A model generated the notes under the pieces. The model ran no database searches, was not told where the DNA came from, and saw only the letters and a program-made list of their open reading frames with translations. The position numbers and the translations under genes were made by a program. Shown here one piece after another: positions 1 through 64,000 of a DNA stretch of 64,000 nucleotides. The stretch is from positions 1 to 64,000 of the forward strand of contig NZ_CP101750.1 in NCBI RefSeq assembly GCF_026810505.1, written 5' to 3'. Every line of letters begins with the position of its first letter. The first letter of the stretch is position 1. Source of the DNA: Streptomyces sp. Je 1-369 (GTDB lineage: Bacteria; Actinomycetota; Actinomycetes; Streptomycetales; Streptomycetaceae).

Positions 1-7
1 GCGCGCG

Positions 8-188
8 GTCTGCTCCGCAGACACGACGCGCCGCCGCTACGCGGCGGGAAGCCGCGCTCCGCGCGGCAGCCGGCGACTCCGTCACCGGCGCGGACAACTC
101 CGTTGTCCGCGGCTCGAATCGCTCCGCGATTCGGCCTACCGGAATTCGCTCCGCGATTTCCGGGTGAAATCCGCTCCGCGGCTTTCAC
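8..188. other. Telomere-like array of eight hairpins
   Basis: Eight consecutive inverted repeats fill this stretch: 8-22, 31-47, 51-67, 69-89, 89-111, 115-133, 139-163 and 164-188. Each has a 6-11 bp stem around a three-base loop, TCC in seven and TAC in one. Stems at 8, 31, 51, 89 and 115 are perfect; those at 69, 139 and 164 have one mismatch. On the complementary strand the loops read GGA or GTA, the GNA triloop known from the 3' overhang of Streptomyces telomeres. A further short hairpin with a CTC loop is at 226-238. The orientation (TNC loops on the strand running inward from the end) is as expected for a left telomere. The extreme terminal palindrome is not evident, so the true end may lie slightly left of base 1. 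Confidence 0.8.
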
Positions 189-273
189 TAAAAGCGGCAG
201 CAAAGGCCAGGCCTCGTACGCATGGTGACGCTCCGTCAGTTGACCGTACGTCACCACCTGATATGACGTCAGT

Positions 274-843
274 TCACGCCGCAAACCCCACCGCCGAAAC
301 ATATTCGTACTGCCCCCATTGCGACCCCAGATCCACAATCGCGTCCACCCACGCATCGTCCTGGGCCGTCGCATCTCCAGCCGCCCATGACCGGATAATG
401 GCGTCCCACTGACGGATGTTGAGACTGCGGTACTCCAGCACTCTCTGGAACCGTCGGTCGACCTGGGACTGGTTGAACGGGTGGATCTCCACTCGGGTCC
501 CTCCCCCGTTGTTCAGTCGGCGCAGCAGGTAGCGGGCCACGTTCTGGCGGCGTACCGCACGGTAAGCAGCCTCGATCTTCGCCAGGTTGGCCTTAGAGGG
601 GCGACGTTTACCTGTCAGCCAGGCGTTGAGAGTGCGGTCGGTGACCGTCAGGCCGGCATCACGTGCAGCCTGGCGAGCGTGGCCTGTGCGAGTCAGGTAT
701 TTCAAACGGGCCATCAGGCCGCGTTGTTGTGTGATCGGGGTGGCGATGAATTCGGTGAGTTTGTCGAGTTGGCGGGCGACGGCTTCACTGCCCTTGATTC
801 CTCGGGCCCCGTAATGCCCGAAATCATGTGTCCTTTCCGGCAT
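274..843 (-). CDS. Small HTH protein next to the telomere, possibly terminal-protein (Tpg)-like
   Basis: A 189-residue basic protein, first gene inside the hairpin array and reading towards the end. An AGAAAGGGAC ribosome-binding site precedes the ATG. Residues about 40-95 resemble a helix-turn-helix: a MARLKYL segment, then DRTLNAWLTGKRRPSK and a basic helix. A segment rich in Gly/Arg (NNGGGTRVEIHPF) follows, then a C-terminal part with WDAIIRSWAAGD and WGQYEYV. Streptomyces terminal proteins of the Tpg family have a similar length (about 180-190 aa) and the same order: a KYL segment, HTH, basic linker, helical C terminus. That similarity is of layout and was judged by eye. An ordinary HTH regulator is the main alternative. 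Confidence 0.5.
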   Translation of the reverse strand: MPERTHDFGHYGARGIKGSEAVARQLDKLTEFIATPITQQRGLMARLKYLTRTGHARQAARDAGLTVTDRTLNAWLTGKRRPSKANLAKIEAAYRAVRRQNVARYLLRRLNNGGGTRVEIHPFNQSQVDRRFQRVLEYRSLNIRQWDAIIRSWAAGDATAQDDAWVDAIVDLGSQWGQYEYVSAVGFAA

Positions 844-1077
844 GAGGGTCCCTTTCTGTGAGGATCTGTGGTTTACACAATACCTTAACTACGGCTAATT
901 TTCCGGCATTTGGGCGAATAGTGTTCGTTGAATTCTCGCATCTCGCTCCAGCCGCCGTACGAGGTCCGGATGCCCTGATCTTCCTCGGTGACGGGGCACC
1001 TCAGCCCGAGCCTGAAGCGGTCCCGAGTCGGCCACGCTCGTTCCCGCCCGCCGCCAGTACCCACGACAGACAGAGCT

Positions 1078-1107
1078 GCCCCCTCTCGCCTTCGAGTGGA
1101 AGGGGGC
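1078..1107 (-). terminator. Probable terminator of the flavoprotein gene
   Basis: GCCCCCT (1078-1084) and AGGGGGC (1101-1107) form a 7 bp GC-rich stem just past the stop of the leftward flavoprotein gene. The run of T expected on the minus strand is weak. The remaining 844-1077 stretch holds only the presumed promoter region of the leftward HTH gene. Confidence 0.4.
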
Positions 1108-1113
1108 CTTTCG

Positions 1114-1659
1114 TCATGCTCGGCCGACCAGCTCCCTTGCATAGGCGACCGCAGCGCCCCACGGGTATGCCTGCGGCGTCCCGGTCCCCGGCGCGTTAGG
1201 CATGAACCCGCCCTCGCCGTACAGGACCGTGATGCCCTGCTCGCGCAGCTCCGCGATGCTGCGGTCGAATTGCCGGTGTGTGGCGTACGCGGCGTTCACG
1301 CACGGCATGGTCACCGTGGGGATGCCCTTGCCGATGCCCTCGGCGACGACGCCGACCACGAATGACGATGTCATGCCGAGCGCCCAGGAGTTGATGCTGT
1401 TGAACGTCGCCGGAGCGAAGAGGATCACGTCGGCCTCGGGCCACACATCCGGCTCGCCGGGTGCCTTGTACTCACTGCGTACCGGGTGTCCGGTGAGATC
1501 GGCCAGGTCGTCGAGGGTCTCGTGCAGCCAGCGTGCTGCAGAAGGCGTGAGTCCGAGACAAACGTCCCACTCATCGGCCTGCGCCATGCTGATCACCTTC
1601 GCCACGTCGAAGACGGGCGGTGCTGCAGAGCCGAACAAGTAGAGCGTCCGCGTAGTCAT
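1114..1659 (-). CDS. Flavoprotein (phosphopantothenoylcysteine decarboxylase-like fold)
   Basis: 181 residues starting at the ATG at 1659 (MTTRTLYLFGSAAPP), chosen because the in-frame sequence upstream is low quality and overlaps the divergent regulator. The N terminus (LYLFGSAAPPVFDVAKVI) and the DVILFAPATFNSINSWALG and PTVTMPCVNAAYATH segments match the homo-oligomeric flavin-containing Cys decarboxylase fold (Dfp, EpiD and relatives), where PATFN-type segments contact FMN. The actual substrate is unknown. Streptomyces genomes often place such a gene divergently from an XRE regulator with a long helical C terminus, as here. It has no recognisable link to the biosynthetic cluster. Confidence 0.75.
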   Translation of the reverse strand: MTTRTLYLFGSAAPPVFDVAKVISMAQADEWDVCLGLTPSAARWLHETLDDLADLTGHPVRSEYKAPGEPDVWPEADVILFAPATFNSINSWALGMTSSFVVGVVAEGIGKGIPTVTMPCVNAAYATHRQFDRSIAELREQGITVLYGEGGFMPNAPGTGTPQAYPWGAAVAYARELVGRA

Positions 1660-1791
1660 GGGCCCTATCCCACCGGCCGTGCCGTTCGCACGCAACTGCT
1701 CCTGGTCCTGGTGGGCCGAGGGCATAAGCCGGGCCGGTGGTATCGAGCGCGGGTACCGTTCCAAGTGGTGAGCCAGGAACGGAGTTCCCGT

Positions 1792-2970
1792 ATGCCTAGA
1801 GACGACCACCCCGGTACCAGGATCGCGAAGTACAGGAAGCTGGCCGGATACACGCAGAGTGGTCTAGCCCTCAAGATCGGCTACTCGTACAGCCTCCTGC
1901 ACCAGGTAGAGAGCGGCCATAAGGCAGCAAGTACGGCCTTCATGGCTGCCTGCGCTCGGGCGCTGCACATCGGCGTCGCGAGCCTGACAGGACAGCCGTA
2001 CATGACCGAGCTCCAACAAGATCGCCTCGCCGGGCTCATCCGCCCCATCCGTGAGTCCCTCGATCTGTACGACCTGGGAGCCGACCCCGACGTCGCCACG
2101 CGTGAGACGCCCCAGCTGACAGCCGCAGCAGACCTCTTGTGTCAGCAGGTCCGAGCTACGCATCTCAACAAGGCAGCGCAGACGCTGCCGCGGCTCATCG
2201 CCGAGCTGACGACCGCGGCGTACCGCGCTCCCTCCAGAGAGCTGTGGGCTGCTCTCGGGTCTGCGTATCGCACCGCCCATGACGTCACGATCAAGCTTGG
2301 CTTCTACGACCTCTCCACCATCGCTCTCGATCGCATGGAGTGGGCGGCTCAACGAGCCTCGGACCCGGTCCTCGCCGCTGTCCGCCAGTACATGCGAGGC
2401 CTCGTCTATCACCGTGAGGGTGAACTCGCCATCGGACGACGTCTGGTGCAGGCCGGTCACCTCCTACTTGAACAGACCGGCGAGACCTCGGAGGTGTTGG
2501 CCGTATCCGGGCAACTGCATCTTGGCGCCACTGTCATGGCCGCGCGTGCCCGCGACGAGGACGCCTTGAAGAGCCATCTGCGGGAGGCCAAGGAGATTGC
2601 CAAGCGAGCCGGGGACGTCGAGCATGTGCACTGGCTCTCCTTCGGGCCGACGAACTGGGCCGCGCATGAGCTGTCGGCGCTCACGGAGATCGGCCAGTTC
2701 GGCAAGGCCGTCGAGAAGGCGAAGAAGCTGCGCATTCCGGACTCTTGGCCGACGTCGCGCCGTGCCCACGTGTGGATTGACCGCGGGCGCTCGGAGATGG
2801 AGACGGGGCGCAGCGGGGCGGCGCTCACCTCGATCGCGAAGGCCCGCGAGCTGGCTCCGCAGCAGACGCGATACCACCCGGGGGCTCGCGCGACGATTGA
2901 AGGGCTGGTGCGCCAGCGGCGTAGAACGCCGGACGCCCTGGGCTACATGTCAGCGTGGCTCGGTCTGTGA
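1792..2970 (+). CDS. XRE-family regulator with helical (TPR-like) C-terminal region
   Basis: 392 residues from the ATG at 1792, preceded by GGAACGGAG. Residues about 10-65 form an XRE helix-turn-helix (IAKYRKLAGYTQSGLALKIG, then SLLHQVESGHK). The remaining 320 residues are Ala/Leu/Arg-rich helices of the kind found in Streptomyces regulators with tetratricopeptide-like sensing domains. It diverges from the flavoprotein gene with 132 bp between the two starts, so both promoters and any autoregulatory operator must lie there. The ligand is unknown. Confidence 0.8.
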   Translation: MPRDDHPGTRIAKYRKLAGYTQSGLALKIGYSYSLLHQVESGHKAASTAFMAACARALHIGVASLTGQPYMTELQQDRLAGLIRPIRESLDLYDLGADPDVATRETPQLTAAADLLCQQVRATHLNKAAQTLPRLIAELTTAAYRAPSRELWAALGSAYRTAHDVTIKLGFYDLSTIALDRMEWAAQRASDPVLAAVRQYMRGLVYHREGELAIGRRLVQAGHLLLEQTGETSEVLAVSGQLHLGATVMAARARDEDALKSHLREAKEIAKRAGDVEHVHWLSFGPTNWAAHELSALTEIGQFGKAVEKAKKLRIPDSWPTSRRAHVWIDRGRSEMETGRSGAALTSIAKARELAPQQTRYHPGARATIEGLVRQRRRTPDALGYMSAWLGL

Positions 2971-3062
2971 CACCCACTGTCACCGAAGAGTGACAGTTAT
3001 CGCCGTTGCAGGTCACCACCCTTGTCTCACAGCTGATCAGTGACGGCGGCAGGGGTTGGACA

Positions 3063-3545
3063 GTGGACACGCAGCAGACATACAACGTGGTCTTCGACTG
3101 GCTGGCGCGTGCGCAGGCGGCGCCGCAACAGGCGCGACGGGAGTGGACGGAGCGGGGCTTCGCCCTGCTCCCGCTCGGCAGGCGGTTCAACTCGGTCTAC
3201 CTGCCCGGTCCGCTCGTACATGTCGCGGCCGGAACCAGTGACCTGGAGATCGTGACCCGTATGCTCGCCGAGCTGCTTGATGGCCCGGTCATCCACAATC
3301 GCCCGCAGAACCAGTACTACGCGCTCGTCGAGCGCACGCCCGTGCCGCCGTGGACGGCAAAGTATCCTGAGGCCCCGATGCTGGGGAGCGGCCAGTACCT
3401 GTCCGTCCCTGCCTCTGACCTCACCGGCCCGACTGGCCTGCACTGGGCGGTGCGCCCTCGCATCGCGGGTGACTTGTGCGCTGTTCCGTCTGTCGCCGCT
3501 CTCATCTGTATGGCTCGCGATCCGCGATGGTCGGGCGCACGATGA
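3063..3545 (+). CDS. Conserved hypothetical protein
   Basis: 160 residues from a GTG at 3063 (VDTQQTYNVVFDWLAR), preceded by GCAGGGG; an ATG does not precede the conserved-looking start closely. The body has the pattern PLGRRFNSVYLPGPLVHVAAG and ends with a CAVPSVAALICMA segment, similar in style to small Streptomyces proteins found beside primase-like or plasmid-borne regulators. No catalytic motif is visible. The stop overlaps the next start (ATGA), so the two genes are probably co-translated. Confidence 0.6.
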   Translation: MDTQQTYNVVFDWLARAQAAPQQARREWTERGFALLPLGRRFNSVYLPGPLVHVAAGTSDLEIVTRMLAELLDGPVIHNRPQNQYYALVERTPVPPWTAKYPEAPMLGSGQYLSVPASDLTGPTGLHWAVRPRIAGDLCAVPSVAALICMARDPRWSGAR

Positions 3546-3769
3546 GTGCCGCCGGCGGACTGGTGTTCTCGATGTTGAGCCCGGAGGCCGCCGCACGTGT
3601 GCTGGACAGTCGGCTTCGTGGGCACACGCCGGGCTGCCCCGGCTGTCGCACGGAGGAATGTGAGGAGGGCGTGCGCATGCGCCGGGCGCTCCGGGCTGTG
3701 CAATCCGTACTGAAGGGGCCTGAGCCTCCCGCCCCGCCGCTGCCTGCCTGCGGGGAGGCGCGATGCTGA
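3542..3769 (+). CDS. Small hypothetical protein with CxxC-type cysteines
   Basis: 75 residues starting in the ATGA overlap with the preceding gene. The sequence contains HTPGCPGCRTEECEEG, a cluster of three cysteines that could bind zinc, and a basic MRRALRAV helix. The family is not recognised. Translational coupling to the upstream gene is the main reason to call it real. Confidence 0.5.
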   Translation: MSAAGGLVFSMLSPEAAARVLDSRLRGHTPGCPGCRTEECEEGVRMRRALRAVQSVLKGPEPPAPPLPACGEARC

Positions 3770-3988
3770 TCGATGGCGGACAGAGGCTGGTTCTCACATA
3801 ACTCAGGGCGGTCACGGGGCAGGTTGGTGCCTCGGCAGCTGGAGCAGGTTGTGCTGGGGCAAGGCCATCGCGCGCTTCTCGTCCTTGCGGGAGAGTGGCG
3901 CGATGGCCCAGTGGACAGGTCTTGGCTCAAGGCCTGTGGTGTGTCCCCGGGGCGGGTGGCAGCGTGCCCGGGGGTTGTGCGGGGTCTG

Positions 3989-4330
3989 TCACCACCAGGC
4001 GCCGCACCTGCCGGCGCGGCTGTCGCAGACTCGGAAGTACACCTTGTCGCGGTCGTTGTAGCTGCCTGAGTACGAGGACCTGTAGACGGTGCCGTCTTCG
4101 TACCGTTCCAGGTAGCTGTACGACGGCAGTGTGGAGGGGCCGTTCGTCCTCCATTTGCCGTCGTAGTCGTTGCCGTCCCAGACCCAGGTCTTGCACAACG
4201 GCAGCTTGCCGCCGGCCGGTCCGGGCAGGTTGGTGCACGCCTGCGCTGCCGATGCCGAGGAGGCGAGCCCGACTGATGTTGCTGCAACGACAGTGGCCGT
4301 GAGACCGATTTGCGCGATGATTCGCTTCAC
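3989..4330 (-). CDS. Small secreted protein
   Basis: 113 residues with a typical signal peptide: MKRII, a hydrophobic core and a cleavage site after ASSASA near residue 29. The mature part is about 84 residues with four cysteines (ACTN, LCKTW, RVCDSR, RCGAWW), likely forming disulfides, and many Tyr/Trp/Gly residues. No known enzyme motif. The 219 bp between this gene and the convergent gene ending at 3769 contain no convincing feature. Confidence 0.7.
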   Translation of the reverse strand: MKRIIAQIGLTATVVAATSVGLASSASAAQACTNLPGPAGGKLPLCKTWVWDGNDYDGKWRTNGPSTLPSYSYLERYEDGTVYRSSYSGSYNDRDKVYFRVCDSRAGRCGAWW

Positions 4331-4739
4331 GTGCCATCCCCCTTGTTCTTCTTGCCGTCAGGGCTCCGAAGGCCCTGATCGAATGCACCGACCGGAAGCG
4401 TCTTCGGCGGTTCGCGCCAGTGCTGTCATCGGCGGGTCCGTTCAGCGCGGTGGTAGCGATGGAACGTACGCGCGTCGGTTTCCCCGCGGTGGTCGGTTGC
4501 GTTGTGACTCACAGGCTATGGAGTGCGGGGCCTTGGGCGCGTCCTGCGGTGGGTTGAGCCGGGAGTACTGCGCTGGTTTGTTCGCTCGGTGAGTGCAACC
4601 AGTGCGGTACTGCTGAGTCGGGTTGGCGTCTGGTGCCGTCGGGGAGTGGTTGATTCCAGCAGTGCTCGGCCGGAGGCGCTCAGGCTGTGCCGGGGTTTTT
4701 TGCCGTCGTGGATCGGGGTGGTCAGCGGTGAGTCGCCGG
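4331..4739. other. Intergenic region, no gene seen
   Basis: 409 bases between the start of the leftward secreted-protein gene and the end of the leftward monooxygenase gene. The left part should hold the promoter of the secreted protein. A run of T at about 4696-4701 could belong to a terminator for the monooxygenase, but I could not find a convincing stem. Open frames here are uninterrupted only because of the high GC. Confidence 0.5.
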
Positions 4740-5972
4740 TCAGGTGGCCGGGCTCGTTCGGGGTTCGGCCGTGGGGGTGGTGGTGCGGCCGTGCTCGGAG
4801 TCGGCGAGGGCCTTGCGGATGAGTGGGCGGGCGGCCTTTGACTGGAGTGCGCGCATGGCCAGTGCGTTGATCCGGATTCCCAGTGCGGACTTGGGTGCCA
4901 TGGAGGCGACCCGGCCGGGCAGGAGTTGCTGTGCCGAGGTGGTTCTGGGTCGCATGGTCTGCTCGAAGGCGGTCAGCGCGGCGGGTGTCCGCGAGGTGTC
5001 GTCGGGTGCGCCTGCGGCGTGCAGTGCGGCTGCCAATTCGGCGGCGCCGCGCAGGGCGAGGGCGGTGCCGAGGCCGCTGAGTGGGCTGGCGCACCAGGCG
5101 CTGTCGCCGAGCAGGACGATTCTGCCGGTGCTCCACCGCGGTGTGTGTATCTGGTCGAAGGTGTCCAGGGCGAAGTCGTCGGCGTGTCGGGCCGCGGCCA
5201 GGAATTCGGCGGTGCGCCAGCCGACGTCGGCGAATGTCCGTTCCAGCAGGGCGTGTTGGGCTTGGCGGTCGTGTCGTGGGGGCAGTGTGTCGGTGGCGAA
5301 GGTCAGGCCCACCTCCTGGTGTCCGGGGTGGCCGGGGCGGGCCTCGACGGCGCGGCGGCCGGGTGCGTTGTGGGTGAGGAACCAGCCGTCGAGGGGCGGC
5401 GTTTCGGGTCGTTCGGTGAGGGTGAACCAGGCGTGGGCCAGGCCGAGGGGCTTGCGGTAGGTCTCCTCCGGTCCGAAGCGCAGTGTGCGGACCGTTGAGT
5501 GTGCGCCGTCGGCGCCTACCACGAGGTCGAATTTTTTCTGGGTGCCGCTGCGGAAGTGGGCGAGGACTCCTGTCTCGGTGTCCTGCAGTGCCTTGACGGT
5601 TTCGCCGAACCGGTGGGTCACGCCCGGGCCGGTTGCCTCGTGGATGATCCGGGCGAGGTCTGTGCGCAGCAACTCCTCGCGGGAGACGTAGCCGCGGCCG
5701 TCGAATGCCTCTACCGGCATCTCGGCGAGGCGTCGTTCGTGTGCGTCGATCCAGGCTGCGCCGCGCTGCGGGACCAGGCGGTTGAGTGCCTGCTGGAGCA
5801 GTCCGGCGCGCTGGAGGACCTCTCGGCTGTCGCCGCGCAGGTCGACGGTCTGGCCGCCGGTGCGCAGGGTGGGTGCGATCTCCGCGACGGTGACCGTCCA
5901 GCCGTCCCTTTCCATGAGTAGCGCGAGGGTGTCCCCCGCGATTCCAGCGCCGACGACGAGTGCGTGGGCCAC
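4740..5972 (-). CDS. FAD-dependent monooxygenase (TetX-like)
   Basis: 410 residues from a GTG at 5972 with GGAGGATGCC immediately upstream. The Rossmann motif is at residues 6-11 (VVGAGIAG). The DG motif is LVVGADGAHSTVRTL and the GD motif is GRIVLLGDSAWCASPLSG. Length and order fit single-component class A flavin monooxygenases of the TetX type, which hydroxylate aromatic or polyketide compounds with NAD(P)H and O2. It diverges from a TetR gene with operator-like repeats between, so it is probably induced when TetR binds a small molecule. This pair looks independent of the main cluster and could serve in detoxification or resistance. Confidence 0.85.
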   Translation of the reverse strand: MAHALVVGAGIAGDTLALLMERDGWTVTVAEIAPTLRTGGQTVDLRGDSREVLQRAGLLQQALNRLVPQRGAAWIDAHERRLAEMPVEAFDGRGYVSREELLRTDLARIIHEATGPGVTHRFGETVKALQDTETGVLAHFRSGTQKKFDLVVGADGAHSTVRTLRFGPEETYRKPLGLAHAWFTLTERPETPPLDGWFLTHNAPGRRAVEARPGHPGHQEVGLTFATDTLPPRHDRQAQHALLERTFADVGWRTAEFLAAARHADDFALDTFDQIHTPRWSTGRIVLLGDSAWCASPLSGLGTALALRGAAELAAALHAAGAPDDTSRTPAALTAFEQTMRPRTTSAQQLLPGRVASMAPKSALGIRINALAMRALQSKAARPLIRKALADSEHGRTTTPTAEPRTSPAT

Positions 5973-6044
5973 GGCATCCTCCGGTTCCGCTTGTGCTTTG
6001 GCTTCTGATTTGGCTTCGGGTGCTGGGGTGGCCCAGCAACCCTC

Positions 6045-6102
6045 ATGCGAATGTTTCGCATTTACCGTAGGCCTCTCGGACGCACTAATGCAAGAGTTTC
6101 GC
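6045..6102. promoter_or_regulatory. Two TetR operator-like repeats
   Basis: A perfect inverted repeat, ATGCGAA-TGT-TTCGCAT, covers 6045-6061. A related copy, ATGCAAGAGTTTCGC, covers 6088-6102 just before the tetR start at 6117. Both lie in the 144 bp between the divergent monooxygenase and TetR genes, the standard place for TetR autoregulation. The downstream copy would overlap the tetR core promoter or leader. Confidence 0.65.
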
Positions 6103-6116
6103 GATAGAGTGGAGCG

Positions 6117-6698
6117 GTGACGCAAGCATCAGGGACTGCCCGCCCCGGCGGCCGTACCGCCCGCACCCGTGAGGCCGTGCGCGCGGCCACCCGCGAGCTG
6201 CTGGCCGAATCGGCCGACGGCACCGTCGACATCGCGGAGGTGTCGGCCCGCTCGGGCGTCCATCCCGCCACCGTCTACCGCCGCTGGCGCAGCGCCGACG
6301 GCCTGATCATCGACGCGGTGGTGGACGAGCTGGACAGCCGTTCGCCGTTGCCCGCCACCGGCGATCTGCGGGCCGATCTGCACGCCTGGATCACCGGCCT
6401 GCTCAGCGATCTGACCAGCCCCGGCCACCTGGCCTTCTTCCGGGCCCTGCTCCGGGCCGGCGGCGAGGGGCAGGACACGCGGAGCTTCGCCGAGCCCCGT
6501 ATCCAGCAGATCCAGGCCACCCTGGACGCCGCCGGTGCCACCGTGCTGACCTGGATGGACATCTTCGAACTGGTGCTGGCACCGGCCTATGTGCGGGCGC
6601 TGCTGACCCTGCCGATGGATCCGGCGACCGAGGCCGTGCGGCTGGTCGACAACGTGCTGGCGGTCCGGGCGGCGCGCGAGCGTGCAGCGGTGGAGTGA
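6117..6698 (+). CDS. TetR/AcrR-family transcriptional regulator
   Basis: 193 residues from a GTG at 6117. The N-terminal HTH spans about residues 14-60 (TREAVRAATRELLAE, then VDIAEVSARSGVHPATVYRRW), the diagnostic TetR motif. The C-terminal 130 residues form the ligand-binding helical domain (DLRADLHAWITGLLSDL). It probably represses itself and the divergent flavin monooxygenase. The ligand cannot be predicted. Confidence 0.88.
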   Translation: MTQASGTARPGGRTARTREAVRAATRELLAESADGTVDIAEVSARSGVHPATVYRRWRSADGLIIDAVVDELDSRSPLPATGDLRADLHAWITGLLSDLTSPGHLAFFRALLRAGGEGQDTRSFAEPRIQQIQATLDAAGATVLTWMDIFELVLAPAYVRALLTLPMDPATEAVRLVDNVLAVRAARERAAVE

Positions 6699-6901
6699 GC
6701 ACGCAGCGGTGAAGTGAGCGTGCGGGCGCCCCTGCGCGCCGCTCACGGGCCGTCGGTACGCGGCCGCTTTCGCCTTGGACGGTCACGGTCCGGCTGCGCC
6801 CGGTGCGGCCGCCACCGCGCGGGCCCAGCTCCGCCGTCAGCGCGACCGGCACCGCCTGCATACCGTCAGGTCGTCACGTCGCGCGATGCTGTACGGGCCG
6901 C

Positions 6902-7240
6902 TCAGGGTGTGGCGGGCGGGTGCGGTGCGGCGGCGGTGCGGCGGTGTTCGGCGTTGATCCGCTGGGCTTCTTCCAACTGGTCTTCGAGGATGACGATGCG
7001 GCAGGCGGCTTCTATAGGGGTGCCCTGGTCGACGAGCTCGCGAGCGCGGGCTGCGACGCGCAACTGGTAGCGGGAGTAGCGGCGGTGTCCGCCCTCCGAG
7101 CGCAGCGGGGTGATCAGGCGGGCCTCTCCGATGGCGCGCAGGAAGCCCTGGGAAGTGCCGAGCATGTCGGCGGCCCGGCCCATGGTGTAGGCGGGGTAGT
7201 CGTCGTCATCGAGCCGGTTGAACGAGTCGTCTGCTGTCAT
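6902..7240 (-). CDS. MerR-family regulator
   Basis: 112 residues starting at the ATG at 7240, preceded by AGAGAGGTGCA. Residues 17-80 contain the MerR winged helix (YTMGRAADMLGTSQGFLRAI, then PLRSEGGHRRYSRYQL). A short helical tail (EDQLEEAQRINAEHR) would dimerise. There are no effector-domain cysteines, so it is of the short, stress-type MerR class common in actinomycetes. A strong hairpin sits 27 bp upstream of the start. Confidence 0.8.
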   Translation of the reverse strand: MTADDSFNRLDDDDYPAYTMGRAADMLGTSQGFLRAIGEARLITPLRSEGGHRRYSRYQLRVAARARELVDQGTPIEAACRIVILEDQLEEAQRINAEHRRTAAAPHPPATP

Positions 7241-7897
7241 TGCACCTCTCTGTGGAACGCGCTTGAGGGGCCCGGGTGCTCTACGGCACCCGGGCCCCGA
7301 AGGAACTGCTACACCATCTGCCGGCCCTGGTACTGCGCCGGCCCTCTGTTTCCGCCGACCCGGCCTGGGAGCTGCCGGGGTTGCGGGGATCGCGGTTGCT
7401 TGACCGGAGACCACCTCACTATCGATGTCCTGCGGTACCCGGGCTCAAGGCTTACGCCCGGGCGATCCTGATGGCGCCTGGCTCCTCCGTTTCCCTCGGT
7501 GATCAACTGCGTACTGCTGAACTGCACTTACGGGTACTGCGGTACTGCTCATGGCGGCCCCTGATCACTGCGGGCCACCCGGTCCGGTCGCCAGCCCCAT
7601 CGCCGTCACGCAACAACCCTGGCTTCGAGACTCCGCCACCGCACCGTCCTGCCTACTGCAACTGCGGGTACTGCGGTACTGCTGATACTGCGGGTACTGC
7701 TGCCTGGCAGTTCGTCTCTGCCCGGCCCTGTTAACTCCCTGGGTTACGAGAGAAACCATAACCAGAGCACCGCCCAATGTCTACTCCAGCCAGCATAGAT
7801 TTTCGCGTGTTCGGCGGCGAGGTAATCGGCCTCGAGTGGTGGGGGCGGGTGGTGCCGGATGCGGTGCTTCCGGGGGGCCGTGGGGATGATGTGGCCC
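7241..7897. other. Gene-free region with a strong hairpin and short repeats
   Basis: No gene is supported over about 650 bases. A perfect 13 bp stem, GGGGCCCGGGTGC (7267-7279) with GCACCCGGGCCCC (7286-7298), sits in the leader of the leftward MerR gene. A 19-base direct repeat, CGGGTACTGCGGTACTGCT, occurs at 7531-7549 and 7665-7683, with a partial copy at 7691-7701. The repeats are not associated with transposase remnants that I can see. Confidence 0.55.
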
Positions 7898-9718
7898 GTG
7901 ACCGATACCTCCCGTCGTAGTCTCCTCGGCGCCCTTGGGGCGCTCACCGTTTCAGCCGCGGTTCCATCGGCTGCTGCTACTGCCGCCGCCGCGGCTCCGG
8001 GGCGCGGTGCTCCCCTCGCGTCCGCCGCGCCGCTCGCGTCAGCGTCCGGCCCAGGGGCTGCTTCCACGAGCGGGCCGCGCTCGGCGATGACCTTCACGGG
8101 GACGCCGTACGACACGGCCGCCTTCGCCCCTTCCTTTCTCGGCGAGCTGAGTGCGACGGTGCTGCCGGGTACGCCCGTGCGTACGGAGGTCCGGCACGGG
8201 CAGCAGCGGGTCGCCGTACTGACCAAGGGGGCCCGTACCGTCCTGATGTCCGGGCCCGAGCGGACGTTCACGGAGAACAAGCAGTCCTTCACCGACGTGT
8301 TCCACCGGCTGGTCCCCGACCCGGCGCTCCCGCCCGCCAAGCAGCTGAAGCCCGGCTGGGGCACCTCGCCCGCCGGCGGTACCTGGAGCGTGTACGGGGG
8401 AACACCCGGCGACGCCGACTTCGGTGTCCACACCAGGGGCGCGGCGACGATGCTCCTCAAGGACACGGAGGAGGGCCGCTACGCCACGTTGACCGACGAC
8501 CAGATATCCGACGTCGACGTCACCTGTGAGGCCTCCTTCGACAAGGTGCCTGCGGGCAACGCCTGCTCCTTCGCCCTGCTCTTCGGGTACCGGGGCGGGA
8601 GCGCGCACTACCGGGCCCGGCTCTCCTTCACCACGAAGGGGGAAGTCGACCTGCGCGTCGAGAAGGTCGCGGACGGCAGGACGGTGGTGCTGGCCGAGGC
8701 GGGGCCGCTGGCCACGGATGTGCGGGCCGGTGCTGTGTGGCAGGTCCGGGTGCGCCGTACGGGGGCGAAGGCGCAGGTCACGGCGTGGCCCGCGGCCGGT
8801 GGGGAACCGCAGGCGCCCACCGCGGAGGTCGAGGTCGCCGAGGCGGGGCTTCGTAGCGGGCGGGTGGGGGTGCGCGGGTTCGCCTCTCCCGGCTGTACGA
8901 ACCTGCCCGTCACCTTGACCGTGCGTCGTTTCGAGGTGGCCGAAGCCACCTGGGCGTCGCCGCCCTCGGTCACCCATCGCGACTGGGTGCGGCTCCTGGA
9001 TGCGCCGTTCGACGGTGAGTGGACGCCGGGCCTCGAGGCCGTGGTGCGCGGCTGGGCCGGTTCGATGGCGCCGGATGTTTTCTCGTACGCGATGATGTTC
9101 CTGCCCGGCGCCCCGCATGTTCAGGGTGCGGATCCGCGGGTGGCGGGCGCTGACGTGCTGGGCGAGGCGGGGTACGGAGCGCCCGACAGTCAGGGGCTGC
9201 TGCCCGTCGGCGCGGACTTCCACGACTACATGCAGCGGCCGTGGACCTTCCCCGACGAGACCCGCAGGCCCGAGGACGGTCAGCTCGGCAACCTGGACTG
9301 CTCGGGGTATGTGCGGATGGTCTACGGCTTTCACATGGGCGTGGACATGGTGGCGGTGAAGGACCCGGCGAAGAAGGCGCTGCCGCGTAAGTCCGGTGCG
9401 ATGGTGGACTTCGCGCCCGGTGTCCGCGTCGCCCAGCGGGCGGGTGGTGGCGGTTCCGCGGTGGATCTGGGGCAGTTGCAGCCGGGTGACCTGGTCCTGT
9501 TCGACGTCCATGACGTGGCGGGAGACCCCGAGGATCCGGAGGCGTACGACGTCGATCATGTGGGCGTTCACCTCGGCCTCGACCGGGCGGGCAGACGGCG
9601 TTTCCTCTCCAGCCGCAAGAGCGCCGACGGGCCGACCATGGCCGATGTCTCGGGTGCGTCGATTCTGGACGGGCCGGGGATTTACGCGGACTCCCTGCAT
9701 ACCGTCCACCGCCTCTGA
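7898..9718 (+). CDS. TAT-exported NlpC/P60-family peptidase
   Basis: 606 residues from the GTG at 7898, which places a twin-arginine signal (TSRRSLLGALGALTVSAAV) right at the N terminus; ATGs at 7859, 7886 and 7889 are possible alternatives. The middle (about 150-360) looks like a concanavalin-A-like beta-sandwich. The C-terminal 190 residues carry the NlpC/P60 fold: NLDCSGYVRM with catalytic Cys468, and DVDHVGVHLG with the catalytic His. Such enzymes cleave peptidoglycan cross-links or peptide amide bonds outside the cell. It stands alone between the gene-free region and the convergent MerR-HEAT pair. Confidence 0.82.
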   Translation: MTDTSRRSLLGALGALTVSAAVPSAAATAAAAAPGRGAPLASAAPLASASGPGAASTSGPRSAMTFTGTPYDTAAFAPSFLGELSATVLPGTPVRTEVRHGQQRVAVLTKGARTVLMSGPERTFTENKQSFTDVFHRLVPDPALPPAKQLKPGWGTSPAGGTWSVYGGTPGDADFGVHTRGAATMLLKDTEEGRYATLTDDQISDVDVTCEASFDKVPAGNACSFALLFGYRGGSAHYRARLSFTTKGEVDLRVEKVADGRTVVLAEAGPLATDVRAGAVWQVRVRRTGAKAQVTAWPAAGGEPQAPTAEVEVAEAGLRSGRVGVRGFASPGCTNLPVTLTVRRFEVAEATWASPPSVTHRDWVRLLDAPFDGEWTPGLEAVVRGWAGSMAPDVFSYAMMFLPGAPHVQGADPRVAGADVLGEAGYGAPDSQGLLPVGADFHDYMQRPWTFPDETRRPEDGQLGNLDCSGYVRMVYGFHMGVDMVAVKDPAKKALPRKSGAMVDFAPGVRVAQRAGGGGSAVDLGQLQPGDLVLFDVHDVAGDPEDPEAYDVDHVGVHLGLDRAGRRRFLSSRKSADGPTMADVSGASILDGPGIYADSLHTVHRL

Positions 9719-9782
9719 GGCGGCTCTTCGCCGGGAGTGGGCGGCGGGCGTGTCCGTCGGTGCGGCGTCGTCGCTGTGCGGG

Positions 9783-10793
9783 TCAGCGGCGGGCCCGGCG
9801 GGCTTGGAGGAGGTACGTGGCGGTCAGTGAGACTGCCTGGTCCTCGTCGTGCGACAGCTGTAGGAGGGCTTGTGCGGCTGTCGTTCCCGGGATGTCGGCG
9901 AGTGCCTGGGTCAGGCGGCCGCGTGCGGGTGGTTCGGTGGCGGGGTGGGCGAGGTGGTCGACGAGGCGGGTGGTGATCCGGTCGGCTGTGGTGTCGTCGC
10001 TGCTCGCCAGTCGGCTCAGTGCGTCGGCCGCGTCGGTGTCGTTTCTTCCCGCGACGATCATGTCGATGAGCGTCGCGATCACTGTGCTCTCCCCGCGTGT
10101 TCCGAGCGCCAGGGCCGCTTGCGCGCGGACCTGCGGGTCCGGGTCGGTGACGGCGTCGCGCAGGTGTGTGGTGGTCTCGTCCCCGGGCATTTCGGCGAGG
10201 GCCTGGACGGCACGCTTGCGTACCGCGGGCAGGGGCGAGTCAAGGCCTTTGGCCAGGAGTGCCGGGGCGTCGGCGGGTGCTTGCGCCAGTGCCCATCGCA
10301 GGGCGCCTGCGACGTTCGGCTGCGTTTCGCTCAGTGCCGCTTCGACCAGGGCCTCCACCGGCACGGGAGTTCCGTGGGCGGTGGAGAGGGCGGCGCGCTG
10401 GCGGGTTCCGGGGTGGTGCGATCCCAGCGCCTGGAGGAGCGCGACGACCTTCAGGACGTCCTGCCAGTCGGTGGGGCCCGCGGCGTCGATGCGGCGCAGG
10501 CGGGTGAGCAGTTCGGTCTCGGTGGCGATGCGGTCGTGTGTCTGACGGATGAGGTCGCCGACGAGTGCCGCGGGGGTGAAGTCCGGGTCGCCGAGGGCGC
10601 GCCCGATGTCGCGCAGGGACAGGCCCAGGGAGCGCAGGCTTTCGATGTGGAAGATCCGCTGGATGTCTTTCGCGGAGTACTCGCGGTAGCCGGAGTCGGT
10701 TCGCTGTGCTGGTTGGACCAGGCCGAGGGATTCGTAGTGCCTGAGCATGCGGGCGCTTACTCCGGACTGTTTTGCCACCTCACCGATCAGCAC
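9783..10793 (-). CDS. MerR regulator fused to HEAT repeats
   Basis: 336 residues. Residues 1-70 are a MerR DNA-binding domain (MLIGEVAKQSGVSARMLRHY). The rest, from about residue 110, is a stack of HEAT-like helical pairs such as AVRKRAVQALAEMPGDE and QVRAQAALALGTRG. HEAT stacks bind proteins or nucleic acids, so this may sense a partner protein rather than a small ligand. Its start overlaps the end of the HEAT-repeat gene by 14 bp. The two are therefore co-expressed from the palindromic promoter at 11583-11613. Confidence 0.82.
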   Translation of the reverse strand: MLIGEVAKQSGVSARMLRHYESLGLVQPAQRTDSGYREYSAKDIQRIFHIESLRSLGLSLRDIGRALGDPDFTPAALVGDLIRQTHDRIATETELLTRLRRIDAAGPTDWQDVLKVVALLQALGSHHPGTRQRAALSTAHGTPVPVEALVEAALSETQPNVAGALRWALAQAPADAPALLAKGLDSPLPAVRKRAVQALAEMPGDETTTHLRDAVTDPDPQVRAQAALALGTRGESTVIATLIDMIVAGRNDTDAADALSRLASSDDTTADRITTRLVDHLAHPATEPPARGRLTQALADIPGTTAAQALLQLSHDEDQAVSLTATYLLQARRARR

Positions 10794-11559
10794 GGGGCCT
10801 ATTGTCCGTCCTGTGGGGCGCGCCCTGGCCGTCCCGTGGGTCGTCCCGTCCGTTCTGTGGGGCGCCGGTGAGGGCCATGGTGCGTTTGGCTTCCTCGATC
10901 GCCAGGGTGAATCCGGCGTCCGGGTCGCGCAGCAGTCGCCGGGTGGCGAGGGCGTGGGCTCGTATGTCGGGATCCTGGGCTGTGGCCGCCTCGTGGAGGG
11001 CCGGTTCGATGACTGTGCCGAGCGCGACCAGTGCCTGGCTGAGGCTCAGCTGCGTCTCCCGCTCACCGCGTCCGAGCTGGGTCGCCAGAGTCGCGGCCAG
11101 GGCGGCTTCGTCGCCTTCCGGTACGAGGACGACCGCGGCGCGCCAGGCGCTGCGCGCGACGTCGTCGTCGGTGTCGGTCAGCAGGTCCGGTGTGATGGCC
11201 GGCCAGGACCGCGGGTCTGCGATCTTGGACAGGGTGTGCAGGGCCTGGCTGCGTGCCTGGGCGCGCTCCGAGCGGACTTCCCGGAGCAGTTCGGGCAGTG
11301 TCAGGGCCACGGGGTGGCGGGTGAGTGCCCAGGTCAGCATGTCGCGGACGAAGAACTCGGGCTCGGTTGCGCTTCGTTGGATGAGTTGGCCGACGTAGCG
11401 CGGGTTGGGGGTGGTACCGGTTGCCAGGGCGGCTCGTAGGCGTACGGAGGAGTTGTTGTCCTGCAGTGCCTGGAGTGTCTGCTGGGTCAGGGGGGTCTGA
11501 GGGGTCTGCTGGGTGTGGGGGGCTCGTGCCGGGTCTGGGGGCTGGGGTGTCGTGGTCAT
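10780..11559 (-). CDS. HEAT-repeat protein
   Basis: 259 residues, helical throughout, with repeats of the type SVRLRAALATGTTPNPR and ARSQALHTLSKIADPR. It lacks a DNA-binding domain and is first in a two-gene operon with the MerR-HEAT regulator. It may be a partner or titrating subunit that stacks against the HEAT part of the regulator. No catalytic motif is visible. Confidence 0.75.
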   Translation of the reverse strand: MTTTPQPPDPARAPHTQQTPQTPLTQQTLQALQDNNSSVRLRAALATGTTPNPRYVGQLIQRSATEPEFFVRDMLTWALTRHPVALTLPELLREVRSERAQARSQALHTLSKIADPRSWPAITPDLLTDTDDDVARSAWRAAVVLVPEGDEAALAATLATQLGRGERETQLSLSQALVALGTVIEPALHEAATAQDPDIRAHALATRRLLRDPDAGFTLAIEEAKRTMALTGAPQNGRDDPRDGQGAPHRTDNRPRADR

Positions 11560-11582
11560 CGGTCCGCCTCTCTCTGGGAGGC

Positions 11583-11613
11583 AGTGGACACCTTGTCACC
11601 GTGACAAGGTCAA
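11583..11613 (-). promoter_or_regulatory. MerR-type promoter with 19 bp spacer and central palindrome
   Basis: On the minus strand a -35-like TTGACC (11613-11608) is followed by a 19-base spacer and a weak -10-like TCCACT (11588-11583). A perfect palindrome, CCTTGTCAC-C-GTGACAAGG (11591-11609), fills the spacer. Overlong spacers holding a dyad are the hallmark of MerR-activated promoters. It drives the HEAT/MerR-HEAT operon, implying autoregulation. Confidence 0.7.
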
Positions 11614-11774
11614 GCGGAGGCGGCTGCCTGGCCGGCTGCCGGGGGCGCGTGGGCCATGCGGTAGCACTCCGGGGACCGTTCGGGTGGAGAGGGGGGGCTG
11701 GACCGTTACCCGGGGCTGCCGCCGCGGCAAGTGACATGGCGACAGCACCTGCATATTCCAGGAGGAATATCCTC

Positions 11775-12011
11775 ATGCGCGTTCGCTCGACCATCCTCGC
11801 CGCCGCCCTCACCGTGTCCGTTCTGGCCATCGGGGCGGGTTCGGCCGTCGCCGACGACGACCACGACGCCCCGCACCACGGGGTGGGCTACAACCACAAG
11901 GGGTTCGCCGGTACGTACGACAGCGTCGGCGGCCCGCTCGGCATCGTCTGGGCCCAGGCGGCGGGCTACGGCCACGAGGGCATGGGGCACGAGCCCGGCG
12001 CCCAGCGCTGA
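11775..12011 (+). CDS. Small secreted peptide
   Basis: 78 residues from the ATG at 11775 with GGAGGAATATCCTC upstream. A signal peptide (MRVRSTILAAALTVSVLAIGAG) ends near AVA at residue 26. The mature part of about 50 residues is His- and Gly-rich (DDDHDAPHHGVGYNHKGF) and ends GYGHEGMGHEPGAQR. The histidines suggest metal binding. The family is not recognised. Confidence 0.65.
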   Translation: MRVRSTILAAALTVSVLAIGAGSAVADDDHDAPHHGVGYNHKGFAGTYDSVGGPLGIVWAQAAGYGHEGMGHEPGAQR

Positions 12012-12036
12012 CGTAGGCACTCGGGATCCGCAGAGG

Positions 12037-12076
12037 CGCGGTGGTGAGGCGGGGCTCAGCCCTCCTCACCACCGCG
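12037..12076 (+). terminator. Strong terminator hairpin
   Basis: CGCGGTGGTGAGG (12037-12049) pairs perfectly with CCTCACCACCGCG (12064-12076), and the loop itself holds a GGGCT-C-AGCCC mini-stem. It follows the secreted peptide gene by 25 bp and is succeeded by TTCTGT. The rest of the 296 bp to the next gene should hold that gene's promoter. Confidence 0.75.
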
Positions 12077-12307
12077 TTCTGTCATGGGCGGCCGCGGGTG
12101 TTTCTTTCGCACGGGCGTTCTCGCGCCGGGGAGTTCTTGGGGGCGGGCGGGCTCAGTCATGGCCGGGGAATCACACGGATGAGCGATGTCCTGCCGATGA
12201 CCTCGCTCGTTGAGTGATCGCTGATCTTGTGCGGCGGTTGGGCCGCGGCAAGACGGCGTGGATCTGCCGGAGCGTTCCCCGCTTCGGCGCGAGAAGAGGA
12301 GAACTTT

Positions 12308-12532
12308 GTGCGTCGGATGAGTATGGCCCTGGCCCTGGCTGTGGCCGCTGCCGGGCTCGGTGCGTCGGCAGCGACCGCCCAGGCATCGTCTTCAGCTCAC
12401 AAGCAGGGCCCGCCGTTCCCCTACCAGGACTGCCTCAAGGCGACCAAGAACAAGGGCGAGAGCCCTTCTCAAGGCCGTTGGCACTGTGACCAGCTGGTCA
12501 AGAAGGGATGGGTCCTGCCGCCGAACCGGTGA
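12308..12532 (+). CDS. Small secreted peptide with two cysteines
   Basis: 74 residues from a GTG at 12308 preceded by AGAGGAGAACTTT. The signal peptide (VRRMSMALALAVAAAGLGAS) is followed by a 45-residue mature part, with PYQDCLKATKNKG and RWHCDQLVKKGW providing one possible disulfide. Basic residues dominate. The function is unknown. Confidence 0.6.
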   Translation: MRRMSMALALAVAAAGLGASAATAQASSSAHKQGPPFPYQDCLKATKNKGESPSQGRWHCDQLVKKGWVLPPNR

Positions 12533-12545
12533 CCTGTCCTTCTCC

Positions 12546-12571
12546 GGGGGGCGCCTTCGTTGGCGCCCCCC
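12546..12571. terminator. Terminator between convergent genes
   Basis: GGGGGGCGCC (12546-12555) and GGCGCCCCCC (12562-12571) form a perfect 10 bp stem around TTCGTT. It sits 13 bp past the secreted peptide stop and before the end of the leftward RidA gene, so it can serve both directions. Confidence 0.75.
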
Positions 12572-12599
12572 CGGGAGCCCGCATGAGGCCCGCGAAGCC

Positions 12600-13001
12600 T
12601 CAGGCGGGCAGTTTCGTGTCGATGACGAAGCTGATCTCGATGAGCTGGCCGGGGAAGGTCAGCTCGGTGACGCCCAGGGCCGTGGCGGCCGGGCGGTGGT
12701 CGCCGAAGTACGCCAGGTTGCCCTTCATCGTCGCCGCGCTGTGCCGGTGCAGGTTCACCAGGTACAGGGTCTGCGCGATGACCTGGTTGCGGGTGGCGCC
12801 GTAGTGGGCCAGGACCTTGTCCATGTTGGCGTGGGTCTGCTTCAGCTGGGCGGTGAAGTCGCCGGCGTGGAGGAGCTCGCCCGCCTCACCGAACGCGAGC
12901 TGTCCGGAGACGTGGACGAGATCGCCGGACTTGATCGCCTGCACGTAGCCGAAGTCGTCCTCGGCGGGCACGTCGAGGTGGAAGGTGCTGGGGGTGGTCA
13001 T
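12600..13001 (-). CDS. RidA-family protein
   Basis: 133 residues. The RidA/YjgF fold is recognisable from GDLVHVSGQLAFGEAGE near the N terminus, HANMDKVLAHYGATRNQV in the middle and LIEISFVID at the end. RidA proteins deaminate reactive enamines, and some members have other roles in catabolic or biosynthetic clusters. The usual Arg seen near the end of canonical RidA (IEIEAIA context) is not obvious, so this may be a non-deaminase subfamily. It diverges from an HxlR regulator that probably controls it. Confidence 0.8.
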   Translation of the reverse strand: MTTPSTFHLDVPAEDDFGYVQAIKSGDLVHVSGQLAFGEAGELLHAGDFTAQLKQTHANMDKVLAHYGATRNQVIAQTLYLVNLHRHSAATMKGNLAYFGDHRPAATALGVTELTFPGQLIEISFVIDTKLPA

Positions 13002-13035
13002 GGTGGTGGCCGTCCTTCCGGGACGCTCTCTTGTG

Positions 13036-13048
13036 GTTACTCGGTAAC
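13036..13048. promoter_or_regulatory. Putative HxlR operator
   Basis: A GTTAC-TCG-GTAAC palindrome lies in the 104 bp between the divergent ridA-like and hxlR genes. Short dyads of the GTAC/GTAAC type are typical HxlR sites. Confidence 0.5.
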
Positions 13049-13105
13049 TGTAGGAGAGTGATGGCTGACCTGGAAGAACGCACTTTTTAGTGACTGGGGA
13101 ACCTG

Positions 13106-13489
13106 ATGGTGACCAAGCAGCTCCTCAAGGGCCTGCCCGAGGACGCCGACCTGCGGCGCGCGGACTCCCTGGCGCGGGAGATCTTCTCCGACGTCGCCAA
13201 CAAGTGGGCGCTCCTGATCATCGAGGCGCTCGGCGAACGCACCCTGCGCTTCGGTGAGTTGCGCGACGAGGTCGAGGGCGTCAGCCACAAGATGCTCACC
13301 CAGAACCTGCGCATGCTGGAGCGCAACGGCCTGGTCGAGCGGAAGGTGCATCCCACCGTGCCGCCGCGGGTCGAGTACACCCTCACCGGGCCGGGCCGGG
13401 GACTGCTCGCCGCGGTCGACGCCATCTGTGGCTGGACCCACCGGCACCTTGCCCATATCGAGGGTGCGCGCGGCCGGTTCGACGCCTGA
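13106..13489 (+). CDS. HxlR-family transcriptional regulator
   Basis: 127 residues. The winged helix matches the HxlR family: VANKWALLIIEALGERTLRF, ELRDEVEGVSHKMLTQNLRM, then LERNGLVERKVHPTVPPRVE and YTLTGPGRGLL. The divergent placement beside the RidA-like gene suggests that it regulates that gene and itself. HxlR proteins often respond to redox or electrophile stress. No conserved N-terminal cysteine is present here. Confidence 0.88.
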   Translation: MVTKQLLKGLPEDADLRRADSLAREIFSDVANKWALLIIEALGERTLRFGELRDEVEGVSHKMLTQNLRMLERNGLVERKVHPTVPPRVEYTLTGPGRGLLAAVDAICGWTHRHLAHIEGARGRFDA

Positions 13490-13529
13490 GACCCCAGGCG
13501 CCCAGGGCGGCGGCGGTGGTGGCGGGTTT

Positions 13530-13570
13530 GGTGGGACGGCCGCGTTCCCCCGTGGCGCGGCCGTCCCACC
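13530..13570 (+). terminator. Terminator after hxlR-like gene
   Basis: A perfect 15 bp stem, GGTGGGACGGCCGCG (13530-13544) with CGCGGCCGTCCCACC (13556-13570), lies 41 bp after the stop. No T run follows, as is usual for high-GC actinomycetes. Confidence 0.7.
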
Positions 13571-13726
13571 GGTATCGGGCCGGCCGCTGCGGGAGGGCCC
13601 AGGAAGGGCCGGTCGCCGAAGGGCCGGGGCGGGGGCTGTTCGTGCTCCAGGGTGGCGCAGGCGGGTGATCGAGGTCGACGTGTTTTGGGCTAGCCCGAAT
13701 AACGACATCTTGATCAGGCTCTGCGC

Positions 13727-14737
13727 ATGCCGCTGCGTATCCACTTCACCGCCGCCGACCTGGCCCGTACCCGGCTGGCCGAGGCGCCCCGTCCGATGCT
13801 GGAGCTGGACATCGCGGTGCGGCTGCTGCAGGACGGCGCGCATGCGGCGCGGTTCGGGGCGTGGCGGCGGCAGTCGTTGCGGCGGCTGGCGCCCGGGGTG
13901 CGGCGGCTGTTCGATCTGATTCCGCCGACCGGCTGGAGCGTCGACTTCCTGGACCATGCGGGGGCCGGCAGCATCGAGGAGGCGGTGGAGCGGGTGCGGG
14001 CCACGCCGGCCGCCCGGGTCCGCTCGGACATGGAGACCTGGGCGGGGCGCAGGCCCGGGCAGGGCCTGCCGGGGTGGACGCGGGCGCTGGGGGGTGACGG
14101 GCGGCTGCTCGGGGAGCTCGCCGATGCCGTGGCGCATGCGCACCGGGAGGTCGTCGCGCCGTATCAGGAGCACATGGACGCGCTCTGCCGTGCCGATCGG
14201 GTGCTGCGTGCCCGTCAGGTGGCCCACGGCGGGTGGGACATGCTGCTGTCGGGGCTCAACCCGCGCTGTATCCGGTGGGATTCGCCGGTGCTGGAGCTGA
14301 CGACGGCTTCCGGGTTCACCGGGGACATTCATCTCGCGGGCCGCGGGCTGCTGTTGATTCCGTCGGTGTTCGGTGCGGTGTTTCCGGCCTTCGATGAAAC
14401 GGCTGAGGCTCAGCCGTGGCTGACCTATCCCGTCGGTGTACGTGACACGGATCTATTTCTGGCGCCCGTGGAGACCGCCCGGGTACTCAGTACGGTCCCT
14501 GATTCCCTGACGGCACTGCTGGGGCATACGCGTGCCGTGGTGCTGTGGACCATTGCCGAGCATCCGGGCTGTACGACCGGTGAGCTCGCCCGTCGTGCGG
14601 GGATCTCCCCGGCGAGCGCGAGTCAGCATGCGACGGTGCTTCGTACCGCAGGCCTCTCGTGCACCGTGCGGCACCGCAATACCGCTTTGCACACCGCTAC
14701 TTACGCAGGGACCCATTTGCTCAGTACCGCGGGGTGA
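13727..14737 (+). CDS. ArsR-like winged-helix regulator with N-terminal sensor region
   Basis: 336 residues. The last 75 form an ArsR/MarR-type winged helix (TIAEHPGCTTGELARRAGIS, PASASQHATVLRTAGL). The 250-residue N-terminal part resembles the DUF5937-type region found in Streptomyces regulators (MPLRIHFTAADLARTRLAEAP). These are poorly studied and often sit beside transporters or biosynthetic genes. Here it borders the left edge of the biosynthetic cluster, but nothing ties it to the cluster directly. Confidence 0.75.
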   Translation: MPLRIHFTAADLARTRLAEAPRPMLELDIAVRLLQDGAHAARFGAWRRQSLRRLAPGVRRLFDLIPPTGWSVDFLDHAGAGSIEEAVERVRATPAARVRSDMETWAGRRPGQGLPGWTRALGGDGRLLGELADAVAHAHREVVAPYQEHMDALCRADRVLRARQVAHGGWDMLLSGLNPRCIRWDSPVLELTTASGFTGDIHLAGRGLLLIPSVFGAVFPAFDETAEAQPWLTYPVGVRDTDLFLAPVETARVLSTVPDSLTALLGHTRAVVLWTIAEHPGCTTGELARRAGISPASASQHATVLRTAGLSCTVRHRNTALHTATYAGTHLLSTAG

Positions 14738-15109
14738 GGGTGTTGCGTGGCTGAATGTGGAGGCAGCCAGGCGGGAGTGAGCCGGAGGGGGCCGGCGGGG
14801 GCGGTGTGGGGGGTCGCGCGGCGCGCGGGTGGCCGGGGTGCGCCCGTGGGGGCGGGGGTGGTCCGGGGGGTGTCGGGCCTGGTCTCGGGCGGCTTGGGGG
14901 GTGGTGGGGGCGGGGGTGGGGGGTGTGGGCGGGGTGGCTTGTGTCGTTGCGGTCCGGTGATCGCTGGTGGATTCTGCAGGCGGGGGCCTTCTCCGGAAAA
15001 AACGGGCATAACGCAATTGCATGAAATCCCGGAGAGTTCTCTGTTCGTGGCGGAATCTCATGATACTCTCGCCGCGTTATGCGCTTCGGTCCGGGGGAGG
15101 AGAAGCAGC
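14738..15109. other. G-rich intergenic region upstream of the StrR-type regulator
   Basis: 372 bases without a supported gene. Bases 14894-14935 on the plus strand are a dense series of G runs (GGGGGG, GGGGG, GGGGG, GGGGGG separated by one to three bases), able in principle to form a G-quadruplex. The last 100 bases are more AT-rich and should hold the promoter of the regulator starting at 15110. Confidence 0.5.
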
Positions 15110-16135
15110 GTGATGATCGGAATGCCAGGGGAGGCCGCCCCTGGGGGGGAACTTCCTAAAGATCAGTTCTGTCGGCCCGTCGGGCCCGACCACTCGACCG
15201 AAGTTTCTGCTTCAATCATCAGGATTCCCATCACCTTGCTCCGTGATGCGGATTCTCCTCGTCTGGCCGGTGTCGACCAGGATCATGTACGTACTCTGGC
15301 GGCCTGCACCGATAAACTTCCGCCGATCATCGTGCACCGCTCGACGATGAAGGTCATCGACGGAATGCACCGGCTGCACGTGGCGCGGCTGAACGGCGAG
15401 GAAACCATTGAGGTCCGCTACTTCGAGGGATCGAACAGGGAAGCGTTCCTCTTAGCCGTCGAGCTGAACCTGAAGCACGGCCTGGCGCTGGCTCTCTCCG
15501 ACCGCAAGAAGTCGGCGATGAAGATCCTGGAGAGTTTCCCCGAGTGGTCCGACCGGGCGGTGGCCATGAAGACCGGCCTTTCCGGCAAGACCGTCGGGGT
15601 ACTGCGCCGTAAATTCGCGGGACAGATCGCCCAGGCCCCGCTGAGAGTCGGACGCGACGGCCGCGTACGGCCGCTGAATTCCCACAAGGACCGCCGCCAG
15701 ACCGCCCACATTCTGCCCGCGGAGCCGGACACCGTCCCGCGCGAGAGCGCCGGGAGCGGCGGGGTGCCCGGGCCGGCGGCCCAGGAGGCGCAGAAACGGT
15801 TGCGCAGCGCCGCGGAGGGGCCCACCGCCGGCGCGGAGGCCAGGAGCCGGGCGCCGCACGGCCCCGAGGCGGCCCCGCCCCTCGTGGACCCCCTGGCCCA
15901 GCTCGAGTCGCTGAGGCGGGACCCCGCCCTGAAGTACAGCAACGACGGCCGGGAGATGATCCGCTGGCTCGAGGCCCGCATCATCCGCAAGAGCGACCCC
16001 GGTCTGGTGCTGCAGGCCCCCGCCCACCAGGCGAGGAAGATCGCCGCCCTGGCCCGGGCGTGCGCGGCGCAGTGGAACTGGATCGCCATGCGCATGGAGC
16101 TCCAGTGCGACGAATGCTCCAAGGCCTCCAACTGA
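15110..16135 (+). CDS. StrR-family (ParB-like) pathway-specific activator 1
   Basis: 341 residues from GTG 15110 (ATG 15113 is equally placed), with GGGGGAGGAG 7 bp upstream. Residues about 30-135 carry the ParB/StrR N-terminal domain (IRIPITLLRDADSP, then PPIIVHRSTMKVIDGMHRLH), followed by a helix-turn-helix: SDRKKSAMKILESFPEWSDRA, then VAMKTGLSGKTVGVLRRKF. StrR, NovG and relatives activate antibiotic operons by binding GTTCRACTG-N11-CRGTYGAAC repeats; closely related sites occur at 34131 and 62160. A TTA leucine codon at 15452-15454 suggests bldA dependence. It is convergent with the SARP gene. A second StrR-type gene is at 52193-53311. Confidence 0.85.
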   Translation: MMIGMPGEAAPGGELPKDQFCRPVGPDHSTEVSASIIRIPITLLRDADSPRLAGVDQDHVRTLAACTDKLPPIIVHRSTMKVIDGMHRLHVARLNGEETIEVRYFEGSNREAFLLAVELNLKHGLALALSDRKKSAMKILESFPEWSDRAVAMKTGLSGKTVGVLRRKFAGQIAQAPLRVGRDGRVRPLNSHKDRRQTAHILPAEPDTVPRESAGSGGVPGPAAQEAQKRLRSAAEGPTAGAEARSRAPHGPEAAPPLVDPLAQLESLRRDPALKYSNDGREMIRWLEARIIRKSDPGLVLQAPAHQARKIAALARACAAQWNWIAMRMELQCDECSKASN

Positions 16136-16434
16136 GGTTGCCGGCCGGGGGCTTCAGCCGAGTTTTCTGCCGGGTATCCAGCCGAGTTTTCTGCCGGGGC
16201 TCCGGGCGGGTCTTCAGCCGGGGCTTCCGGCGGGTCTCCGGTCAGGGCTCCGGGCGGGGCTCCCAGCGGGGCTCCGGGCAGGGCTCCCAGCGGGGCTTCA
16301 GCCGGGGCTCCGGGCGGGGCTCCGGGCGGGGCTCCGGGCGGGGCTCCGGGCGGGGCTCCGGGCGGGTTCAACTGAGGAAATTCCGCAGTCGGGCCCCGCA
16401 GGGACCCGGGGGGCCGGGCGAGGTGGGCGTGTGG
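16136..16434. repeat. Degenerate 12 bp tandem repeat
   Basis: Five perfect copies of GGGGCTCCGGGC run from 16304 to 16363, preceded by degenerate copies back to about 16190 (CTTCAGCCG and CTCCCAGC variants). The tract lies in the space between two convergent regulator genes. It would read as Gly/Ser/Arg or Pro/Ala/Gly repeats if translated, but no start with a ribosome-binding site accompanies it. Confidence 0.75.
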
Positions 16435-16486
16435 GCGGCATCCCTCCGCGGAGTGCGTGTGCTCCGCGGAGTGGTGCGGATGCCGC
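16435..16486. terminator. Compound hairpin between convergent regulators
   Basis: The outer arms GCGGCATCC (16435-16443) and GGATGCCGC (16478-16486) enclose two identical 10 bp palindromes, CTCCGCGGAG, at 16444-16453 and 16462-16471. The structure can fold as one long stem or as two small hairpins. Its position 26 bp from the end of the SARP gene suggests a bidirectional terminator. Confidence 0.65.
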
Positions 16487-16511
16487 CGACGGCACCGCGT
16501 GTGCGCCCCGC

Positions 16512-17333
16512 TCAGCTCGCGTAGCGGTCGAACGTGGAGGAGGGCCGGGGGCCTGCGATCACGTCCAGGCGCGGGTCGACCGCGAGGATCGCCTGATGAA
16601 GCCGCTGCAACTGCGGCGACGGCTCCACCCCCAGGTCCTCGATCAGCCGGGCCCGCAGCCGCTGGTAGACGTCCAGGGCCGAGGCCTGACGGCCCGAGCG
16701 GTACAGCGCCACCATCGCCTGCGAGTGCAGGCCCTCGTGCCGCGGGTGCCGGGCGGTCAGGTCGCTCAGCTCGGCGATGAACTCGCAGTGCCGGCCCAGG
16801 CGCAGCTCGGCGTCGATGCGCCGCTCCAGGGTGACCAGGCGGCTCTCCTCCAGGCGGGTGGCCTCGATCTCCAGCACGCAGCCCATCCGCACGTCGACCA
16901 GTGCGGCCCCGTCCCACAGGTCCAGGGCCCGCCCGAAGAGGGTGGCCGCCGCCCGGTCGTCGCCGCTGTCGAAGGCGCGCTGGCCGCCGGCCACCAGGCG
17001 TTCGTACTCGTGGACGTCGACCTGTTCGGGCGGGATCTGCAGGAGATAGCCTCCGTAGCGGGTCACCAGGACGTCCTTGGCGCTGCCCGCGGCGTCCGGC
17101 CCCATGGCCGTGCCCAGGCGCCGGCGCAGCTGGAGGATGTAGGTCTGCAGGGTCGTCATGGCGCTGGCGGGCAGGTCGACTCCCCAGATCTCCTCCATGA
17201 GCGTCGAGATCGGCACGACCCTTCTGGGGTAGAGAGCCAAAAGCGCCAGGATCTGCCGTGGCTTGCTTGCTGTTGGCACAACATTCACACCGTTAACATC
17301 GGCACCAAGCGGGCCGAGGACCTTTACCCTCAC
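16512..17333 (-). CDS. SARP-family pathway activator
   Basis: 273 residues from a GTG at 17333 with AGGAGGAATCT upstream. Residues 1-95 form the OmpR-like winged helix of SARPs (KPRQILALLALYPRRVVPIS, EEIWGVDLPASAMTTLQTYI, LQLRRRLG, YGGYLLQIPPEQVDVHEYER). Residues 100-255 are the bacterial transcriptional activation domain (HEGLHSQAMVALYRSGRQ, ALDVYQRLRARLIEDLGVEP). The length equals that of ActII-ORF4/RedD-type SARPs with no extra ATPase domain. These proteins activate type II PKS operons by binding direct repeats near -35. Confidence 0.92.
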   Translation of the reverse strand: MRVKVLGPLGADVNGVNVVPTASKPRQILALLALYPRRVVPISTLMEEIWGVDLPASAMTTLQTYILQLRRRLGTAMGPDAAGSAKDVLVTRYGGYLLQIPPEQVDVHEYERLVAGGQRAFDSGDDRAAATLFGRALDLWDGAALVDVRMGCVLEIEATRLEESRLVTLERRIDAELRLGRHCEFIAELSDLTARHPRHEGLHSQAMVALYRSGRQASALDVYQRLRARLIEDLGVEPSPQLQRLHQAILAVDPRLDVIAGPRPSSTFDRYAS

Positions 17334-18058
17334 AGATTCCTCCTAGAATCCGGCGGCTTCGCGTTTGCGAGCCGGCACCGAATCTGATCTGCAGCGCATG
17401 TCGCATGGCAGACTTCACAGCCTCTCTCTGCTCACCGATCCGTCGGGTACGCCGGCCGCGTGGGGGCGGCCCCGGATCTGCAGATACTCCACCGCTTTTC
17501 AGGTATCTCTCTGATGTCACATTCGCCGTTGTCCACCGATAACTCATGGGCCAGCGGAATTGTGTCGACTGGTTGGCGGGTGCGGCAAGTGCTTCCCTCG
17601 GCGGCCGGATCGGCCCGTGCGGGATGAAGCGGAGGTAATACCTCCGCCGCTCTTCCGTACATGAGGTCTCCCCTGCCGCGCGCACTTGTAATAAGGTCTG
17701 CGGGATTGTGATCTGTCACGCTGCGCCGGACGGGCCGATGTCCGACACGGCGCCATGCCCTCATTCACGCATTCCTCCGACCGTGGACCTGCCGGCGGAG
17801 TTCTGATAAACGCGCGAGAGCGGTGAGAGCGGGCCGGGCCGCGCAATGCGGGCCCCTCCCCCATTTCCCGGGTGATCCTCCTGGGTGATCCATCCGGTGA
17901 TCCGGAAGGGGGAGAGCTGCGGGTGGCGCCGGACTCCGCCGGGACGCGAGTCCTGGTTGAGCCCGCCTCCTGACCCCGTGGCCAGTGTGGGTGCGCACCG
18001 CCCGGCGGCGGTTGCCCTCTCCAGGCCGGTATGCCTCCGCGACAAGGAGCACGCGACC
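17334..18058. promoter_or_regulatory. Long divergent control region with a 19 bp palindrome
   Basis: 725 bases separate the SARP start from the start of the CreE-like gene. A perfect 9-1-9 dyad, GCGGAGGTA-A-TACCTCCGC, occupies 17629-17647 and is likely an operator. The region is less GC-rich than its surroundings near 17300-17720, as expected for promoters. No gene with a credible start and codon pattern is present. Confidence 0.6.
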
Positions 18059-20074
18059 ATGCCCACAGGACCCCTGGCTCAGCACACCGCGGTGTGCCTG
18101 GTCGGCGCCGGCCCGCGCGGGTTCTCCGTGCTCGAGCGGATCTGCGCGCAGGAACGCAAGTCCCCGCTGTGGGAGCGGGTGAGCGTGCACGTCGTGGATC
18201 CCGCACCGCCCGGCGCGGGCCGGGTGTGGCGGCCCGCGCAGTCGCCGCACCTGCTGATGAACACCGTCGCCTCGCAGGTCACCGTCTACACCGACGACAG
18301 CGTCAGCATCCGCGGCCCGCTGGAGGAGGGGCCCAGCCTCTACGAGTGGGCCCGGGCGCTGGGCCGGGGCGCGCTGGCGCCCGGCCCCGCCACCCCGTGC
18401 GACGCCGATGTGCTGGGCGAGGCGCGGGCGCTGGGACCGGACAGCTATCCCACGCGCGCCCTGTACGGGCGGTATCTGGGCTGGGCGTTCGCGCAGGTCG
18501 TGGCGGACGCGCCGGCGCATGTGGTGATCCGTGTGCACCGGGTGCGGGCGGTGGCCCTCACGGACGAGGCCGAGGGCGGCGTCGAGGGCGCGGGCGAGGG
18601 GGCGGGGGCGGTGCGCGGGGCGGGTGCGCAGACGGTGGTGCTGGAGGACGGCACGCGGCTTGCGGGGCTGTCCGCGGTGGTGCTCGCGCAGGGGCACCTG
18701 CCCGTGCGGCCTGGTGAGCAGGAGGGGCGGCTGGCCCGGTTCGCCGCCCGGCACGGGCTGCTCTACGTCGCGCCGGCCAACCCCGCCGACGTGGACCTCT
18801 CCCCCATCGCGCCGGGCCAGGACGTGCTGCTGCGCGGTCTCGGCCTGAACTTCTTCGACTACATGTCGCTGCTCACCCAGGGCAGGGGCGGCCGCTTCGA
18901 GCGGGCCGGCAGGCGCCTGGTCTACCGGGCCTCGGGGCGCGAGCCGCGGCTGCACGCCGGGTCGCGGCGCGGTATCCCGTACCACTCCCGCGGTGACAAC
19001 GAGAAAGGCGCGTACGGCCGTTACCGGCCGCGGCTGCTGACCGCCGGGCACGTCGCGGCGCTGCGCGCGCCGGGCCGGGGCCCGCTGGGCTTTCGCAGCG
19101 ACCTGTGGCCGCTGATCTCCAAAGAGGTGCGGTGCGTGTACTACGAGGCGCTGCTGGCCGGGCGGGGCGTGGCGCCCGGGGTGGTGGCCCGGTTCGGGGC
19201 GGACTTTCTGGCCGCGGCGCCGGGGCGGGCCGAGGAGGGGGTGCTCGCGGCGGCCGGGATCGGTGCGCAGGCGCGCTTCGACTGGGAGGTGCTGGCCCGC
19301 CCGTACGGCTCGCAGGTCTTCGCCGATGCGGCGCAGTTCCGGTCCTGGCTGCGCGGCCACCTCGAGGAGGATGTGGCGCAGGCGCGGCGGGGCAATGTGC
19401 GCGGGCCGCTGAAGGCCGCTCTGGACGTGCTGCGCGACCTGCGCAACGAGATCCGGCTTGCCGTGGACCACGGCGGGCTGACGGGCGCCTCGCACCGCAG
19501 CGAGCTGGAGGGCTGGTACACGCCGCTCAACGCCTACCTGTCCATCGGGCCGCCCGCCGGGCGGGTGGAGGAGATGCTCGCGCTGATGGAGGCCGGGGTG
19601 CTCGATGTGGCTCTGCCCGGTATCCGCGTCACCGTCGCGGAGGGTTCAACCGGCGGGGAGGGGGCGGGGTTTGTGGGGTCCTCGGCGCTGGTGCCCGGCA
19701 TCCGGGTGCGGGCGTCGGCGCTGATCGAGGCCCGGCTGCCCGAGATGGACCTGCGCCGTACGGACGATCCGCTGCTGCGCCGTCTCCTCGCCTCGGGGCA
19801 GTGCCGTCCCTATCGCGTCCAGGGGCACGAGACGGGCGGTCTTGCCGTGACGCGGTCCTTCCATCTGCTGGATGCCGGCGGGGTGGCCCACCGGCGGCGC
19901 TTGGCCTATGGGGTGCCCACGGAGTCGGTGCACTGGGTGACGGCCGCCGGTATCAGGCCCGGGGTCGGGTCGGTGACGCTGGAGGACTCCGATGCCATCG
20001 CGGGGGCGGTGCTGGCGCTGCCCGCCCCGCCGCGGACGGTGCCGCGGCCCGGATGCGAAGGGGTGCAGTCGTGA
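18059..20074 (+). CDS. CreE/FzmM-like FAD-dependent aspartate N-oxygenase (nitrosuccinate-forming)
   Basis: 671 residues from the ATG at 18059, preceded by AAGGAG. An FAD-binding Rossmann motif is at residues 13-25 (CLVGAGPRGFSVLER), with the extended FAD/NAD(P)-binding fold seen in CreE-type enzymes. Downstream segments such as SPHLLMNTVASQVTVYTDDS and LLRGLGLNFFDYMSLLTQGR are characteristic of that group. CreE and FzmM oxidise L-aspartate in several steps to nitrosuccinate using NADPH and O2. The next gene overlaps by 4 bp and encodes the expected partner lyase, so the pair should deliver nitrous acid for N-N bond formation. The family call is from pattern recognition; the gene order makes it strong. 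Confidence 0.82.
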   Translation: MPTGPLAQHTAVCLVGAGPRGFSVLERICAQERKSPLWERVSVHVVDPAPPGAGRVWRPAQSPHLLMNTVASQVTVYTDDSVSIRGPLEEGPSLYEWARALGRGALAPGPATPCDADVLGEARALGPDSYPTRALYGRYLGWAFAQVVADAPAHVVIRVHRVRAVALTDEAEGGVEGAGEGAGAVRGAGAQTVVLEDGTRLAGLSAVVLAQGHLPVRPGEQEGRLARFAARHGLLYVAPANPADVDLSPIAPGQDVLLRGLGLNFFDYMSLLTQGRGGRFERAGRRLVYRASGREPRLHAGSRRGIPYHSRGDNEKGAYGRYRPRLLTAGHVAALRAPGRGPLGFRSDLWPLISKEVRCVYYEALLAGRGVAPGVVARFGADFLAAAPGRAEEGVLAAAGIGAQARFDWEVLARPYGSQVFADAAQFRSWLRGHLEEDVAQARRGNVRGPLKAALDVLRDLRNEIRLAVDHGGLTGASHRSELEGWYTPLNAYLSIGPPAGRVEEMLALMEAGVLDVALPGIRVTVAEGSTGGEGAGFVGSSALVPGIRVRASALIEARLPEMDLRRTDDPLLRRLLASGQCRPYRVQGHETGGLAVTRSFHLLDAGGVAHRRRLAYGVPTESVHWVTAAGIRPGVGSVTLEDSDAIAGAVLALPAPPRTVPRPGCEGVQS

Positions 20075-21510
20075 AGACGACGCCACGCGGCGACTCAGCG
20101 GCAGAGGATGCTTGCCCGGTGCAGCCGGATGCGGGGCTGCTCTCCCCGGTGCGGGTGGGTACGGCCGTGGAGGCCGCGGTCGGTGACGGGGCCTGGCTGC
20201 AGGCCATGCTGGACGCGGAGGCGGCCCTTGCCCGGGCGCAGGCGCGCATGGGCACGGTGCCCGCCGCGGCCGCGGAGGCGATCACCGCGGCCGCCCGGGC
20301 CGAGTACTTCGATGTGCGCGAGGTGGCGCTGGCCGCCCGGGCGACGGCCAACCCGGTGGTCGGCCTGGTGGCCGCGCTGACCGGGGTGGTCGCCCGCCGG
20401 GCGCCGGAGGCGGCCGAGTACGTGCACCGCGGCTCCACCAGCCAGGACGTCTTCGACACCGGCGCGATGCTGGTGGCCGCACGCGCCCTGCGTGTGATCG
20501 TCGCGGACCTGCGGGAGACGGCCGCGTCCCTGGCCGCGCTGGCCGGCGCCCACCGTGACACGGTGATGGCCGGGCGGACCCTGGCCCTGCACGCCGTGCC
20601 CACCACCTTCGGGCTGAAGGCGGCCGGCTGGCGCCAGCTGGTGCTGGAGGCCATCACGCGTCTGGAGCGGGTCGCCGGACAGTCGCTGGTCATCTCGCTG
20701 GGCGGGGCGGCCGGCACGCTGGCGGGCTACCTGCAGTACGCCGAGCAGGCCCCGGCAGGCTCCTTCGCGGGCCGCAGCGCCGCGCAGGTGGTGGAAGAGC
20801 TGGCCGAGGCGTTCGCCGCCGAGACCGGCCTGGCCCGGCCGGTGCTGCCCTGGCACGCCCTGCGCACGCCCGTCACCGACCTGGGGGCCGCGCTGGCGCA
20901 CACCGCGGGCGCCCTGGGCAAGATGGCGGCGGACGTGCAGGTCCTGGCCCGTACCGAGATCGGCGAGGTCGCCGAGCCCGCCGCCGAGGGGCGCGGCGCG
21001 TCCTCGGCGATGCCCCACAAGCAGAACCCCGTCCTGGCCACCCTGATCCGCTCGGCCGCCGTCCAGGTGCCCGCGCTCGGCGCGGTCCTGGCGCAGTGCC
21101 TGCCCGCCGAGGACGAGCGCTCGGCGGGGCTGTGGCATGCCGAGTGGCAGCCGCTGCGCGAGTGCCTGCGCCTGACCGGGGGCGCCGCCCACGCGGCCGC
21201 CGAACTGGCCGCCGGGCTGGTGGTGCATCCCGAACGGATGCGCGCCAACCTTGATCTGACGGGCGGCCAGGTCGTCTCGGAGCGGCTGGCCGCGTATCTG
21301 GCGCCCCGGCTCGGCAGGAGCGCGGCCAGGGAGCTCCTGGCCGGCGCCTCGCGGCAGGCGCGGGACACCGGGCGGCCGCTGGGGCAGGTCCTGGCCGAAC
21401 TGCCCGCCCTGGCGGGGGTGGTGAGCGGGCAGGAGCTGGCGCGGCTGCTCGATCCGCGGCACTACACGGGTGCGGCGGGGCCGCTGGTGGACCGCGCACT
21501 GCGGGGGTGA
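20071..21510 (+). CDS. CreD/FzmL-like nitrosuccinate lyase
   Basis: 479 residues starting with a GTG inside the preceding stop (GTGA). It belongs to the fumarase/aspartase superfamily: EYVHRGSTSQDVFDTG near residue 115, HTVMAGRTLALHAVPTTFG-like text near 165, and the signature SSAMPHKQNP at residues 311-320 with the catalytic Ser loop. Within the superfamily it is closest in style to 3-carboxy-cis,cis-muconate cycloisomerase/CreD proteins rather than PurB. CreD eliminates nitrous acid from nitrosuccinate, giving fumarate. A second, PurB-like superfamily member at 27464-28753 probably acts later on hydrazinosuccinate. Confidence 0.82.
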   Translation: MKTTPRGDSAAEDACPVQPDAGLLSPVRVGTAVEAAVGDGAWLQAMLDAEAALARAQARMGTVPAAAAEAITAAARAEYFDVREVALAARATANPVVGLVAALTGVVARRAPEAAEYVHRGSTSQDVFDTGAMLVAARALRVIVADLRETAASLAALAGAHRDTVMAGRTLALHAVPTTFGLKAAGWRQLVLEAITRLERVAGQSLVISLGGAAGTLAGYLQYAEQAPAGSFAGRSAAQVVEELAEAFAAETGLARPVLPWHALRTPVTDLGAALAHTAGALGKMAADVQVLARTEIGEVAEPAAEGRGASSAMPHKQNPVLATLIRSAAVQVPALGAVLAQCLPAEDERSAGLWHAEWQPLRECLRLTGGAAHAAAELAAGLVVHPERMRANLDLTGGQVVSERLAAYLAPRLGRSAARELLAGASRQARDTGRPLGQVLAELPALAGVVSGQELARLLDPRHYTGAAGPLVDRALRG

Positions 21511-21576
21511 GCCCCCGCCCCCTTCTTCTTTCTCTCTGTCGTCCGTAACCGTCCAGTACTCAGCCGGAGGAATGTC

Positions 21577-22662
21577 ATGCCGCCACTGCCGCCCGCCCGT
21601 GTCGTCCGTGCCGTCGAAAGCGTGCGCGCCGCGCTGCAGAGCCTGACGCGCAGGCTCGCGCCCCCGCCGTTCGCGCTGCTCGAACTCGTCCAGGGCGCCA
21701 TGGTCAGCCAGGCGATCTACGTGGCCGCCGAACTGCGCGTCGCCGAGACCCTCCAGGACGGGCCGCTCACCCCGCAGCAGATCGCCGAGCGGGCCGGGGC
21801 GGATGCCGACGCGCTGCACCGTCTGCTGCGTCTCCTTGCGACCTACGGCATCTTCACCGAGCACAAGGACGGGCGGTTCGCGCTGACCCCGATGGCGCGG
21901 GCGCTGCTCAAGGACGCCCCGATGTCGATGTACGGGATAGCCCGGCTGATGGGCCACCCCATCCACTGGGAGGACTGGGGGCATCTCCTGGACGCGGTGC
22001 GCACCGGTGAGCCGAGCCTGCCCAAGCTGCGCGGGATGGGGGCCTTTGAGTACCTGGAGGCCAACGCCGAGTACGGGGCGGTCTTCACCGACGGGATGGG
22101 GGCGATGTCGGGCACGGAGACCGAACCGCTGCTGGCCGCCTACGACTTCGCGCGCTACGCCACGGTGGTCGACTTCTGCGGCGGCCGCGGCGATCTGCTG
22201 GCCGGGGTGCTGAAGAAGACGCCCGCCGCGCGCGGGATCCTCTCCGATCCCCGGGTGGGCACCAACGGCGCCGCGGGGTTCCTGGCCGAGCAGGGGGTGT
22301 CCGAGCGGTGCACGATCGCCGACGGCGGCCTGTTCGACGCGGTGCCGGCGGGCGGGGACGCGTACATCCTCAAGCACATCCTCCACGACTGGCCCGAGCC
22401 GCAGGCGCTGGAGATCCTGCGCAACGTCCGCAAGGCGATGAACCCCGGCGGGCGGCTCCTGGTGATGGAGATGGTCGTGCCCGACAAGGCCAACGGCCCG
22501 CACTCGGGCAAGCTGGTCGACCTGTGGCTGATGCTGCTGGTCGGCGGCAAGGAACGGACCCGCGCCCAGTACGCCGAACTCCTTGGCAGGGCCGGTTTCC
22601 AGCTGGAGCGGGTGGTGCAGACACCGGCGGCGATCTCGATCGTCGAGGCGAGCGCACACTGA
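21577..22662 (+). CDS. O-methyltransferase-like protein, candidate AlpH-type hydrazine-coupling enzyme
   Basis: 361 residues, same strand as the nitrous-acid genes with a 66 bp gap and CCGGAGGAATGTC before the ATG. It has the overall fold of aromatic polyketide O-methyltransferases: a dimerisation domain (LLELVQGAMVSQAIYVAAEL), then the Rossmann domain, and LHDW at 269-272 with the usual catalytic His270. The SAM-binding motif I, normally DVGGGxG, reads DFCGGRG at 199-205, with Cys201 in place of the first Gly. Motif II (GILSDPRVGTNG) is shortened relative to the usual LFDLP form. In kinamycin biosynthesis the O-methyltransferase-like protein AlpH couples glutamylhydrazine to the polyketide without SAM. 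The altered motif and the neighbourhood suggest the same role, although a genuine methyltransferase is not excluded. Confidence 0.7.
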   Translation: MPPLPPARVVRAVESVRAALQSLTRRLAPPPFALLELVQGAMVSQAIYVAAELRVAETLQDGPLTPQQIAERAGADADALHRLLRLLATYGIFTEHKDGRFALTPMARALLKDAPMSMYGIARLMGHPIHWEDWGHLLDAVRTGEPSLPKLRGMGAFEYLEANAEYGAVFTDGMGAMSGTETEPLLAAYDFARYATVVDFCGGRGDLLAGVLKKTPAARGILSDPRVGTNGAAGFLAEQGVSERCTIADGGLFDAVPAGGDAYILKHILHDWPEPQALEILRNVRKAMNPGGRLLVMEMVVPDKANGPHSGKLVDLWLMLLVGGKERTRAQYAELLGRAGFQLERVVQTPAAISIVEASAH

Positions 22663-22687
22663 ACCCACCCGCCCGGTGCCCGCTCGG

Positions 22688-22736
22688 TCCGGCGCCGCAC
22701 CCCTCCCCCGGTTGCCGGGAGGGGTGCGGCGCCGGA
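22688..22736. terminator. Bidirectional terminator with 20 bp perfect stem
   Basis: TCCGGCGCCGCACCCCTCCC (22688-22707) is the exact reverse complement of bases 22717-22736, with a nine-base loop. It separates the rightward nitrous-acid operon from the convergent MFS transporter gene. Confidence 0.85.
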
Positions 22737-22752
22737 GTCATTTCTCAGGCTC

Positions 22753-24285
22753 TCAGGTGTCCTGCTTGTGCTGCTTGCGGGTGGTGCGCAGCGGCACCTC
22801 GCGGACCAGGAGCGCGGCCGCCAGGGCCAGGCCCGCGGCCAGCGACGCCAGCACGAACGCCCCCTGCACGCCCTGGGCGACGGCACTGCGGTACACGGTG
22901 CGCACGGGCGCACTGAGGCGGCTCATGCTGTCGGCGTCCAGGCGGGTGTCGTGCAGGGCGGTGGTGTGGGTGTGGCCGCTCATCACGTCGCGTACGCGGT
23001 GGTTGAACAAGGTGCCCATGACGGCGACGCCGACCGACTGGCCCAGGGTGCGGAAGAGGGTCATCGCGGCGGAGGCGACACCCACCTCGTGGGCGTCGAC
23101 GCTGTTCTGGGCGACGGTCATCACGTTCTGCCCCAGAAAGCCCATGCCGGCCCCCAGCAGGGCCATGAACAGGGCGGCGGCAAGGCGTGAGGTGCCGGTG
23201 CCCAGGTGTGAGAGCAGCAGGGTGCCGGTGAGCATCGCGGCCGAGCCGGTGATCTGGAGGATCTTGTAGCGGCCGGTGCGGGCGACGGTGCGCCCCGACA
23301 GCTGGGAGGCCAGGACCAGGGCGCCGAGCATCGGCAGCAGCAGCAGGCCGGAGCCGGTGGCGGAGACGCCGTGCACGGCCTGCTGGTAGAGCGGCAGATA
23401 CAGGACGGCGCCGAACATCACGAAGCCGTTGGTGAAGCTCAGGACGGCCATCAGGCAGAAGTTGCGCTCGCCGAACAGGTGCGGGGGCAGGACCGGTTCA
23501 AGCGCCCGGGACTGGGCGTGGACGAAGCCGGCCAGGGCCGCGGCGGACAGGGCGGCCAGGGTCACGATCGTGGCCGAGTTCCAGGCGTGTTCGACGCCGC
23601 CCCAGGTGACCACCAGCACGAAGGAGACGATGCACACGACCAGCAGCACCGCGCCCGCGTAGTCGATGTGGGCCTTCCTGCGCCGGCCGGTCACCCGCAC
23701 CAGGCGGGTGATCAGGGCCAGGGACAGCAGGCCGACGGGCAGGTTGACCCAGAACGCCCAGCGCCAGCCGGCCCAGTCGGTGAGGGAACCGCCGACCAGG
23801 GGGCCCACGACCATGGAGAACACCATGACGCTGGTGATCATGCCCTGGTAGCGGCCGCGTTCGCGCGGCGGGATCAGCTCGCCGATGACCGCCATCACAC
23901 CGACCGCGAGGCCTCCCCCGCCGAGCCCCTGCACGGTGCGCGCCGCGATCAGCTCGGCCATGTCCTGGGAGAGGCCGCACAGCAGCGACCCGGTCAGGAA
24001 CACCGACATCGCAACGATCAGCCACCGCTTGCGCCCGTACATGTCGCCGAGCTTGCCCCAGACGGGAATGGCGGCCGCGGCGGCCAGCGTGTAGGAGGTC
24101 ACCGCCCAGGACAGGTAGCCGGTGCCGCCCAGTTCGCCGGCGATGGTCGGCATCGACGTCGCCACGATGGTGGAGCCCAGCGAGGAGGGCAGCATCGCGA
24201 GGAGCAGGGGTATCAGCGCGAGGCGTACGCTGCGCGGCCCGGGGTCGCGCCGTGTCCCCTCGGCCTCGCCCGTCGGCGCGTTCAC
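22753..24285 (-). CDS. DHA2-type MFS drug exporter
   Basis: 510 residues from a GTG at 24285 with AAGGAGGAGCCC upstream. About 14 hydrophobic segments are visible, with the MFS motif A as GKLGDMYGRKRW and motif C-like GPLVGGSLTDWAGWRWAF, both typical of the DHA2 (EmrB/QacA) branch. These proton antiporters export antibiotics and confer self-resistance. It is followed at 26 bp by the multicopper oxidase on the same strand (oxidase upstream). It is probably the product exporter, alongside the MMPL protein. Confidence 0.88.
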   Translation of the reverse strand: MNAPTGEAEGTRRDPGPRSVRLALIPLLLAMLPSSLGSTIVATSMPTIAGELGGTGYLSWAVTSYTLAAAAAIPVWGKLGDMYGRKRWLIVAMSVFLTGSLLCGLSQDMAELIAARTVQGLGGGGLAVGVMAVIGELIPPRERGRYQGMITSVMVFSMVVGPLVGGSLTDWAGWRWAFWVNLPVGLLSLALITRLVRVTGRRRKAHIDYAGAVLLVVCIVSFVLVVTWGGVEHAWNSATIVTLAALSAAALAGFVHAQSRALEPVLPPHLFGERNFCLMAVLSFTNGFVMFGAVLYLPLYQQAVHGVSATGSGLLLLPMLGALVLASQLSGRTVARTGRYKILQITGSAAMLTGTLLLSHLGTGTSRLAAALFMALLGAGMGFLGQNVMTVAQNSVDAHEVGVASAAMTLFRTLGQSVGVAVMGTLFNHRVRDVMSGHTHTTALHDTRLDADSMSRLSAPVRTVYRSAVAQGVQGAFVLASLAAGLALAAALLVREVPLRTTRKQHKQDT

Positions 24286-24311
24286 GGGCTCCTCCTTCTG
24301 ACGGGTGCGCC

Positions 24312-25769
24312 TCATCTGATGTGCATCGTGGCCATCATGCCCCGCACACCGTGCTCGAACATGTGGCAGTGGTAGAGGTATCGGCCGCGGTAGCTGTCGA
24401 AGACGGCCTGGAGGCGGACGGTTTCGCCGGGGGCGAGGTGGATGGTGTCCTTCAGGCCGCTCTCGCCCGGCCCGGGGGGCCGGCCGGCGCGTTCCAGGAC
24501 GCGGAACTGCACCAGGTGCAGGTGGAAGTTGTGCTCGGCGCGGGCGTTGGCGTTGGTGACCGTCCAGATCTCGCTGGTGTTGAACTTGATCTGTGCGTCG
24601 ACGCGTTGGGGGTCGTACTCCTTCTCGTCGATGTAGGCGCCGGGGTGTTCGCCGCCCTCGTCCATGCGCAGCACCACCGTCCGCTCGGTGGCGGGGCGGG
24701 GCAGCGGCGGCAGGGTGCGCAGCCGGGCGGGTATGCGGCTGGGGTCGTGGGCGGTGCGCACCACGTCGAAGCGGAGTATCTCGCCGGTCTCCTCGGCGGG
24801 TCCGGTGCCGGTGGTGTTCTTCAGTACGACGCTGGTGCCCACCGGGTAGCGGGAGAAGTCGACGACGATGTCGGCGCGTTCGCCCGCGGACATCGCGATG
24901 TGGTCGGTGGTGTGGGGGGCGGTGAGCAGGCCGCCGTCGGAGCCGATCTGGGTGAGGGGGCTGTTGTCGGCCAGGCGCAGGTCGAAGCGGCGCTGGTTGG
25001 AGGCGTTGAGCAGGCGCAGCCGGTACTTGCGGGCGGCGACCTGGAAGTAGGGGTAGGGCACGCCGTTGGCCAGGAGGGTGTTGCGGGCGCGGTCGCCCAT
25101 GGCGTAGGCGAGTTGGTTGCCGTCGTCGAAGCGGGCGTCGCGCAGGGCGATGACGACTTCGTAGCGGCCCCGGGGCAGGGGCAGGGCGCGTTCGGTGGCG
25201 TCGGTGAGCAGGTAGGAGCCGGACAGGCCGCGGTAGACGTTCTCCGCTTCGAGGTGGTGGGCGTGGTCGTGGAACCACAGCGGGGCGTGCGGCTGGCGGT
25301 TGGGGTAGTGGTAGACGCGGTCCGTGCCGGGTTCGATGACGTCCATGGGGTCGCCGTCGCTGTCGGGGCGTACCGCGGCGCCGTGCAGGTGGACGGCGGT
25401 GGGGACGGTGAGGCGGTTGCGCTGGCGGATGACGACGGGGTGGTGGGCGCGGGCTCTGATGACGGGGCCGGGGAAGTGGCCGTCGTAGGTGAGGACGTCG
25501 GTGGGCGGGCCGGGCAGGATCTGGGCGCGGGCGGGCTTCATGGTCATCACGTACACGTCGGATGTTCCGGTGCGGCCCGCGGGTTTCTTCTCGGGGAGCA
25601 GGGGCATGGGGCGCTGGAACTTGGCCACGGTCCCCGGTGGCGCGGGGGCGTTGGCGGTGGTGGGCTGGGCGCGGACGTGGGCGGCGAGCAGCGGGGTGAG
25701 GCCGGCGCCGGTGAGCGCCGCTCCGCCGGTGGCGAGCGTGACGCTCAGGGCACTGCGTCGGGTGATCAT
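24312..25769 (-). CDS. TAT-exported multicopper oxidase
   Basis: 485 residues with a twin-arginine signal (MITRRSALSVTLATGG). All four copper-binding segments are present: HLHG (His127, His129), WFHDHAHH (His167, His169), HNFHLHLVQF and HCHMFEHGVRGMM (467-479, with Cys468, His473 and axial Met478). The arrangement fits three-domain CotA/bilirubin-oxidase/phenoxazinone-synthase-like laccases, which oxidise phenols with O2. Export places it outside the cytoplasmic membrane. In a cluster making polyphenolic quinones it could perform late oxidation or phenol coupling, or lower product toxicity. It is probably co-transcribed with the MFS gene. Confidence 0.88.
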   Translation of the reverse strand: MITRRSALSVTLATGGAALTGAGLTPLLAAHVRAQPTTANAPAPPGTVAKFQRPMPLLPEKKPAGRTGTSDVYVMTMKPARAQILPGPPTDVLTYDGHFPGPVIRARAHHPVVIRQRNRLTVPTAVHLHGAAVRPDSDGDPMDVIEPGTDRVYHYPNRQPHAPLWFHDHAHHLEAENVYRGLSGSYLLTDATERALPLPRGRYEVVIALRDARFDDGNQLAYAMGDRARNTLLANGVPYPYFQVAARKYRLRLLNASNQRRFDLRLADNSPLTQIGSDGGLLTAPHTTDHIAMSAGERADIVVDFSRYPVGTSVVLKNTTGTGPAEETGEILRFDVVRTAHDPSRIPARLRTLPPLPRPATERTVVLRMDEGGEHPGAYIDEKEYDPQRVDAQIKFNTSEIWTVTNANARAEHNFHLHLVQFRVLERAGRPPGPGESGLKDTIHLAPGETVRLQAVFDSYRGRYLYHCHMFEHGVRGMMATMHIR

Positions 25770-26195
25770 GGGTGCTCCAGGGCTGTTCGGCGCCGCTGCC
25801 GGCGGGGTGGGAGGGCTTGTGCGGGGCGGGGCGGTGCAGGTTCGGGTTCGGGCGCGGTGCGGGTTCGGGCGTGGGTTCGGCGTACTCGCGGGGTGTGGGT
25901 GGCGTGCTCGTGGGCGGCGTAGTCGCGGGGTGCGGGCCGCGTGCTCGCAAGGCTCGCGCGGTGCGGGTGTGGTGCTGTGCGGGTGCGTGCCGCGTGCTCG
26001 CGCGGTGCGTGCGGTGCGGTGCGGTCAGTGCGGGTTCGGTGCTGTGCGGGCTCGGGCGGGGCGGGCCGCGGGCTCGGACGGTGCGGTCAGTGCGAGTGGG
26101 GTGCGGCGGGCGGGCTCGGGCGGGCGGGTGTGGGGTGTGGTGCGGGCTCGGGCGGGCGCGGGCTCGGGCGGTGTGGGGTGTGGGTGGGGTTGGGG
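25770..26195. repeat. Low-complexity G-rich tract
   Basis: About 400 bases between the oxidase start and the response-regulator end consist of irregular GGTGCGGG, GGCTCGGGCGG and CGCGTGCTCGC units. Composition is strongly skewed to G and T on the plus strand. Uninterrupted frames exist but encode Arg/Gly/Val repeats with no ribosome-binding sites, so I see no gene. The promoter of the multicopper oxidase should lie in the left part. Confidence 0.6.
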
Positions 26196-26957
26196 TCAGC
26201 CGGTGCCGAGTCGGAAGCCGACGCCGCGTACGGTGACGACCCAGCCGTTGCCGCCGAGTTTTCCGCGCAGGCTGCTGACGTGGGTGTCGATGGTGCGGCG
26301 CGACCAGGAGTCGCCCCACACCTGTTGCAGGAGCTGCTTGCGCGGGATGACCGTGTCGGGCTGGGCGGCCAGCAGGCACAGCAGGTCGAATTCCTTGCGG
26401 GTCAGGGCGACGGGCTCGTCGTCGACGGTGACCTGGCGGGAGTCGACGTCGATGCGCAGCCGGCCCAGGTCCATCTCCCGGGCCGCGGCGGGCTGCCAGC
26501 GGGTGCGGCGCATGACCGCTTCGATACGGGCGATGAGTTCGCGCAGCCCGTAGGGCTTGGTGACGTAGTCGTCGGCGCCCGCGTGCAGGCCGAGCACGCA
26601 GTCGAGTTCGCAGCGGCGGGCGGTGACGATGATGATGGGGATGCGGCTGACCTCGCGGATGGCGCGGCACACCTCCAGGCCGTCCAGGTCGGGCAGGTCC
26701 AGGTCGAGGAGGACCAGTTCGGCGTCCTCGTAGGCGTGCAGGGCCGCTTGGCCGTGCCGGACGCCGACGGGGTCGTGGCCGTGGCGGCGCAGCTGGGCGG
26801 TGAGGGAGCCGGCCAGGGCGGCGTCGCCGTCCACCACCAGGATGCGCTGGCCGGTGGGTGCGCGGGCCGGGGCCGGGGTGCCCGGCTCGGTGGGGCGGGC
26901 GGTCTCGGGCAGGGCGGTCAAGGGCTCCAGCAGTGCCGGTGACGGTATGTGGCTCAT
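26196..26957 (-). CDS. Orphan OmpR-type response regulator
   Basis: 253 residues with a 35-residue Pro/Ala-rich leader. The receiver domain has Asp43/Asp45 (VVDGDA), the phosphoacceptor Asp85 (LVLLDLDLPDLDG), Thr112 and Lys134 (YVTKPYG). The winged helix at about 160-250 ends with the typical RRTIDTHVSSLRGKLGG and VRGVGFRLG. No histidine kinase gene is adjacent, so the signal must come from elsewhere, or the protein works without phosphorylation as many cluster-situated regulators do. It could control the neighbouring exporter and oxidase. Confidence 0.9.
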   Translation of the reverse strand: MSHIPSPALLEPLTALPETARPTEPGTPAPARAPTGQRILVVDGDAALAGSLTAQLRRHGHDPVGVRHGQAALHAYEDAELVLLDLDLPDLDGLEVCRAIREVSRIPIIIVTARRCELDCVLGLHAGADDYVTKPYGLRELIARIEAVMRRTRWQPAAAREMDLGRLRIDVDSRQVTVDDEPVALTRKEFDLLCLLAAQPDTVIPRKQLLQQVWGDSWSRRTIDTHVSSLRGKLGGNGWVVTVRGVGFRLGTG

Positions 26958-27039
26958 GCCTTCCCCCGTTGGGTGTGCGGTGCCCGGGCGGGCCGCCGGC
27001 CGGTGCGGGCCGGCCGGCCGCGCCGCGGTGCGGGTCCGC

Positions 27040-27480
27040 CTACGGTTTCGTGGCCGGTGGGCCCTGGAGGGGCGCCGCGGGGTTCAGGACCCACGCGGAG
27101 TCGTGCCGGGTGAAGCCCACGCGCGGGTAGTAGCCGGCGGCGGCGGGCGCCGACAGGAGCACCACCTTGGCGTCGGGGGCCTGGCGGCGGGTCTCCTCCA
27201 TCAGGGCGATGCCCACTCCCGAGCGCTGGTGGTCCAGGACCACGGCGATGTCGGAGAGGTAGGTGACGTAGGAGAAGTCGGAGATGCTGCGGGCGATGCC
27301 GATCAGGGTGCCGTCCGCCTCGCGGGCGACGACGACGAGGTTGGCCTCGCGCACCATCGCGGCCATCCGCTCGCGGTCCTGGACGGGGCGTCGCTCGCCC
27401 AGGCCGGAGGCGTGGTAGACGGCCAGGACCTCGTCCAGGTCGAGGTCGCCTCCGTTGACGCGTTCAGTCTTCCAGTTCAT
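27040..27480 (-). CDS. FzmQ/KinN-like GNAT N-acetyltransferase
   Basis: 146 residues. The GNAT acetyl-CoA loop reads QRSGVG at 85-90, preceded by the beta-4 strand LSDIAVV and followed by IALMEETRR. In the fosfazinomycin and kinamycin pathways a GNAT acetylates hydrazinosuccinate before elimination to acetylhydrazine. Here the gene is the last of the hydrazine operon and its start overlaps the end of the lyase gene by 17 bp. Without that context it would be called a generic GNAT. Confidence 0.75.
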   Translation of the reverse strand: MNWKTERVNGGDLDLDEVLAVYHASGLGERRPVQDRERMAAMVREANLVVVAREADGTLIGIARSISDFSYVTYLSDIAVVLDHQRSGVGIALMEETRRQAPDAKVVLLSAPAAAGYYPRVGFTRHDSAWVLNPAAPLQGPPATKP

Positions 27481-28753
27481 CGAGCATCTCCAATCGCCGC
27501 CGTATGACGTCGTGGTGGACGAGGAAGCGCTCGGGCCGCAGCTCTTCGCGCAGCTCGACGCCCTCGGTGGCCAGGGTGTCCCGGAAGGGGGTGGCGGTGG
27601 CCGCCGTCCGGTTGGCGGCGGCCTGCGCCGAGCGGTAGGCGTGCTCGCGCTCGGTGCCGTCGCCGAGCAGGTCGACCAGGACGGCCGAACTGTAGATGAG
27701 GCCGTGGGTGCGCTCCAGTGCGGCGCGCATCGTCTCGGGCCGTACGGTGAGGTGGGTCAGCAGCTCTTCGGCCTTGGTGGCCTGGAAGTGGGCCACGGCC
27801 AGGCTGTCGGGCAGGATGACCCGCTCGACGCACTGGTGGGCCAGGTCCCGCTCGTGCCACAGCGCGACGTCCTCCAGGGCGGTGGTGGCGTAGCCGCGCA
27901 GCAGGCGGGCCAGGCCGCACAGCCGTTCGCTGGTGGTGGGGTTGCGTTTGTGGGGCATGGCGCTGGAGCCCTGGTAGGCCGGGGCGCGCTGTTCTTCGAC
28001 CTCGGCGACCTCGGTGCGCTGCAACAGCCGCATCTCCAGGGCGATCTGTTCGACGCAGGCCCCCAACGCGGCCACTGCCTGTACGAGTTGGGCGTGGCGG
28101 TCGCGGGCGACGACCTGGCTGGGCGCGGGCTCGATGCCAAGGCCCAGGGACTGGCACACGTACTGTTCGACGTAGGGGTCGATGAGGGCGTAGGTGCCCA
28201 CCGAGCCGGAGACGGTGCCCACCGCGACGGCTTCGCGGGCGGCCGCCAGGCGGGTCAGGGAGCGGTCGACGGCGAAGGCGTAGCCGGCGAGTTTGTGGCC
28301 GAAGGTGGTCGGCTCGGCGTGGATGCCGTGGGTGCGGCCGACCATGAGGGTGTCGAAGTGCTCCAGGGCGCGGGCCACCAGGGTGCGGCGCAGGCGGCGG
28401 GCGGCCCCGCTCAGCAGGTCGGTGGCGCGGGCCAGGGTGTGGCCCAGCGCGGTGTCGACCAGGTCGTAGCTGGTCATGCCCAGGTGGACCCAGCGTGCGG
28501 TGGTTTCGGGGATGTTCTCGCAGTAGGCGGCCAGGAAGGAGAGGACTTCGTGGTCGCGGTCCTTCTCGATCTCGGCGATGCGGTGCGCGAGCGGTACGGG
28601 GGCGCGGCGCATGTCGCGCACGGCGTCCTCGGGGACGCGTCCCAGGCGTACTTGTGCCTCGGTGGCGAGGATCTCGACGCGGACCCAGGTGGCGTAGCGG
28701 GTCTGGTCGCTGAAGAGGTCCGCCATCTCGGGCAGGGTGTATCGGGCGATCAT
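27464..28753 (-). CDS. Adenylosuccinate-lyase-like enzyme (FzmR-like, N-acetylhydrazinosuccinate lyase)
   Basis: 429 residues, close to PurB in length and motifs: KDRDHEVLSFLAAYCENIPE, RWVHLGMTSYDLVDTALG, MVGRTHGIHAEPTTFGHKLA and the signature GSSAMPHKRNP near residue 262. PurB cleaves adenylosuccinate and SAICAR to fumarate plus product. Homologues in the Fzm/Kin pathways cleave N-acetylhydrazinosuccinate to fumarate and acetylhydrazine. Embedding between a GS-like ligase and a GNAT, with overlapping ends, favours that role over purine synthesis. Confidence 0.8.
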   Translation of the reverse strand: MIARYTLPEMADLFSDQTRYATWVRVEILATEAQVRLGRVPEDAVRDMRRAPVPLAHRIAEIEKDRDHEVLSFLAAYCENIPETTARWVHLGMTSYDLVDTALGHTLARATDLLSGAARRLRRTLVARALEHFDTLMVGRTHGIHAEPTTFGHKLAGYAFAVDRSLTRLAAAREAVAVGTVSGSVGTYALIDPYVEQYVCQSLGLGIEPAPSQVVARDRHAQLVQAVAALGACVEQIALEMRLLQRTEVAEVEEQRAPAYQGSSAMPHKRNPTTSERLCGLARLLRGYATTALEDVALWHERDLAHQCVERVILPDSLAVAHFQATKAEELLTHLTVRPETMRAALERTHGLIYSSAVLVDLLGDGTEREHAYRSAQAAANRTAATATPFRDTLATEGVELREELRPERFLVHHDVIRRRLEMLDELED

Positions 28754-28778
28754 GCAACGACCTCTGTTCTGCGGGGTA

Positions 28779-28834
28779 TCGGCACGCGGGTGGCTGTCGG
28801 CACGCGGGTGTTCGGCACGCGGCTGGTCGGCACG
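28779..28834. repeat. Short tandem repeats between lyase and ligase genes
   Basis: Three to four units of the type TCGGCACGCGGGTGT, spaced 15-18 bases apart, fill the small gap between the glutamine-synthetase-like gene end and the lyase start. Apart from the short 27040-27041 edge, this is the only sizeable gap in an operon whose other genes overlap or abut. Confidence 0.6.
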
Positions 28835-28835
28835 T

Positions 28836-30332
28836 TCAGTACGCCTCGAAGTACTCGCGCTGTTCCCAGGCGGTGACCTGGTCCGGGCTGGTGCCGGTGG
28901 TGGCGCACCAGGTTTCGTAGCGGCGCAGTTCGCTCTCCTTGAGCCGGGTGAGGCAGGTGGCCAGCGGGCGGCCCAGGAGCTGGTCGGCGCGGCCGGCGGT
29001 GAAGGCGGTGAGGGCTTCGCCCAGGGACTGCGGCACGTGTTGGCCGGTGGCCGGGGCGGGGCGTTCGGCGTCCGGGGTGCCGGTCAGGCCGGTGAGGCCG
29101 GCGAAGAGCTGGGCGGCGATGGCGAGGTAGGGGTTGGCGCACGGTTCGCCGCTGCGGTTTTCGATGTGGGCGCCGGTGCCGCCGCCGACCATGCGGAGCA
29201 TGACGCTGCGGTCCTCCATGGACCAGTCCATGCGGGTGGGGGCCAGCGCGTGGCGGGAGTTGAGCCTGCGGTAGCCGTTGACGGTGGGCACCGAGAGCAG
29301 GAACAGCTCCCTGCTGTAGGCGAGCAGGCCGTCCGCGTAGGCCTTGGCCTGCGGGGACAGGCCGCCCGCGGGGCCGTCGGCGGCGAAGAGGTTGCGGCCG
29401 CTTTCAGTGTCCAGGACGGACTGGTGCAGGTGCCAGCCGCTGGGGTCGAAGGCGTCCAGGCGCGGCTGTGACATGAAGGAGGCGTGGTGGCCGCGGCGGG
29501 CGCACCAGCGTTTGGTGGCGGTGCGGAACAGCAGCATCGCGTCCGCGGTGTCCAGGGCGGACATCGGGCTGAAGGTGGATTCGACCTGGCCGGGGCCCGA
29601 TTCGTGTTCCATGGAGCGCAGCGGCAGGCCGAGCGCGGCCAGGTGCATCGCCAGGGGGTCGGTGATGTGGGCGACGGAGTCGTAGCGGGCGTCGAGGTTG
29701 AACTGGTAGCCGGCGTTCATCGCGGCCACCGGGGGGGCTTGGCCTTGCAGGCCGAAGCCGTTGCCCGTGTTGCCGGGCGTCTCCTGCAGGAGGCGGGTGA
29801 GGTACCACTCGACTTCCAGGCCGGTGACCGGGGTGTAGCCGTGGGCGGTGTACTGGTCGCTCAGGCGGCGCAGCACGGCGCGGGAGGACAGCGGGTGGCG
29901 GGTGCCCTCGCGCAGGTATTCGTCGCCGATGACCCAGGCGGTGCGCGGCTGGGTGTCGGGCAGGAGCTGGAAGGTCAGCGGGTCGGGTACGAGGATGAAG
30001 TTGCCGGCGCCGGTGAGTTCTTCGACGCCCAGGCCGGGGTCGCCCAGGTCGACGGCGAGGGCGTGGCCGGTGTCGAAGAGGAAGGGGCCGGGGCTGAAGT
30101 TCATGCCGTTGCGCAGGACGGAGGCGAAGGTGTCCGCGGTCAGGGTCTTGGAGCGGGCCAGGCCGTGCGGGTCGCAGAAGACCAGGCGGACGAAGTCGAG
30201 GTGGGCGAGGTCGGCCTCGATCTGTTCGGCGGCGGCGAACTGCTCCTCGCTCCACAGGTGGTGGTCGGCGACGAAGGACGGCGTGCCGACGGCGTCCTGG
30301 GCGGCTACGGAGCGCCATGCGCGGGTGTACAT
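28836..30332 (-). CDS. Glutamine-synthetase-like glutamylhydrazine ligase (FzmN-like)
   Basis: 498 residues of the GS type I fold. Recognisable parts are LVFCDPHGLARSKTLTAD near the N terminus, TGLEVEWYLTR with metal ligands, MEHESGPGQVESTF (second metal site), FMSQPRLDAFDPSGWHLHQS and NRSGEPCANPYLAIAAQL (ENRSG form of the ATP-binding loop). In the fosfazinomycin/kinamycin route a GS homologue joins glutamate to a hydrazine to give glutamylhydrazine, the carrier for N-N transfer. The gene starts three bases after the amidase stop. It is clearly divergent from housekeeping GlnA, for example lacking the usual NPYLAFAAMLMAGLDG wording. Confidence 0.82.
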   Translation of the reverse strand: MYTRAWRSVAAQDAVGTPSFVADHHLWSEEQFAAAEQIEADLAHLDFVRLVFCDPHGLARSKTLTADTFASVLRNGMNFSPGPFLFDTGHALAVDLGDPGLGVEELTGAGNFILVPDPLTFQLLPDTQPRTAWVIGDEYLREGTRHPLSSRAVLRRLSDQYTAHGYTPVTGLEVEWYLTRLLQETPGNTGNGFGLQGQAPPVAAMNAGYQFNLDARYDSVAHITDPLAMHLAALGLPLRSMEHESGPGQVESTFSPMSALDTADAMLLFRTATKRWCARRGHHASFMSQPRLDAFDPSGWHLHQSVLDTESGRNLFAADGPAGGLSPQAKAYADGLLAYSRELFLLSVPTVNGYRRLNSRHALAPTRMDWSMEDRSVMLRMVGGGTGAHIENRSGEPCANPYLAIAAQLFAGLTGLTGTPDAERPAPATGQHVPQSLGEALTAFTAGRADQLLGRPLATCLTRLKESELRRYETWCATTGTSPDQVTAWEQREYFEAY

Positions 30333-30335
30333 GGG

Positions 30336-31742
30336 TCAGGGGGTCCTTTCGGTGGCGGGGACGAGCGCGTGCCCGGGGCGGGGCGGGGGCAGGGCTCCCA
30401 GCTCCCTTTCCAGGCGGTGGGCCACCGTCAGGACCAGTTCGTCGGCGCCGACGGGGCCCACGAGCTGGATGCCGGCGGGCAGTCCGGAGCCGGTCAGGCC
30501 GGCCGGGAGGGTCACCGCGGGCTGGCCGGTCATGTTGAAGGGGTAGGAGGCGGGTGACCAGGCCAGCCAGAGCAGGTCGCGGGGGTCGGCCGCCCAGGGC
30601 GGGGCGATGGCGTGCAGGTCGAAGGGTTCGATGGGGACGGTGGCCATGGCCAGCAGGTGGTGGCGGCGCATCACCGAGCGCAGCCGGGTGCGCAGTTGCT
30701 GGCGGACCTCTTCGGCGCGCATCAGGGCGGTGCCGCTCAGGGTGCGGCCGTAGCGGACGATTTCCAGGCGGCCCGGGTCGCAGTGTTCTTCGTCCTGGCG
30801 GGTGGTGCCGGCGGCTTCGGCGGCGGCCAGGATGTCGACGAGGGCGGGGTAGAGGTCCTTGCAGCGCACCTGGATGCGTTCGATGTGGTGGCCCTGGCCC
30901 CGGAGGGCGTGCATCGCCTGTTCGGTGACTTTGCGGATCTCGTCGGTGGTGCCCTCGTACTCGATCCATCCGATGTGCTGGCGGCGGCGGTGGGAGGGCA
31001 GGTCGATGGAGCCGAGGCCGGAGTCGGGGTCGGCGGGGTGGGGGCCTGCGATGACGGCGGCGAGCGCTGCGGCGTCGGTGACGGTGCGGGCCAGGGTGCC
31101 CTGGTGGGCGAGGCGGTCGACGCCGTTGGGGACGTAGGGGACGCGTCCGTAGGAGGGTTTGTAGCCGGCCACGCCGCAGAACGCGGCGGGGATGCGGATG
31201 GAGCCGGCTCCGTCGGTGGCCAGGGCGCCCTCGCCCAGGTGGGTGGCGACCGCGGCGGCGGCCCCGCCGCTGGAGCCGCCCGCGCTCAGGTGGGGGGCGT
31301 AGGGGTTGGCGGTGGGCGCGGCGGTGCGGCCCAGGGTGGTGGCGCTCCAGCCGTACTCGCTGGTCGTGGTCTTGCCGATGATGACGGCGCCGGCGGCGCG
31401 CAGCCGGGCGACGGCCGGGGCGTCCTGTCGGGGGCGGTGGTTGGGCAGCAGGGAGCCGCGGGTGGTGGGCAGGTCGCGGGTCTGCAGGAGGTCCTTGACG
31501 GAGACCGTGACGCCGAGCAGCGGGGTGCCCTGCCAGGCCTGCGTGCCGCGTTCGCGGATGCGGCGGTCGGCCTGCTCGGCGGCGCGCAGCGCTTCGTCGC
31601 CGGCGGCGGTGACGAACGCGCCGAGGGTGTCTCGTTCGCGTACGGCGCTCAGCACGGCCTGCACGTGCTCGACGACGGTCGTCTCGCCCCGCCGCAGCCG
31701 CCCGGTGAGCTCCCCGATCGCCCCGGTCGCCCCGGCGGTCAT
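30336..31742 (-). CDS. Amidase-signature enzyme of the hydrazine operon
   Basis: 468 residues. The Ser-Ser-Lys triad is visible: Lys83 (SVKDLL), Ser157/158 in the GGSSGG loop and Ser181 (GAGSIRIPAA). It starts in a four-base overlap with the large upstream gene. Amidase homologues occur in the shared Fzm/Kin gene set; the logical role is hydrolysis of an acetylhydrazide (release of free hydrazine or deacetylation of an acetyl-hydrazide conjugate), but this is inference. Other amide substrates are possible. Confidence 0.78.
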   Translation of the reverse strand: MTAGATGAIGELTGRLRRGETTVVEHVQAVLSAVRERDTLGAFVTAAGDEALRAAEQADRRIRERGTQAWQGTPLLGVTVSVKDLLQTRDLPTTRGSLLPNHRPRQDAPAVARLRAAGAVIIGKTTTSEYGWSATTLGRTAAPTANPYAPHLSAGGSSGGAAAAVATHLGEGALATDGAGSIRIPAAFCGVAGYKPSYGRVPYVPNGVDRLAHQGTLARTVTDAAALAAVIAGPHPADPDSGLGSIDLPSHRRRQHIGWIEYEGTTDEIRKVTEQAMHALRGQGHHIERIQVRCKDLYPALVDILAAAEAAGTTRQDEEHCDPGRLEIVRYGRTLSGTALMRAEEVRQQLRTRLRSVMRRHHLLAMATVPIEPFDLHAIAPPWAADPRDLLWLAWSPASYPFNMTGQPAVTLPAGLTGSGLPAGIQLVGPVGADELVLTVAHRLERELGALPPPRPGHALVPATERTP

Positions 31743-33709
31743 CGTGGGGTGCCCTGGGGGGCGGGGTGGGTGATGGTCTGCCAGTGCCAGGGGGCGTCGA
31801 AGGCGGTGACCTCGACGGGGGTGCCGGTGAGGGTGAGTTCGGCGGCCAGGGTGGTGGCGCGGGCGATGAAGCGGGAGGCGCGGTGGGCGGCGAGCAGGTC
31901 GGGTTCGGTGAAGGGGGTGCCGGCGCAGCGCAGCAGGCGCAGGTCGACGAAGCCGTTGAAGGTGCGTCCGGCGACCTCGACGGGCTGGGGGGAGCGGATG
32001 GAGAAGCGCACCTGGTTGCTGACGTGCCCGTGGTGGTGCTGGTCGGAGAAGAAGGCGATGTCGGGGATGGTGGGCGGCACGAAGTGGTCGCGGGCCACCA
32101 CGGCGGGGTGGCGGGGCAGGTTGCCGGGCACGAAGTGCCAGGAGTTGTACTGCATGCGGGAGGACATCGCCCAGGCCGCGTCCGCCATCGCCTCGACCGA
32201 GCCGCCGAAGTGGGTGCGCGCCTGGGGGCGGGGCACCACGCAGCAGAAGTAGTGGGTGATGTCCCAGCCGCAGATCTCCGCCCAGCTCTCGGTGCGCAGC
32301 GCGGTGATCAGCGCGGGCAGGGAGCGCATGCCGCGGCTCATGGCGAAGTCGGCGGCGAACACGTCGGCGACGGCCGTGACGCTTTCGTGGACGAGTGCTT
32401 CCAGGCCGGTGGCGTGGGTGCCGTGCGGGCGGGCGAGCCAGGCGGGGTCGGCGGCCGTGCTGTGCCCGAGTTCGTCCAGGGTGGTGCCGGTCAGCGGCAG
32501 GCGGCCGGTCAGGCGGCGGCTGAGTTCCTCGTCGTGGTGTCGTACCCCGTCGGTGTCGGCGGCGATGCGTTCCACCTTGTGCATCAGGGTGCCGTGGATC
32601 TCGCGGTAGAGGGGGACCTGGCGGATCACCTGGCGGCGGCGTGCGCCGAGCGCTTCGGCGAGGGTCTTGAGGTCCTCCACGCCGTGGGAGGCGGCGGGGG
32701 CGATCGGCTCGCCGGGGACGCTGTCGTAGGTGTGGCGGATGCGTTCCAGCATGGCGGCGACGTGGTCGATGCTCAGCTGGGTGCCGTTGGCCTCCTCCAC
32801 CCGGCCGGCGCCGGCGGAGCGGATGAGCAGGGTCAGGGCGATGACCAGCTGCACGTCGTGGTCCGACCAGAGTTCCAGGGGCAGTTGCTGCAGGCTGCTC
32901 AGGACGCAGTCGGGGTGTCCGGGCCACAGGGTCTTGCCGGTGAGGCTGTTCTGCTCCCGGAAGTTGGTGTACTGGCGGTGTTCTTGGTAGAGCACGAAGG
33001 GGGCGGTGCGCAGGGCCGCTTCCTTGGCCTGGTCCAGGAGTTCGTCGCGGCCCTTCTCGCCCTGGCGCTCCAGCCAGGCGCGGCAGTCGGCCAGGGTGTG
33101 GGCGGTGCGGGCGGCGGCGCGGCTCATGTGGGCGTGGTAGGCGCGGGCGGCCTGCAGGGACCAGGGCACGCGCAGGACGCCGCCGACCAGGTGGCGGCGG
33201 TCCAGGGGGCCCTGGGTGGGGCCGCGCAGGACGATGCGGCCGGTGGTGGCCAGGGCGAGTTCGCCGACGAAGACGGGTTCCTCGGCGGCGGCTTCGATGA
33301 GGTCGACGACGGCCGGTTCGGCGGTGTCGGTGCTCTCGTGTGCGGTGGCGGTGGTGGTGTCCTCGCGCCAGGTCAGGCCCCACAGGGCGTGAAAGGCGGC
33401 TTCCTCGGTGGTGCTCAGGGCCCGCAGCTGTACCTGGGGCGGTACGTGGCCGTCCAGGTTGAGGAGGATGTCGACGCTCGTGCGCAGGTCGGCGGCGGTG
33501 CGGGCGCGCTGCCAGACCCGTTCCAGGAGGGCGGGGAAGCCGGCGCCGGGCTCGCGGGTGCGGTCGGGGCCCGGTGCGGTGCCCGCGGTGGTGCCCAGGC
33601 GGCTGGGGCGGCGGCTGAGGCGTTTTCTGGCGTTGGCGGCGCGGCGGCTCTCGCGTTCGGCGGGCCCGGTCGTTTCGGCGGGCCCGTTCGTTTCGGCGGG
33701 CCCGGTCAT
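31739..33709 (-). CDS. Large uncharacterised protein of the hydrazine operon, candidate N-N bond-forming enzyme
   Basis: 656 residues from the ATG at 33709, which overlaps the ferredoxin stop. I recognise no standard domain. The N terminus is a disordered Pro/Glu/Thr segment (about 50 residues). The middle has Trp/Arg-rich helices, including FVLYQEHRQYTNFREQNSLT. The C-terminal third is rich in conserved-looking His, Cys and aromatic residues: WAEICGWDITHYFCCVVPRP, QYNSWHFVPGNLPRHP and FFSDQHHHGHVSNQVRFS. A 2[4Fe-4S] ferredoxin is encoded immediately upstream, suggesting a redox enzyme fed by it. Since the operon otherwise encodes known downstream steps, this protein is the natural candidate for reductive coupling of nitrite-derived nitrogen with aspartate to hydrazinosuccinate. 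That is inference. Confidence 0.7.
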   Translation of the reverse strand: MTGPAETNGPAETTGPAERESRRAANARKRLSRRPSRLGTTAGTAPGPDRTREPGAGFPALLERVWQRARTAADLRTSVDILLNLDGHVPPQVQLRALSTTEEAAFHALWGLTWREDTTTATAHESTDTAEPAVVDLIEAAAEEPVFVGELALATTGRIVLRGPTQGPLDRRHLVGGVLRVPWSLQAARAYHAHMSRAAARTAHTLADCRAWLERQGEKGRDELLDQAKEAALRTAPFVLYQEHRQYTNFREQNSLTGKTLWPGHPDCVLSSLQQLPLELWSDHDVQLVIALTLLIRSAGAGRVEEANGTQLSIDHVAAMLERIRHTYDSVPGEPIAPAASHGVEDLKTLAEALGARRRQVIRQVPLYREIHGTLMHKVERIAADTDGVRHHDEELSRRLTGRLPLTGTTLDELGHSTAADPAWLARPHGTHATGLEALVHESVTAVADVFAADFAMSRGMRSLPALITALRTESWAEICGWDITHYFCCVVPRPQARTHFGGSVEAMADAAWAMSSRMQYNSWHFVPGNLPRHPAVVARDHFVPPTIPDIAFFSDQHHHGHVSNQVRFSIRSPQPVEVAGRTFNGFVDLRLLRCAGTPFTEPDLLAAHRASRFIARATTLAAELTLTGTPVEVTAFDAPWHWQTITHPAPQGTPR

Positions 33710-34032
33710 GAGGTGCCCGCGGACAGGTCGATGTGGCTCCACAGGCTCGCGTCGGTGGACTCCCAGTCCTCGTCGACGTAGATGCAGTCGACGGGGCACT
33801 CCAGGACGCAGGCGGGGCAGCCCGAGCACAGTTCGGGAATGATGATGACGTCAAGACCGCGGTCGAATATGGCGCCGAACTCCTCGGGGCAGCCGCGCAG
33901 GCAGCTGTCGCAGGTGATGCACTCCGAGGTTTCTATGCGGCGCGGTGGCTTCTTCCAGTTCTCGCCGCGAGTTCGCGCGGCGATCCGCTCGGAACGGGCG
34001 GATTTCGCCGCCGGCAATGCGTTCTCGCTCAC
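33706..34032 (-). CDS. 2[4Fe-4S] ferredoxin, first gene of the hydrazine operon
   Basis: 108 residues from a GTG at 34032 with GAAGGGTGAG upstream. Two cluster motifs are present: CITCDSCLRGCP (Cys38, 41, 44, 48) and CSGCPACVLECP (Cys69, 72, 75, 79). A 30-residue basic N-terminal extension precedes them. A ferredoxin of this type belongs to the N-N gene set shared by the fosfazinomycin and kinamycin clusters, where it probably feeds electrons to the hydrazine-forming step. It overlaps the next gene by 4 bp and its leader contains a StrR-like site. Confidence 0.85.
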   Translation of the reverse strand: MSENALPAAKSARSERIAARTRGENWKKPPRRIETSECITCDSCLRGCPEEFGAIFDRGLDVIIIPELCSGCPACVLECPVDCIYVDEDWESTDASLWSHIDLSAGTS

Positions 34033-34130
34033 GGAACACTCACCCTTCGGGTCGGTTCGAGACGCCCACATCGTTACGACGGTGTCTCGACCACTCCATG
34101 AGCTTCGGTGGTGGCGTACTCGACTGCTTT

Positions 34131-34158
34131 GTTCAACCGGTGAATTGCTCGGTTGAAC
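34131..34158. promoter_or_regulatory. StrR-type binding site upstream of the hydrazine operon
   Basis: GTTCAACCG (34131-34139) and CGGTTGAAC (34150-34158) form a perfect inverted repeat with a 10-base spacer; one further T/A pair extends it. It closely resembles the StrR/NovG consensus GTTCRACTG-N11-CRGTYGAAC, though the spacer is one base short. It lies 99 bp before the ferredoxin start and 73 bp before the divergent VOC-type gene, so it may control both. Confidence 0.72.
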
Positions 34159-34231
34159 AGTGACGGGCGGTTCTACCGTCGTGCCCACGAACCGCCCCCA
34201 GGGGGTCCGACCACGAACAGGAGCTGCCACG

Positions 34232-34696
34232 ATGCCTGCGACGCCGGCGCCGAAACTGATGACGTTCCTGACCTTCAGGAGCCAGGCCGAGGAGGCGCTG
34301 CAGTTCTACACCTCGCTCTTCGACAACAGTGAGGTGCACCGGATGATCCGGGCCCGCGCCGGGGAGCCGGGGTGGGAGGAAGGGGTGCTGCAGCATGCTC
34401 TCTTCACGCTCGACGGGCAGATGTTCATGTGTACGAACATGCCGCCGCCGGGGGCCGTTGGATACGATCTTGCGCCGTGGGATTCGTATGAGTTCTCCCC
34501 CGCGACCGCGATATACGTGCAGTGCGAATCGGAAAGTGAATTCGATCGTTTCTACACGGCGCTTTCCGAGAAGGGCGAGGTCATCATGCCGGCGGGCGGG
34601 TATGAATTCAGTGCCCGGTTCGCGTGGCTGACCGACCGGTTCGGGGTGTCGTGGCGCATCAACCTCGTGCCGTCCAGGGGCTCGCGCGGCCGGTGA
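34232..34696 (+). CDS. VOC-superfamily (PhnB-like) protein
   Basis: 154 residues from the ATG at 34232, with ACAGGAGCTG upstream. The sequence KLMTFLTFRSQAEEALQFYT and the C-terminal RFAWLTDRFGVSWRINLVP are typical of the PhnB/3-demethylubiquinone-methyltransferase-like branch of the vicinal oxygen chelate fold. Such proteins can be metal enzymes or drug-binding (bleomycin-resistance-like) proteins. Its promoter faces the StrR-like site, suggesting cluster membership, perhaps in self-protection. Confidence 0.75.
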   Translation: MPATPAPKLMTFLTFRSQAEEALQFYTSLFDNSEVHRMIRARAGEPGWEEGVLQHALFTLDGQMFMCTNMPPPGAVGYDLAPWDSYEFSPATAIYVQCESESEFDRFYTALSEKGEVIMPAGGYEFSARFAWLTDRFGVSWRINLVPSRGSRGR

Positions 34697-34707
34697 GCGC
34701 TGCATGC

Positions 34708-34749
34708 GGCTGAGGCCGGCCCGCCTCGTGGAGGGGGCCGGCCTCAGCC
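34708..34749. terminator. Terminator between convergent VOC and CMD genes
   Basis: GGCTGAGGCCGGCC (34708-34721) pairs perfectly with GGCCGGCCTCAGCC (34736-34749). It begins 12 bp after the VOC gene stop and ends 19 bp before the convergent gene's stop. Confidence 0.8.
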
Positions 34750-34768
34750 GTGTGCGGTGCGGTGCCGG

Positions 34769-35221
34769 TCAGCCCCAGGCGCCGGCGATCGCCTTGGTGG
34801 TCACGTTCAGGCGGTTGAAGAAGTTGGTCAGGGAGACCATGAGGATCAGGGCCGCCAGGCCCTTCTCGTCGTAGTGGGCCTTGGCGCGCTCCCACACGTC
34901 GTCCGGCACCGGGTCGGAGCGGTCGGCGAGGCGGGTGGCGCACTCGGACAGCTCCAGCGCGGCGCGCTCGGCGTCGGTGAAGTAGGAGGTCTCCCGCCAG
35001 GCGGCGACGGCGAACAGGCGCTCCTCGGTCTCGCCGGCCTTGCGGGCGCCGCGGGCCCCGGAGTCCACACAGGGGCTGCAGCCGTTGATCTGGCTCGCGC
35101 GCAGGTGGACCAGGTCCAGGGTCGTCTTCGGGACTCCACCGGAGTAGATCGCCTTGTACATGTCCTGCACAGGCTGGGTGGCGTCAAGGATCATCGCCGG
35201 GTTCTGCAGGCGCGCTTCCAT
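34769..35221 (-). CDS. Carboxymuconolactone-decarboxylase-family (AhpD-like) protein
   Basis: 150 residues. The active-site segment SQINGCSPCVDSGARGARKAG carries the CxxC pair (Cys48, Cys51) and a following His-less helix, as in AhpD-like alkylhydroperoxidases and gamma-carboxymuconolactone decarboxylases. ECF41 sigma factors characteristically control genes of this family, and an ECF41-type promoter precedes this one (35278-35304). It probably handles peroxide or a reactive small molecule. The sigma factor gene is at 37791-38666. Confidence 0.85.
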   Translation of the reverse strand: MEARLQNPAMILDATQPVQDMYKAIYSGGVPKTTLDLVHLRASQINGCSPCVDSGARGARKAGETEERLFAVAAWRETSYFTDAERAALELSECATRLADRSDPVPDDVWERAKAHYDEKGLAALILMVSLTNFFNRLNVTTKAIAGAWG

Positions 35222-35277
35222 GATTTTTCCTCTCTTGGATCAACATCGACGCCGCTTTCAGGCAGCGTCACTTCTAT

Positions 35278-35304
35278 GACGATCGGGGGCGGGTGAGTGT
35301 GACA
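35278..35304 (-). promoter_or_regulatory. ECF41-type promoter of the CMD-family gene
   Basis: On the minus strand TGTCACA (35304-35298) is followed after exactly 16 bases by CGTC (35281-35278). The downstream CGTCATAGAAGTGACG differs in only one of 16 bases from the matching stretch upstream of the MMPL gene. TGTCACA and CGTC are the known -35 and -10 elements of ECF41 promoters. The start codon is 57 bp downstream. Confidence 0.8.
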
Positions 35305-35392
35305 GCGGCAGGTCACCGGGGCTGCGGGGGTGGGGCGGGGGCGCGCGCCGCGGGGGATTCGGCGCGGCGCCCCCTTCCGTCCGGCGCGCCGG

Positions 35393-37576
35393 TCAGGTGC
35401 CGACGTCGACGCGGGCGGTCTGTGCGGGGCGCTCGCCGGGCAGCGGCGCCTCGTCCTCGGGGTGGCCCGGGCGCCAGATGCGCGGGCCGATGCTGAGGGA
35501 GAGGGCGGGGATGAGCAGGCTGCGCACCAGGAAGGTGTCCAGGAGGATGCCGATCGCGATGAGCAGGCCCTGCTGCAGGGAGGCCACGGTGGGGATGGCG
35601 GCCAGCACGCAGAAGGTGGCGGCCAGGACGACGCCCGCGGAGGTGATGACGCCGCCGGTGACGGTGAGGCCGGTGAGGGTGCCCTCGCGGTGGCCGCGGA
35701 GTTTGACCTCTTCGCGGACCCGGGCCATCAGGAAGATCGTGTAGTCCACCCCGAGGGCGACCAGGAACAGGAAGCCGATCAGCAGCAGTCCGCGGTCGAT
35801 GCGGGGGTAGTCGATGGCGTGGAAGAGCAGGGAGGCCGCGCCGACGGCGGCGGCGAAGGAGACGACCACCGAGGCCAGCAGGACCAGCGGGGCGACCACC
35901 GCGCGCAGCACCAGGATCAGCATGAGCAGGACGACCGCGAGGATCAGCGGGATGAGGAGCATCTCCTCGTCCTTCTGGGCGTCGGAGGTGTCCAGGACGA
36001 TCGCGGTCTGGCCGCCCACGACCGCCTCGGCGCTCTCACCTTGTGTCCTGTCCAGGGCGGTGCGCATCCGCTCGACGGTGTCCTTGGCCCCGGCGGTGTC
36101 GGGGGCGTCCGCGAAGACGGCGGTCAGGTGGGTCCAGCCGCCCGCGGTGCGCTGGGTGGCGGCGGATTCGACGCCGGGGACGTCCTTGACGGTCCGCAGT
36201 GCGGTGTCGGCTCCGGCGGCGGGCACGTAGATGTCGGCGGGTGCGGAGGAGCCGGCGGGGAAGTGCTTGGCCAGCAGGTGCTGGCCCTCCACGGAGTCGA
36301 CGGACTTGGTGAACTGCTCGGCCTGGGTCTGGCCGGTCTCCACTGTGGCGGTGCCAAGGGCCAGGACGGCCAGGACGCCGATGGAGGCGGCCCAGATGAC
36401 GCGGGGCCTGCGGCCCACGGCGCCTGCCACGCGGGCCCAGGTGCCGTGCTCGTTCTCCGCGCTGGCGTCGTAGCCGGGGGTGTGGCGCGGCACGAAGGGC
36501 CAGAACGTCCAGCGGCCCAGGATGACCAGCAGGGCGGGCAGCAGGGAGGTCATCGCCAGGAAGACCACCGCGATGCCGATGGCCACGACCGGGCCCAGGC
36601 CCTGGGTGGAGTTCATGCTGCCGAAGACCAGGCAGAGCGTGGCCACGCCGACGGTGGCCGCGGAGGCGGCGAGTGCGGGCAGGGAGCGGCGTACGGCGAT
36701 CTGCATCGCTTCGTGGCGGTCGGCGTGGCGGTGCAGTTCCTCGCGGTATCGGGCGATGAGCAGCAGGGCGTAGTCGGTGCCGACGCCCACGCACAGGATC
36801 ATCAGGATGTACGCGCTGAGTCCGTTGACGAGCAGGCCGGCGTGTTTGGCCAGGAGGTAGACCACGCCGCTGGCGACCTGGCTGGCCAGGAAGACGGTGA
36901 GCAGCGGGACGATCCACAGGACGGGGCTGCGGTAGGTCAGCAGGAGCAGCAGGGCGACGACGCCGAGGGCCGCGCCGAGCAGGGCGCCGTCCATGCCGCT
37001 GTAGACCTCGGCGAAGTCGCGGACGCTGCCGGCCTCGCCGGCGATGCGGATGTCCAGGCCGTCGGGTGCGTCTTTCTTGACGATGTCCTCGGAGTCGCCG
37101 ACGGCGTCGGTGAGTACTTTGTTGTCGCTGGGGCTGGTGCGCAGCGGGTAGCTGAGGAAGGCGGCCTTGTCGTCCTTGGAGACCTGGGGTTTGGCGACGT
37201 CGCCGACGGCGATGTCGTCCTGGAGGGCGGCGCGGTCGGCTGCGATCTTGTCCCGGTCGGCGTCGGTGAGTCCGCCGCCGCGGGCGTAGATGATGATCGC
37301 GGTGCTGCTGTCCTTGTCGGCGAAGTGCTTCTCGGCCAGTTCGACGGCGTGGGTGGACTGGGCGCTGGAGGGCAGCCAGGTCTCGGGGTCGTTGTCCTGG
37401 ACGTCGCCCAGTTTGGCGGCGAGGGAGCCGCCGGCGGAGATGAGCACGAGCCAGATGAGGAGTACGGCCCACTTGGAGCGGCGTCCGCTGACCATGCGGG
37501 CATAGCGGGCCAGGAATCCGGCTGCGGCGCCTGGACTGTCACTGTGGGTGTCTGGTCGACGACGTAGCGTTGTCAT
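35393..37576 (-). CDS. MMPL/RND-family exporter
   Basis: 727 residues from the ATG at 37576; a TTG 12 bp upstream is less likely. Two homologous halves each have a long extracytoplasmic loop followed by transmembrane helices, including LILMILVLRAVVAPL-like and GVDYTIFLMARVREE / GVGTDYALLLIARYREE segments, the hallmark of actinobacterial MMPL proteins such as ActII-3. They export lipids or polyketides using the proton gradient. An ECF41-type promoter lies 148 bp upstream, so it belongs to the adjacent sigma factor's regulon. Confidence 0.88.
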   Translation of the reverse strand: MTTLRRRPDTHSDSPGAAAGFLARYARMVSGRRSKWAVLLIWLVLISAGGSLAAKLGDVQDNDPETWLPSSAQSTHAVELAEKHFADKDSSTAIIIYARGGGLTDADRDKIAADRAALQDDIAVGDVAKPQVSKDDKAAFLSYPLRTSPSDNKVLTDAVGDSEDIVKKDAPDGLDIRIAGEAGSVRDFAEVYSGMDGALLGAALGVVALLLLLTYRSPVLWIVPLLTVFLASQVASGVVYLLAKHAGLLVNGLSAYILMILCVGVGTDYALLLIARYREELHRHADRHEAMQIAVRRSLPALAASAATVGVATLCLVFGSMNSTQGLGPVVAIGIAVVFLAMTSLLPALLVILGRWTFWPFVPRHTPGYDASAENEHGTWARVAGAVGRRPRVIWAASIGVLAVLALGTATVETGQTQAEQFTKSVDSVEGQHLLAKHFPAGSSAPADIYVPAAGADTALRTVKDVPGVESAATQRTAGGWTHLTAVFADAPDTAGAKDTVERMRTALDRTQGESAEAVVGGQTAIVLDTSDAQKDEEMLLIPLILAVVLLMLILVLRAVVAPLVLLASVVVSFAAAVGAASLLFHAIDYPRIDRGLLLIGFLFLVALGVDYTIFLMARVREEVKLRGHREGTLTGLTVTGGVITSAGVVLAATFCVLAAIPTVASLQQGLLIAIGILLDTFLVRSLLIPALSLSIGPRIWRPGHPEDEAPLPGERPAQTARVDVGT

Positions 37577-37723
37577 GGTTGCTCGCAAAGGGTCAGGGAG
37601 CCTGCTTCGGACAGCTCCGCTCTTGAAAAATTTGGGGAGAGCGCGACCAGGGGCGCGGCGCCTGGTCGAAGCCTGCGCGGCCGCATCCCGTCACACGCGG
37701 GTGGTCCCGTTCGTCACTGCTAT

Positions 37724-37750
37724 GACGCCCGGCAGCGCGAAGATGTGACA
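37724..37750 (-). promoter_or_regulatory. ECF41-type promoter of the MMPL exporter gene
   Basis: Minus-strand TGTCACA (37750-37744), 16-base spacer, CGTC (37727-37724), continuing CGTCATAGCAGTGACG. Spacing and sequence duplicate the CMD-gene promoter. A second TGTCACA on the plus strand (37757-37763) faces the sigma factor gene but has no CGTC at the right distance, so autoregulation is uncertain. Confidence 0.8.
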
Positions 37751-37790
37751 GGCGTTTGTCACACACCGACCGGGATCGAAGGGGACGACG

Positions 37791-38666
37791 GTGGTCATGC
37801 AGGAAAACGAACGGTTGGCGCGCGCGTTCGAGGAGAAGCGGCCGCGGCTGCAGGCCGTGGCCCACCGCATGCTCGGCGCGACCGATGAGGCCGAGGACGC
37901 CGTGCAGGAGGCCTGGATCCGGCTGCACCGCACCGAGACCGACAGTGTGGAGAACCTCGACGGCTGGCTCACCACGGTGGTGAGCCGGGTCTGCCTGGAC
38001 ATGCTGCGCGCCCGCAACCGGCGTGAGGAGTTCCTGGCCGAGCACGCCGAGCCCTCGGACGAGCCCCGTACCGAGGACACCTCCGATCCCGAGCAGGCGG
38101 CCGTGCTCGCCGACTCGGTGGGCCTGGCGATGCTGGTGGTCCTGGACACCCTCGACCCCGACGAGCGCCTCGCCTTCGTCCTGCACGACACCTTCGCCGT
38201 GCCGTTCGCCGACATCGCCGCAATCATCGGGCGCAGTCCGGCGGCCACCCGGCAGCTGGCCAGCCGGGCCCGCCGGCGGGTGCACGGCGCCTCTCCCCTG
38301 CCCGACCTGCAGCGCCAGCACAAGGTCGTGGACGCCTTCCTGACCGCCGCGCGCAACGGGGAGTTCGAGCGGCTGCTCACCCTGCTGGCCCCCGACGCCT
38401 CCATGCATGCCGACGACACGGCGGTGCGCATCGGGGCCGCGCCGCTGACCGAGGGCGCCGAGGGCGTGGCGAGCATCTTCTCCGGCGGGGCGGAAGCGGC
38501 GCGCATCGCGCTCATCGACGGGTCGGTGGGAGCGGTGTGGCAGTCCAAGGTCCGCCCCATCGTGGTCTTCAACTTCACCATCGAGGACGGGAGGATCGCC
38601 GCGATCGACCTGGTGGCCGGGCCCGAGCGGCTGCGGGAACTGGACATCGTGGTCCTGGACGCCTGA
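37791..38666 (+). CDS. ECF41-family RNA polymerase sigma factor
   Basis: 291 residues from GTG 37791, or 289 from ATG 37797. Sigma region 2 is RPRLQAVAHRMLGATDEAED with VQEAWIRL and LTTVVSRVCLDMLRAR; region 4 is LDPDERLAFVLHDTFAVPF with IAAIIGRSPAATRQLASRAR. A C-terminal SnoaL/NTF2-like domain (residues about 175-290, VVDAFLTAARNGEFERLLTL) is the feature that defines ECF41 and replaces a classical anti-sigma factor. The divergent MMPL gene and the CMD-family gene both have matching promoters. The signal sensed by the SnoaL-like domain is unknown but might be a cluster intermediate. Confidence 0.9.
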   Translation: MVMQENERLARAFEEKRPRLQAVAHRMLGATDEAEDAVQEAWIRLHRTETDSVENLDGWLTTVVSRVCLDMLRARNRREEFLAEHAEPSDEPRTEDTSDPEQAAVLADSVGLAMLVVLDTLDPDERLAFVLHDTFAVPFADIAAIIGRSPAATRQLASRARRRVHGASPLPDLQRQHKVVDAFLTAARNGEFERLLTLLAPDASMHADDTAVRIGAAPLTEGAEGVASIFSGGAEAARIALIDGSVGAVWQSKVRPIVVFNFTIEDGRIAAIDLVAGPERLRELDIVVLDA

Positions 38667-38673
38667 GCCGCGG

Positions 38674-39792
38674 TCAGCTCCCGGGCGCGGTGGCGCCCGG
38701 GGGCAGGCACTCCTCCAGGAACGCCAGGGCCCGCAGGTGGTAGGCGCGGGCCGCCCAGCCCAGGCTGATGTTGTGCCCCGCGCCCGGCTGGTGCTCCAGC
38801 AGGACGCGGGGCGCGGCGGTGAAACCGGCCGCCAGCGCTGCCAGGTCGGCCTCCTGCCTGCGCCACCACAGCTCATGCTCGGCGAAGGTGAACCGCACCG
38901 GCACCCGCACCCGCGGCGCGAGGCGGTCGAACGTCCCCGGCCAGGCGGTGAGATCGGCCGCCTCCCGGGGCGGCATCGGCGCGACCGTGTCCGCGCTGGC
39001 CCTAAAGGTGCCCGGCGGGTACAGCCGCAGCGGCCCCCAGTGCCGGCGCCGGGCGGCGGGACGGTCGTGGCGCACCTCGTCCTCGGCGCCCGGCGCGTAC
39101 CGCCGTCCGCAGCCCGAGATGTCCACGCCGAGCAGCCCCTCGCCGTCCTGGGCGTGCGCGGCGAGGGAGAGGGCCAGCTTGCCGCCGAAGGAGTGCGCCA
39201 GCAGGAAGTGGCCTGCGCCCACCGGGTGGCGGCGGGCGAAGTCGGCGAGGGCCGCGCGCAGCAGCGGCGTCTGCTCCGCCAGCGGCAGGCCCTCGGGCAG
39301 CGCGGCCCTCGACCGGCCGTAGCCGGGCCGGTCGAGGGCCAGCACGGTGCAGCCGAGCCGGGCCCCCAGGCGCAGCAGGGACAGCTCGGGGCGGGCCTGC
39401 CCGTTGAAGTACCCGGCGCTCATGCCGCCGCCGTGCACTGCTACGACCAGTGCGCGCGGGGGCCCCGCGGGTTCGCACAGCAGGCCGGACAGAGAGAGCC
39501 CGGCGGCGTCCAGGACGACCGCGCGGACTTCGCCCGGCTGCCCCCCGCACGGGGCAACGGCGGCCGGGGCAGGGGTTGTTGGCGTCGGCACTGCCCGGCC
39601 CGCCCCGCGCCGGGCCACCGGCGCAGGCACCGGCGCCGCACACGTGGCGGGCTCAGCCGCGCCGGGGGCCGTTGGCACTCCTTCGCCCGCCTCCCGCCGG
39701 GCCCGCGGCGTCGGTCTCTCGCGTGCGGCGGCCGCCCCGCCCGCCCCGGGAGCCGTTGGCGCAGCCTCCGGCGCCCCAGGGGCCGTTGGCAC
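38674..39792 (-). CDS. Alpha/beta hydrolase with Pro/Ala-rich N-terminal extension
   Basis: 372 residues if it begins at the GTG at 39792, which overlaps the upstream hydroxylase stop by one base. Residues 1-88 are Pro/Ala-rich with repeated VPTAPGA, and the hydrolase fold begins near VRAVVLDAAGLSLSG, so a later internal start is possible. The core has VVAVHGGGMSAGYF (oxyanion loop), the nucleophile Ser in AHSFGGKLAL and the catalytic His in PGAGHNISLG. It is last in the PKS operon and could be a thioesterase-like, ester- or lactone-cleaving enzyme acting on the polyketide. Confidence 0.72.
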   Translation of the reverse strand: MPTAPGAPEAAPTAPGAGGAAAARERPTPRARREAGEGVPTAPGAAEPATCAAPVPAPVARRGAGRAVPTPTTPAPAAVAPCGGQPGEVRAVVLDAAGLSLSGLLCEPAGPPRALVVAVHGGGMSAGYFNGQARPELSLLRLGARLGCTVLALDRPGYGRSRAALPEGLPLAEQTPLLRAALADFARRHPVGAGHFLLAHSFGGKLALSLAAHAQDGEGLLGVDISGCGRRYAPGAEDEVRHDRPAARRRHWGPLRLYPPGTFRASADTVAPMPPREAADLTAWPGTFDRLAPRVRVPVRFTFAEHELWWRRQEADLAALAAGFTAAPRVLLEHQPGAGHNISLGWAARAYHLRALAFLEECLPPGATAPGS

Positions 39793-41387
39793 TACGCCGT
39801 CCGTTCCGGGCCGAACCACCGGGTCAGGGCGGCGGTCAGGGCGGCGGGGGTGTCCTTGCTGGTCCAGGCCACGTGGCCGTCGGGGCGTATCAGGAGGGCG
39901 TCCAGGGGGGTCAGGACGTCGGTGGTGCCCTCCGCCGGTTTGGCGGTGGCCGTCACCGTGTGGACGCGGTCGGTCCAGGGGGCGGCTGCGGCGCGCAGGG
40001 CGGGGTCGTCGGCCAGGTCGAGCAGGATGCCGCGGGCGGGGTGCAGCAGGCGGGCGGTGTCGCTCTCGCCGTCGGCGCCGGTCAGGGGGCGCTTGGGCAG
40101 GCGGCGGCCGAGCAGGGGGTGGGGGGACGGCGGCGGCTCCGTGCCGGGCGGGGTCATGTCGTAGTGGATGTCCAGGTGGCTGACGATGCCGGCCAGGTGG
40201 CGTCTGACCTCGTCGTGTGCGAGGAGTTCGGTGAACAGGGCGCGCAGCGGGTCCGACTGTGCGCCGCCCAGGAAGACGATGCCCTGCGCGCGGGTGTTCA
40301 TCAGCAGCCGCTGCCCGACCGGGTGCCGCTCCGCGTGGTAGGTGTCCAGCAGGCCCGCCGGGGCGGTGCCGCGGACCGTGGCGGCCAGTTTCCAGCCGAG
40401 GTTGACCGCGTCCTGCACGCCGGTGCTCAGCCCCTGCCCGCCCGCGGGCAGGTGGATGTGCGCCGCGTCGCCCGCCAGCAGCACCCGTCCGCGCCGGTAG
40501 GTGTCGGCCTGGCGGGTGGCGTCGCTGAAGGAGCTGACCCACTGCGCGCCGCCGGCGCTGATGTCCTCGCCGGTGATGTGCTGCCAGGCGGCGGCGACTT
40601 CGGCGAAGGTGATGTCCTCGTCGCGCTCCTGGGCCGGGACGCCGTGCGGGCAGACGATGATGCGGTCCACGCCCTCCTTGAGCGGGGCCGCCATCACCAT
40701 GCCGTTGGGCAGCCGTTCGCCCAGGAAGCGGGGCTTGAGGCCACAGCCCACGACGTCGGCCAGGTACATGGTGCGGGTGGCGGGCAGGCCGGGGAAGTCG
40801 AAGCCGGCCGCCTTGCGGATGCTGCTCTGTCCGCCGTCGCAGCCCACCAGGTAGGCCGCGCGCAGCCGGCGGGGCCCCTCGGGGGTGCGGGCGGTGACCT
40901 CGACGTGGTCGCCGTCCAGGAAGCCCTCGGCCAGCTCCGTCACCTGCCAGCCGCGCCGGATGTCCGCACCGAGCTCCCTGGCCCAGGTCTCCAGGACCGC
41001 CTCGGTCTCGTTCTGCGGGATGCCGCGGGCCCCGAAGTGGGCGTCCTCCAGCGCGGTGTAGTCGAACTGCACTCCGCCGAAGTGGCCCAGCGGGCTGACC
41101 TCCAGGCTTTCGCCCTGACCGAAGCGGGGCAGCAGTCCGCGCTGGTCGAAGACCTCCATGGCCCGGGCGGTGAAACCAAGTCCCCGCGACTGCCCTGTCG
41201 GCTCGGCGAGCCGCTCCAGGAGGGTGACGCGTGCCCCGCCCAGGCGCAGTTCGCCCGCGAGCATCAGGCCCGCCGGGCCGGCGCCGACCACGATGACGTC
41301 GGTGTCATGGGTGTCGTGGGTGTCATGGGTGTCGTGGGCGTGGTGGGTTTCGTGGGTGTTGTCGGTGTCCGCCGCTGTCCCCGCCAT
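39792..41387 (-). CDS. PgaE/JadH-type FAD-dependent aromatic hydroxylase A
   Basis: 531 residues. The Rossmann motif is VVGAGPAGLMLAGEL (about 32-46), the DG motif GCDGGQSSIRK and the GD motif GRVLLAGDAAHIHLPAGGQG. A C-terminal thioredoxin-like domain completes the class A polyketide-hydroxylase layout (PgaE, JadH, RdmE group). An unusual N-terminal extension carries four HDT repeats in a His-rich stretch. It follows the other hydroxylase gene of the PKS operon at 50 bp, so it probably oxidises the angucyclinone core. Confidence 0.87.
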   Translation of the reverse strand: MAGTAADTDNTHETHHAHDTHDTHDTHDTDVIVVGAGPAGLMLAGELRLGGARVTLLERLAEPTGQSRGLGFTARAMEVFDQRGLLPRFGQGESLEVSPLGHFGGVQFDYTALEDAHFGARGIPQNETEAVLETWARELGADIRRGWQVTELAEGFLDGDHVEVTARTPEGPRRLRAAYLVGCDGGQSSIRKAAGFDFPGLPATRTMYLADVVGCGLKPRFLGERLPNGMVMAAPLKEGVDRIIVCPHGVPAQERDEDITFAEVAAAWQHITGEDISAGGAQWVSSFSDATRQADTYRRGRVLLAGDAAHIHLPAGGQGLSTGVQDAVNLGWKLAATVRGTAPAGLLDTYHAERHPVGQRLLMNTRAQGIVFLGGAQSDPLRALFTELLAHDEVRRHLAGIVSHLDIHYDMTPPGTEPPPSPHPLLGRRLPKRPLTGADGESDTARLLHPARGILLDLADDPALRAAAAPWTDRVHTVTATAKPAEGTTDVLTPLDALLIRPDGHVAWTSKDTPAALTAALTRWFGPERTA

Positions 41388-41436
41388 GATTGTCCTGCCT
41401 CTCCTTGCTCGCGGATGTCGGGTGCTCGTCAGTGCG

Positions 41437-42981
41437 TCAGTGCGGGGTGCCGAACCAGCGCTCCAGGACGGCGCTCAGGTCCTCGGCGCCGCCGGGCTGG
41501 TCGCTGGTGGCCGCCCACACCACGTAGCCGTCCGGGCGCACCGCCACCGCGGTCACCTTGTCCAGCTCGCCGGGGTCGCTGTCCGGCTCGGGGCGGGCCA
41601 CCACCAGGTCGATGCGGTCGGCCCACCGCTCCCCCGCCGCCGGCACCCGCCCCTCCAGGCCAAGCAGCAGGCCGCGCCCCGAGCGCAGCAGTTCCAGGGT
41701 GGTGCAGGTGGCGCTGCCCACCCGCAGCCGGGCGTGCGGCAGGCGCAGGCCCGTCAGGGGGTGGCCGGTGCCGCGGTCGGCGTAGCGGATGTCGAGGCCG
41801 CTGATCATGCCGGCGAGGCGGGTGCGTACCTGCTCGTCGCCCAGCAGTTCGGCCAGGACCGCGCGCAGCGGCTCCACCTCGGCGCTGCCCAGCAGCAGCA
41901 TGGCCTGGGCGCGGATGTTGGCGAGCACGGCGCGGCCCACCGCGTGCCGTTCGCTGTGGTAGGTGTCCAGCAGACCCGCGGGGGCGTGTCCGGCCAGGAC
42001 GGCGGCGAGTTTCCAGCCGAGGTTGAAGGCGTCCTGCAGACCCAGGTTGAGGGCCTGGCCGCCGATGGGCATCTGGCGGTGGGCGGCATCGCCCGCGTAC
42101 AGGACGCGGCCGTGGCGGTAGTGGGTGAGCTGGTGGTTGGCGTCGTCGAAGTGGTTGACCCACAACGGGGTGCCGGCGCTGATGTCCTCGCCGGTGACCT
42201 GCTGCCAGGCGGCCACTACCTCGGCGTACCGCGGGGGGCGGGTGCGCTGCCCGGCGGGCGTGCCGGAGGCGTGGACCATGACGCGGGTGACGCCGTCGGG
42301 GCGGCGGGCGGCGATGGCCAGGCCGCCGGGCAGCCGCTCGAAGCGCCGGTCGCGGATGTGGATGCCCTCCACGTCGGCGCGCAGCAGTTCGCGGGTGGCG
42401 CCGTGGCCGGGGAAGGCGGCGCCGGTCAGGCGGCGCACGGTGGAGTCCTGGCCGTCGCAGGCCACCAGGTACTTCCCGCGCAGGCGTACGGGGCGGCCGT
42501 CGCGGTCCATGGCCTGCGCCTCGACCGCCTCGCCGTCCTGGACCAGGTCGATCAGTTCCAGGCGGTGGCCGCAGCGGATGTCGGCGCCCAGTGAGAGCGC
42601 CCACTCCTCAAGGACCGACTCGGTCTTGGTCTGGGGCACTTTGTGCTGGCCGGGGTAGGCGCCGGGCAGGGTGAGGTCCAGGGGCAGGCCGCCGAAGTGG
42701 CCGCGCGGTTCGGTGGGCGGGCTGGCGAAGTCGGTCAGCAGGCCGCGGCTGTCGAAGATCTCCATGGTGCGGGCGTGCAGGGTGGAGGCGCGGGACTCCT
42801 TGGTGGGGCGGTGGCGCTGTTCGACGACGGCGACCTGGATGCCGTTCAGGCACAGTTCGGCGGTGAGCAGCAGCCCCACGGGGCCTGCGCCGACGACGAT
42901 GACCTGGGTGTCCAGCACGTCGCTGCGGCCCGGAGCACTCTCGCGGGAGCGGCGGGGGCGGCCCGCGTCCTGCGCGGCCAT
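41437..42981 (-). CDS. FAD-dependent aromatic hydroxylase B
   Basis: 514 residues from the ATG at 42981, one base after the aromatase stop. VVGAGPVGLLLTAELCLNG gives the FAD site, VACDGQDSTVRRL the DG motif and GRVLYAGDAAHRQMPIGGQA the GD motif, where the common HxxP pattern is changed to HRQMP. C-terminal thioredoxin-like domain present. Its place directly after the aromatase/cyclase matches the first oxygenase in jadomycin-type and kinamycin-type clusters, which starts ring-B oxidation. Exact regiochemistry cannot be read from sequence. Confidence 0.86.
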   Translation of the reverse strand: MAAQDAGRPRRSRESAPGRSDVLDTQVIVVGAGPVGLLLTAELCLNGIQVAVVEQRHRPTKESRASTLHARTMEIFDSRGLLTDFASPPTEPRGHFGGLPLDLTLPGAYPGQHKVPQTKTESVLEEWALSLGADIRCGHRLELIDLVQDGEAVEAQAMDRDGRPVRLRGKYLVACDGQDSTVRRLTGAAFPGHGATRELLRADVEGIHIRDRRFERLPGGLAIAARRPDGVTRVMVHASGTPAGQRTRPPRYAEVVAAWQQVTGEDISAGTPLWVNHFDDANHQLTHYRHGRVLYAGDAAHRQMPIGGQALNLGLQDAFNLGWKLAAVLAGHAPAGLLDTYHSERHAVGRAVLANIRAQAMLLLGSAEVEPLRAVLAELLGDEQVRTRLAGMISGLDIRYADRGTGHPLTGLRLPHARLRVGSATCTTLELLRSGRGLLLGLEGRVPAAGERWADRIDLVVARPEPDSDPGELDKVTAVAVRPDGYVVWAATSDQPGGAEDLSAVLERWFGTPH

Positions 42982-42982
42982 G

Positions 42983-43927
42983 TCAGTGGGTCCGCTCCGC
43001 GTAGTCCTTGGCATGGCCCAGCGTGGCGCGGCTGTTGGTGGACAGCGCGCTGTGCACGTAGGCGCGGGCGTCGGCGGCGGTGGCCCGGTCGCCGAGGATC
43101 TTGGCGATGTTGGCGGTGTTGATCGACACGGTGTGCTGGGAGGCGGCCTCGGTGGTGCCCCGGCCGGTGTCGGTGAAGGTCCAGTAGCCGGTGTGCAGGG
43201 TCATCAGGGCGGGCAGGGTGACCTGCTTGTAGGCGATTTTGCGGGTGTCCAGGGCGACCCGGTAGGACTTGGTGGTGTGCACCGAGCCGTCCTTGGCGCG
43301 GGTGTCCATCTCCAGGATCTGCAGGCCGGGGGCGGGTTCTTCGAAGCGTACGGTGGCCACGTGCGGCAGCCGTTCGGGCCAGCGCCCGGCCTCGTTGACG
43401 AAGTCGAAGGCGTCCTTGGCGGCGCCGTTGATCTCCACGGTGTCGGTGAAGGAGAAGACCAGGTCCTCGCGCTCGGCGGCGTGGGCGTGTTCGACGTTGT
43501 CCTTGAGGGCGGCCAGTTCCGCGGTGCTGTTGGTGTCCACGGCCCTCTCGATCCACCGCAGGTCCGCCGGGTCGTCGTCGATGGCCCGGTAGTCGTGCAG
43601 CAGCCGCACCCGGGAGGTGTCCTGGCCCTGCGGCTCGACGATCCAGGTGCCGCCCATCGCGGCGACGGGCGCGGTGGTGACCTCCTGGCGGAAGACGATG
43701 CGCAGGCCCTCGGGGTCCAGGGTGCGGCGCGAGGTCCAGTTCTTGGGCTCGCCGTTGGCGGTGGCCCAGATGCGGATGCGCTCCTGGTGCTCGCCCGTCT
43801 CCTCGCGCTCGACGTGGATGGTGGGCGGGAAGATCTGCGGCCAGTGGCTCACGTCCGCCAGCAGGCGGTAGACCGTGGCCGCGGGCGCGCCGATGGTGAT
43901 CTCGTGCTCGACCTGACGCGTCGTCAT
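42983..43927 (-). CDS. Didomain aromatase/cyclase (JadD/LanL type)
   Basis: 314 residues from the ATG at 43927 with GAGGAGCACC upstream. Two SRPBCC (START-like) domains: residues 1-145 beginning RQVEHEITIGAPAATVYRLL and 155-300 beginning DTVEINGAAKDAFDFVNEAG. This didomain form closes and aromatises the first ring of C9-reduced decaketides, as in angucycline and actinorhodin pathways. It lies directly after the ketoreductase gene. Confidence 0.9.
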   Translation of the reverse strand: MTTRQVEHEITIGAPAATVYRLLADVSHWPQIFPPTIHVEREETGEHQERIRIWATANGEPKNWTSRRTLDPEGLRIVFRQEVTTAPVAAMGGTWIVEPQGQDTSRVRLLHDYRAIDDDPADLRWIERAVDTNSTAELAALKDNVEHAHAAEREDLVFSFTDTVEINGAAKDAFDFVNEAGRWPERLPHVATVRFEEPAPGLQILEMDTRAKDGSVHTTKSYRVALDTRKIAYKQVTLPALMTLHTGYWTFTDTGRGTTEAASQHTVSINTANIAKILGDRATAADARAYVHSALSTNSRATLGHAKDYAERTH

Positions 43928-43989
43928 GGCAGGTGCTCCTCGTACGGGGCGGGCGGGGCGGGGCGATCGGGGCGGGGCGATCGGGGCGG

Positions 43990-44775
43990 TCAGAAGTTGC
44001 CGAGTCCGCCGCAGACGTTGAGGGCCTGGGAGGTGATGGAGGCGGCGGTGTCGGAGGCGAGGTAGCCGATGAGGCCGGCGACTTCCTCGGGGGTGCTGTA
44101 GCGGCCCAGGGGGATCTTGGCCTGGAACTTGGTGAGGATCGCCTCCTCGGTGGTGTCGTAGGCGGCGGCGTAGCCCTGGCGCACGCGCTGGGCCATGGGG
44201 GTCTCCACGTAGCCGGGGCATACGGCGTTGACAGTGATGCCGCTGGGCGCGAGCTCGTTGCCGAGCGCCTTGGTGAAGCCGACGACGCCGTGTTTGGAGG
44301 CGGAGTAGGGGGCGCCGAGCACGACGCCCTGCTTGCCGGCGGTGGAGGCGACGTTGATGATGCGGCCGCGGCCGCCCTCCTGCATGCGGCCGGTGGTCAG
44401 GACGGCGCGGGTCATGCGGAAGACGCTGTTGAGGTTGGTGTCGATGACGTCGTCCCACAGTTCGTCGGTGAGCTGCGCGGTCACCCCGCCGCCGGACCGG
44501 CCGGCGTTGTTGACCAGCACGTCCACGGGCCCGAACCGCTCCACGGCGGCGGCCACGAACGCGGTGACGGAGGCGCCGTCGCGCACGTCGAGGACCTGGC
44601 CCTCGGCCTCCAGGCCGTCGTTGCGCAGGGACTTGACGGTGGCGACGACGTCGCTGTCGGTGCGGGCGCCCAGGAAGATTCGGTGGCCCTGCTGGGCGAG
44701 CAGGCGGGCGGCGGCCAGGCCGATGCCGCTGGTGGCGCCGGTGACCAGGGCGAGGCGGGGGGCGGTCTGTGTCAT
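43990..44775 (-). CDS. ActIII-type C9 polyketide ketoreductase
   Basis: 261 residues of the short-chain dehydrogenase fold. The NADPH motif TGATSGIG is at 12-19; the catalytic tetrad is Asn114, Ser144, Tyr157 and Lys161 (YSASK). The length and the ending ITSQALNVCGGLGNF match ActIII-family ketoreductases that reduce the C9 carbonyl of the nascent polyketide. The gene follows acp by 13 bp. Confidence 0.92.
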   Translation of the reverse strand: MTQTAPRLALVTGATSGIGLAAARLLAQQGHRIFLGARTDSDVVATVKSLRNDGLEAEGQVLDVRDGASVTAFVAAAVERFGPVDVLVNNAGRSGGGVTAQLTDELWDDVIDTNLNSVFRMTRAVLTTGRMQEGGRGRIINVASTAGKQGVVLGAPYSASKHGVVGFTKALGNELAPSGITVNAVCPGYVETPMAQRVRQGYAAAYDTTEEAILTKFQAKIPLGRYSTPEEVAGLIGYLASDTAASITSQALNVCGGLGNF

Positions 44776-44788
44776 GGCGGGTGTCCTC

Positions 44789-45058
44789 TCAGGCCACGCG
44801 GGCGGCGGCCAGCCGCTCGTTGACGGTGTGGATCAGTTCCCTCGGGGTCAGGTCGTCGCTCAGCGTGTCGTCGTCCAGCGCGATGCCGTACTCGCGCTCG
44901 ATGCAGCCGCCGGTCTCCAGCAGGGCCAGCGACTCATAGCCCAGCAGGCCGAAGGCGGTGTCCAGGATGTCGTCGTCCAGCGGGGCGGCCTCGTCGGCGC
45001 CCGCGGCCTCGACGAGGATGCGCGTGAGGTCGTCCAGGGTGAAGGGCTGCTCGCTCAT
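44789..45058 (-). CDS. Acyl carrier protein of the type II PKS
   Basis: 89 residues. The phosphopantetheine attachment Ser43 sits in LLGYESLALLE, the form typical of aromatic PKS carrier proteins. Acidic helices flank it. It sits between KS-beta and the ketoreductase gene, the usual minimal PKS order. Confidence 0.95.
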   Translation of the reverse strand: MSEQPFTLDDLTRILVEAAGADEAAPLDDDILDTAFGLLGYESLALLETGGCIEREYGIALDDDTLSDDLTPRELIHTVNERLAAARVA

Positions 45059-45131
45059 GGTTGGTCTGCTTCCTTCGTCTCGGGCCCGGCCGGCAAGGCG
45101 GCAGGGCGCCGCCGGTGTGCCGCGGGGCGGT

Positions 45132-46343
45132 TCACTGTCCGGCGCGCACGACCATCGCGGAGTTGAACCCGCCGTGGCCGCGGGCCAGCACCAGCGCGGT
45201 GCGCAGCGCGGCCGGGCGCGCCTGGTACAGGACCAGGTCCAGGTCGTACTCGGGACAGGGGTCGATGTGGACGGTGGGCGGGATGAGGCCGGCGCGCATC
45301 GCCAGGAGCGCGCAGGCCACGTCCAGGGGCGCGGCGCCGGAGTGCAGGCGGCCGGTCATCGTCTTGGGCACGGTGACCGGGACGCGGCCCGGGCCGAACA
45401 CCTCGCTGATCGCCGCGGCCTCGGCCCGGTCCAGGTCGGGTACGCCCGCGCCGTCGGCGAAGACCACGTCGATGTCGCCGGGCGCGGCGGCGGCGTCCTG
45501 CAGTGCGGTGCGCATCGCGGTGCGCAGGGTGGAGGGGCGGCCGCTGTGCGGGGGCGGGTCGATGGTCGCTCCGTAGCCGGCGAGTTCGCCGTAGAGGGTG
45601 GCGCCGCGGGCGCGGGCGGCCTCGGTGGGTTCCAGGGTGAGCAGGGCGCCGCCCTCGCCGGGCACGTAGCCGCGGGCGTCGCGGTCGAAGGGCAGGTAGG
45701 CGCGGGTGGGTTCGTCGCTGTCGCTCATGCGGCCGCCGGCGAGCTGGGCCACCCAGCCCCAGGGGCACACCGAGGCGTCCACGGCGCCGCCCACGATCAG
45801 CGGGGTGCCCTTGCGGATGAGGCGGCGGGCCTGCGCAAGGGCGTCCAGGCCGCCGGCCTGGTCGCTGACGACGACGCCGCTGGGCCCCTTCATGCCGTGC
45901 CGGATGGAGATCTGGCCGCTGTTGACCGCGTAGAACCAGGCGAAGGACTGGTAGGCGGAGACGAACTGGCTGCCCTTGGCCCACAGTTTCTGCAGTTCGT
46001 CCTGGCCGAACTCGAAGCCGCCGGCGTGGCTTGCGGTGACCACCCCCATGTCCAGCGGGTCGAAGGCGGCCACGTCCACCCCGGCGTCGGCCAGCGCCCA
46101 GTCCGCGGCGGCCAGCGAGAGCCGGGTGACGCGGTCGGTCTGCGGCAGCAGCCGGCCCGGCAGGTGCTCCGCCGCCTCGAACCCGGGGATCTCCCCGGCC
46201 AGTTGGGCGGGGTAGCTCGAGGGGTCGAAGCGGGTGATGCGGCCGATGCCGCTCTTCGCGCCGAGGGTGGCCGCCCAGTAGTCGGCCGCGCCCAGGCCGT
46301 TGGGGGCGGCGATGCCCATGCCGGTGACCGCGACGGCAGTCAT
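45132..46343 (-). CDS. Ketosynthase beta / chain length factor
   Basis: 403 residues, starting in a four-base overlap with KS-alpha. Thiolase-like ketosynthase fold, but the active-site Cys is replaced by Gln162 ([12 protein letters not shown]), the defining decarboxylase Gln of chain length factors. It dimerises with KS-alpha and sets chain length, expected to be a decaketide for angucyclines. Confidence 0.95.
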
Positions 46344-47611
46344 ACGGTGCTCCTTCGCGCCGGGGCGAGCACCATCGCGCTCTGGAATCCGCCGAAGCCG
46401 CTGCCGACCGTCAGGACCGCATCGACCTGCTGGTCGCGGGCCGTCAACGGCACGTAGTCCAGGTCGCATTCGGGGTCGGGGGTGTGCAGGTTGGCGGTCG
46501 GCGGCACCACGTCGTACTCCATGGCCAGCGCGGAGGCGGCGATCTCGATGGAGCCGATGGCGCCCAGCGAGTGGCCCACCATCGACTTGATGGAGCTGAC
46601 CGGGGTGCGGTAGGCGTGCTCGCCCAGCGCCCGTTTGAACGCGGCCGTCTCGTGCCGGTCGTTCTGCTTGGTGCCCGAGCCGTGGGCGTTGATGTAGTCG
46701 ATCTGCTCGGGGATCATCCGTGCCTCGTCCAGGGCCAGGCGGATGGCCTCGGCCATCTCCGCGCCGTCCCGGCGCAGTCCGGTCATGTGGTAGGCGTTGG
46801 AGCGGGTGGCGTAGCCGGCGATCTCGGCGTAGATGTGGGCGCCGCGGCGCCGGGCGCTCTCGAGCTCCTCCAGGACGAAGAAGGCGGCGCCCTCGCCCAG
46901 CACGAAGCCGTTGCGGGTGCTGTCGAAGGGCCGTGAGGCCTGTTCGGGTGCGTCGTGGCGCGGCGTGGTCGCCTTGATCGCGTCGAAGCACGCCATGGTG
47001 ATCGGGGAGATCGGCGCGTCGGACGCCCCGGCGACCATGACGTCGACGGAGCCCTCGCGCACCAGCTCCACCGCGTAGCCGACCGCGTCGATGCCCGAGG
47101 TGCAGCCGGTGGAGACGACCGTGGAGGGGCCTTCCGCGCCGACCGCCCAGGCCACCTCCGCCGCGAAGGAGCTGGGCACCAGGTAGTTGTACAGGTGCGG
47201 CACCGCGTAGCGGTGGTCGACCAGGTCCAGGCGGCCGCCGTCGCTGACGACGCGGTATTCGTCGTCCAGGCCCATGGTGGCGCCCACCGCGCTGCCCACG
47301 ACCACGCCGATGCGGTGCGGGGCGTGCTCGCTCAGCTCGGCGCCGCTGTCCTGGACGGCGGCGCGGGCGGTGACCACGGCGAACTGGGCGGCGCGGTCCA
47401 TGCGCCGCACCTCCTGCGGGCTCAGCCCGTGCTCCAGGCCGCAGAAGTCGGCCTCGGCGGCCACCTTGGAGCGGAAGGGGGCGGGGTCGAAGAAGGTGAT
47501 GCCGCGGGTCGCGGTGCGGCCCTCGCTGATGAGCTGCCAGAACTCCTTGCGGCCCAGGCCGCCGGGGGCCAGGACCTCCAGGCCGGTGATGACGACGCGG
47601 CGCTGCGTCAT
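46340..47611 (-). CDS. Ketosynthase alpha of the type II PKS
   Basis: 423 residues. Catalytic Cys170 ([12 protein letters not shown]), His310 (INAHGSGT) and His347 ([10 protein letters not shown]) are present. It condenses malonyl-ACP units with KS-beta. The gene order cyclase, KS-alpha, KS-beta, ACP, KR, aromatase equals that of jadomycin, landomycin and other angucycline clusters. Confidence 0.96.
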
Positions 47612-47937
47612 GCGCCGGCCTCCCAGGAGTAGAAGCGCTGGGCCATCGCGTCGGCCGGGGAGCGCCAGGTGGCCGGGTCGTAGGCCTCGATGTGCGGCTT
47701 GAGGTCGTCGCTGATCCGCACGAAGCGGGCATCGTCCTTGGCGCGTTCGATGCGGGCGCCTCCGTCGTCGGAGTCGAAGTCCTGGAGGTGGAAGTACAGG
47801 CCGCGGTAGGCGAAGAGCTGGCGGCGGCGGGTGCCCATGCGGTGGGGCATGTCGGTGGCGTCGAAGTCGGTGAACAGTTCGGCGACGCTGCGGCTGGAGT
47901 CGATCGCCATCCGGGCCACGATCAGCGTGCTGTGCAT
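47608..47937 (-). CDS. TcmI-like polyketide cyclase (JadI/LanF type)
   Basis: 109 residues of the ferredoxin-like dimeric cyclase family: [40 protein letters not shown] and a C-terminal [16 protein letters not shown]. In angucycline clusters this protein closes the fourth ring. Start and stop overlap neighbours, so it is tightly coupled to KS-alpha. Confidence 0.92.
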
Positions 47938-48026
47938 ACCTCGCTCCTTGCGGTGGGCGCCGTGCGCCGTGGTCGAAGGGGGCGGGACCGGCCGGCGGGC
48001 GGGGCCCGCGCGGCCGGCCGGGCGGC

Positions 48027-48722
48027 TCACGCGCCGGCGGCGCGGCTGTGGATCACCCGGTAGGAGTTCCAGTCGCTCTCGGTCTTCAGGGCGTTGATGC
48101 GCGCCTCGGACTTCTGGCGGGCCTCGGACTGCCGCGCGGTGGCCTGGTGGCGGTGGGCGTCGTAGTCGGCCTTGCTCGCCCACTGGGAGTAGACGACGAC
48201 GAAGGGGCCTTCCAGGAAGCGGGCGCGCAGGCCCTTGAAGACGCTGTGCGAGCGGTAGCCGTCGACCTCCAGGAGCCAGGACTGGCCCTCGCCGAGTTCG
48301 GCGATCAGCTCGTCCTGGTTGCTCTGGGAGACCTTGAAGATCTCGATGACGGTGTGGTCGTCGCGGTCGGGCGAGACCTCGGTGGCCTCGCCCTGGGAGG
48401 GGTGGCGCTGGGTATGGACGATCTCGCTCTGCAGCAGCCGGATCGAGGTGGTGATGTCCTGGAAGACGGGCAGCGTGCGGTGCTTGAACTCCTCGCCCGC
48501 ATACCGCTTCTCCAGGTCCTCGCCGCTGCGCCACTGGATGAAGTTGGCGGTGCCGGGGCTGTCCTGTCCGGCGTGCACGGTGGAGGAGATCCAGCCGTCG
48601 AACGCCGCGGTGTCGACGATCTTCCGCATCTCCTGGATCAGCTTGTCCTGCTTCTCCGGCTGGTCGGTGGTGAACAGGTTGAGGACGGTCAGGTGCTTGT
48701 CCTGGGTGGAGATGTAGGGCAT
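48027..48722 (-). CDS. JadG/AlpJ/GilOII-like ring-opening oxygenase
   Basis: 231 residues with two antibiotic-biosynthesis-monooxygenase (ABM) domains, about 8-110 and 120-225; each has an aromatic strand ending in a Trp motif ([18 protein letters not shown] and [20 protein letters not shown]). Length and wording match the JadG/GilOII/AlpJ group as I know it. In jadomycin, gilvocarcin and kinamycin pathways these proteins cleave the angucyclinone B ring; AlpJ leads to ring contraction to the benzofluorene. Its presence next to a hydrazine cassette strongly suggests a diazobenzofluorene-like product. A simple anthrone oxygenase is the alternative. Confidence 0.8.
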
Positions 48723-48818
48723 GGCGTCGGGTCTCTTCCTGTCGGGCTGTCAGGGGCGGGTGCGCGGCGGGCGGGGCCGGGGCCGCGGCACGGGGCCGGG
48801 CGGCGGCCGTGCGGGCCG

Positions 48819-48910
48819 CGGTCGGTCCTTTAGCCGGGGCGCGGGCCTTTGGCCGGAGCGCGGTCGGTCCTTTGGCCGGAGCGCGGTCCTTTGGCCGGAG
48901 CGCGGTCGGG
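48819..48910. repeat. Tandem repeat upstream of the PKS genes
   Basis: Four units of 19 or 23 bases, core GGTCCTTTGGCCGGAGCGC, lie in the gap between hydroxylase C and the ring-opening oxygenase start. Unit length alternates through presence or absence of GGTC. It contains repeated GGCC-centred dyads and could act as attenuator or regulatory DNA, or be decayed sequence. Confidence 0.65.
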
Positions 48911-48940
48911 CCGCCGCGGGCGCGGTCGGGCGAGGGGCGG

Positions 48941-50416
48941 TCAGGCGGCGGGGCCGAACCAGCGCTCCAGGGCGGCGGGCAGGGGCAGCGCGTCCGGGTC
49001 GGGCGCGATCCAGGCGATGTAGCCGTCGGGGCGCAGCAGGATCGCCTCGGCGGCGGGCAGGGTGGGGCCGGGGCGTGCGGTGACGATGTCGACGCGGTCC
49101 GACCAGGCCTTGGCGGCGGCCGGCAGCGCGCTGTCGGCGCCGAGGTCGAGCAGTACGCCGCGGCCGGTGTGCAGCAGGGCGTGGACGCGGGTGGGCCGGC
49201 CCTCGCAGGTCAGGTCGCCGTCCTGAAGGCGCCGGCCGAGCAGGGGGTGCTCCCCCGCGCCGACGTCGTGGCGGATGTCCAGGCCGGTGACCATGCCGAC
49301 CAGGTGGCGCTGGACCGAGTCGTAGCGGGTGAGTTCGGTGAAGACGTCGAGCAGCGGGGTGATCTCCTCGCCGCCGAGGTAGAGGATGCGCTGGGCCAGG
49401 GTGTTGGTCAGGATGCGGGCGCCGACCGGGTGGCGTTCGCTGTGGTAGGTGTCCAGCAGGGTGTCGGGGGCCAGGTCCTTGAGGACGAGGGCGAGTTTCC
49501 AGCCGAGGTTGACCGCGTCCTGCACGCCGGCGCTCATGCCCTGGGCGCCGATGGGCAGGTGGATGTGTGCGGCGTCGCCGGCCAGGAACACCCGGCCGTG
49601 CCGGTACCGCTCGGCCTGTCGGCTCACGTCGGTGGTCGAGCTCACCCACAGCGGGGTGGCCGCGTGGATGTCCTCGCCCGACAGCTTCTGGAAGGTGTCG
49701 GCGACCTCGTCGAAGGTGATCGGCTCGGTGCTCTTGCGCAGCGGCTCGCTGCGGTCGTAGTAGATGATGCGGCAGCGGTCCGGGCCCAGCGGCAGCACCA
49801 TGATCATGCCGCCGGGTACCCGTTCCCCGGCGAAGCGGGGCCGCAGCCGCACCCCGCTGATGTCGGCGAAGCGCAGCTCGATGGCCGGTTCGGTGCCGGG
49901 GAAGTCGATGCCGGCGGCGGCGCGCACCTGGCTGCGGGCGCCGTCGCACCCGATGACGTACCGGGCGCGCAGTTCCTGGCCGCCGTCCTGTGTCCCGGTG
50001 CCGCTCGTGTGCAGGGTCACCCCGTGCTCGTCCTGGCCGAGGCCGGTGACCTCCACCGAGCGGCGGATGCGGGCGCCCTGTTCGGTGGCGTGGCCGGCCA
50101 GCATCGCCTCGGTGCGGGACTGGGGGATGCCGCGTGCGCCGTAGGAACCGCCGCTGAGCACCTGGTAGTCCAGCGGTACGCCGCCGAAGTGCCCGCCGGG
50201 GATGGTGTCGACCTCGCCGAGGCGGGTCAGCAGTCCGCGCTGTGCGAATTCCTCGATGGTGCGCGCGGAGAAGCCGAGGGCGCGTGACTGCCGCATCGGT
50301 TCGGCGAGCCTGTCGAGCACGAGAACGGAAATTCCGTGCTGGCCCAACTCACCGGCGAGCATAAGGCCGGTGGGTCCTGCACCTACGATGATCACGTCCG
50401 CGTCATAATTGTCCAT
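48941..50416 (-). CDS. FAD-dependent aromatic hydroxylase C
   Basis: 491 residues from the ATG at 50416 (MDNYDADVIIVGAGPTGLML). The DG motif is VIGCDGARSQVRAAAG and the GD motif GRVFLAGDAAHIHLPIGAQG; thioredoxin-like C-terminal domain present. Sequence style is closest to hydroxylase A (GHFGGVPLDY, GARGIPQSRTEA). It is upstream of the ring-opening oxygenase in the same direction, so may head the PKS operon. It probably hydroxylates the angucyclinone before ring cleavage, like the AlpK/JadF group, but the assignment among the five hydroxylases is open. Confidence 0.87.
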   Translation of the reverse strand: MDNYDADVIIVGAGPTGLMLAGELGQHGISVLVLDRLAEPMRQSRALGFSARTIEEFAQRGLLTRLGEVDTIPGGHFGGVPLDYQVLSGGSYGARGIPQSRTEAMLAGHATEQGARIRRSVEVTGLGQDEHGVTLHTSGTGTQDGGQELRARYVIGCDGARSQVRAAAGIDFPGTEPAIELRFADISGVRLRPRFAGERVPGGMIMVLPLGPDRCRIIYYDRSEPLRKSTEPITFDEVADTFQKLSGEDIHAATPLWVSSTTDVSRQAERYRHGRVFLAGDAAHIHLPIGAQGMSAGVQDAVNLGWKLALVLKDLAPDTLLDTYHSERHPVGARILTNTLAQRILYLGGEEITPLLDVFTELTRYDSVQRHLVGMVTGLDIRHDVGAGEHPLLGRRLQDGDLTCEGRPTRVHALLHTGRGVLLDLGADSALPAAAKAWSDRVDIVTARPGPTLPAAEAILLRPDGYIAWIAPDPDALPLPAALERWFGPAA

Positions 50417-50591
50417 CGTCGCCCATCCGCCGTCTTGTGGTTGATGTTTTACGAGTATGGACAGCGCCCGAGCGGCCGGTAAAGGGACGCCGGTACACAG
50501 CTTTTGCAGTCCACTACAGAAATGTGCGGGCAACGTCAGATCTTTGACAGGCGGGGTTGGTCGGGGCGGGTGTGTGGGCCCATTCTCAAGC

Positions 50592-51059
50592 ATGACCTCG
50601 ACTGAAGCTGAATCCTTCACTCCGGACACGGCCATGGTGGACGCCTTTACCGTGCGCGGTCTGCTGGACCGTTATCTGCTGGCGTTGGACACCGAAAAGC
50701 TCGATGACGCGTGGGCGCGCACCCTGTTCACCGAGGACGCGGTGGTCGCATTCCCGCTGAGCCGGCACGAGGGAATGGCCGGGCTCGCCGCATGGCACCG
50801 GGACGCGCTGGAGAATTTCGCGCGCACCCAGCATCTGAACTCGCCTGCGGTGGTGGAGCTGGCGGGTGACGGGGCGAGCCTGCGCGCCAATCTGCTCTCC
50901 ACCCACGTGCACCATCCCGGCGGCCCGGGCCCGGAGTTGTTCACCACCGGCACCTCGGTGAGCGGCGCGGCCCGCCGCACTCCGGGCGGCTGGCGCCTGG
51001 CCCGGCTCTCGTTCGGGCTGATCTGGGTGGACGGGGTACCGCCCGGCGCCCGCGGCTGA
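50592..51059 (+). CDS. SnoaL-like (NTF2-fold) protein
   Basis: 155 residues. FTVRGLLDRYLLALDTEKLD and FTEDAVVAFPLSRHEGMAGL are typical of the NTF2-like/SnoaL_4 fold, used by cyclases, dehydratases and ring-forming isomerases in polyketide clusters. It diverges from hydroxylase C with 175 bp between the starts. It could catalyse a late ring rearrangement or simply bind intermediates. Confidence 0.78.
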   Translation: MTSTEAESFTPDTAMVDAFTVRGLLDRYLLALDTEKLDDAWARTLFTEDAVVAFPLSRHEGMAGLAAWHRDALENFARTQHLNSPAVVELAGDGASLRANLLSTHVHHPGGPGPELFTTGTSVSGAARRTPGGWRLARLSFGLIWVDGVPPGARG

Positions 51060-51088
51060 TGGCCCGGGGGCCTGCCGCGGGCGGGGGG

Positions 51089-51505
51089 TCAGCAGTTGAG
51101 GCTCAGCACCCGGTCGACGGTGATCTCCACGACCACGCGGCCGGGCGGGTTCGGCGGCCCGGAGAAGTAGCGCTCGGTGTAGCGGCGGACCCCTTCGGCG
51201 ATGCGTTCGGGGGCATCGAGGATCCGGGCGGTGCCCTCCAGGCAGACCCAGGCGAAGCCGTCCACCTGGCACAGCGCGACGCGTGCGTGCGGGGTGGCCA
51301 GCACGTTCTTGACCTTGCGGGTCGTGTTCACGGTCAGGACGCGGGCCAGGCCGGCCGGTGCGTCCCAGGTGAAGCGCACCGGGGTCAGGTGGGGCGAGCC
51401 GTCGGGCCGCAGCGTGCTCAGCACGCCGGTGTGCGGCGCGGTGAGGAACCGGCGTGCCGCGGGGGACATCGCCGTCGCGCCGGCGCGCTGCGGGGAGAGC
51501 GTCAT
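51089..51505 (-). CDS. PPOX-class (flavin or F420-dependent) oxidoreductase
   Basis: 138 residues of the split-barrel fold. AARRFLTAPHTGVLSTLRPD and SPHLTPVRFTWD are the typical flavin-contact strands; VNTTRKVKNVLATPHARVAL follows. Family members use FMN or F420 to reduce small molecules, or bind heme/biliverdin. It is convergent with the SnoaL-like gene and 53 bp downstream of a possible small peptide gene. A role in product reduction is possible. Confidence 0.78.
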   Translation of the reverse strand: MTLSPQRAGATAMSPAARRFLTAPHTGVLSTLRPDGSPHLTPVRFTWDAPAGLARVLTVNTTRKVKNVLATPHARVALCQVDGFAWVCLEGTARILDAPERIAEGVRRYTERYFSGPPNPPGRVVVEITVDRVLSLNC

Positions 51506-51558
51506 CGTCTTGGACTCCTTGTTCGTCTCACCGGCGCAACGCGCGCCCCGGCACCCGG

Positions 51559-51687
51559 TCAGTCGATTCCGCGGACCACGTTGCACTCCGCGGGATCGTC
51601 CTCCTCCTCGTCCACCCCGGCCAGCCGGAGCACCGGCGCGACTCCCTCGACACCGCGTGTCTGCCGCTCACGTTCGGCCTCGTCCAT
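51559..51687 (-). CDS. Possible small acidic protein
   Basis: 42 residues from the ATG at 51687 with GGAAGGACAGGCCC upstream. The sequence is acidic (GVDEEEDDP) and ends in ECNVVRGID. It is on the same strand as the PPOX gene and 53 bp before it. I do not recognise the family. The good ribosome-binding site and strand match support it, but it could be chance in GC-rich DNA. The remaining bases of the 51506-51927 gap show no other gene. Confidence 0.4.
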   Translation of the reverse strand: MDEAERERQTRGVEGVAPVLRLAGVDEEEDDPAECNVVRGID

Positions 51688-51927
51688 GGGCCTGTCCTTC
51701 CGCGACCGTGCGCCCCGCGGGGCTGCGGAGCCGGCTTGCTCCACCCGCCCACGTTGGCAAAGCGCTCTGGAGGCCGGGCGGAGGGGCGGCTCGAGTCCGC
51801 CTCGACACCGCACCGCGGCGCTTGAGTCGGCTTCGAACCCGGTGCGACCGGCGGCCCGCACAGTGACGGCTCCTGGCGCACCCGAGCCGGCGCCGCCACG
51901 CGGCCACGCCCCTGTGGAGGGAGATTC

Positions 51928-52164
51928 ATGGCCAGCTTGATCAGGCGTGTGTGGCGCGAGGTGTACGCGGCCTTGCAGGCCTATGGCGCCATCTACATCT
52001 CGGGGGCGCAGCCCGCCGAGCACACTCCCCCGCCCGGCACCGCGCCGCCCGAGGCCGCGCCGCGGGGCGGGCCGCCCGCGGGTCATCCGGAGCGGCTGTG
52101 TCCGGAGGTCGCCCTGTCCCCGGTGGAGCGGGCCCTCAAGCGGCAGCTGGAGGCCGGGCCCTGA
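51928..52164 (+). CDS. DUF6059-like small protein
   Basis: 78 residues, GGAGGGAGATTC before the ATG. The N-terminal amphipathic helix (LIRRVWREVYAALQAYGAIY), a Pro-rich middle and the end HPERLCPEVALSPVERALKR resemble the small Streptomyces proteins grouped as DUF6059, which often occur inside natural-product clusters. The function of the family is unknown to me. Confidence 0.65.
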   Translation: MASLIRRVWREVYAALQAYGAIYISGAQPAEHTPPPGTAPPEAAPRGGPPAGHPERLCPEVALSPVERALKRQLEAGP

Positions 52165-52192
52165 AGGCCGTGCGGGGGTGGGCGGTGGGGGT

Positions 52193-53311
52193 TCAGACGG
52201 CTTCCTGGCGGCTGCGCAGCCGCTCGGCGAACTGGCTCCACTCCCTGCCGACGCTCTCCGCGATGGGCGCGATGACGCCGACCCAGTGGGCGGGGACGGC
52301 GTTGACGAGCTCGCGCCAGCCGTCCGGGTCGCCGGCGTGCAGCGCCATCCACTGCAGGAACTCCTTGCCGCCCGCGGTGTAGCGGATGCACGGGTCGCCT
52401 GCGACCTTGGCGGCGACCGTCTCCCAGGCGGGCGCCGCCTCGGCGGCCTGCGGCGGGGCGTGCCGGTCCGGGCGCGGGGCCGGGTGCGCGGTGGGCGGGG
52501 TGTCGGCGGGCCGGTCGGCGGGGTGCAGGGTCAGGTGCGCGCCGGGTGCGCGCAGGCCGTTGCGTTCGGGGCTGACCCCGCGGCGCAGGCGGGCGCTGAC
52601 GTCGTGGACGGTGCCCAGGGACACCTCGGTCTCCCGGGCGACTTCGCGCAGGGTGGCCTCGGGGTGGGCGTGGATGTAGGCGGCGGCGCGGCGGCGGCCC
52701 TCGCCGGCGCCGACCGAGCGCAGTTTGCCGTCCAGGCCCAGGCGCTGGCCGCCGGGCGGGGTGGCGCACGCGGAGCGTTCGCGCAGGACGGCGATCGTCT
52801 TGGCGCTCAGTCCGGTGACGCTGGCGATGGCGCGGTCGGACCATTCGGGGTGGGCGAGAAGGACGCGTTCGGCTCCGGCGATGCGGTCGGCCCGTGAGAG
52901 CGGAAGTCCGTGGGAACTGTTGGCCTTCATGGCGAGTACGAGTGCTTCGGCGTCGGTGCACTCGACGAGCCGTGCTTTTATGCTGTGGTCGCCGCAGAGT
53001 TTCGCGGCCTCCAGCCTGTGGAGTCCGTCGATGATCCGCCAGCCGTCTTTCTGGACGAGTACGGGCGGTAATTCCGTACGGCCCGACGCTTCGACGAGCA
53101 ATTGGAGATAGGCGGTGTTGATTCCGCCCTGGCGCAGGTGCAGTCCGGGCGACAGTGCATGGACCGGGAGTTCCTGTGCCGGTGTCTTCTCGATGTTCTG
53201 GGGGCCGATTCTCGGGCCGGTTCCTTCACCGGCCGCCGGTTCCCCGTACCGTAATGCGGCGGAACTCAAACTGTCTGCGATCACCGTAGCCCGCCCGTCT
53301 TTGAAAGCCAT
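52193..53311 (-). CDS. StrR-family (ParB-like) pathway-specific activator 2
   Basis: 372 residues from the ATG at 53311, preceded by AGAAAGGGC. The ParB-like domain includes LPPVLVQKDGWRIIDGLHRL, followed by LSRADRIAGAERVLLAHPEW and the HTH SDRAIASVTGLSAKTIAVLR; a second HTH-like stretch (EATLREVARETEVSLGTVHD) lies about residue 230. It is paralogous to the regulator at 15110-16135, with the same DG(M/L)HRL and PEWSDRA signatures. Two TTA leucine codons, for Leu20 (53254-53252) and Leu81 (53071-53069), make it a likely bldA-dependent switch. It may bind the repeats at 34131 and 62160. Confidence 0.84.
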   Translation of the reverse strand: MAFKDGRATVIADSLSSAALRYGEPAAGEGTGPRIGPQNIEKTPAQELPVHALSPGLHLRQGGINTAYLQLLVEASGRTELPPVLVQKDGWRIIDGLHRLEAAKLCGDHSIKARLVECTDAEALVLAMKANSSHGLPLSRADRIAGAERVLLAHPEWSDRAIASVTGLSAKTIAVLRERSACATPPGGQRLGLDGKLRSVGAGEGRRRAAAYIHAHPEATLREVARETEVSLGTVHDVSARLRRGVSPERNGLRAPGAHLTLHPADRPADTPPTAHPAPRPDRHAPPQAAEAAPAWETVAAKVAGDPCIRYTAGGKEFLQWMALHAGDPDGWRELVNAVPAHWVGVIAPIAESVGREWSQFAERLRSRQEAV

Positions 53312-53415
53312 CCGGTGTGCCCTTTCTGCTGCCATTCCGGATGAGCGTCGCAGCGGTTTCTCTAGCCGCAGTAGAGGGTGGGTCGATGGTCGTCGGACTG
53401 CGGTTGGGGCGGGTT

Positions 53416-54303
53416 TCAGCGGTGTACGAGCAGGCCGCGGCTGCGCAGGACCCAGCGCTCCAGGGGGCTGAAGACCAGCAGGTCGATGGCGACGCCGACC
53501 AGCAGGATCAGCAGGATGGCCTCGAAGACCATGGCCATGTCGCTGGCGTTGCGGCCGTTCTCCAGGAGCTGGCCCAGGCCCAGGCCCAGGTCGGGGAAGG
53601 AGGCGATGATCTCGGCGGCCATCAGGGAGCGCCAGGCGAAGGCCCAGCCCTGTTTGAGGCCGGCGACGTAGCCGGGCAGGGCGGCCGGCAGCACCACGTG
53701 CCAGGTGCCTTTGAGGCCGGTGGCGCCCATGGTGCGGCCGGCCCGCAGGAACAGCGGCGGTACCTGGTCGACGCCGGAGACCAGGCCGTTGGCGATGGAG
53801 GGGACCGCGCCGAGCAGGATCACCGCGTACATCATCGAGTTGTTCAGGCCCAGCCAGATCACCGCGGGCGGCACCCAGGCCACCGAGGGCAGGGACTGCA
53901 GGCCGGACAGGATCGGGCCGATCGCCGCGCGCAGGAACTTCAGGCGGGCCACGAGCAGGCCCAGCGGGGTGCCGATGAGCAGGGCGAGCAGGAAGCCGGA
54001 CAGGCCGCGCGAGACGGACGTCCAGATGTAGCCCAGGAGTTCGCCCTCCAGCCAGGCCTGGCGGGCCACGTCCCACACGGCGCCGGGGGCGGGCAGTTTG
54101 CTGGGGTCCTCCACGATGTGGAAGGAGATGAGGCCCTGCCACACCGCGAGGACCAGCGCGATGGCGGTGAGCGGGGGCAGGACCTTCTCCTTCAGGGTGA
54201 GGGTGAAGGGCGTGCGGATGGGCTGGGGGGTCTCCAGGGCGTCCAGGCCGGCGAGGTCGTTGTCGCTGCCGTCCTTGTGGGCGCCGGTCTCAGTACTGGC
54301 CAT
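53416..54303 (-). CDS. Sulfonate/sulfate ABC transporter permease (SsuC-like)
   Basis: 295 residues with about six transmembrane helices and the binding-protein-dependent permease EAA loop (GATGLKGTWHVVLPAALPGY, VAGLKQGWAFAWRSLMAAEI). It is last in the operon after the ATPase and binding protein, overlapping the ATPase end by 14 bp. It forms an SsuABC/TauABC-type importer for sulfonates or sulfate, supplying the CysDNC enzymes encoded upstream. Confidence 0.85.
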   Translation of the reverse strand: MASTETGAHKDGSDNDLAGLDALETPQPIRTPFTLTLKEKVLPPLTAIALVLAVWQGLISFHIVEDPSKLPAPGAVWDVARQAWLEGELLGYIWTSVSRGLSGFLLALLIGTPLGLLVARLKFLRAAIGPILSGLQSLPSVAWVPPAVIWLGLNNSMMYAVILLGAVPSIANGLVSGVDQVPPLFLRAGRTMGATGLKGTWHVVLPAALPGYVAGLKQGWAFAWRSLMAAEIIASFPDLGLGLGQLLENGRNASDMAMVFEAILLILLVGVAIDLLVFSPLERWVLRSRGLLVHR

Positions 54304-55078
54304 GTCGGCGGATCTCCCCCCGCAGCTGTTCGGTGATCTCGATGGAGAGTTCGGCGACGGCACTGTCCTCGATGCGGCGCGGCTGGGGGATGTCCACGGC
54401 CCATTCGCGGGCGATGCGCCCGGGGCGGGAGGACAGCAGGATCACGCGCTGGGCCAGGCGGGCGGCCTCGCGCACGTTGTGGGTGACGAACAGGACGGAG
54501 AGCTGTGTCTCGCTCCAGATGCGGGTCAGTTCGTCGTGCAGCACGTCGCGGGTGATGGCGTCCAGGGCGGCGAAGGGCTCGTCCATGAGCAGCAGGCGGC
54601 TCTCCTGGGCCAGGGCGCGGGCCAGCGCGACCCGCTGGCGCATGCCGCCGGACAGTTCGTGCACCCGCTTGTGGTGGGCGCCCTTGAGGCGCACGAGTGC
54701 CAGGAGCTCCTCGGCGCGTTCGCGGCGCCGTTTGGGGGCGATGCCGCGCAGTTTCAGGGCGAGTTCGATGTTCTTGCCGGCGGTCAGCCAGGGGAACAGG
54801 GCGTGTTCCTGGAACATCAGGGCGGGCCGGCCGTCGGTGGTGATCTCGCCGGTGGTGGGCTCGTCCAGGCCGGCGACGAGGTTGAGCAGGGTGGATTTGC
54901 CGCAGCCGGAGGCTCCCAGGAGGGTGACGAACTCGCCGGGTGCGACGGCGAGGCTGATGTCGTCCAGGACGAGCTGTGGCCCGGCGGGGCCCGTGAACGA
55001 CTTGGAGACGTGCTCGAGGCGGGCGGCGTGGCGGGCCGTCGCGGCGGCGCCGGTGGCCTTGTCGAGGGTCGCGGTCAT
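54290..55078 (-). CDS. Sulfonate/sulfate ABC transporter ATP-binding protein (SsuB-like)
   Basis: 262 residues from the ATG at 55078, preceded by GGAGGTGACC; a GTG 9 bp upstream is less favourable. Walker A is GASGCGKST, the signature LSGGMRQRVALARAL, Walker B LLLMDEPFAALD and the switch His in VLFVTHNVREA. Family features match the nitrate/sulfonate/taurine group. Confidence 0.88.
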   Translation of the reverse strand: MTATLDKATGAAATARHAARLEHVSKSFTGPAGPQLVLDDISLAVAPGEFVTLLGASGCGKSTLLNLVAGLDEPTTGEITTDGRPALMFQEHALFPWLTAGKNIELALKLRGIAPKRRRERAEELLALVRLKGAHHKRVHELSGGMRQRVALARALAQESRLLLMDEPFAALDAITRDVLHDELTRIWSETQLSVLFVTHNVREAARLAQRVILLSSRPGRIAREWAVDIPQPRRIEDSAVAELSIEITEQLRGEIRRHGQY

Positions 55079-55097
55079 GGTGGTCACCTCCAGGAAC

Positions 55098-56210
55098 TCA
55101 GCGAGGGGGTTGGCGCACGCCGAGGTTGGCGTCGTCCACCGGGCGGTGCCCGGCGGTTTTGAGGACCTTGTTGAGCAGGGTGAGGTCGTAGATGCCGGAC
55201 AGGTCGGGGCGCTTGAGCAGGCCGGCCCGCACGGCGTGTGCGGCCTCGGTGCGCAAGGTGGCGGCCAGCGGGTCGTCGGTGAAGTCGATGGACTGCCAGG
55301 CCGGGTCCAGGACCTGCGGGGGCAGGGCCTTGCCGGCGTCGGCCTCCAGCTGGCGGTTGGCCGCGCGTTTGGCCCGGCCGGGGTGCTCCTCGATCCACCG
55401 GTTGGTGTCCACCGACGCCTTCAGCACCGCCTCGACGACCCGGGGATGCCGGGTGAGGAACTTCTGCGACACGATGATGTTGGTGATGACGAAGGTGTGG
55501 CCGGGCCACAGGCTCTTCTCGTCCAGCAGGACCCTGCCGCCCTGGGCGACGATCTTGGAGGCGGTCGGCTCCGGCACCCACGCGCCGTCGATGGAGCCGG
55601 ACCGGTAGGCGTCGGGGGTGACCTTGTTGTCGCTGCGCACCACGGTCACCTCGCCCGTGCCGCTCTGCGCGTCGACCTGCCAGCCCTGCTGGGAGGCCCA
55701 GTTGAGGAAGGCGACGTCCTGGGTGTTGCCGAGCTGCGGGGTGGCGATCCTCTTGCCTCTGACGTCGTCCAGGGAGGTGATCCTCTTCGGGTTCACGACG
55801 AGTTTCACGCCGCCGGAGGCGGAGCCGCCGATGATCCGCAGGTTCGTGCCGCCCGACTTGGTGAACCCGTTGATCGCCGGGGAGGGGCCGATCCAGCCGA
55901 TGTCGAGGGAGCCGGAGTTCAGGGCCTCGATCTCGGAGGGGCCCGCGTTGAAGGTGGCGTACCGGGCGCGGGTGGCGCCCAGCGCCTTTTGGAAGAAGCC
56001 CTGCCGGTTGCCGACCAGGGCGGTGGCGTGGGTGAGGTTGGCGAAGTAGCCGATCCGTACCGAGTCCAGGCCGTCGATCTTTTGTGCGCCGGCGGCGATC
56101 CGCACGGTGTCCTCGTCCTTGGCCTGCGAGCCGTAGCCGCAGCCGGCGGGCGCCAGCAGCAGCAGTGCGGCCAGCAGGGCGGGGGCGGCGCGCCGGGTCA
56201 GAAGTCCCAT
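55098..56210 (-). CDS. Lipoprotein substrate-binding protein of the sulfonate/sulfate transporter (SsuA-like)
   Basis: 370 residues with a lipobox LAPAGC (Cys24). The mature protein has the periplasmic-binding fold of the SsuA/TauA/NrtA group: VRIGYFANLTHATALVGNRQ, IGWIGPSPAINGF and GSIDGAWVPEPTASKIV. Overlap with the CysN gene by 13 bp shows operon membership. The same gene order, cysC-cysD-cysN-binding protein-ATPase-permease, is known from the Streptomyces sulfate assimilation operon. Confidence 0.86.
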   Translation of the reverse strand: MGLLTRRAAPALLAALLLLAPAGCGYGSQAKDEDTVRIAAGAQKIDGLDSVRIGYFANLTHATALVGNRQGFFQKALGATRARYATFNAGPSEIEALNSGSLDIGWIGPSPAINGFTKSGGTNLRIIGGSASGGVKLVVNPKRITSLDDVRGKRIATPQLGNTQDVAFLNWASQQGWQVDAQSGTGEVTVVRSDNKVTPDAYRSGSIDGAWVPEPTASKIVAQGGRVLLDEKSLWPGHTFVITNIIVSQKFLTRHPRVVEAVLKASVDTNRWIEEHPGRAKRAANRQLEADAGKALPPQVLDPAWQSIDFTDDPLAATLRTEAAHAVRAGLLKRPDLSGIYDLTLLNKVLKTAGHRPVDDANLGVRQPPR

Positions 56211-57523
56211 CCCTCGTCCTTGGCGGCGTGGGCGGCCGGGTCCGGCAGGGCGAAGGACTCGCCGACCATGCCCGCGGTCAGGGTGGTGCCGTCGGCCGGG
56301 TCGATGAGGATGAACGAGCCGGTGCGCCGGGAGTGGGCGTAGGTGTCCAGGGGCAGCGGTTCGGCGGTGCGCAGGCGCACTTGGCCGATGTCGTTGGCGA
56401 CGAGCTGCCCGGGGTGCGGGTAGGGCGAGAGGTCCTCCAGGGTGAGGCGGGAGGGGATGTCGGTGACCAGGGCCTTGACGGTGCGGGTGCCGTGTTTGAG
56501 GAGCACCCGGTGGCCGGTGGTCAGCGGCTGGTCGGCGACGTGGCAGACGGTCGCGGTCACCTCGCGGGTGGTGGCGGGTGCGTCGGCGGCCGGCACGATC
56601 AGGTCGCCGCGGGAGATGTCGAGGTCGTCGTGGAGCAGCACGGTCACCGACTGCAGGGCCCAGGCCGTCTCGACGGGGCGGCCCAGGCGTTCGATGGCGG
56701 TGATGGTGGAGGTGCGGCCCGAGGGCAGTACGCGCACCTGCTGGCCGGTGCGGAAGGTGCCCTCGGCGATGCGGCCGGCGTAGCCGCGGTAGTCGGGGTG
56801 GCCGGGGCTCTGCGGGCGGATCACGTACTGCACGGGCAGCCGGGCCGTCAGGGGCGCCAGGTGGTCGCTGAGCGGCACGGTCTCCAGGTGTTCCAGGACG
56901 GTGGGGCCGCTGTACCAGTCCATGTGCGCGGAGGAGTCCACGACGTTGTCGCCGGCCAGCGCGCAGATGGGGATGACGGTGACCTCCGGGCCGCCCAGCT
57001 CCTTGACGTAGGCCGTGTACTGCTCGGCGATCGCCGCGAAGGCGGGCTCCTGGTAGCCGACGAGGTCCATCTTGTTGACGGCCAGGACGATCTGCGGGAC
57101 GCGCAGCAGGGCGGCGATGGCGGTGTGGCGGCGGGTCTGTTCGACGACGCCGTTGCGGGCGTCGACCAGGATGATCGTCAGTTCCGCGGTGGAGGCGCCG
57201 GTGACCATGTTGCGGGTGTACTGCACGTGGCCGGGGGTGTCGGCGAGGATGAAGCGGCGCCTGGGGGTGGCGAAGTAGCGGTAGGCGACGTCGATGGTGA
57301 TGCCCTGCTCGCGTTCGGCGCGCAGGCCGTCGGTGAGCAGCGCCAGGTCGGGGGCGGCCTGCCCGCGGTTGCGGGAGGCGTGGGCGACGGCCTCCAGCTG
57401 GTCGGCCAGGACCGACTTGGAGTCGTGCAACAGCCGTCCGACCAGGGTGGATTTGCCGTCGTCGACGGAGCCGGCGGTGGCGAAGCGCAGTGTGTCGGCG
57501 GCGGTGTCGCTCAGAACGCTCAT
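56198..57523 (-). CDS. cysN: Sulfate adenylyltransferase large (GTPase) subunit
   Basis: 441 residues. GTPase motifs: GSVDDGKSTLVGRLL (P-loop), DTPGHVQYTRN (G3) and NKMDLVGY (G4), followed by two beta-barrels as in EF-Tu relatives. CysN hydrolyses GTP to drive APS synthesis by CysD. The start overlaps the cysD stop (ATGA). No APS kinase domain is fused; that activity is a separate gene. Confidence 0.92.
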   Translation of the reverse strand: MSVLSDTAADTLRFATAGSVDDGKSTLVGRLLHDSKSVLADQLEAVAHASRNRGQAAPDLALLTDGLRAEREQGITIDVAYRYFATPRRRFILADTPGHVQYTRNMVTGASTAELTIILVDARNGVVEQTRRHTAIAALLRVPQIVLAVNKMDLVGYQEPAFAAIAEQYTAYVKELGGPEVTVIPICALAGDNVVDSSAHMDWYSGPTVLEHLETVPLSDHLAPLTARLPVQYVIRPQSPGHPDYRGYAGRIAEGTFRTGQQVRVLPSGRTSTITAIERLGRPVETAWALQSVTVLLHDDLDISRGDLIVPAADAPATTREVTATVCHVADQPLTTGHRVLLKHGTRTVKALVTDIPSRLTLEDLSPYPHPGQLVANDIGQVRLRTAEPLPLDTYAHSRRTGSFILIDPADGTTLTAGMVGESFALPDPAAHAAKDEGWDF

Positions 57524-58470
57524 CAGAAGTACCCCTCGCGCTTGCGGTCTTCCATCGCGGCCTCGGAGAGCTTGTCGTCGGCGCGGGTGGCGCCGCGCTC
57601 GGTGAGGCGGGACGCGGCGATCTCCGTGATGACCTTGTCGATGGTGTCGGCGTCGGAGTCCACCGCGCCGGTGCAGGACATGTCGCCGACGGTGCGGTAG
57701 CGCACCCGGCGCTTCTCGGCCCGCTCCCCCTCTTCGGGGCCGCCCCAGGGGCCGGCGGTCAGCCACATGTGGTGGCGCTGGAACACCTCGCGTTCGTGGG
57801 CGAAGTAGATGGCGGGCAGCTCGATGCGTTCGCGGGCGATGTACTGCCACACGTCCAGCTCGGTCCAGTTGGACAGCGGGAAGACCCGCACATGCTCGCG
57901 GGGCAGGTGGCGGCCGTTGTACAGGTTCCACAGCTCGGGGCGCTGGCGGCGCGGGTCCCACTGGGAGAACTCGTCGCGCAGGGAGAACACGCGTTCCTTG
58001 GCGCGGGCCTTTTCCTCGTCGCGGCGGCCGCCGCCGAAGACCGCGTCGAACCGTTCGCGCTGGATGGTGTCGGTCAGCGGGCGGGTCTGCAGTGGGTTGC
58101 GGGTGCCGTCGGGGCGCTCCTTGAGCACGCCGCGGTCGATGTAGTCCTGCACCAGGGCGACGTGCAGGCGCAGGCCGTGCTCGGCGACGACGCGGTCGCG
58201 GAAGGCAAGCACCTCGGGGAAGTTGTGGCCGGTGTCCACGTGCAGCAGCGCGAAGGGCACCGGCGCGGGGGTGAACGCCTTCAGCGCCAGGTGCAGCATG
58301 ACGATGGAGTCCTTGCCGCCGGAGAAGAGGAGCACCGGGTTGTCGAACTCGCCCGCCACCTCGCGCAGGATGTGCACCGCCTCGGATTCCAGGGCGTCGG
58401 GGTGCGAGAGGGCGTAAGGGCTCTCGCCGCCCCCGCCGGCGGCCGTCACCGCATCGAGGGCCGGTGTCAT
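57523..58470 (-). CDS. cysD: Sulfate adenylyltransferase small subunit
   Basis: 315 residues of the PP-loop ATP pyrophosphatase family: LLFSGGKDSIVMLHLALKAF, HVDTGHNFPEVLAFRD and the C-terminal GAVDSDADTIDKVITEI with REGYF end. It makes adenosine 5'-phosphosulfate from ATP and sulfate with CysN. It starts in a four-base overlap with cysC. Confidence 0.93.
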   Translation of the reverse strand: MTPALDAVTAAGGGGESPYALSHPDALESEAVHILREVAGEFDNPVLLFSGGKDSIVMLHLALKAFTPAPVPFALLHVDTGHNFPEVLAFRDRVVAEHGLRLHVALVQDYIDRGVLKERPDGTRNPLQTRPLTDTIQRERFDAVFGGGRRDEEKARAKERVFSLRDEFSQWDPRRQRPELWNLYNGRHLPREHVRVFPLSNWTELDVWQYIARERIELPAIYFAHEREVFQRHHMWLTAGPWGGPEEGERAEKRRVRYRTVGDMSCTGAVDSDADTIDKVITEIAASRLTERGATRADDKLSEAAMEDRKREGYF

Positions 58471-59009
58471 AACAGTCCCCTTTCGGTGAGCAGGGCGTGC
58501 ACGGCGGCGGCGGACTCCTGAACGCTCTGGTGCTGGGCGTGCAGGCGCAGGTCGGGTGCCGCGGGCTCCTCGTAGGGGTCGTCCACGCCGGTCAGGCCGG
58601 TCAGGTGGCCGGCGGCCTGCTTCGCGTACAGGCCCTTCACGTCGCGTGCGCTGCACACCTCCAGGGGGGTGGCGACGTGCACTTCGAGGTAGGGGGTGTG
58701 GTTGCTGTCGTGGCGTTTGCGCACCGCTTCGCGGCTGTCGGTGTACGGCGCGATCACCGGGGCCAGCGCCAGGATGCCGTTGCGGGCCAGGAGTTCGGCG
58801 ACGTAGCCGATGCGCTGCACGTTGGTGTGGCGGTCGGTGCGCGAGAAGCCGAGGCCGGCCGAGAGCGCCTCGCGGATCTCGTCGCCGTCCAGGACCTCCA
58901 CGCGGTGGCCCTCCGCGCGGAGCCGGGCGGCCAGCTCGTAGGCGATGGTGGTCTTGCCGGCGCTGGGCAGGCCGGTGAGCCAGACGGTGACTCCGGTCCT
59001 CACGGGCAT
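58467..59009 (-). CDS. cysC: APS kinase
   Basis: 180 residues with Walker A GLPSAGKTT (13-21) and the APS-binding segment DGDEIREALSAGLGFSRTDR. It phosphorylates APS to PAPS, the donor for sulfotransferases and for reductive assimilation. The penultimate Leu codon is a rare TTA. No PAPS reductase or sulfite reductase gene accompanies the operon in this window, which fits sulfate donation in the cluster rather than cysteine synthesis. Confidence 0.93.
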   Translation of the reverse strand: MPVRTGVTVWLTGLPSAGKTTIAYELAARLRAEGHRVEVLDGDEIREALSAGLGFSRTDRHTNVQRIGYVAELLARNGILALAPVIAPYTDSREAVRKRHDSNHTPYLEVHVATPLEVCSARDVKGLYAKQAAGHLTGLTGVDDPYEEPAAPDLRLHAQHQSVQESAAAVHALLTERGLL

Positions 59010-59055
59010 CTCCTGGGGGGGGGTCGGGGGTGGTCGCCGGGGCGGGGTGCGCGGG

Positions 59056-60549
59056 TCAGAGCGGCCGGGCGGGCGGGTGCGGGGCGCCGAACCAGCGGGT
59101 CAGTGCGTCGGTGAGGTCGCTGTCGCTGCCGGGCGCGGTCCAGGCGACGTAGCCGTCGGGCCGGATGAGGAGGGCCTGCGGGGCCGGGCCTGCGGGGTGG
59201 GTGCTCCAGGTGGCGGTGACGAGGTCGATGCGGTGCGTCCAGTCCTTGGCGAGCTGGGCCGCCTTGCCGCCGGTGCCGTCCGCGCCGTCGGTGGTGATCA
59301 GTACGCCGCGGGCGGGATGCAGCAGTTCGGCGACGCGGGTGCGGGTGCCGTCGGGGCGGGTCAGTTCCTGCCGCGGCGGCATGCGCCGGCCCAGCAGGGG
59401 GTGGGCGCCCGGGCCCATGTCGTAGCGGATGCCCAGGCCGCTGAGGACGCCGGCCAGGTGGGCGGCCGCGTCCTTGTGGGTGAGCAGTTCGCCCAGTACC
59501 TCGCGCAGCGGGGCCATCTCCTGGCCGGTCAGGCGCAGTTCGATCGCGGCGCGGGCGTTGCGCGCCAGTTGCTCTCCGATCGGGTGGCGCTCGGCGTGGT
59601 AGGTGTCCAGGAGGGTGTCGGGGGCGTGGCCGGCCAGCACCGCGGCCAGTTTCCAGCCCAGGTTCACCGCGTCCTGCACGCCCACGCTCAGCCCCTGGGC
59701 CATGGCGGGCGGCTGGACGTGGGTGGCATCGCCCGCCAGGAAGATCCGGCCGCGCCGGTAGTGGGCGGCCACCCGGGAGGCGTCGGTGAAGCAGCTGATC
59801 CAGCGGCACTGCCCGTGGTGGATGGACTCGCCGGTCAGCCGCTGCCAGGCGTCGGCCAGTTCGGCGTAGGAGAGGGCCTCGCGGTCCTTGGGGCGCATGC
59901 CGCGCTCGTAGGCGACCACCCGGGTGACGCCGTCCTCCAGGTCCATCGCCATGATCATGCTGCCGTCGGGGAGGTTCTCCCCGATGCGCCGGCGGCGGGT
60001 CTCGATGCCGGTCACATCGGCCGTGTAGAAGCCGCGGGTGGGCTCGGGGCCGGTGAAGTCGATGCCGGCCAGCTTGCGGACGGTGCTGCGCCCGCCGTCG
60101 CAGCCGATCAGGTAGCGGGCGCTGTCGCGGCCGGGTCCCTGTGGCCCCTTCAGGGTCACCTCGACGCCGTCGGGGCTCTGGTCCAGGTCGGTGACCTCGT
60201 ATCCGCGGCGGATGGGCACGCCGAGGTCGCCCGCCCAGTCCTCCAGCATCCGCTCGGTGCGGAACTGCGAGACGCCCCGGGCGCCGCTGTGGTCCTCCTC
60301 CAGGAGGTCCAGGTCGATGGGCACCCCGCCGAAGTGGGCGTCGGCGGGCTCGGTGGCGCCGAGCCGGGCGAGCAGGCCGCGCTGGTCGAAGCTCTCGACG
60401 GCGCGGCGGGTGAGGCTGGCGCCGCGGGACTCGCGGGCCGGGGCGGGCAGCTTCTCGTAGACGACGACATCCGCGCCGACCAGGCGCAGTTCGCCGGCCA
60501 TCATCAGTCCGACCGGGCCCGCGCCGACGACGATCACGTCCCTGCTCAT
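59056..60549 (-). CDS. FAD-dependent aromatic hydroxylase D
   Basis: 497 residues, starting in a four-base overlap with hydroxylase E. FAD motif VVGAGPVGLMMAGEL, DG motif GCDGGRSTVRKLAG and GD motif GRIFLAGDATHVQPPAMAQG, where the usual second Ala is Thr. A thioredoxin-like C-terminal domain is present. It shares long stretches with hydroxylase E (QELTRPDGTRTRVAELLH form), so the two arose by tandem duplication. They probably carry out late tailoring hydroxylations on the same scaffold. Confidence 0.86.
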   Translation of the reverse strand: MSRDVIVVGAGPVGLMMAGELRLVGADVVVYEKLPAPARESRGASLTRRAVESFDQRGLLARLGATEPADAHFGGVPIDLDLLEEDHSGARGVSQFRTERMLEDWAGDLGVPIRRGYEVTDLDQSPDGVEVTLKGPQGPGRDSARYLIGCDGGRSTVRKLAGIDFTGPEPTRGFYTADVTGIETRRRRIGENLPDGSMIMAMDLEDGVTRVVAYERGMRPKDREALSYAELADAWQRLTGESIHHGQCRWISCFTDASRVAAHYRRGRIFLAGDATHVQPPAMAQGLSVGVQDAVNLGWKLAAVLAGHAPDTLLDTYHAERHPIGEQLARNARAAIELRLTGQEMAPLREVLGELLTHKDAAAHLAGVLSGLGIRYDMGPGAHPLLGRRMPPRQELTRPDGTRTRVAELLHPARGVLITTDGADGTGGKAAQLAKDWTHRIDLVTATWSTHPAGPAPQALLIRPDGYVAWTAPGSDSDLTDALTRWFGAPHPPARPL

Positions 60550-62048
60550 GCTCGCGCTCCTGTTCGGTGGGTGGTGCCGGGGGTGCCGAACCAGTGGCCA
60601 AGGACGTCGGTCAGGTCGCGGTCGCTGCCCGGCGCGGTCCAGGCGACGTAGCCGTCGGGGCGGATGAGGACCGCCTCGGTCGCTGTGGCCGCTTTCGTGG
60701 TCCAGGTGGCGGTGACGACGTCGACGCGGTCGCTCCAGTCGGCGGCCAGGTGGGCCGTCTTGTCCGCGGCGGCGGTGCCTTCGGTGAGGATGAGGACGCC
60801 GCGGGCGCTGTGCAGCAGCTCCGCGACGCGGGTGCGGGTGCCCTCGGGGCGGGTCAGTTCCTGCTGCGGCGGCATGCGCCGGCCCAGCAGGGGGTGCTCC
60901 CCCGGCCCCAGGTCGTAGCCGATGCCCAGCCCGCTGACGATGCCGGCCAGCTGCCCGGCGGCCTCCTTGTGCTCCATCAGCTCGCCCAGCACGCCGCGCA
61001 GCGGATCCATGGCGGCGTCGCCGAGGTAGAGCATCGACGCCGCCTGCGCGTTGCGGATCAACTGCTCCCCGACGGGGTGGCGTTCGCCGTGGTAGGTGTC
61101 CAGCAGGTGCTCCGGCGCCCGGCCGGCCAGGTGCGCGGCCAGCTTCCAGCCCAGGTTCGCCGCGTCCTGCAGCCCGGCGCTCAGTCCCCAGGCGGCCAGC
61201 GGCGGCATGGCGTGTGCGGCATCGCCCGCCAGCAGCACCCGCCCGCGCCGGTACTCCGTGGCCAGGGCGGCCGCGTTGTTGCAGGCCCACATCCACTGCG
61301 CGCTCGCGTGGTGGATGTCCTCGCCGGTCAACTTCTGCCAGGCGTCGGCGATCTGGGGGAACGTCAGTGTGGCGGGGTCCTGGTGTGGGGGCAGGTCCTT
61401 GTCGTGGACGACGATGCGGCAGCGGCCCTCGCCCAGCGGGGTGCACACCACCATGTGGCCGCCGGGCAGGCGTTCCCCGATGGGCCGCGGGCGCAGCGTG
61501 ACCCCGGTGAGCTCCGCGGTGTACATGCCGCGGGTGGCCTCCCAGTGGCGGGCGGGGATGTTGGCGGCCGCGCGGACGGTGCTGTGCGGGCCGTCGCAGC
61601 CCACCACGTAGCGGGCGCGGTGTTCGCCGGGGCCCTCGGGCCCCTGGCAGGTGACGACGACGCCGTCGCTCTCCTCGTGCACCCCGGTGACCTCGACCCC
61701 GCGGTGCACCACCACCCCCAGCTCGGTGAGCCGGGCGGCCAGCATGTCCTCGGTGCGGGCCTGGGAGAGTCCCAGGACGCCGCTGTGGTCCTCCTCCAGC
61801 ATGCCCAGGTCGAAACGGACGCCGCCGAAGTGGCCCATCGGGCCCCACCGGAACGCACCGAGCCCGGCCAGGAGTCCGCGCTGGTCGAGGGTTTCCGCCG
61901 CGCGCCGGTTGAAGCCGAGCGCACGGGATTCCCCGGAGGGGGCGGGGAGTTTGTCGAAGACGGTGACATTCACACCGCCCAGGTGGAGTTCGCCGGCCAG
62001 CATCAATCCGACCGGACCGGCACCGACAATTATTACGCCAGTTTCCAT
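60546..62048 (-). CDS. FAD-dependent aromatic hydroxylase E
   Basis: 500 residues. FAD motif VGAGPVGLMLAGELHLGG, DG motif GCDGPHSTVRAAAN and GD motif GRVLLAGDAAHAMPPLAAWG; the region after GDAAH (AMPPLAAWG) differs from the other four hydroxylases, hinting at a different flavin environment or substrate. It is the first gene of the operon that probably continues through hydroxylase D, cysC, cysD, cysN and the transporter. A StrR-like site lies 112-140 bp upstream. Confidence 0.86.
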   Translation of the reverse strand: METGVIIVGAGPVGLMLAGELHLGGVNVTVFDKLPAPSGESRALGFNRRAAETLDQRGLLAGLGAFRWGPMGHFGGVRFDLGMLEEDHSGVLGLSQARTEDMLAARLTELGVVVHRGVEVTGVHEESDGVVVTCQGPEGPGEHRARYVVGCDGPHSTVRAAANIPARHWEATRGMYTAELTGVTLRPRPIGERLPGGHMVVCTPLGEGRCRIVVHDKDLPPHQDPATLTFPQIADAWQKLTGEDIHHASAQWMWACNNAAALATEYRRGRVLLAGDAAHAMPPLAAWGLSAGLQDAANLGWKLAAHLAGRAPEHLLDTYHGERHPVGEQLIRNAQAASMLYLGDAAMDPLRGVLGELMEHKEAAGQLAGIVSGLGIGYDLGPGEHPLLGRRMPPQQELTRPEGTRTRVAELLHSARGVLILTEGTAAADKTAHLAADWSDRVDVVTATWTTKAATATEAVLIRPDGYVAWTAPGSDRDLTDVLGHWFGTPGTTHRTGARA

Positions 62049-62156
62049 TGTTGACCTTCCACGCGGGGCGGCTGAGGAATCGTCGATGTCAAACTACACA
62101 TCAGCATGTTCGGCTGCAATGACGGTACTGAATTCATAAGTCGGGGCGCCCGCCCG

Positions 62157-62191
62157 CGCGTTCAACCGCTGATTTTCCACGGTTGAACGCG
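62157..62191. promoter_or_regulatory. StrR-type binding site upstream of the hydroxylase E operon
   Basis: CGCGTTCAACCG (62157-62168) and CGGTTGAACGCG (62180-62191) form a perfect 12 bp inverted repeat with an 11-base spacer. The core GTTCAACCG-N11-CGGTTGAAC has the exact spacing of the StrR/NovG consensus and the same half-sites as the element at 34131. It lies upstream of the leftward hydroxylase E gene. Confidence 0.75.
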
Positions 62192-62229
62192 GCGGGCGGA
62201 CTTCATAGGCGATTTCTACGGGCTTTTTT

Positions 62230-63768
62230 CTACGGGGCGGGGTCCGGCGGCGGGCCCGCCTGGCAGACGGCGTCGGCGCCCCTGGCGGCGGCCGGGCGGC
62301 TGCCGTCCTTGAGGTAGGCGTCGACCACGGTGTTGATGCAGGTGTTGGCGTTGCGGGACAGGGACGTCTCGTGCTCGTAGCCGCCCTGCTCCACCAGCAG
62401 CCGGGAGTCGGGGAACCTGCGGTGCATGTCGCGGGCGCCGGCCAGCGGGGACCCGGCGACGTGCTCGCCCTGCACGACCAGGGCGTCGACGTTCTCGGCG
62501 CCGATCTTCTGCGGGGTGCCCGCGGGCGCCGGCCAGAACGCGCACGGCGCGTTGTACCAGGCGTTATACCAGGTCAGGAAGGTGTTGCCGGAGCGGTAGT
62601 CGCGGCTGTAGTCGCGGTGCCAGCGCTGCCAGTCGCGCGGCCAGGGCGTGTCGGTGCACTGCACCGCGTTGTACATGGCCTGCTTGTTCTGGGTGGGGTA
62701 GCCCGGCTCGTTGAAGGCGGCCTTCAGGCCGGTGGCGTCGCCGCGCAGCACCCAGTCGGCCAGGGCCTTGGTGTGGCCGCTCCAGGCGGAGCGGCGGTAG
62801 AGGTCGATGAGGAAGACCTCGGTGTACTCGGCCGGGCCGATCTTGCCGTCCAGGGGGGCCGTGCGCAGCCTGTCCATGCCCTCGTAGTACTTCGCCTCGA
62901 CGGCGGCGCGGGTGGTGCCCAGGTGGTAGGTCGCATCGTTGCGGGCGATCCAGGAGAAGTAGTTCTCGGCGCTCTTCTCGAAGGTCGCGTTCTGGTCCAG
63001 GACGTTCTTGTACCAGCCGTCGCCGGGCAGCATCACGGTGTCCAGGACCATCCGGCGCACCCGGTGGGGGAACATCGAGGCGTAGACCGAGCCGAGGTAG
63101 GTGCCGTAGTCCCAGCCGAAGTAGGTCAGTTGCTCCTGGCCCAGGGCGCTGCGGATCAGGTCCAGGTCGCGGGCGGTGTCCTTGGTGCTCAAGTAGTTGA
63201 GGGTGTCGCCGTGGGCGCGGCCGCAGCTGGCGGCGAAGGCGCGGGCCTTGGTGCGCCAGGCGTTTTCCTCGGCGGCGGTGCGGGGCACCAGGTCGGCGCG
63301 GGCCCGGCCGGGCCAGACGTACTCCGGCGCGCAGGTGATCTGCGGTTCGCTGGCGCCGGTGCCGCGCGGGTCGAAGCCGATCCAGTCGTAGGTGGCGCCG
63401 ACGGCCGGGGAGAGTCCGGAGGTGCCCTTGGCGAACCGGGTGGGCAGGTCGCGGCCGAACTGGCCGGGCCACTGGCCGCGGTTGAGCAGCACGATGCCCT
63501 GGTACTGCGCGTCGGGGGCGGTGTGCCGGGCGCGGGTCAGCGCCAGCTCGAGCGTGCGGCCCCGGGGCTTGGTGTGGTCGAGCGGGACGGCGAGCGTGCC
63601 GCATTCGAGGCCCTTGAGCAGGCCGCCGACGACGGGGTCGTTGTCCGGGCAGGGCGACCAGGCAATGGTGGACACCGGCCGCTCGGGCGAGGCTTTCGCG
63701 GGCGCCGCGGCGACCGTTCCCGCCAGGGCAGTGGCGGCCGCCGCCGTAATTGCTAGGAACTTCCTCAC
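62230..63768 (-). CDS. Secreted Tap/SlpD-like alpha/beta hydrolase with altered catalytic residues
   Basis: 512 residues with a signal peptide (MRKFLAITAAAATALAGTVA, cleavage near AKA). The overall sequence follows the secreted tripeptidyl aminopeptidase family of Streptomyces: CGTLAVPLDHTKPRG, YDWIGFDPRGTGASEP and the C-terminal TCINTVVDAYLKDG. The nucleophile elbow, normally GxSYGTYLG, is GWDYGTYLG with Asp220 in place of Ser. The oxyanion GGPG loop is also changed (NRGQWPGQFG), as are the usual acid and His regions (QGEHVAGSPL, GGYEHETSL). It is therefore unlikely to be a normal peptidase; an Asp nucleophile recalls epoxide hydrolases. It may act on the cluster product or be a binding protein. 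Confidence 0.78.
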   Translation of the reverse strand: MRKFLAITAAAATALAGTVAAAPAKASPERPVSTIAWSPCPDNDPVVGGLLKGLECGTLAVPLDHTKPRGRTLELALTRARHTAPDAQYQGIVLLNRGQWPGQFGRDLPTRFAKGTSGLSPAVGATYDWIGFDPRGTGASEPQITCAPEYVWPGRARADLVPRTAAEENAWRTKARAFAASCGRAHGDTLNYLSTKDTARDLDLIRSALGQEQLTYFGWDYGTYLGSVYASMFPHRVRRMVLDTVMLPGDGWYKNVLDQNATFEKSAENYFSWIARNDATYHLGTTRAAVEAKYYEGMDRLRTAPLDGKIGPAEYTEVFLIDLYRRSAWSGHTKALADWVLRGDATGLKAAFNEPGYPTQNKQAMYNAVQCTDTPWPRDWQRWHRDYSRDYRSGNTFLTWYNAWYNAPCAFWPAPAGTPQKIGAENVDALVVQGEHVAGSPLAGARDMHRRFPDSRLLVEQGGYEHETSLSRNANTCINTVVDAYLKDGSRPAAARGADAVCQAGPPPDPAP

Positions 63769-64000
63769 GTAATCCCCTTCTTGAGGCAGATACGCCGCCG
63801 GGCCGATATGCGGGCAGGCCGGCGAAGCCGATTTTCTCGGGCGGGTCCAGGGGGCGGCGCGAGACTATCGGGTGCGGGAAGTGGCGTGAAAACAACTACG
63901 GTTGAACAATGACCGGCGGTCGAGCGGGGCTGGAACGGCGGTATCGGGCCGGAACAGCGGGACTTGTCCGCCGCACACGAAAAAAGCCCCCGCGGTCAGC
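63769..64000. promoter_or_regulatory. Right-edge intergenic region with a StrR half-site
   Basis: No gene is visible. CGGTTGAAC at 63899-63907 matches one half of the StrR-type sites but has no partner at the right distance. The last 20 bases (GAAAAAAGCCCCCGCGG) look like the T-rich arm of a terminator for a leftward gene beyond the window edge. Confidence 0.45.

Follow-up and report, generated by a model that had tools for sequence, protein, structure and literature searches.

Gene content and location of the cluster

The window, that is, the whole 64,000-nucleotide stretch of the Streptomyces sp. Je 1-369 chromosome analyzed here, contains a nitrous-acid gene pair, a whole hydrazine cassette, a minimal angucycline polyketide synthase (PKS), and an AlpJ-type ring-opening oxygenase, all within positions 18059-50416 (Table 1). 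These parts of a convergent diazo-polyketide pathway, named in a preliminary description of the locus, were all recovered by gene calls, Pfam, and PDB matches as open, high-GC3 genes. The SARP/BTAD-type gene is the probable left edge of the cluster, which reaches right past the window to about 76 kb. The cluster is located inside an exact terminal inverted repeat of 160,307 bp, and both ends of the chromosome carry it in two identical copies, a position that the preliminary description overlooked. Neither Rfam nor tRNA scanning gave a match in the window.

The regulators proposed earlier (two StrR-type, one SARP, and one ECF) also hold; by eye, the two StrR-type proteins have the motif PEWSDRA...TGLS.KT in common, and the ECF sigma factor is presumably ECF41-like given its length and neighbours. 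The multicopper oxidase had likewise been overlooked. Its closest relative (68%) belongs to the G097 cluster, where such a sulfotransferase is absent. Many relatives carry distant multicopper oxidases (28-32%) near the sulfotransferase or cys genes; the S. vitiensis stretch yielded none. As G097 and S. vitiensis rule out this oxidase as a universal sulfotransferase partner, no role is claimed for it.

Table 1. Predicted features of the cluster, with positions in the window (the last row lies just past it).
Position	Strand	Predicted product	Evidence
15347..16135	+	StrR/ParB-like regulator (start codon may lie further upstream)	motif; no Pfam match
16512..17198	-	SARP/BTAD-type regulator	BTAD 157 bits; relatives in other clusters
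18059..20074	+	CreE/Alp2F-type flavin monooxygenase, putatively Asp to nitrosuccinate	NAD_binding_9, 129 bits
20119..21510	+	CreD/Alp2G-type nitrosuccinate lyase	579 bits to PDB 5xny CreD
21577..22662	+	AlpH, SAM-independent OMT-like, couples glutamylhydrazine to polyketide	514 bits to PDB 8h3t
22753..24285	-	MFS exporter	Pfam
24312..25769	-	multicopper oxidase	twin-arginine-type leader and copper motifs (by eye)
26196..26957	-	OmpR-type response regulator	Pfam
27040..27480	-	KinN/FzmQ-type GNAT, hydrazinosuccinate acetylation	Pfam and synteny
27464..28753	-	KinM/FzmR-type lyase, acetylhydrazine release	Pfam and tree
28836..30332	-	KinL/FzmN-type GS-like ligase, acetylhydrazine onto glutamate	Pfam and tree
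30336..31742	-	KinK/FzmO-type amidase, gives glutamylhydrazine	Pfam
31739..33709	-	KinJ/FzmP-type heme hydrazine synthase, 656 aa (Asp and nitrite to hydrazinosuccinate)	ligand positions
33706..34032	-	KinI-type 4Fe-4S dicluster ferredoxin partner	Pfam
34769..35221	-	carboxymuconolactone-decarboxylase-family protein	Pfam
35393..37495	-	MMPL exporter	Pfam
37791..38666	+	ECF sigma factor	Pfam
38674..39438	-	alpha/beta hydrolase	Pfam
39792..41387	-	FAD aromatic hydroxylase	Pfam
41437..42981	-	FAD aromatic hydroxylase	Pfam
42983..43927	-	aromatase/cyclase	Pfam
43990..44775	-	ketoreductase	Pfam
44789..45058	-	acyl carrier protein	Pfam
45132..46343	-	chain length factor	ketosynthase-family match
46340..47611	-	ketosynthase alpha	ketosynthase-family match
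47608..47937	-	polyketide cyclase	Pfam
48027..48722	-	AlpJ B-ring-opening oxygenase, ABM protein	298 bits to PDB 5f9p
48941..50416	-	FAD oxygenase	Pfam
50634..51059	+	SnoaL-like protein	Pfam
51089..51505	-	PNPOx-like protein	Pfam
52193..52930	-	StrR/ParB-like regulator	weak HTH in Pfam
53416..54303	-	sulfonate-type ABC permease	Pfam
54290..55078	-	sulfonate-type ABC ATPase	Pfam
55098..56210	-	sulfonate-type substrate-binding protein (NMT1-like)	relatives annotated 'aliphatic sulfonate' binding
56198..57523	-	CysN, sulfate adenylyltransferase GTPase subunit	Pfam
57523..58470	-	CysD, sulfate adenylyltransferase small subunit	TIGR02039, 448 bits
58467..59003	-	CysC, APS kinase, makes PAPS	Pfam
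59056..60549	-	A-ring FAD oxygenase, Lom16/Alp1S-like	position in Salinispora cluster
60546..62003	-	A-ring FAD oxygenase, Lom17/Alp1V-like	position
62230..63675	-	TAP-like alpha/beta hydrolase	relatives 53-60% in several clusters
64056-64769 (genome)		sulfotransferase	Sulfotransfer_4

Diazobenzofluorene core

The six cassette genes form one run. The 656-aa product had no match in Pfam or NCBIfam; relatives were found at 62 loci. Residues C489, R518, M519, N522, H525, H562, R572, and R591 correspond to the KinJ positions of the published KinIJ study (PMC12154649) with a constant offset of +21, and the ligand residues are conserved across 61 sequences. The protein, previously listed as a large unknown, belongs to the KinJ-type heme N-N synthases. 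In trees (18 of 52 sequences used in each), the lyase and the GS-like ligase fall among orthologues from the cassettes of other clusters, at 69-82% and 61-79% identity, respectively. The lyase stands apart from seven other lyases of the same genome (28-36%), one of which is the cluster's own CreD, and the ligase from four other GS proteins (28-32%), with two weak partial GS matches (L247 and L248) left out of the tree. For these two of the three enzymes (lyase, ligase, and GNAT) named in the preliminary description, the trees contradict an assignment to primary purine or nitrogen metabolism, one of the outcomes by which that description would have been refuted, and the assignment was dropped. 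Delivery of the hydrazine unit on a glutamyl carrier is described in PMC6133997.

The preliminary description also missed AlpH, the published coupling enzyme (PMC10477347). The protein scored 514 bits to PDB 8h3t, compared to 800 for the self-match, and by eye keeps the equivalents of CxGxG, K266/H267/H270/D271, M174/M177, V314/W317/L318, and L252. Thus, CreE and CreD, a complete KinI-KinN set, AlpH with CxGxG and the K/H/H/D site, and a type II PKS with AlpJ are all encoded, and the diazobenzofluorene-type pathway suggested earlier is supported gene by gene.

AlpJ is about 60% identical to PDB 5f9p, which we take to be the S. ambofaciens protein, and the best identity elsewhere was 77% in a sample of 392 Streptomyces genomes from a larger group. 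On this AlpJ value, the locus is not the S. ambofaciens alp cluster, whose orthologues would be nearly identical. The A-ring oxygenase at 59056-60549 is 70-74% identical to relatives including that of S. vitiensis.

Sulfation genes and their distribution

The cysC, cysD, cysN, and ABC genes and the A-ring oxygenases lie on one strand with gaps of -14 to +52 bp. According to gene calls and Pfam, this operon contains neither cysH nor sulfite reductase, both of which are present in an operon at 6.95 Mb of the same genome. Right of the window are the sulfotransferase, an SDR, an NmrA protein, and a Lom6-type hydrolase. Of the genes anticipated rightwards, a sulfotransferase and an epoxide-hydrolase-type protein appeared, but a glycosyltransferase did not: Pfam detected no deoxysugar or glycosyltransferase genes between 18059 and about 83 kb, where it covered every called gene but the KS, the CLF, and three small ones past 79 kb. 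By eye, the sulfotransferase carries GxGRTGT and RDxxxWYxS, which we take to be PAPS-site motifs. No sulfatase was recognized among the Pfam-scanned genes of the cluster.

In a survey of 392 Streptomyces genomes, Je 1-369 included, a sulfotransferase match (60% or more) was present in 8 of 16 AlpH-positive and 0 of 376 AlpH-negative genomes (Fisher 1e-12). The cluster sulfotransferases form one clade (support 100/100) that includes the Salinispora lomaiviticin-type member; relatives numbered 1211 at E<=1e-40, with genomic context known for a minority. A Lom6-type hydrolase (67% or more) occurred in all 21 sulfotransferase-positive genomes versus 0 of 10 distinct negatives. In 10 of 11 cysC-holding stretches of other genomes, cysC adjoins the hydrolase gene at a distance of 104-380 bp, compared to 0 of 34 loci for other or own cysD/cysC copies (1.5 kb either side); the two genes are not neighbours in this window or in the S. 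atriruber contig. Many of the genomes extended had been picked for a sulfotransferase hit. CysD lies within 35 kb of the sulfotransferase in 9 of 37 sulfotransferase-positive genomes; none of 8 AlpH-positive, sulfotransferase-negative genomes has CysD and AlpH on a shared contig at a distance of 200 kb or less. The operon was absent from the fetched, sulfotransferase-containing stretches of CNH099, S. jeddahensis, S. uncialis, S. vitiensis, Actinomadura WMMA1423, and Actinoallomurus.

The CysD tree suggests repeated operon capture, requiring at least five label changes for linked operons, although some of these changes may reflect loss and not gain. Gene conversion with the genome's own CysD copy could mimic recent capture. 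On this genomic evidence, the sulfate operon is part of a recurrent sulfation module rather than an oddity of strain Je 1-369. Because AlpJ is only about 60% identical and this module recurs, the product is possibly new, as had been proposed.

Proposed pathway and role of sulfate

The locus looks like a new member of the diazobenzofluorene (kinamycin/lomaiviticin) family and not the known kinamycin cluster, and its predicted content looks like a full gene set for a diazo antibiotic, apparently a sugar-free member of this rare family. We put at roughly 0.75 the probability that it is a complete diazobenzofluorene cluster that is duplicated in the terminal inverted repeat and has a sulfation branch of its own. 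The chemical steps below follow characterized relatives, and the sulfate step follows genomic association. CreE and CreD would convert aspartate into nitrite, from which, with aspartate, the KinJ-type heme enzyme and its ferredoxin would form hydrazinosuccinate. The GNAT and lyase would yield acetylhydrazine, and the ligase and amidase glutamylhydrazine. The PKS, cyclases, and AlpJ would supply the benzofluorene, and AlpH would join the two halves; the hydrazine would be freed after coupling and then oxidized to the diazo group. The two A-ring oxygenases, together with the SDR, NmrA protein, and Lom6-type hydrolase beyond the window, would remodel the A-ring. CysN, CysD, and CysC would feed PAPS to the sulfotransferase for sulfation of an A-ring-derived hydroxyl, most likely turning it into a leaving group, although the sulfate may instead stay on the product.

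Since kinamycins and lomaiviticins to our knowledge carry no sulfate, the sulfation genes imply either a short-lived activating sulfate or sulfated congeners yet to be described. In a broader reading, less likely than not, diazobenzofluorene pathways, probably that of lomaiviticin too, use cryptic activating sulfation of an A-ring hydroxyl released through the Lom6-type hydrolase. Sulfate loss would then drive the dehydration or quinone-methide step that underlies A-ring unsaturation or dimerization, and selection for this step would have led to several independent captures of the PAPS operon. The constant presence of the hydrolase with the sulfotransferase in the genomes searched, and the PAPS operons beside it, point to a sulfation step, which was not mentioned in the titles, abstracts, and passages of the literature searched. 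Kinamycins and lomaiviticins are DNA-damaging antitumour leads under study, and their late A-ring steps and dimerization are unsettled.

A somewhat less probable alternative is a stable sulfated diazobenzofluorene, with sulfate as final tailoring on the A-ring or a phenol in place of kinamycin's acetyl groups. A dedicated PAPS supply lacking cysH, the PAPS-site-like motifs, and the lack of a sulfatase among the Pfam-scanned genes are consistent with this; however, the sulfotransferase clade includes the lom-matching Salinispora cluster, whose products are not known to carry sulfate, and the literature listings searched contained no sulfated family member. It is unlikely that sulfation of a phenol serves self-protection by keeping the product from forming a quinone methide or being reductively activated before export. 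No sulfatase that could reverse the sulfation was recognized in the scanned genes, which weighs against this, even though the hydrolase adjoining cysC in relatives is of Lom6 type and, in passages of PMC5970136, acyl-fluostatins depend on a free C6 hydroxyl for spontaneous elimination and a free C7 hydroxyl for dimerization. Equally doubtful is that this is simply a kinamycin cluster producing kinamycin: the core genes are in common and the S. ambofaciens cluster is also in a terminal inverted repeat (PMC12181624), but other Streptomyces exceed the AlpJ identity observed here, and the sulfation genes and multicopper oxidase are extra. Chance placement of an unrelated sulfur-assimilation operon (the cys and ABC genes) is improbable: CysD is nearest that of S. 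atriruber and the further copies in its own genome, and the genes are ordered as in the 6.95 Mb operon, but cysH and sulfite reductase are missing, linked copies from several places in the CysD tree adjoin the same hydrolase, and CysD occurs near sulfotransferases and not near AlpH in sulfotransferase-negative genomes.

Comparison with known systems

By the literature, the N-N enzymes correspond to FzmL-FzmR of the fosfazinomycin (fzm) pathway. Fosfazinomycin is a phosphonate-containing product, and a fosfazinomycin-like pathway was dropped as phosphonate-synthesis genes were absent among the Pfam hits. Cassette homologues are reported for the fluostatin (fls) cluster of Micromonospora rosaria SCSIO N160 in passages of PMC6470958; in M. 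rosaria DSM 803, which is not the producer strain, the KinJ-type protein is 58% identical, and that genome gave no sulfotransferase match at E<=1e-30. Among solved relatives of the sulfotransferase, SgdX2 (PDB 8y9p) ranks second at 145 bits; it belongs to another pathway and is an 'activating sulfotransferase' of sungeidine by its PDB name and a paper title.

The kinamycin alp/kin clusters of S. ambofaciens and S. murayamaensis likewise contain CreD/E, KinI-N, AlpH, AlpJ, the PKS set, and A-ring genes according to the literature. The alp1A-1X functions listed in the relevant part of PMC4506494 include no PAPS operon, no sulfotransferase, and no multicopper oxidase. Compared to lom (Salinispora, via S. 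vitiensis L060), the cys operon found here is absent from the 80 kb of S. vitiensis fetched. A lomaiviticin cluster in the strict sense would have deoxysugar or glycosyltransferase genes and a second KS/CLF pair, linked to a propionate (non-acetate) starter; the scanned genes include none of the former, and the stretch analyzed here has one ketosynthase-family pair and no second. The cassette, AlpH, and AlpJ are present in both clusters, gene positions fit Lom29, 30, and 32-34, and identities to S. vitiensis reach 73% and 65% for the A-ring oxygenases, 71% for the Lom6-type hydrolase, and 58% for the sulfotransferase.

The hydrazine cassette and the coupling enzyme

Every element of the cluster proposed in the preliminary description, including the nitrous-acid genes, the N-N cassette, the polyketide synthase (PKS), the ring-opening oxygenase and the regulators, was confirmed at the locus by gene calling and family searches. 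Gene calling used our own codon-usage script, so starts are approximate. The cassette (ferredoxin, 656-aa protein, amidase, GS-like ligase, lyase and GNAT) is tightly packed, with intergenic gaps of -17 to +82 bp, and the same arrangement recurs at other loci. The 656-aa protein yielded no Pfam and no NCBIfam matches. It had previously been listed as a large unknown; its presence in the cassette stands, and its conserved residues point to a KinJ/FzmP-type heme enzyme. According to the available text of PMC12154649, KinJ/FzmP represents a new family of heme enzymes and, partnered by the ferredoxin KinI, converts aspartate and nitrite to hydrazinosuccinate. Residues C489, R518, M519, H525, H562, R572 and R591 were at least 97% conserved when the window protein was aligned with 60 relatives (61 sequences in all) and match KinJ C468, R497, M498, H504, H541, R551 and R570 as reported in that text, an equivalence resting on a constant offset of +21 from the published positions. 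Read from the sequence, KinJ N501 corresponds to N522, and KinJ K356 would land on H377, adjacent to K378. No paralogue of this protein was found in the host genome except the terminal-inverted-repeat copy.

The lyase (g20) and the GS-like ligase (g21) grouped with cassette orthologues with support of 89/92 and 100/100, respectively, in trees using 18 of the 52 found for each. Identity to other homologues of the same genome was 28-36% for the lyase (seven homologues, one being the cluster's own CreD) and 28-32% for the ligase (four homologues); the trees have long outer branches, yet the identity gap is large. A grouping of lyase, ligase and GNAT with primary metabolism had been named as the outcome that would speak against the proposed pathway; for two of these three enzymes, the lyase and the ligase, it is rejected, since the trees separate both from these homologues.

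The gene for AlpH, absent from the preliminary description, adjoins creE-creD, and its product scored 514 bits against PDB 8h3t. By eye, it retains the AlpH-specific features described in the available text of PMC10477347, i.e. CxGxG rather than GxGxG, the L252 equivalent, the K266-H267-H270-D271 site, M174, M177, V314, W317 and L318. In the same source AlpH is the enzyme coupling glutamylhydrazine to the polyketide, and its presence thus joins the two halves of the original proposal, the N-N cassette and the polyketide. The N-N half and the coupling chemistry have been shown for relatives in published work, and we infer both for this cluster. Only one AlpH, in two terminal-inverted-repeat copies, was detected in the host genome at E<=1e-90. 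In related loci (L190, L192, L185, L187 and L188) a second AlpH-like protein, 47-52% identical to that of the window, adjoins a sulfotransferase/CMD pair.

Genomic setting and extent of the cluster

The host genome is a single contig of 8,820,026 bp, the left end of which is the exact reverse complement of the right end over 160,307 bp (1-160307 and 8659720-8820026, 0 mismatches), so the chromosome carries two copies of the cluster, one in each arm of a terminal inverted repeat. By eye, the first 240 bases appear rich in GC hairpin-like repeats, resembling a Streptomyces telomere.

Genes of the cluster and their positions on NZ_CP101750.1
Feature	Coordinates	Strand	Remark
AlpH	21577-22662		361 aa
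Multicopper oxidase	24312-25769		export-type leader
Hydrazine cassette (g24-g19)	34032 to 27040	minus	
cysC-cysD-cysN and sulfonate-type ABC genes	53416-59003	minus	
Sulfotransferase	64056-64769		Sulfotransfer_4; right of window
CMD protein			right of window, between sulfotransferase and ~76 kb
SDR	65700-66428		
Rieske ferredoxin			right of window
Peptidase C26/amidotransferase-type protein	67019-67738		
FAD oxygenase			right of window
NmrA protein	69932-70645		
Lom6/Alp1U-type alpha/beta hydrolase	70703-71479		
Amine oxidase; mycothiol-nitroreductase-like protein; ABC-2 exporter			right of window, reaching ~76 kb

The preliminary description had called for rightward extension in search of glycosyltransferase, sulfotransferase and epoxide hydrolase genes. 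A sulfotransferase and a Lom6/Alp1U-type hydrolase were found there, and most of the right-hand genes have relatives in related clusters; no glycosyltransferase or deoxysugar genes were seen in Pfam scans of the cluster region. Given this and the single ketosynthase/CLF pair in the region, the simplest reading of the gene content is a sugar-free, acetate-started product. The multicopper oxidase inside the cluster may serve in phenol coupling or in diazo formation, and distant multicopper oxidases recur near sulfotransferase or cys genes in relatives.

Distribution of the cluster and its sulfotransferase

By sequence, the cluster is a member of a broad family, because relatives of the 656-aa protein are encoded at 62 loci in a scan of 84,980 genomes and also on seven Streptomyces plasmids. 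The nearest full-length relatives are from S. atriruber (87%) and Streptomyces sp. CNH099 (71%), and both keep the gene order of the window. Two plasmid-borne diazobenzofluorene-like clusters of Streptomyces (NZ_CP107979.1, L188/L189; NZ_CP109001.1, L185/L186) carry deoxysugar genes and a gene annotated "enediyne antibiotic chromoprotein", possibly a carrier or sequestering protein.

The sulfotransferase scored 212 bits to Sulfotransfer_4, and its best solved relatives were PDB 9kf1 (162 bits) and 8y9p (SgdX2, 145 bits). Across 392 Streptomyces genomes, the host among them, a relative of at least 60% identity was present in eight (next best 42%), and AlpH at E<=1e-90 in 16, one of them (G254) at only 52% identity. 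The sulfotransferase occurred in 8 of the 16 AlpH-positive versus 0 of the 376 AlpH-negative genomes (Fisher 1e-12); five of the eight have the two genes on the same contig, no more than 50 kb apart, and three have them on different contigs of draft assemblies. Fifty genomes bearing the KinJ-type protein were drawn from the 62 loci, 12 being left out for few cluster genes at the locus, although one of these (L042, genome G307) does hold a PKS and a sulfotransferase. Among the 50, the sulfotransferase was found at 57-94% identity in 31, including four Salinispora, while one had only a 42% match and 18 had none at E<=1e-30. In a tree, 22 cluster sulfotransferases formed one clade (100/100) against 19 others, a split partly built in since the latter were chosen at <50% identity. 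Database relatives numbered 1211 at E<=1e-40, of which the best 120 were listed and the context was seen for few.

Linkage to PAPS supply and the Lom6-type hydrolase

Two A-ring-type FAD oxygenases, cysC, cysD, cysN and the sulfonate-type binding protein, ATPase and permease genes lie on one strand with successive gaps of -4, +52, -4, -1, -13, +19 and -14 bp, an arrangement which suggests a single transcript. Neither cysH nor sulfite reductase is in the cluster operon, which can therefore be predicted to make PAPS and not to reduce it; both genes adjoin cysC-cysD-cysN in the genome's operon at 6.95 Mb. Elsewhere in the genome (~7.0535-7.0578 Mb; L203:3541-7759), a gene for a 660-aa fusion of a CreE-type NAD_binding_9 domain and APS kinase precedes cysD and cysN, with an O-methyltransferase and a P450/AMP-binding/carrier protein encoded nearby; this is a second PAPS-making operon, perhaps in another biosynthetic cluster.

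cysC was present in 11 neighbourhood stretches of other genomes, with the Lom6-type hydrolase 104-380 bp away in 10; the exception was S. atriruber (4 kb fetched). In the host the hydrolase is not adjacent to cysC, lying ~12 kb away. At 34 control loci (1.5 kb each side of cysD/cysC; mostly the best CysD copy per genome, the host's copies included), cysC was found in 32 and the hydrolase in none. Coordinates place hydrolase and CysD side by side in three further draft genomes (G210, G034 and G038), and in the draft G210/G007 (C141:46533-47298) the CysD gene next to the hydrolase shows up as two overlapping pieces, which may reflect error or decay. All 21 sulfotransferase-positive genomes searched carried the hydrolase at 67% identity or above, against 0 of 13 sulfotransferase-negative entries, which represent 10 distinct genomes (three entered twice) and gave best matches of 41-44%.

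CysD lay within 35 kb of the sulfotransferase on the same contig in 9 of 37 positive genomes (many drafts; two of the 37 entries are one genome) and within 200 kb of AlpH on the same contig in 0 of 8 AlpH-positive, sulfotransferase-negative genomes, in three of which CysD was on other draft contigs. Speaking against linkage, fetched stretches of six sulfotransferase-positive clusters lacked the cys operon: CNH099 (cut short by the end of its contig), S. jeddahensis, S. uncialis, S. vitiensis, Actinomadura WMMA1423 and Actinoallomurus.

In contrast to the single sulfotransferase clade, the 12 cluster-linked sequences in a tree of 42 CysD proteins required six label changes, at least five on well-supported branches. 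Either gain or loss may lie behind each change, gene conversion could obscure the pattern, and two of the 12 labels are weaker (S. wedmorensis at a contig edge; S. mexicanus on a different contig than its sulfotransferase). Cluster-linked sequences comprised a pair from Kibdelosporangium and a "Rhodococcus rhodnii" record, four Streptomyces, three in another group, and single cases in the host, S. mexicanus (near another same-contig copy) and S. coelicoflavus. The simplest interpretation is that a sulfotransferase of old origin acquired a PAPS supply of its own on several occasions. JOAA01000024.1 (L073), recorded as Rhodococcus rhodnii NRRL B-16535, is part of a 12.4-Mb assembly. Both its sulfotransferase and its CysD copies fall with those of Kibdelosporangium, and the species label may be wrong.

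Predicted role of sulfation

Sulfate esters make good leaving groups, and curacin biosynthesis offers a precedent in CurM. According to the available text of PMC4506494, the A-rings of fluostatin and lomaiviticin are proposed to dehydrate after epoxide opening; that of PMC5970136 reports that fluostatin acyl esters are lost spontaneously via a quinone-methide-like intermediate, which gives rise to dimers, and shows hydrolysis of these acyl groups by Lom6 and FlsH. On these grounds, the preferred reading is activating sulfation, in which the Lom6-type hydrolase would act first and the sulfotransferase would then add an activating sulfate. Rival explanations are that sulfation serves self-protection or that the sulfate stays on the end product. 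Titles and abstracts among the literature matches listed described no sulfation step in the diazobenzofluorene family; lom cluster papers may list the gene.

Comparison with known systems

The cluster adds a member to the known diazobenzofluorene kind, and the sulfation module, which recurs in relatives, makes it a variant of that kind. AlpJ is ~60% identical to PDB 5f9p, presumably the S. ambofaciens protein, versus 76-77% for its best Streptomyces relatives, ruling out identity with the alp cluster itself. The earlier suggestion that the product may be new fits this divergence and the presence of the module. The lomaiviticin-type cluster of S. vitiensis shares the sulfotransferase and differs in the cys operon, present here and absent from the stretch fetched. 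Its sulfotransferase homologue lies between homologues of the Lom6-type hydrolase and the two A-ring oxygenases and, counted from Lom29/Lom30, would correspond to about Lom9 or Lom10. The reference list of PMC11677658 includes a paper whose title calls SgdX2, the second-best solved relative of the sulfotransferase, an "activating sulfotransferase". The kinamycin cluster of S. ambofaciens is likewise placed in a terminal inverted repeat, as stated in the available text of PMC12181624.
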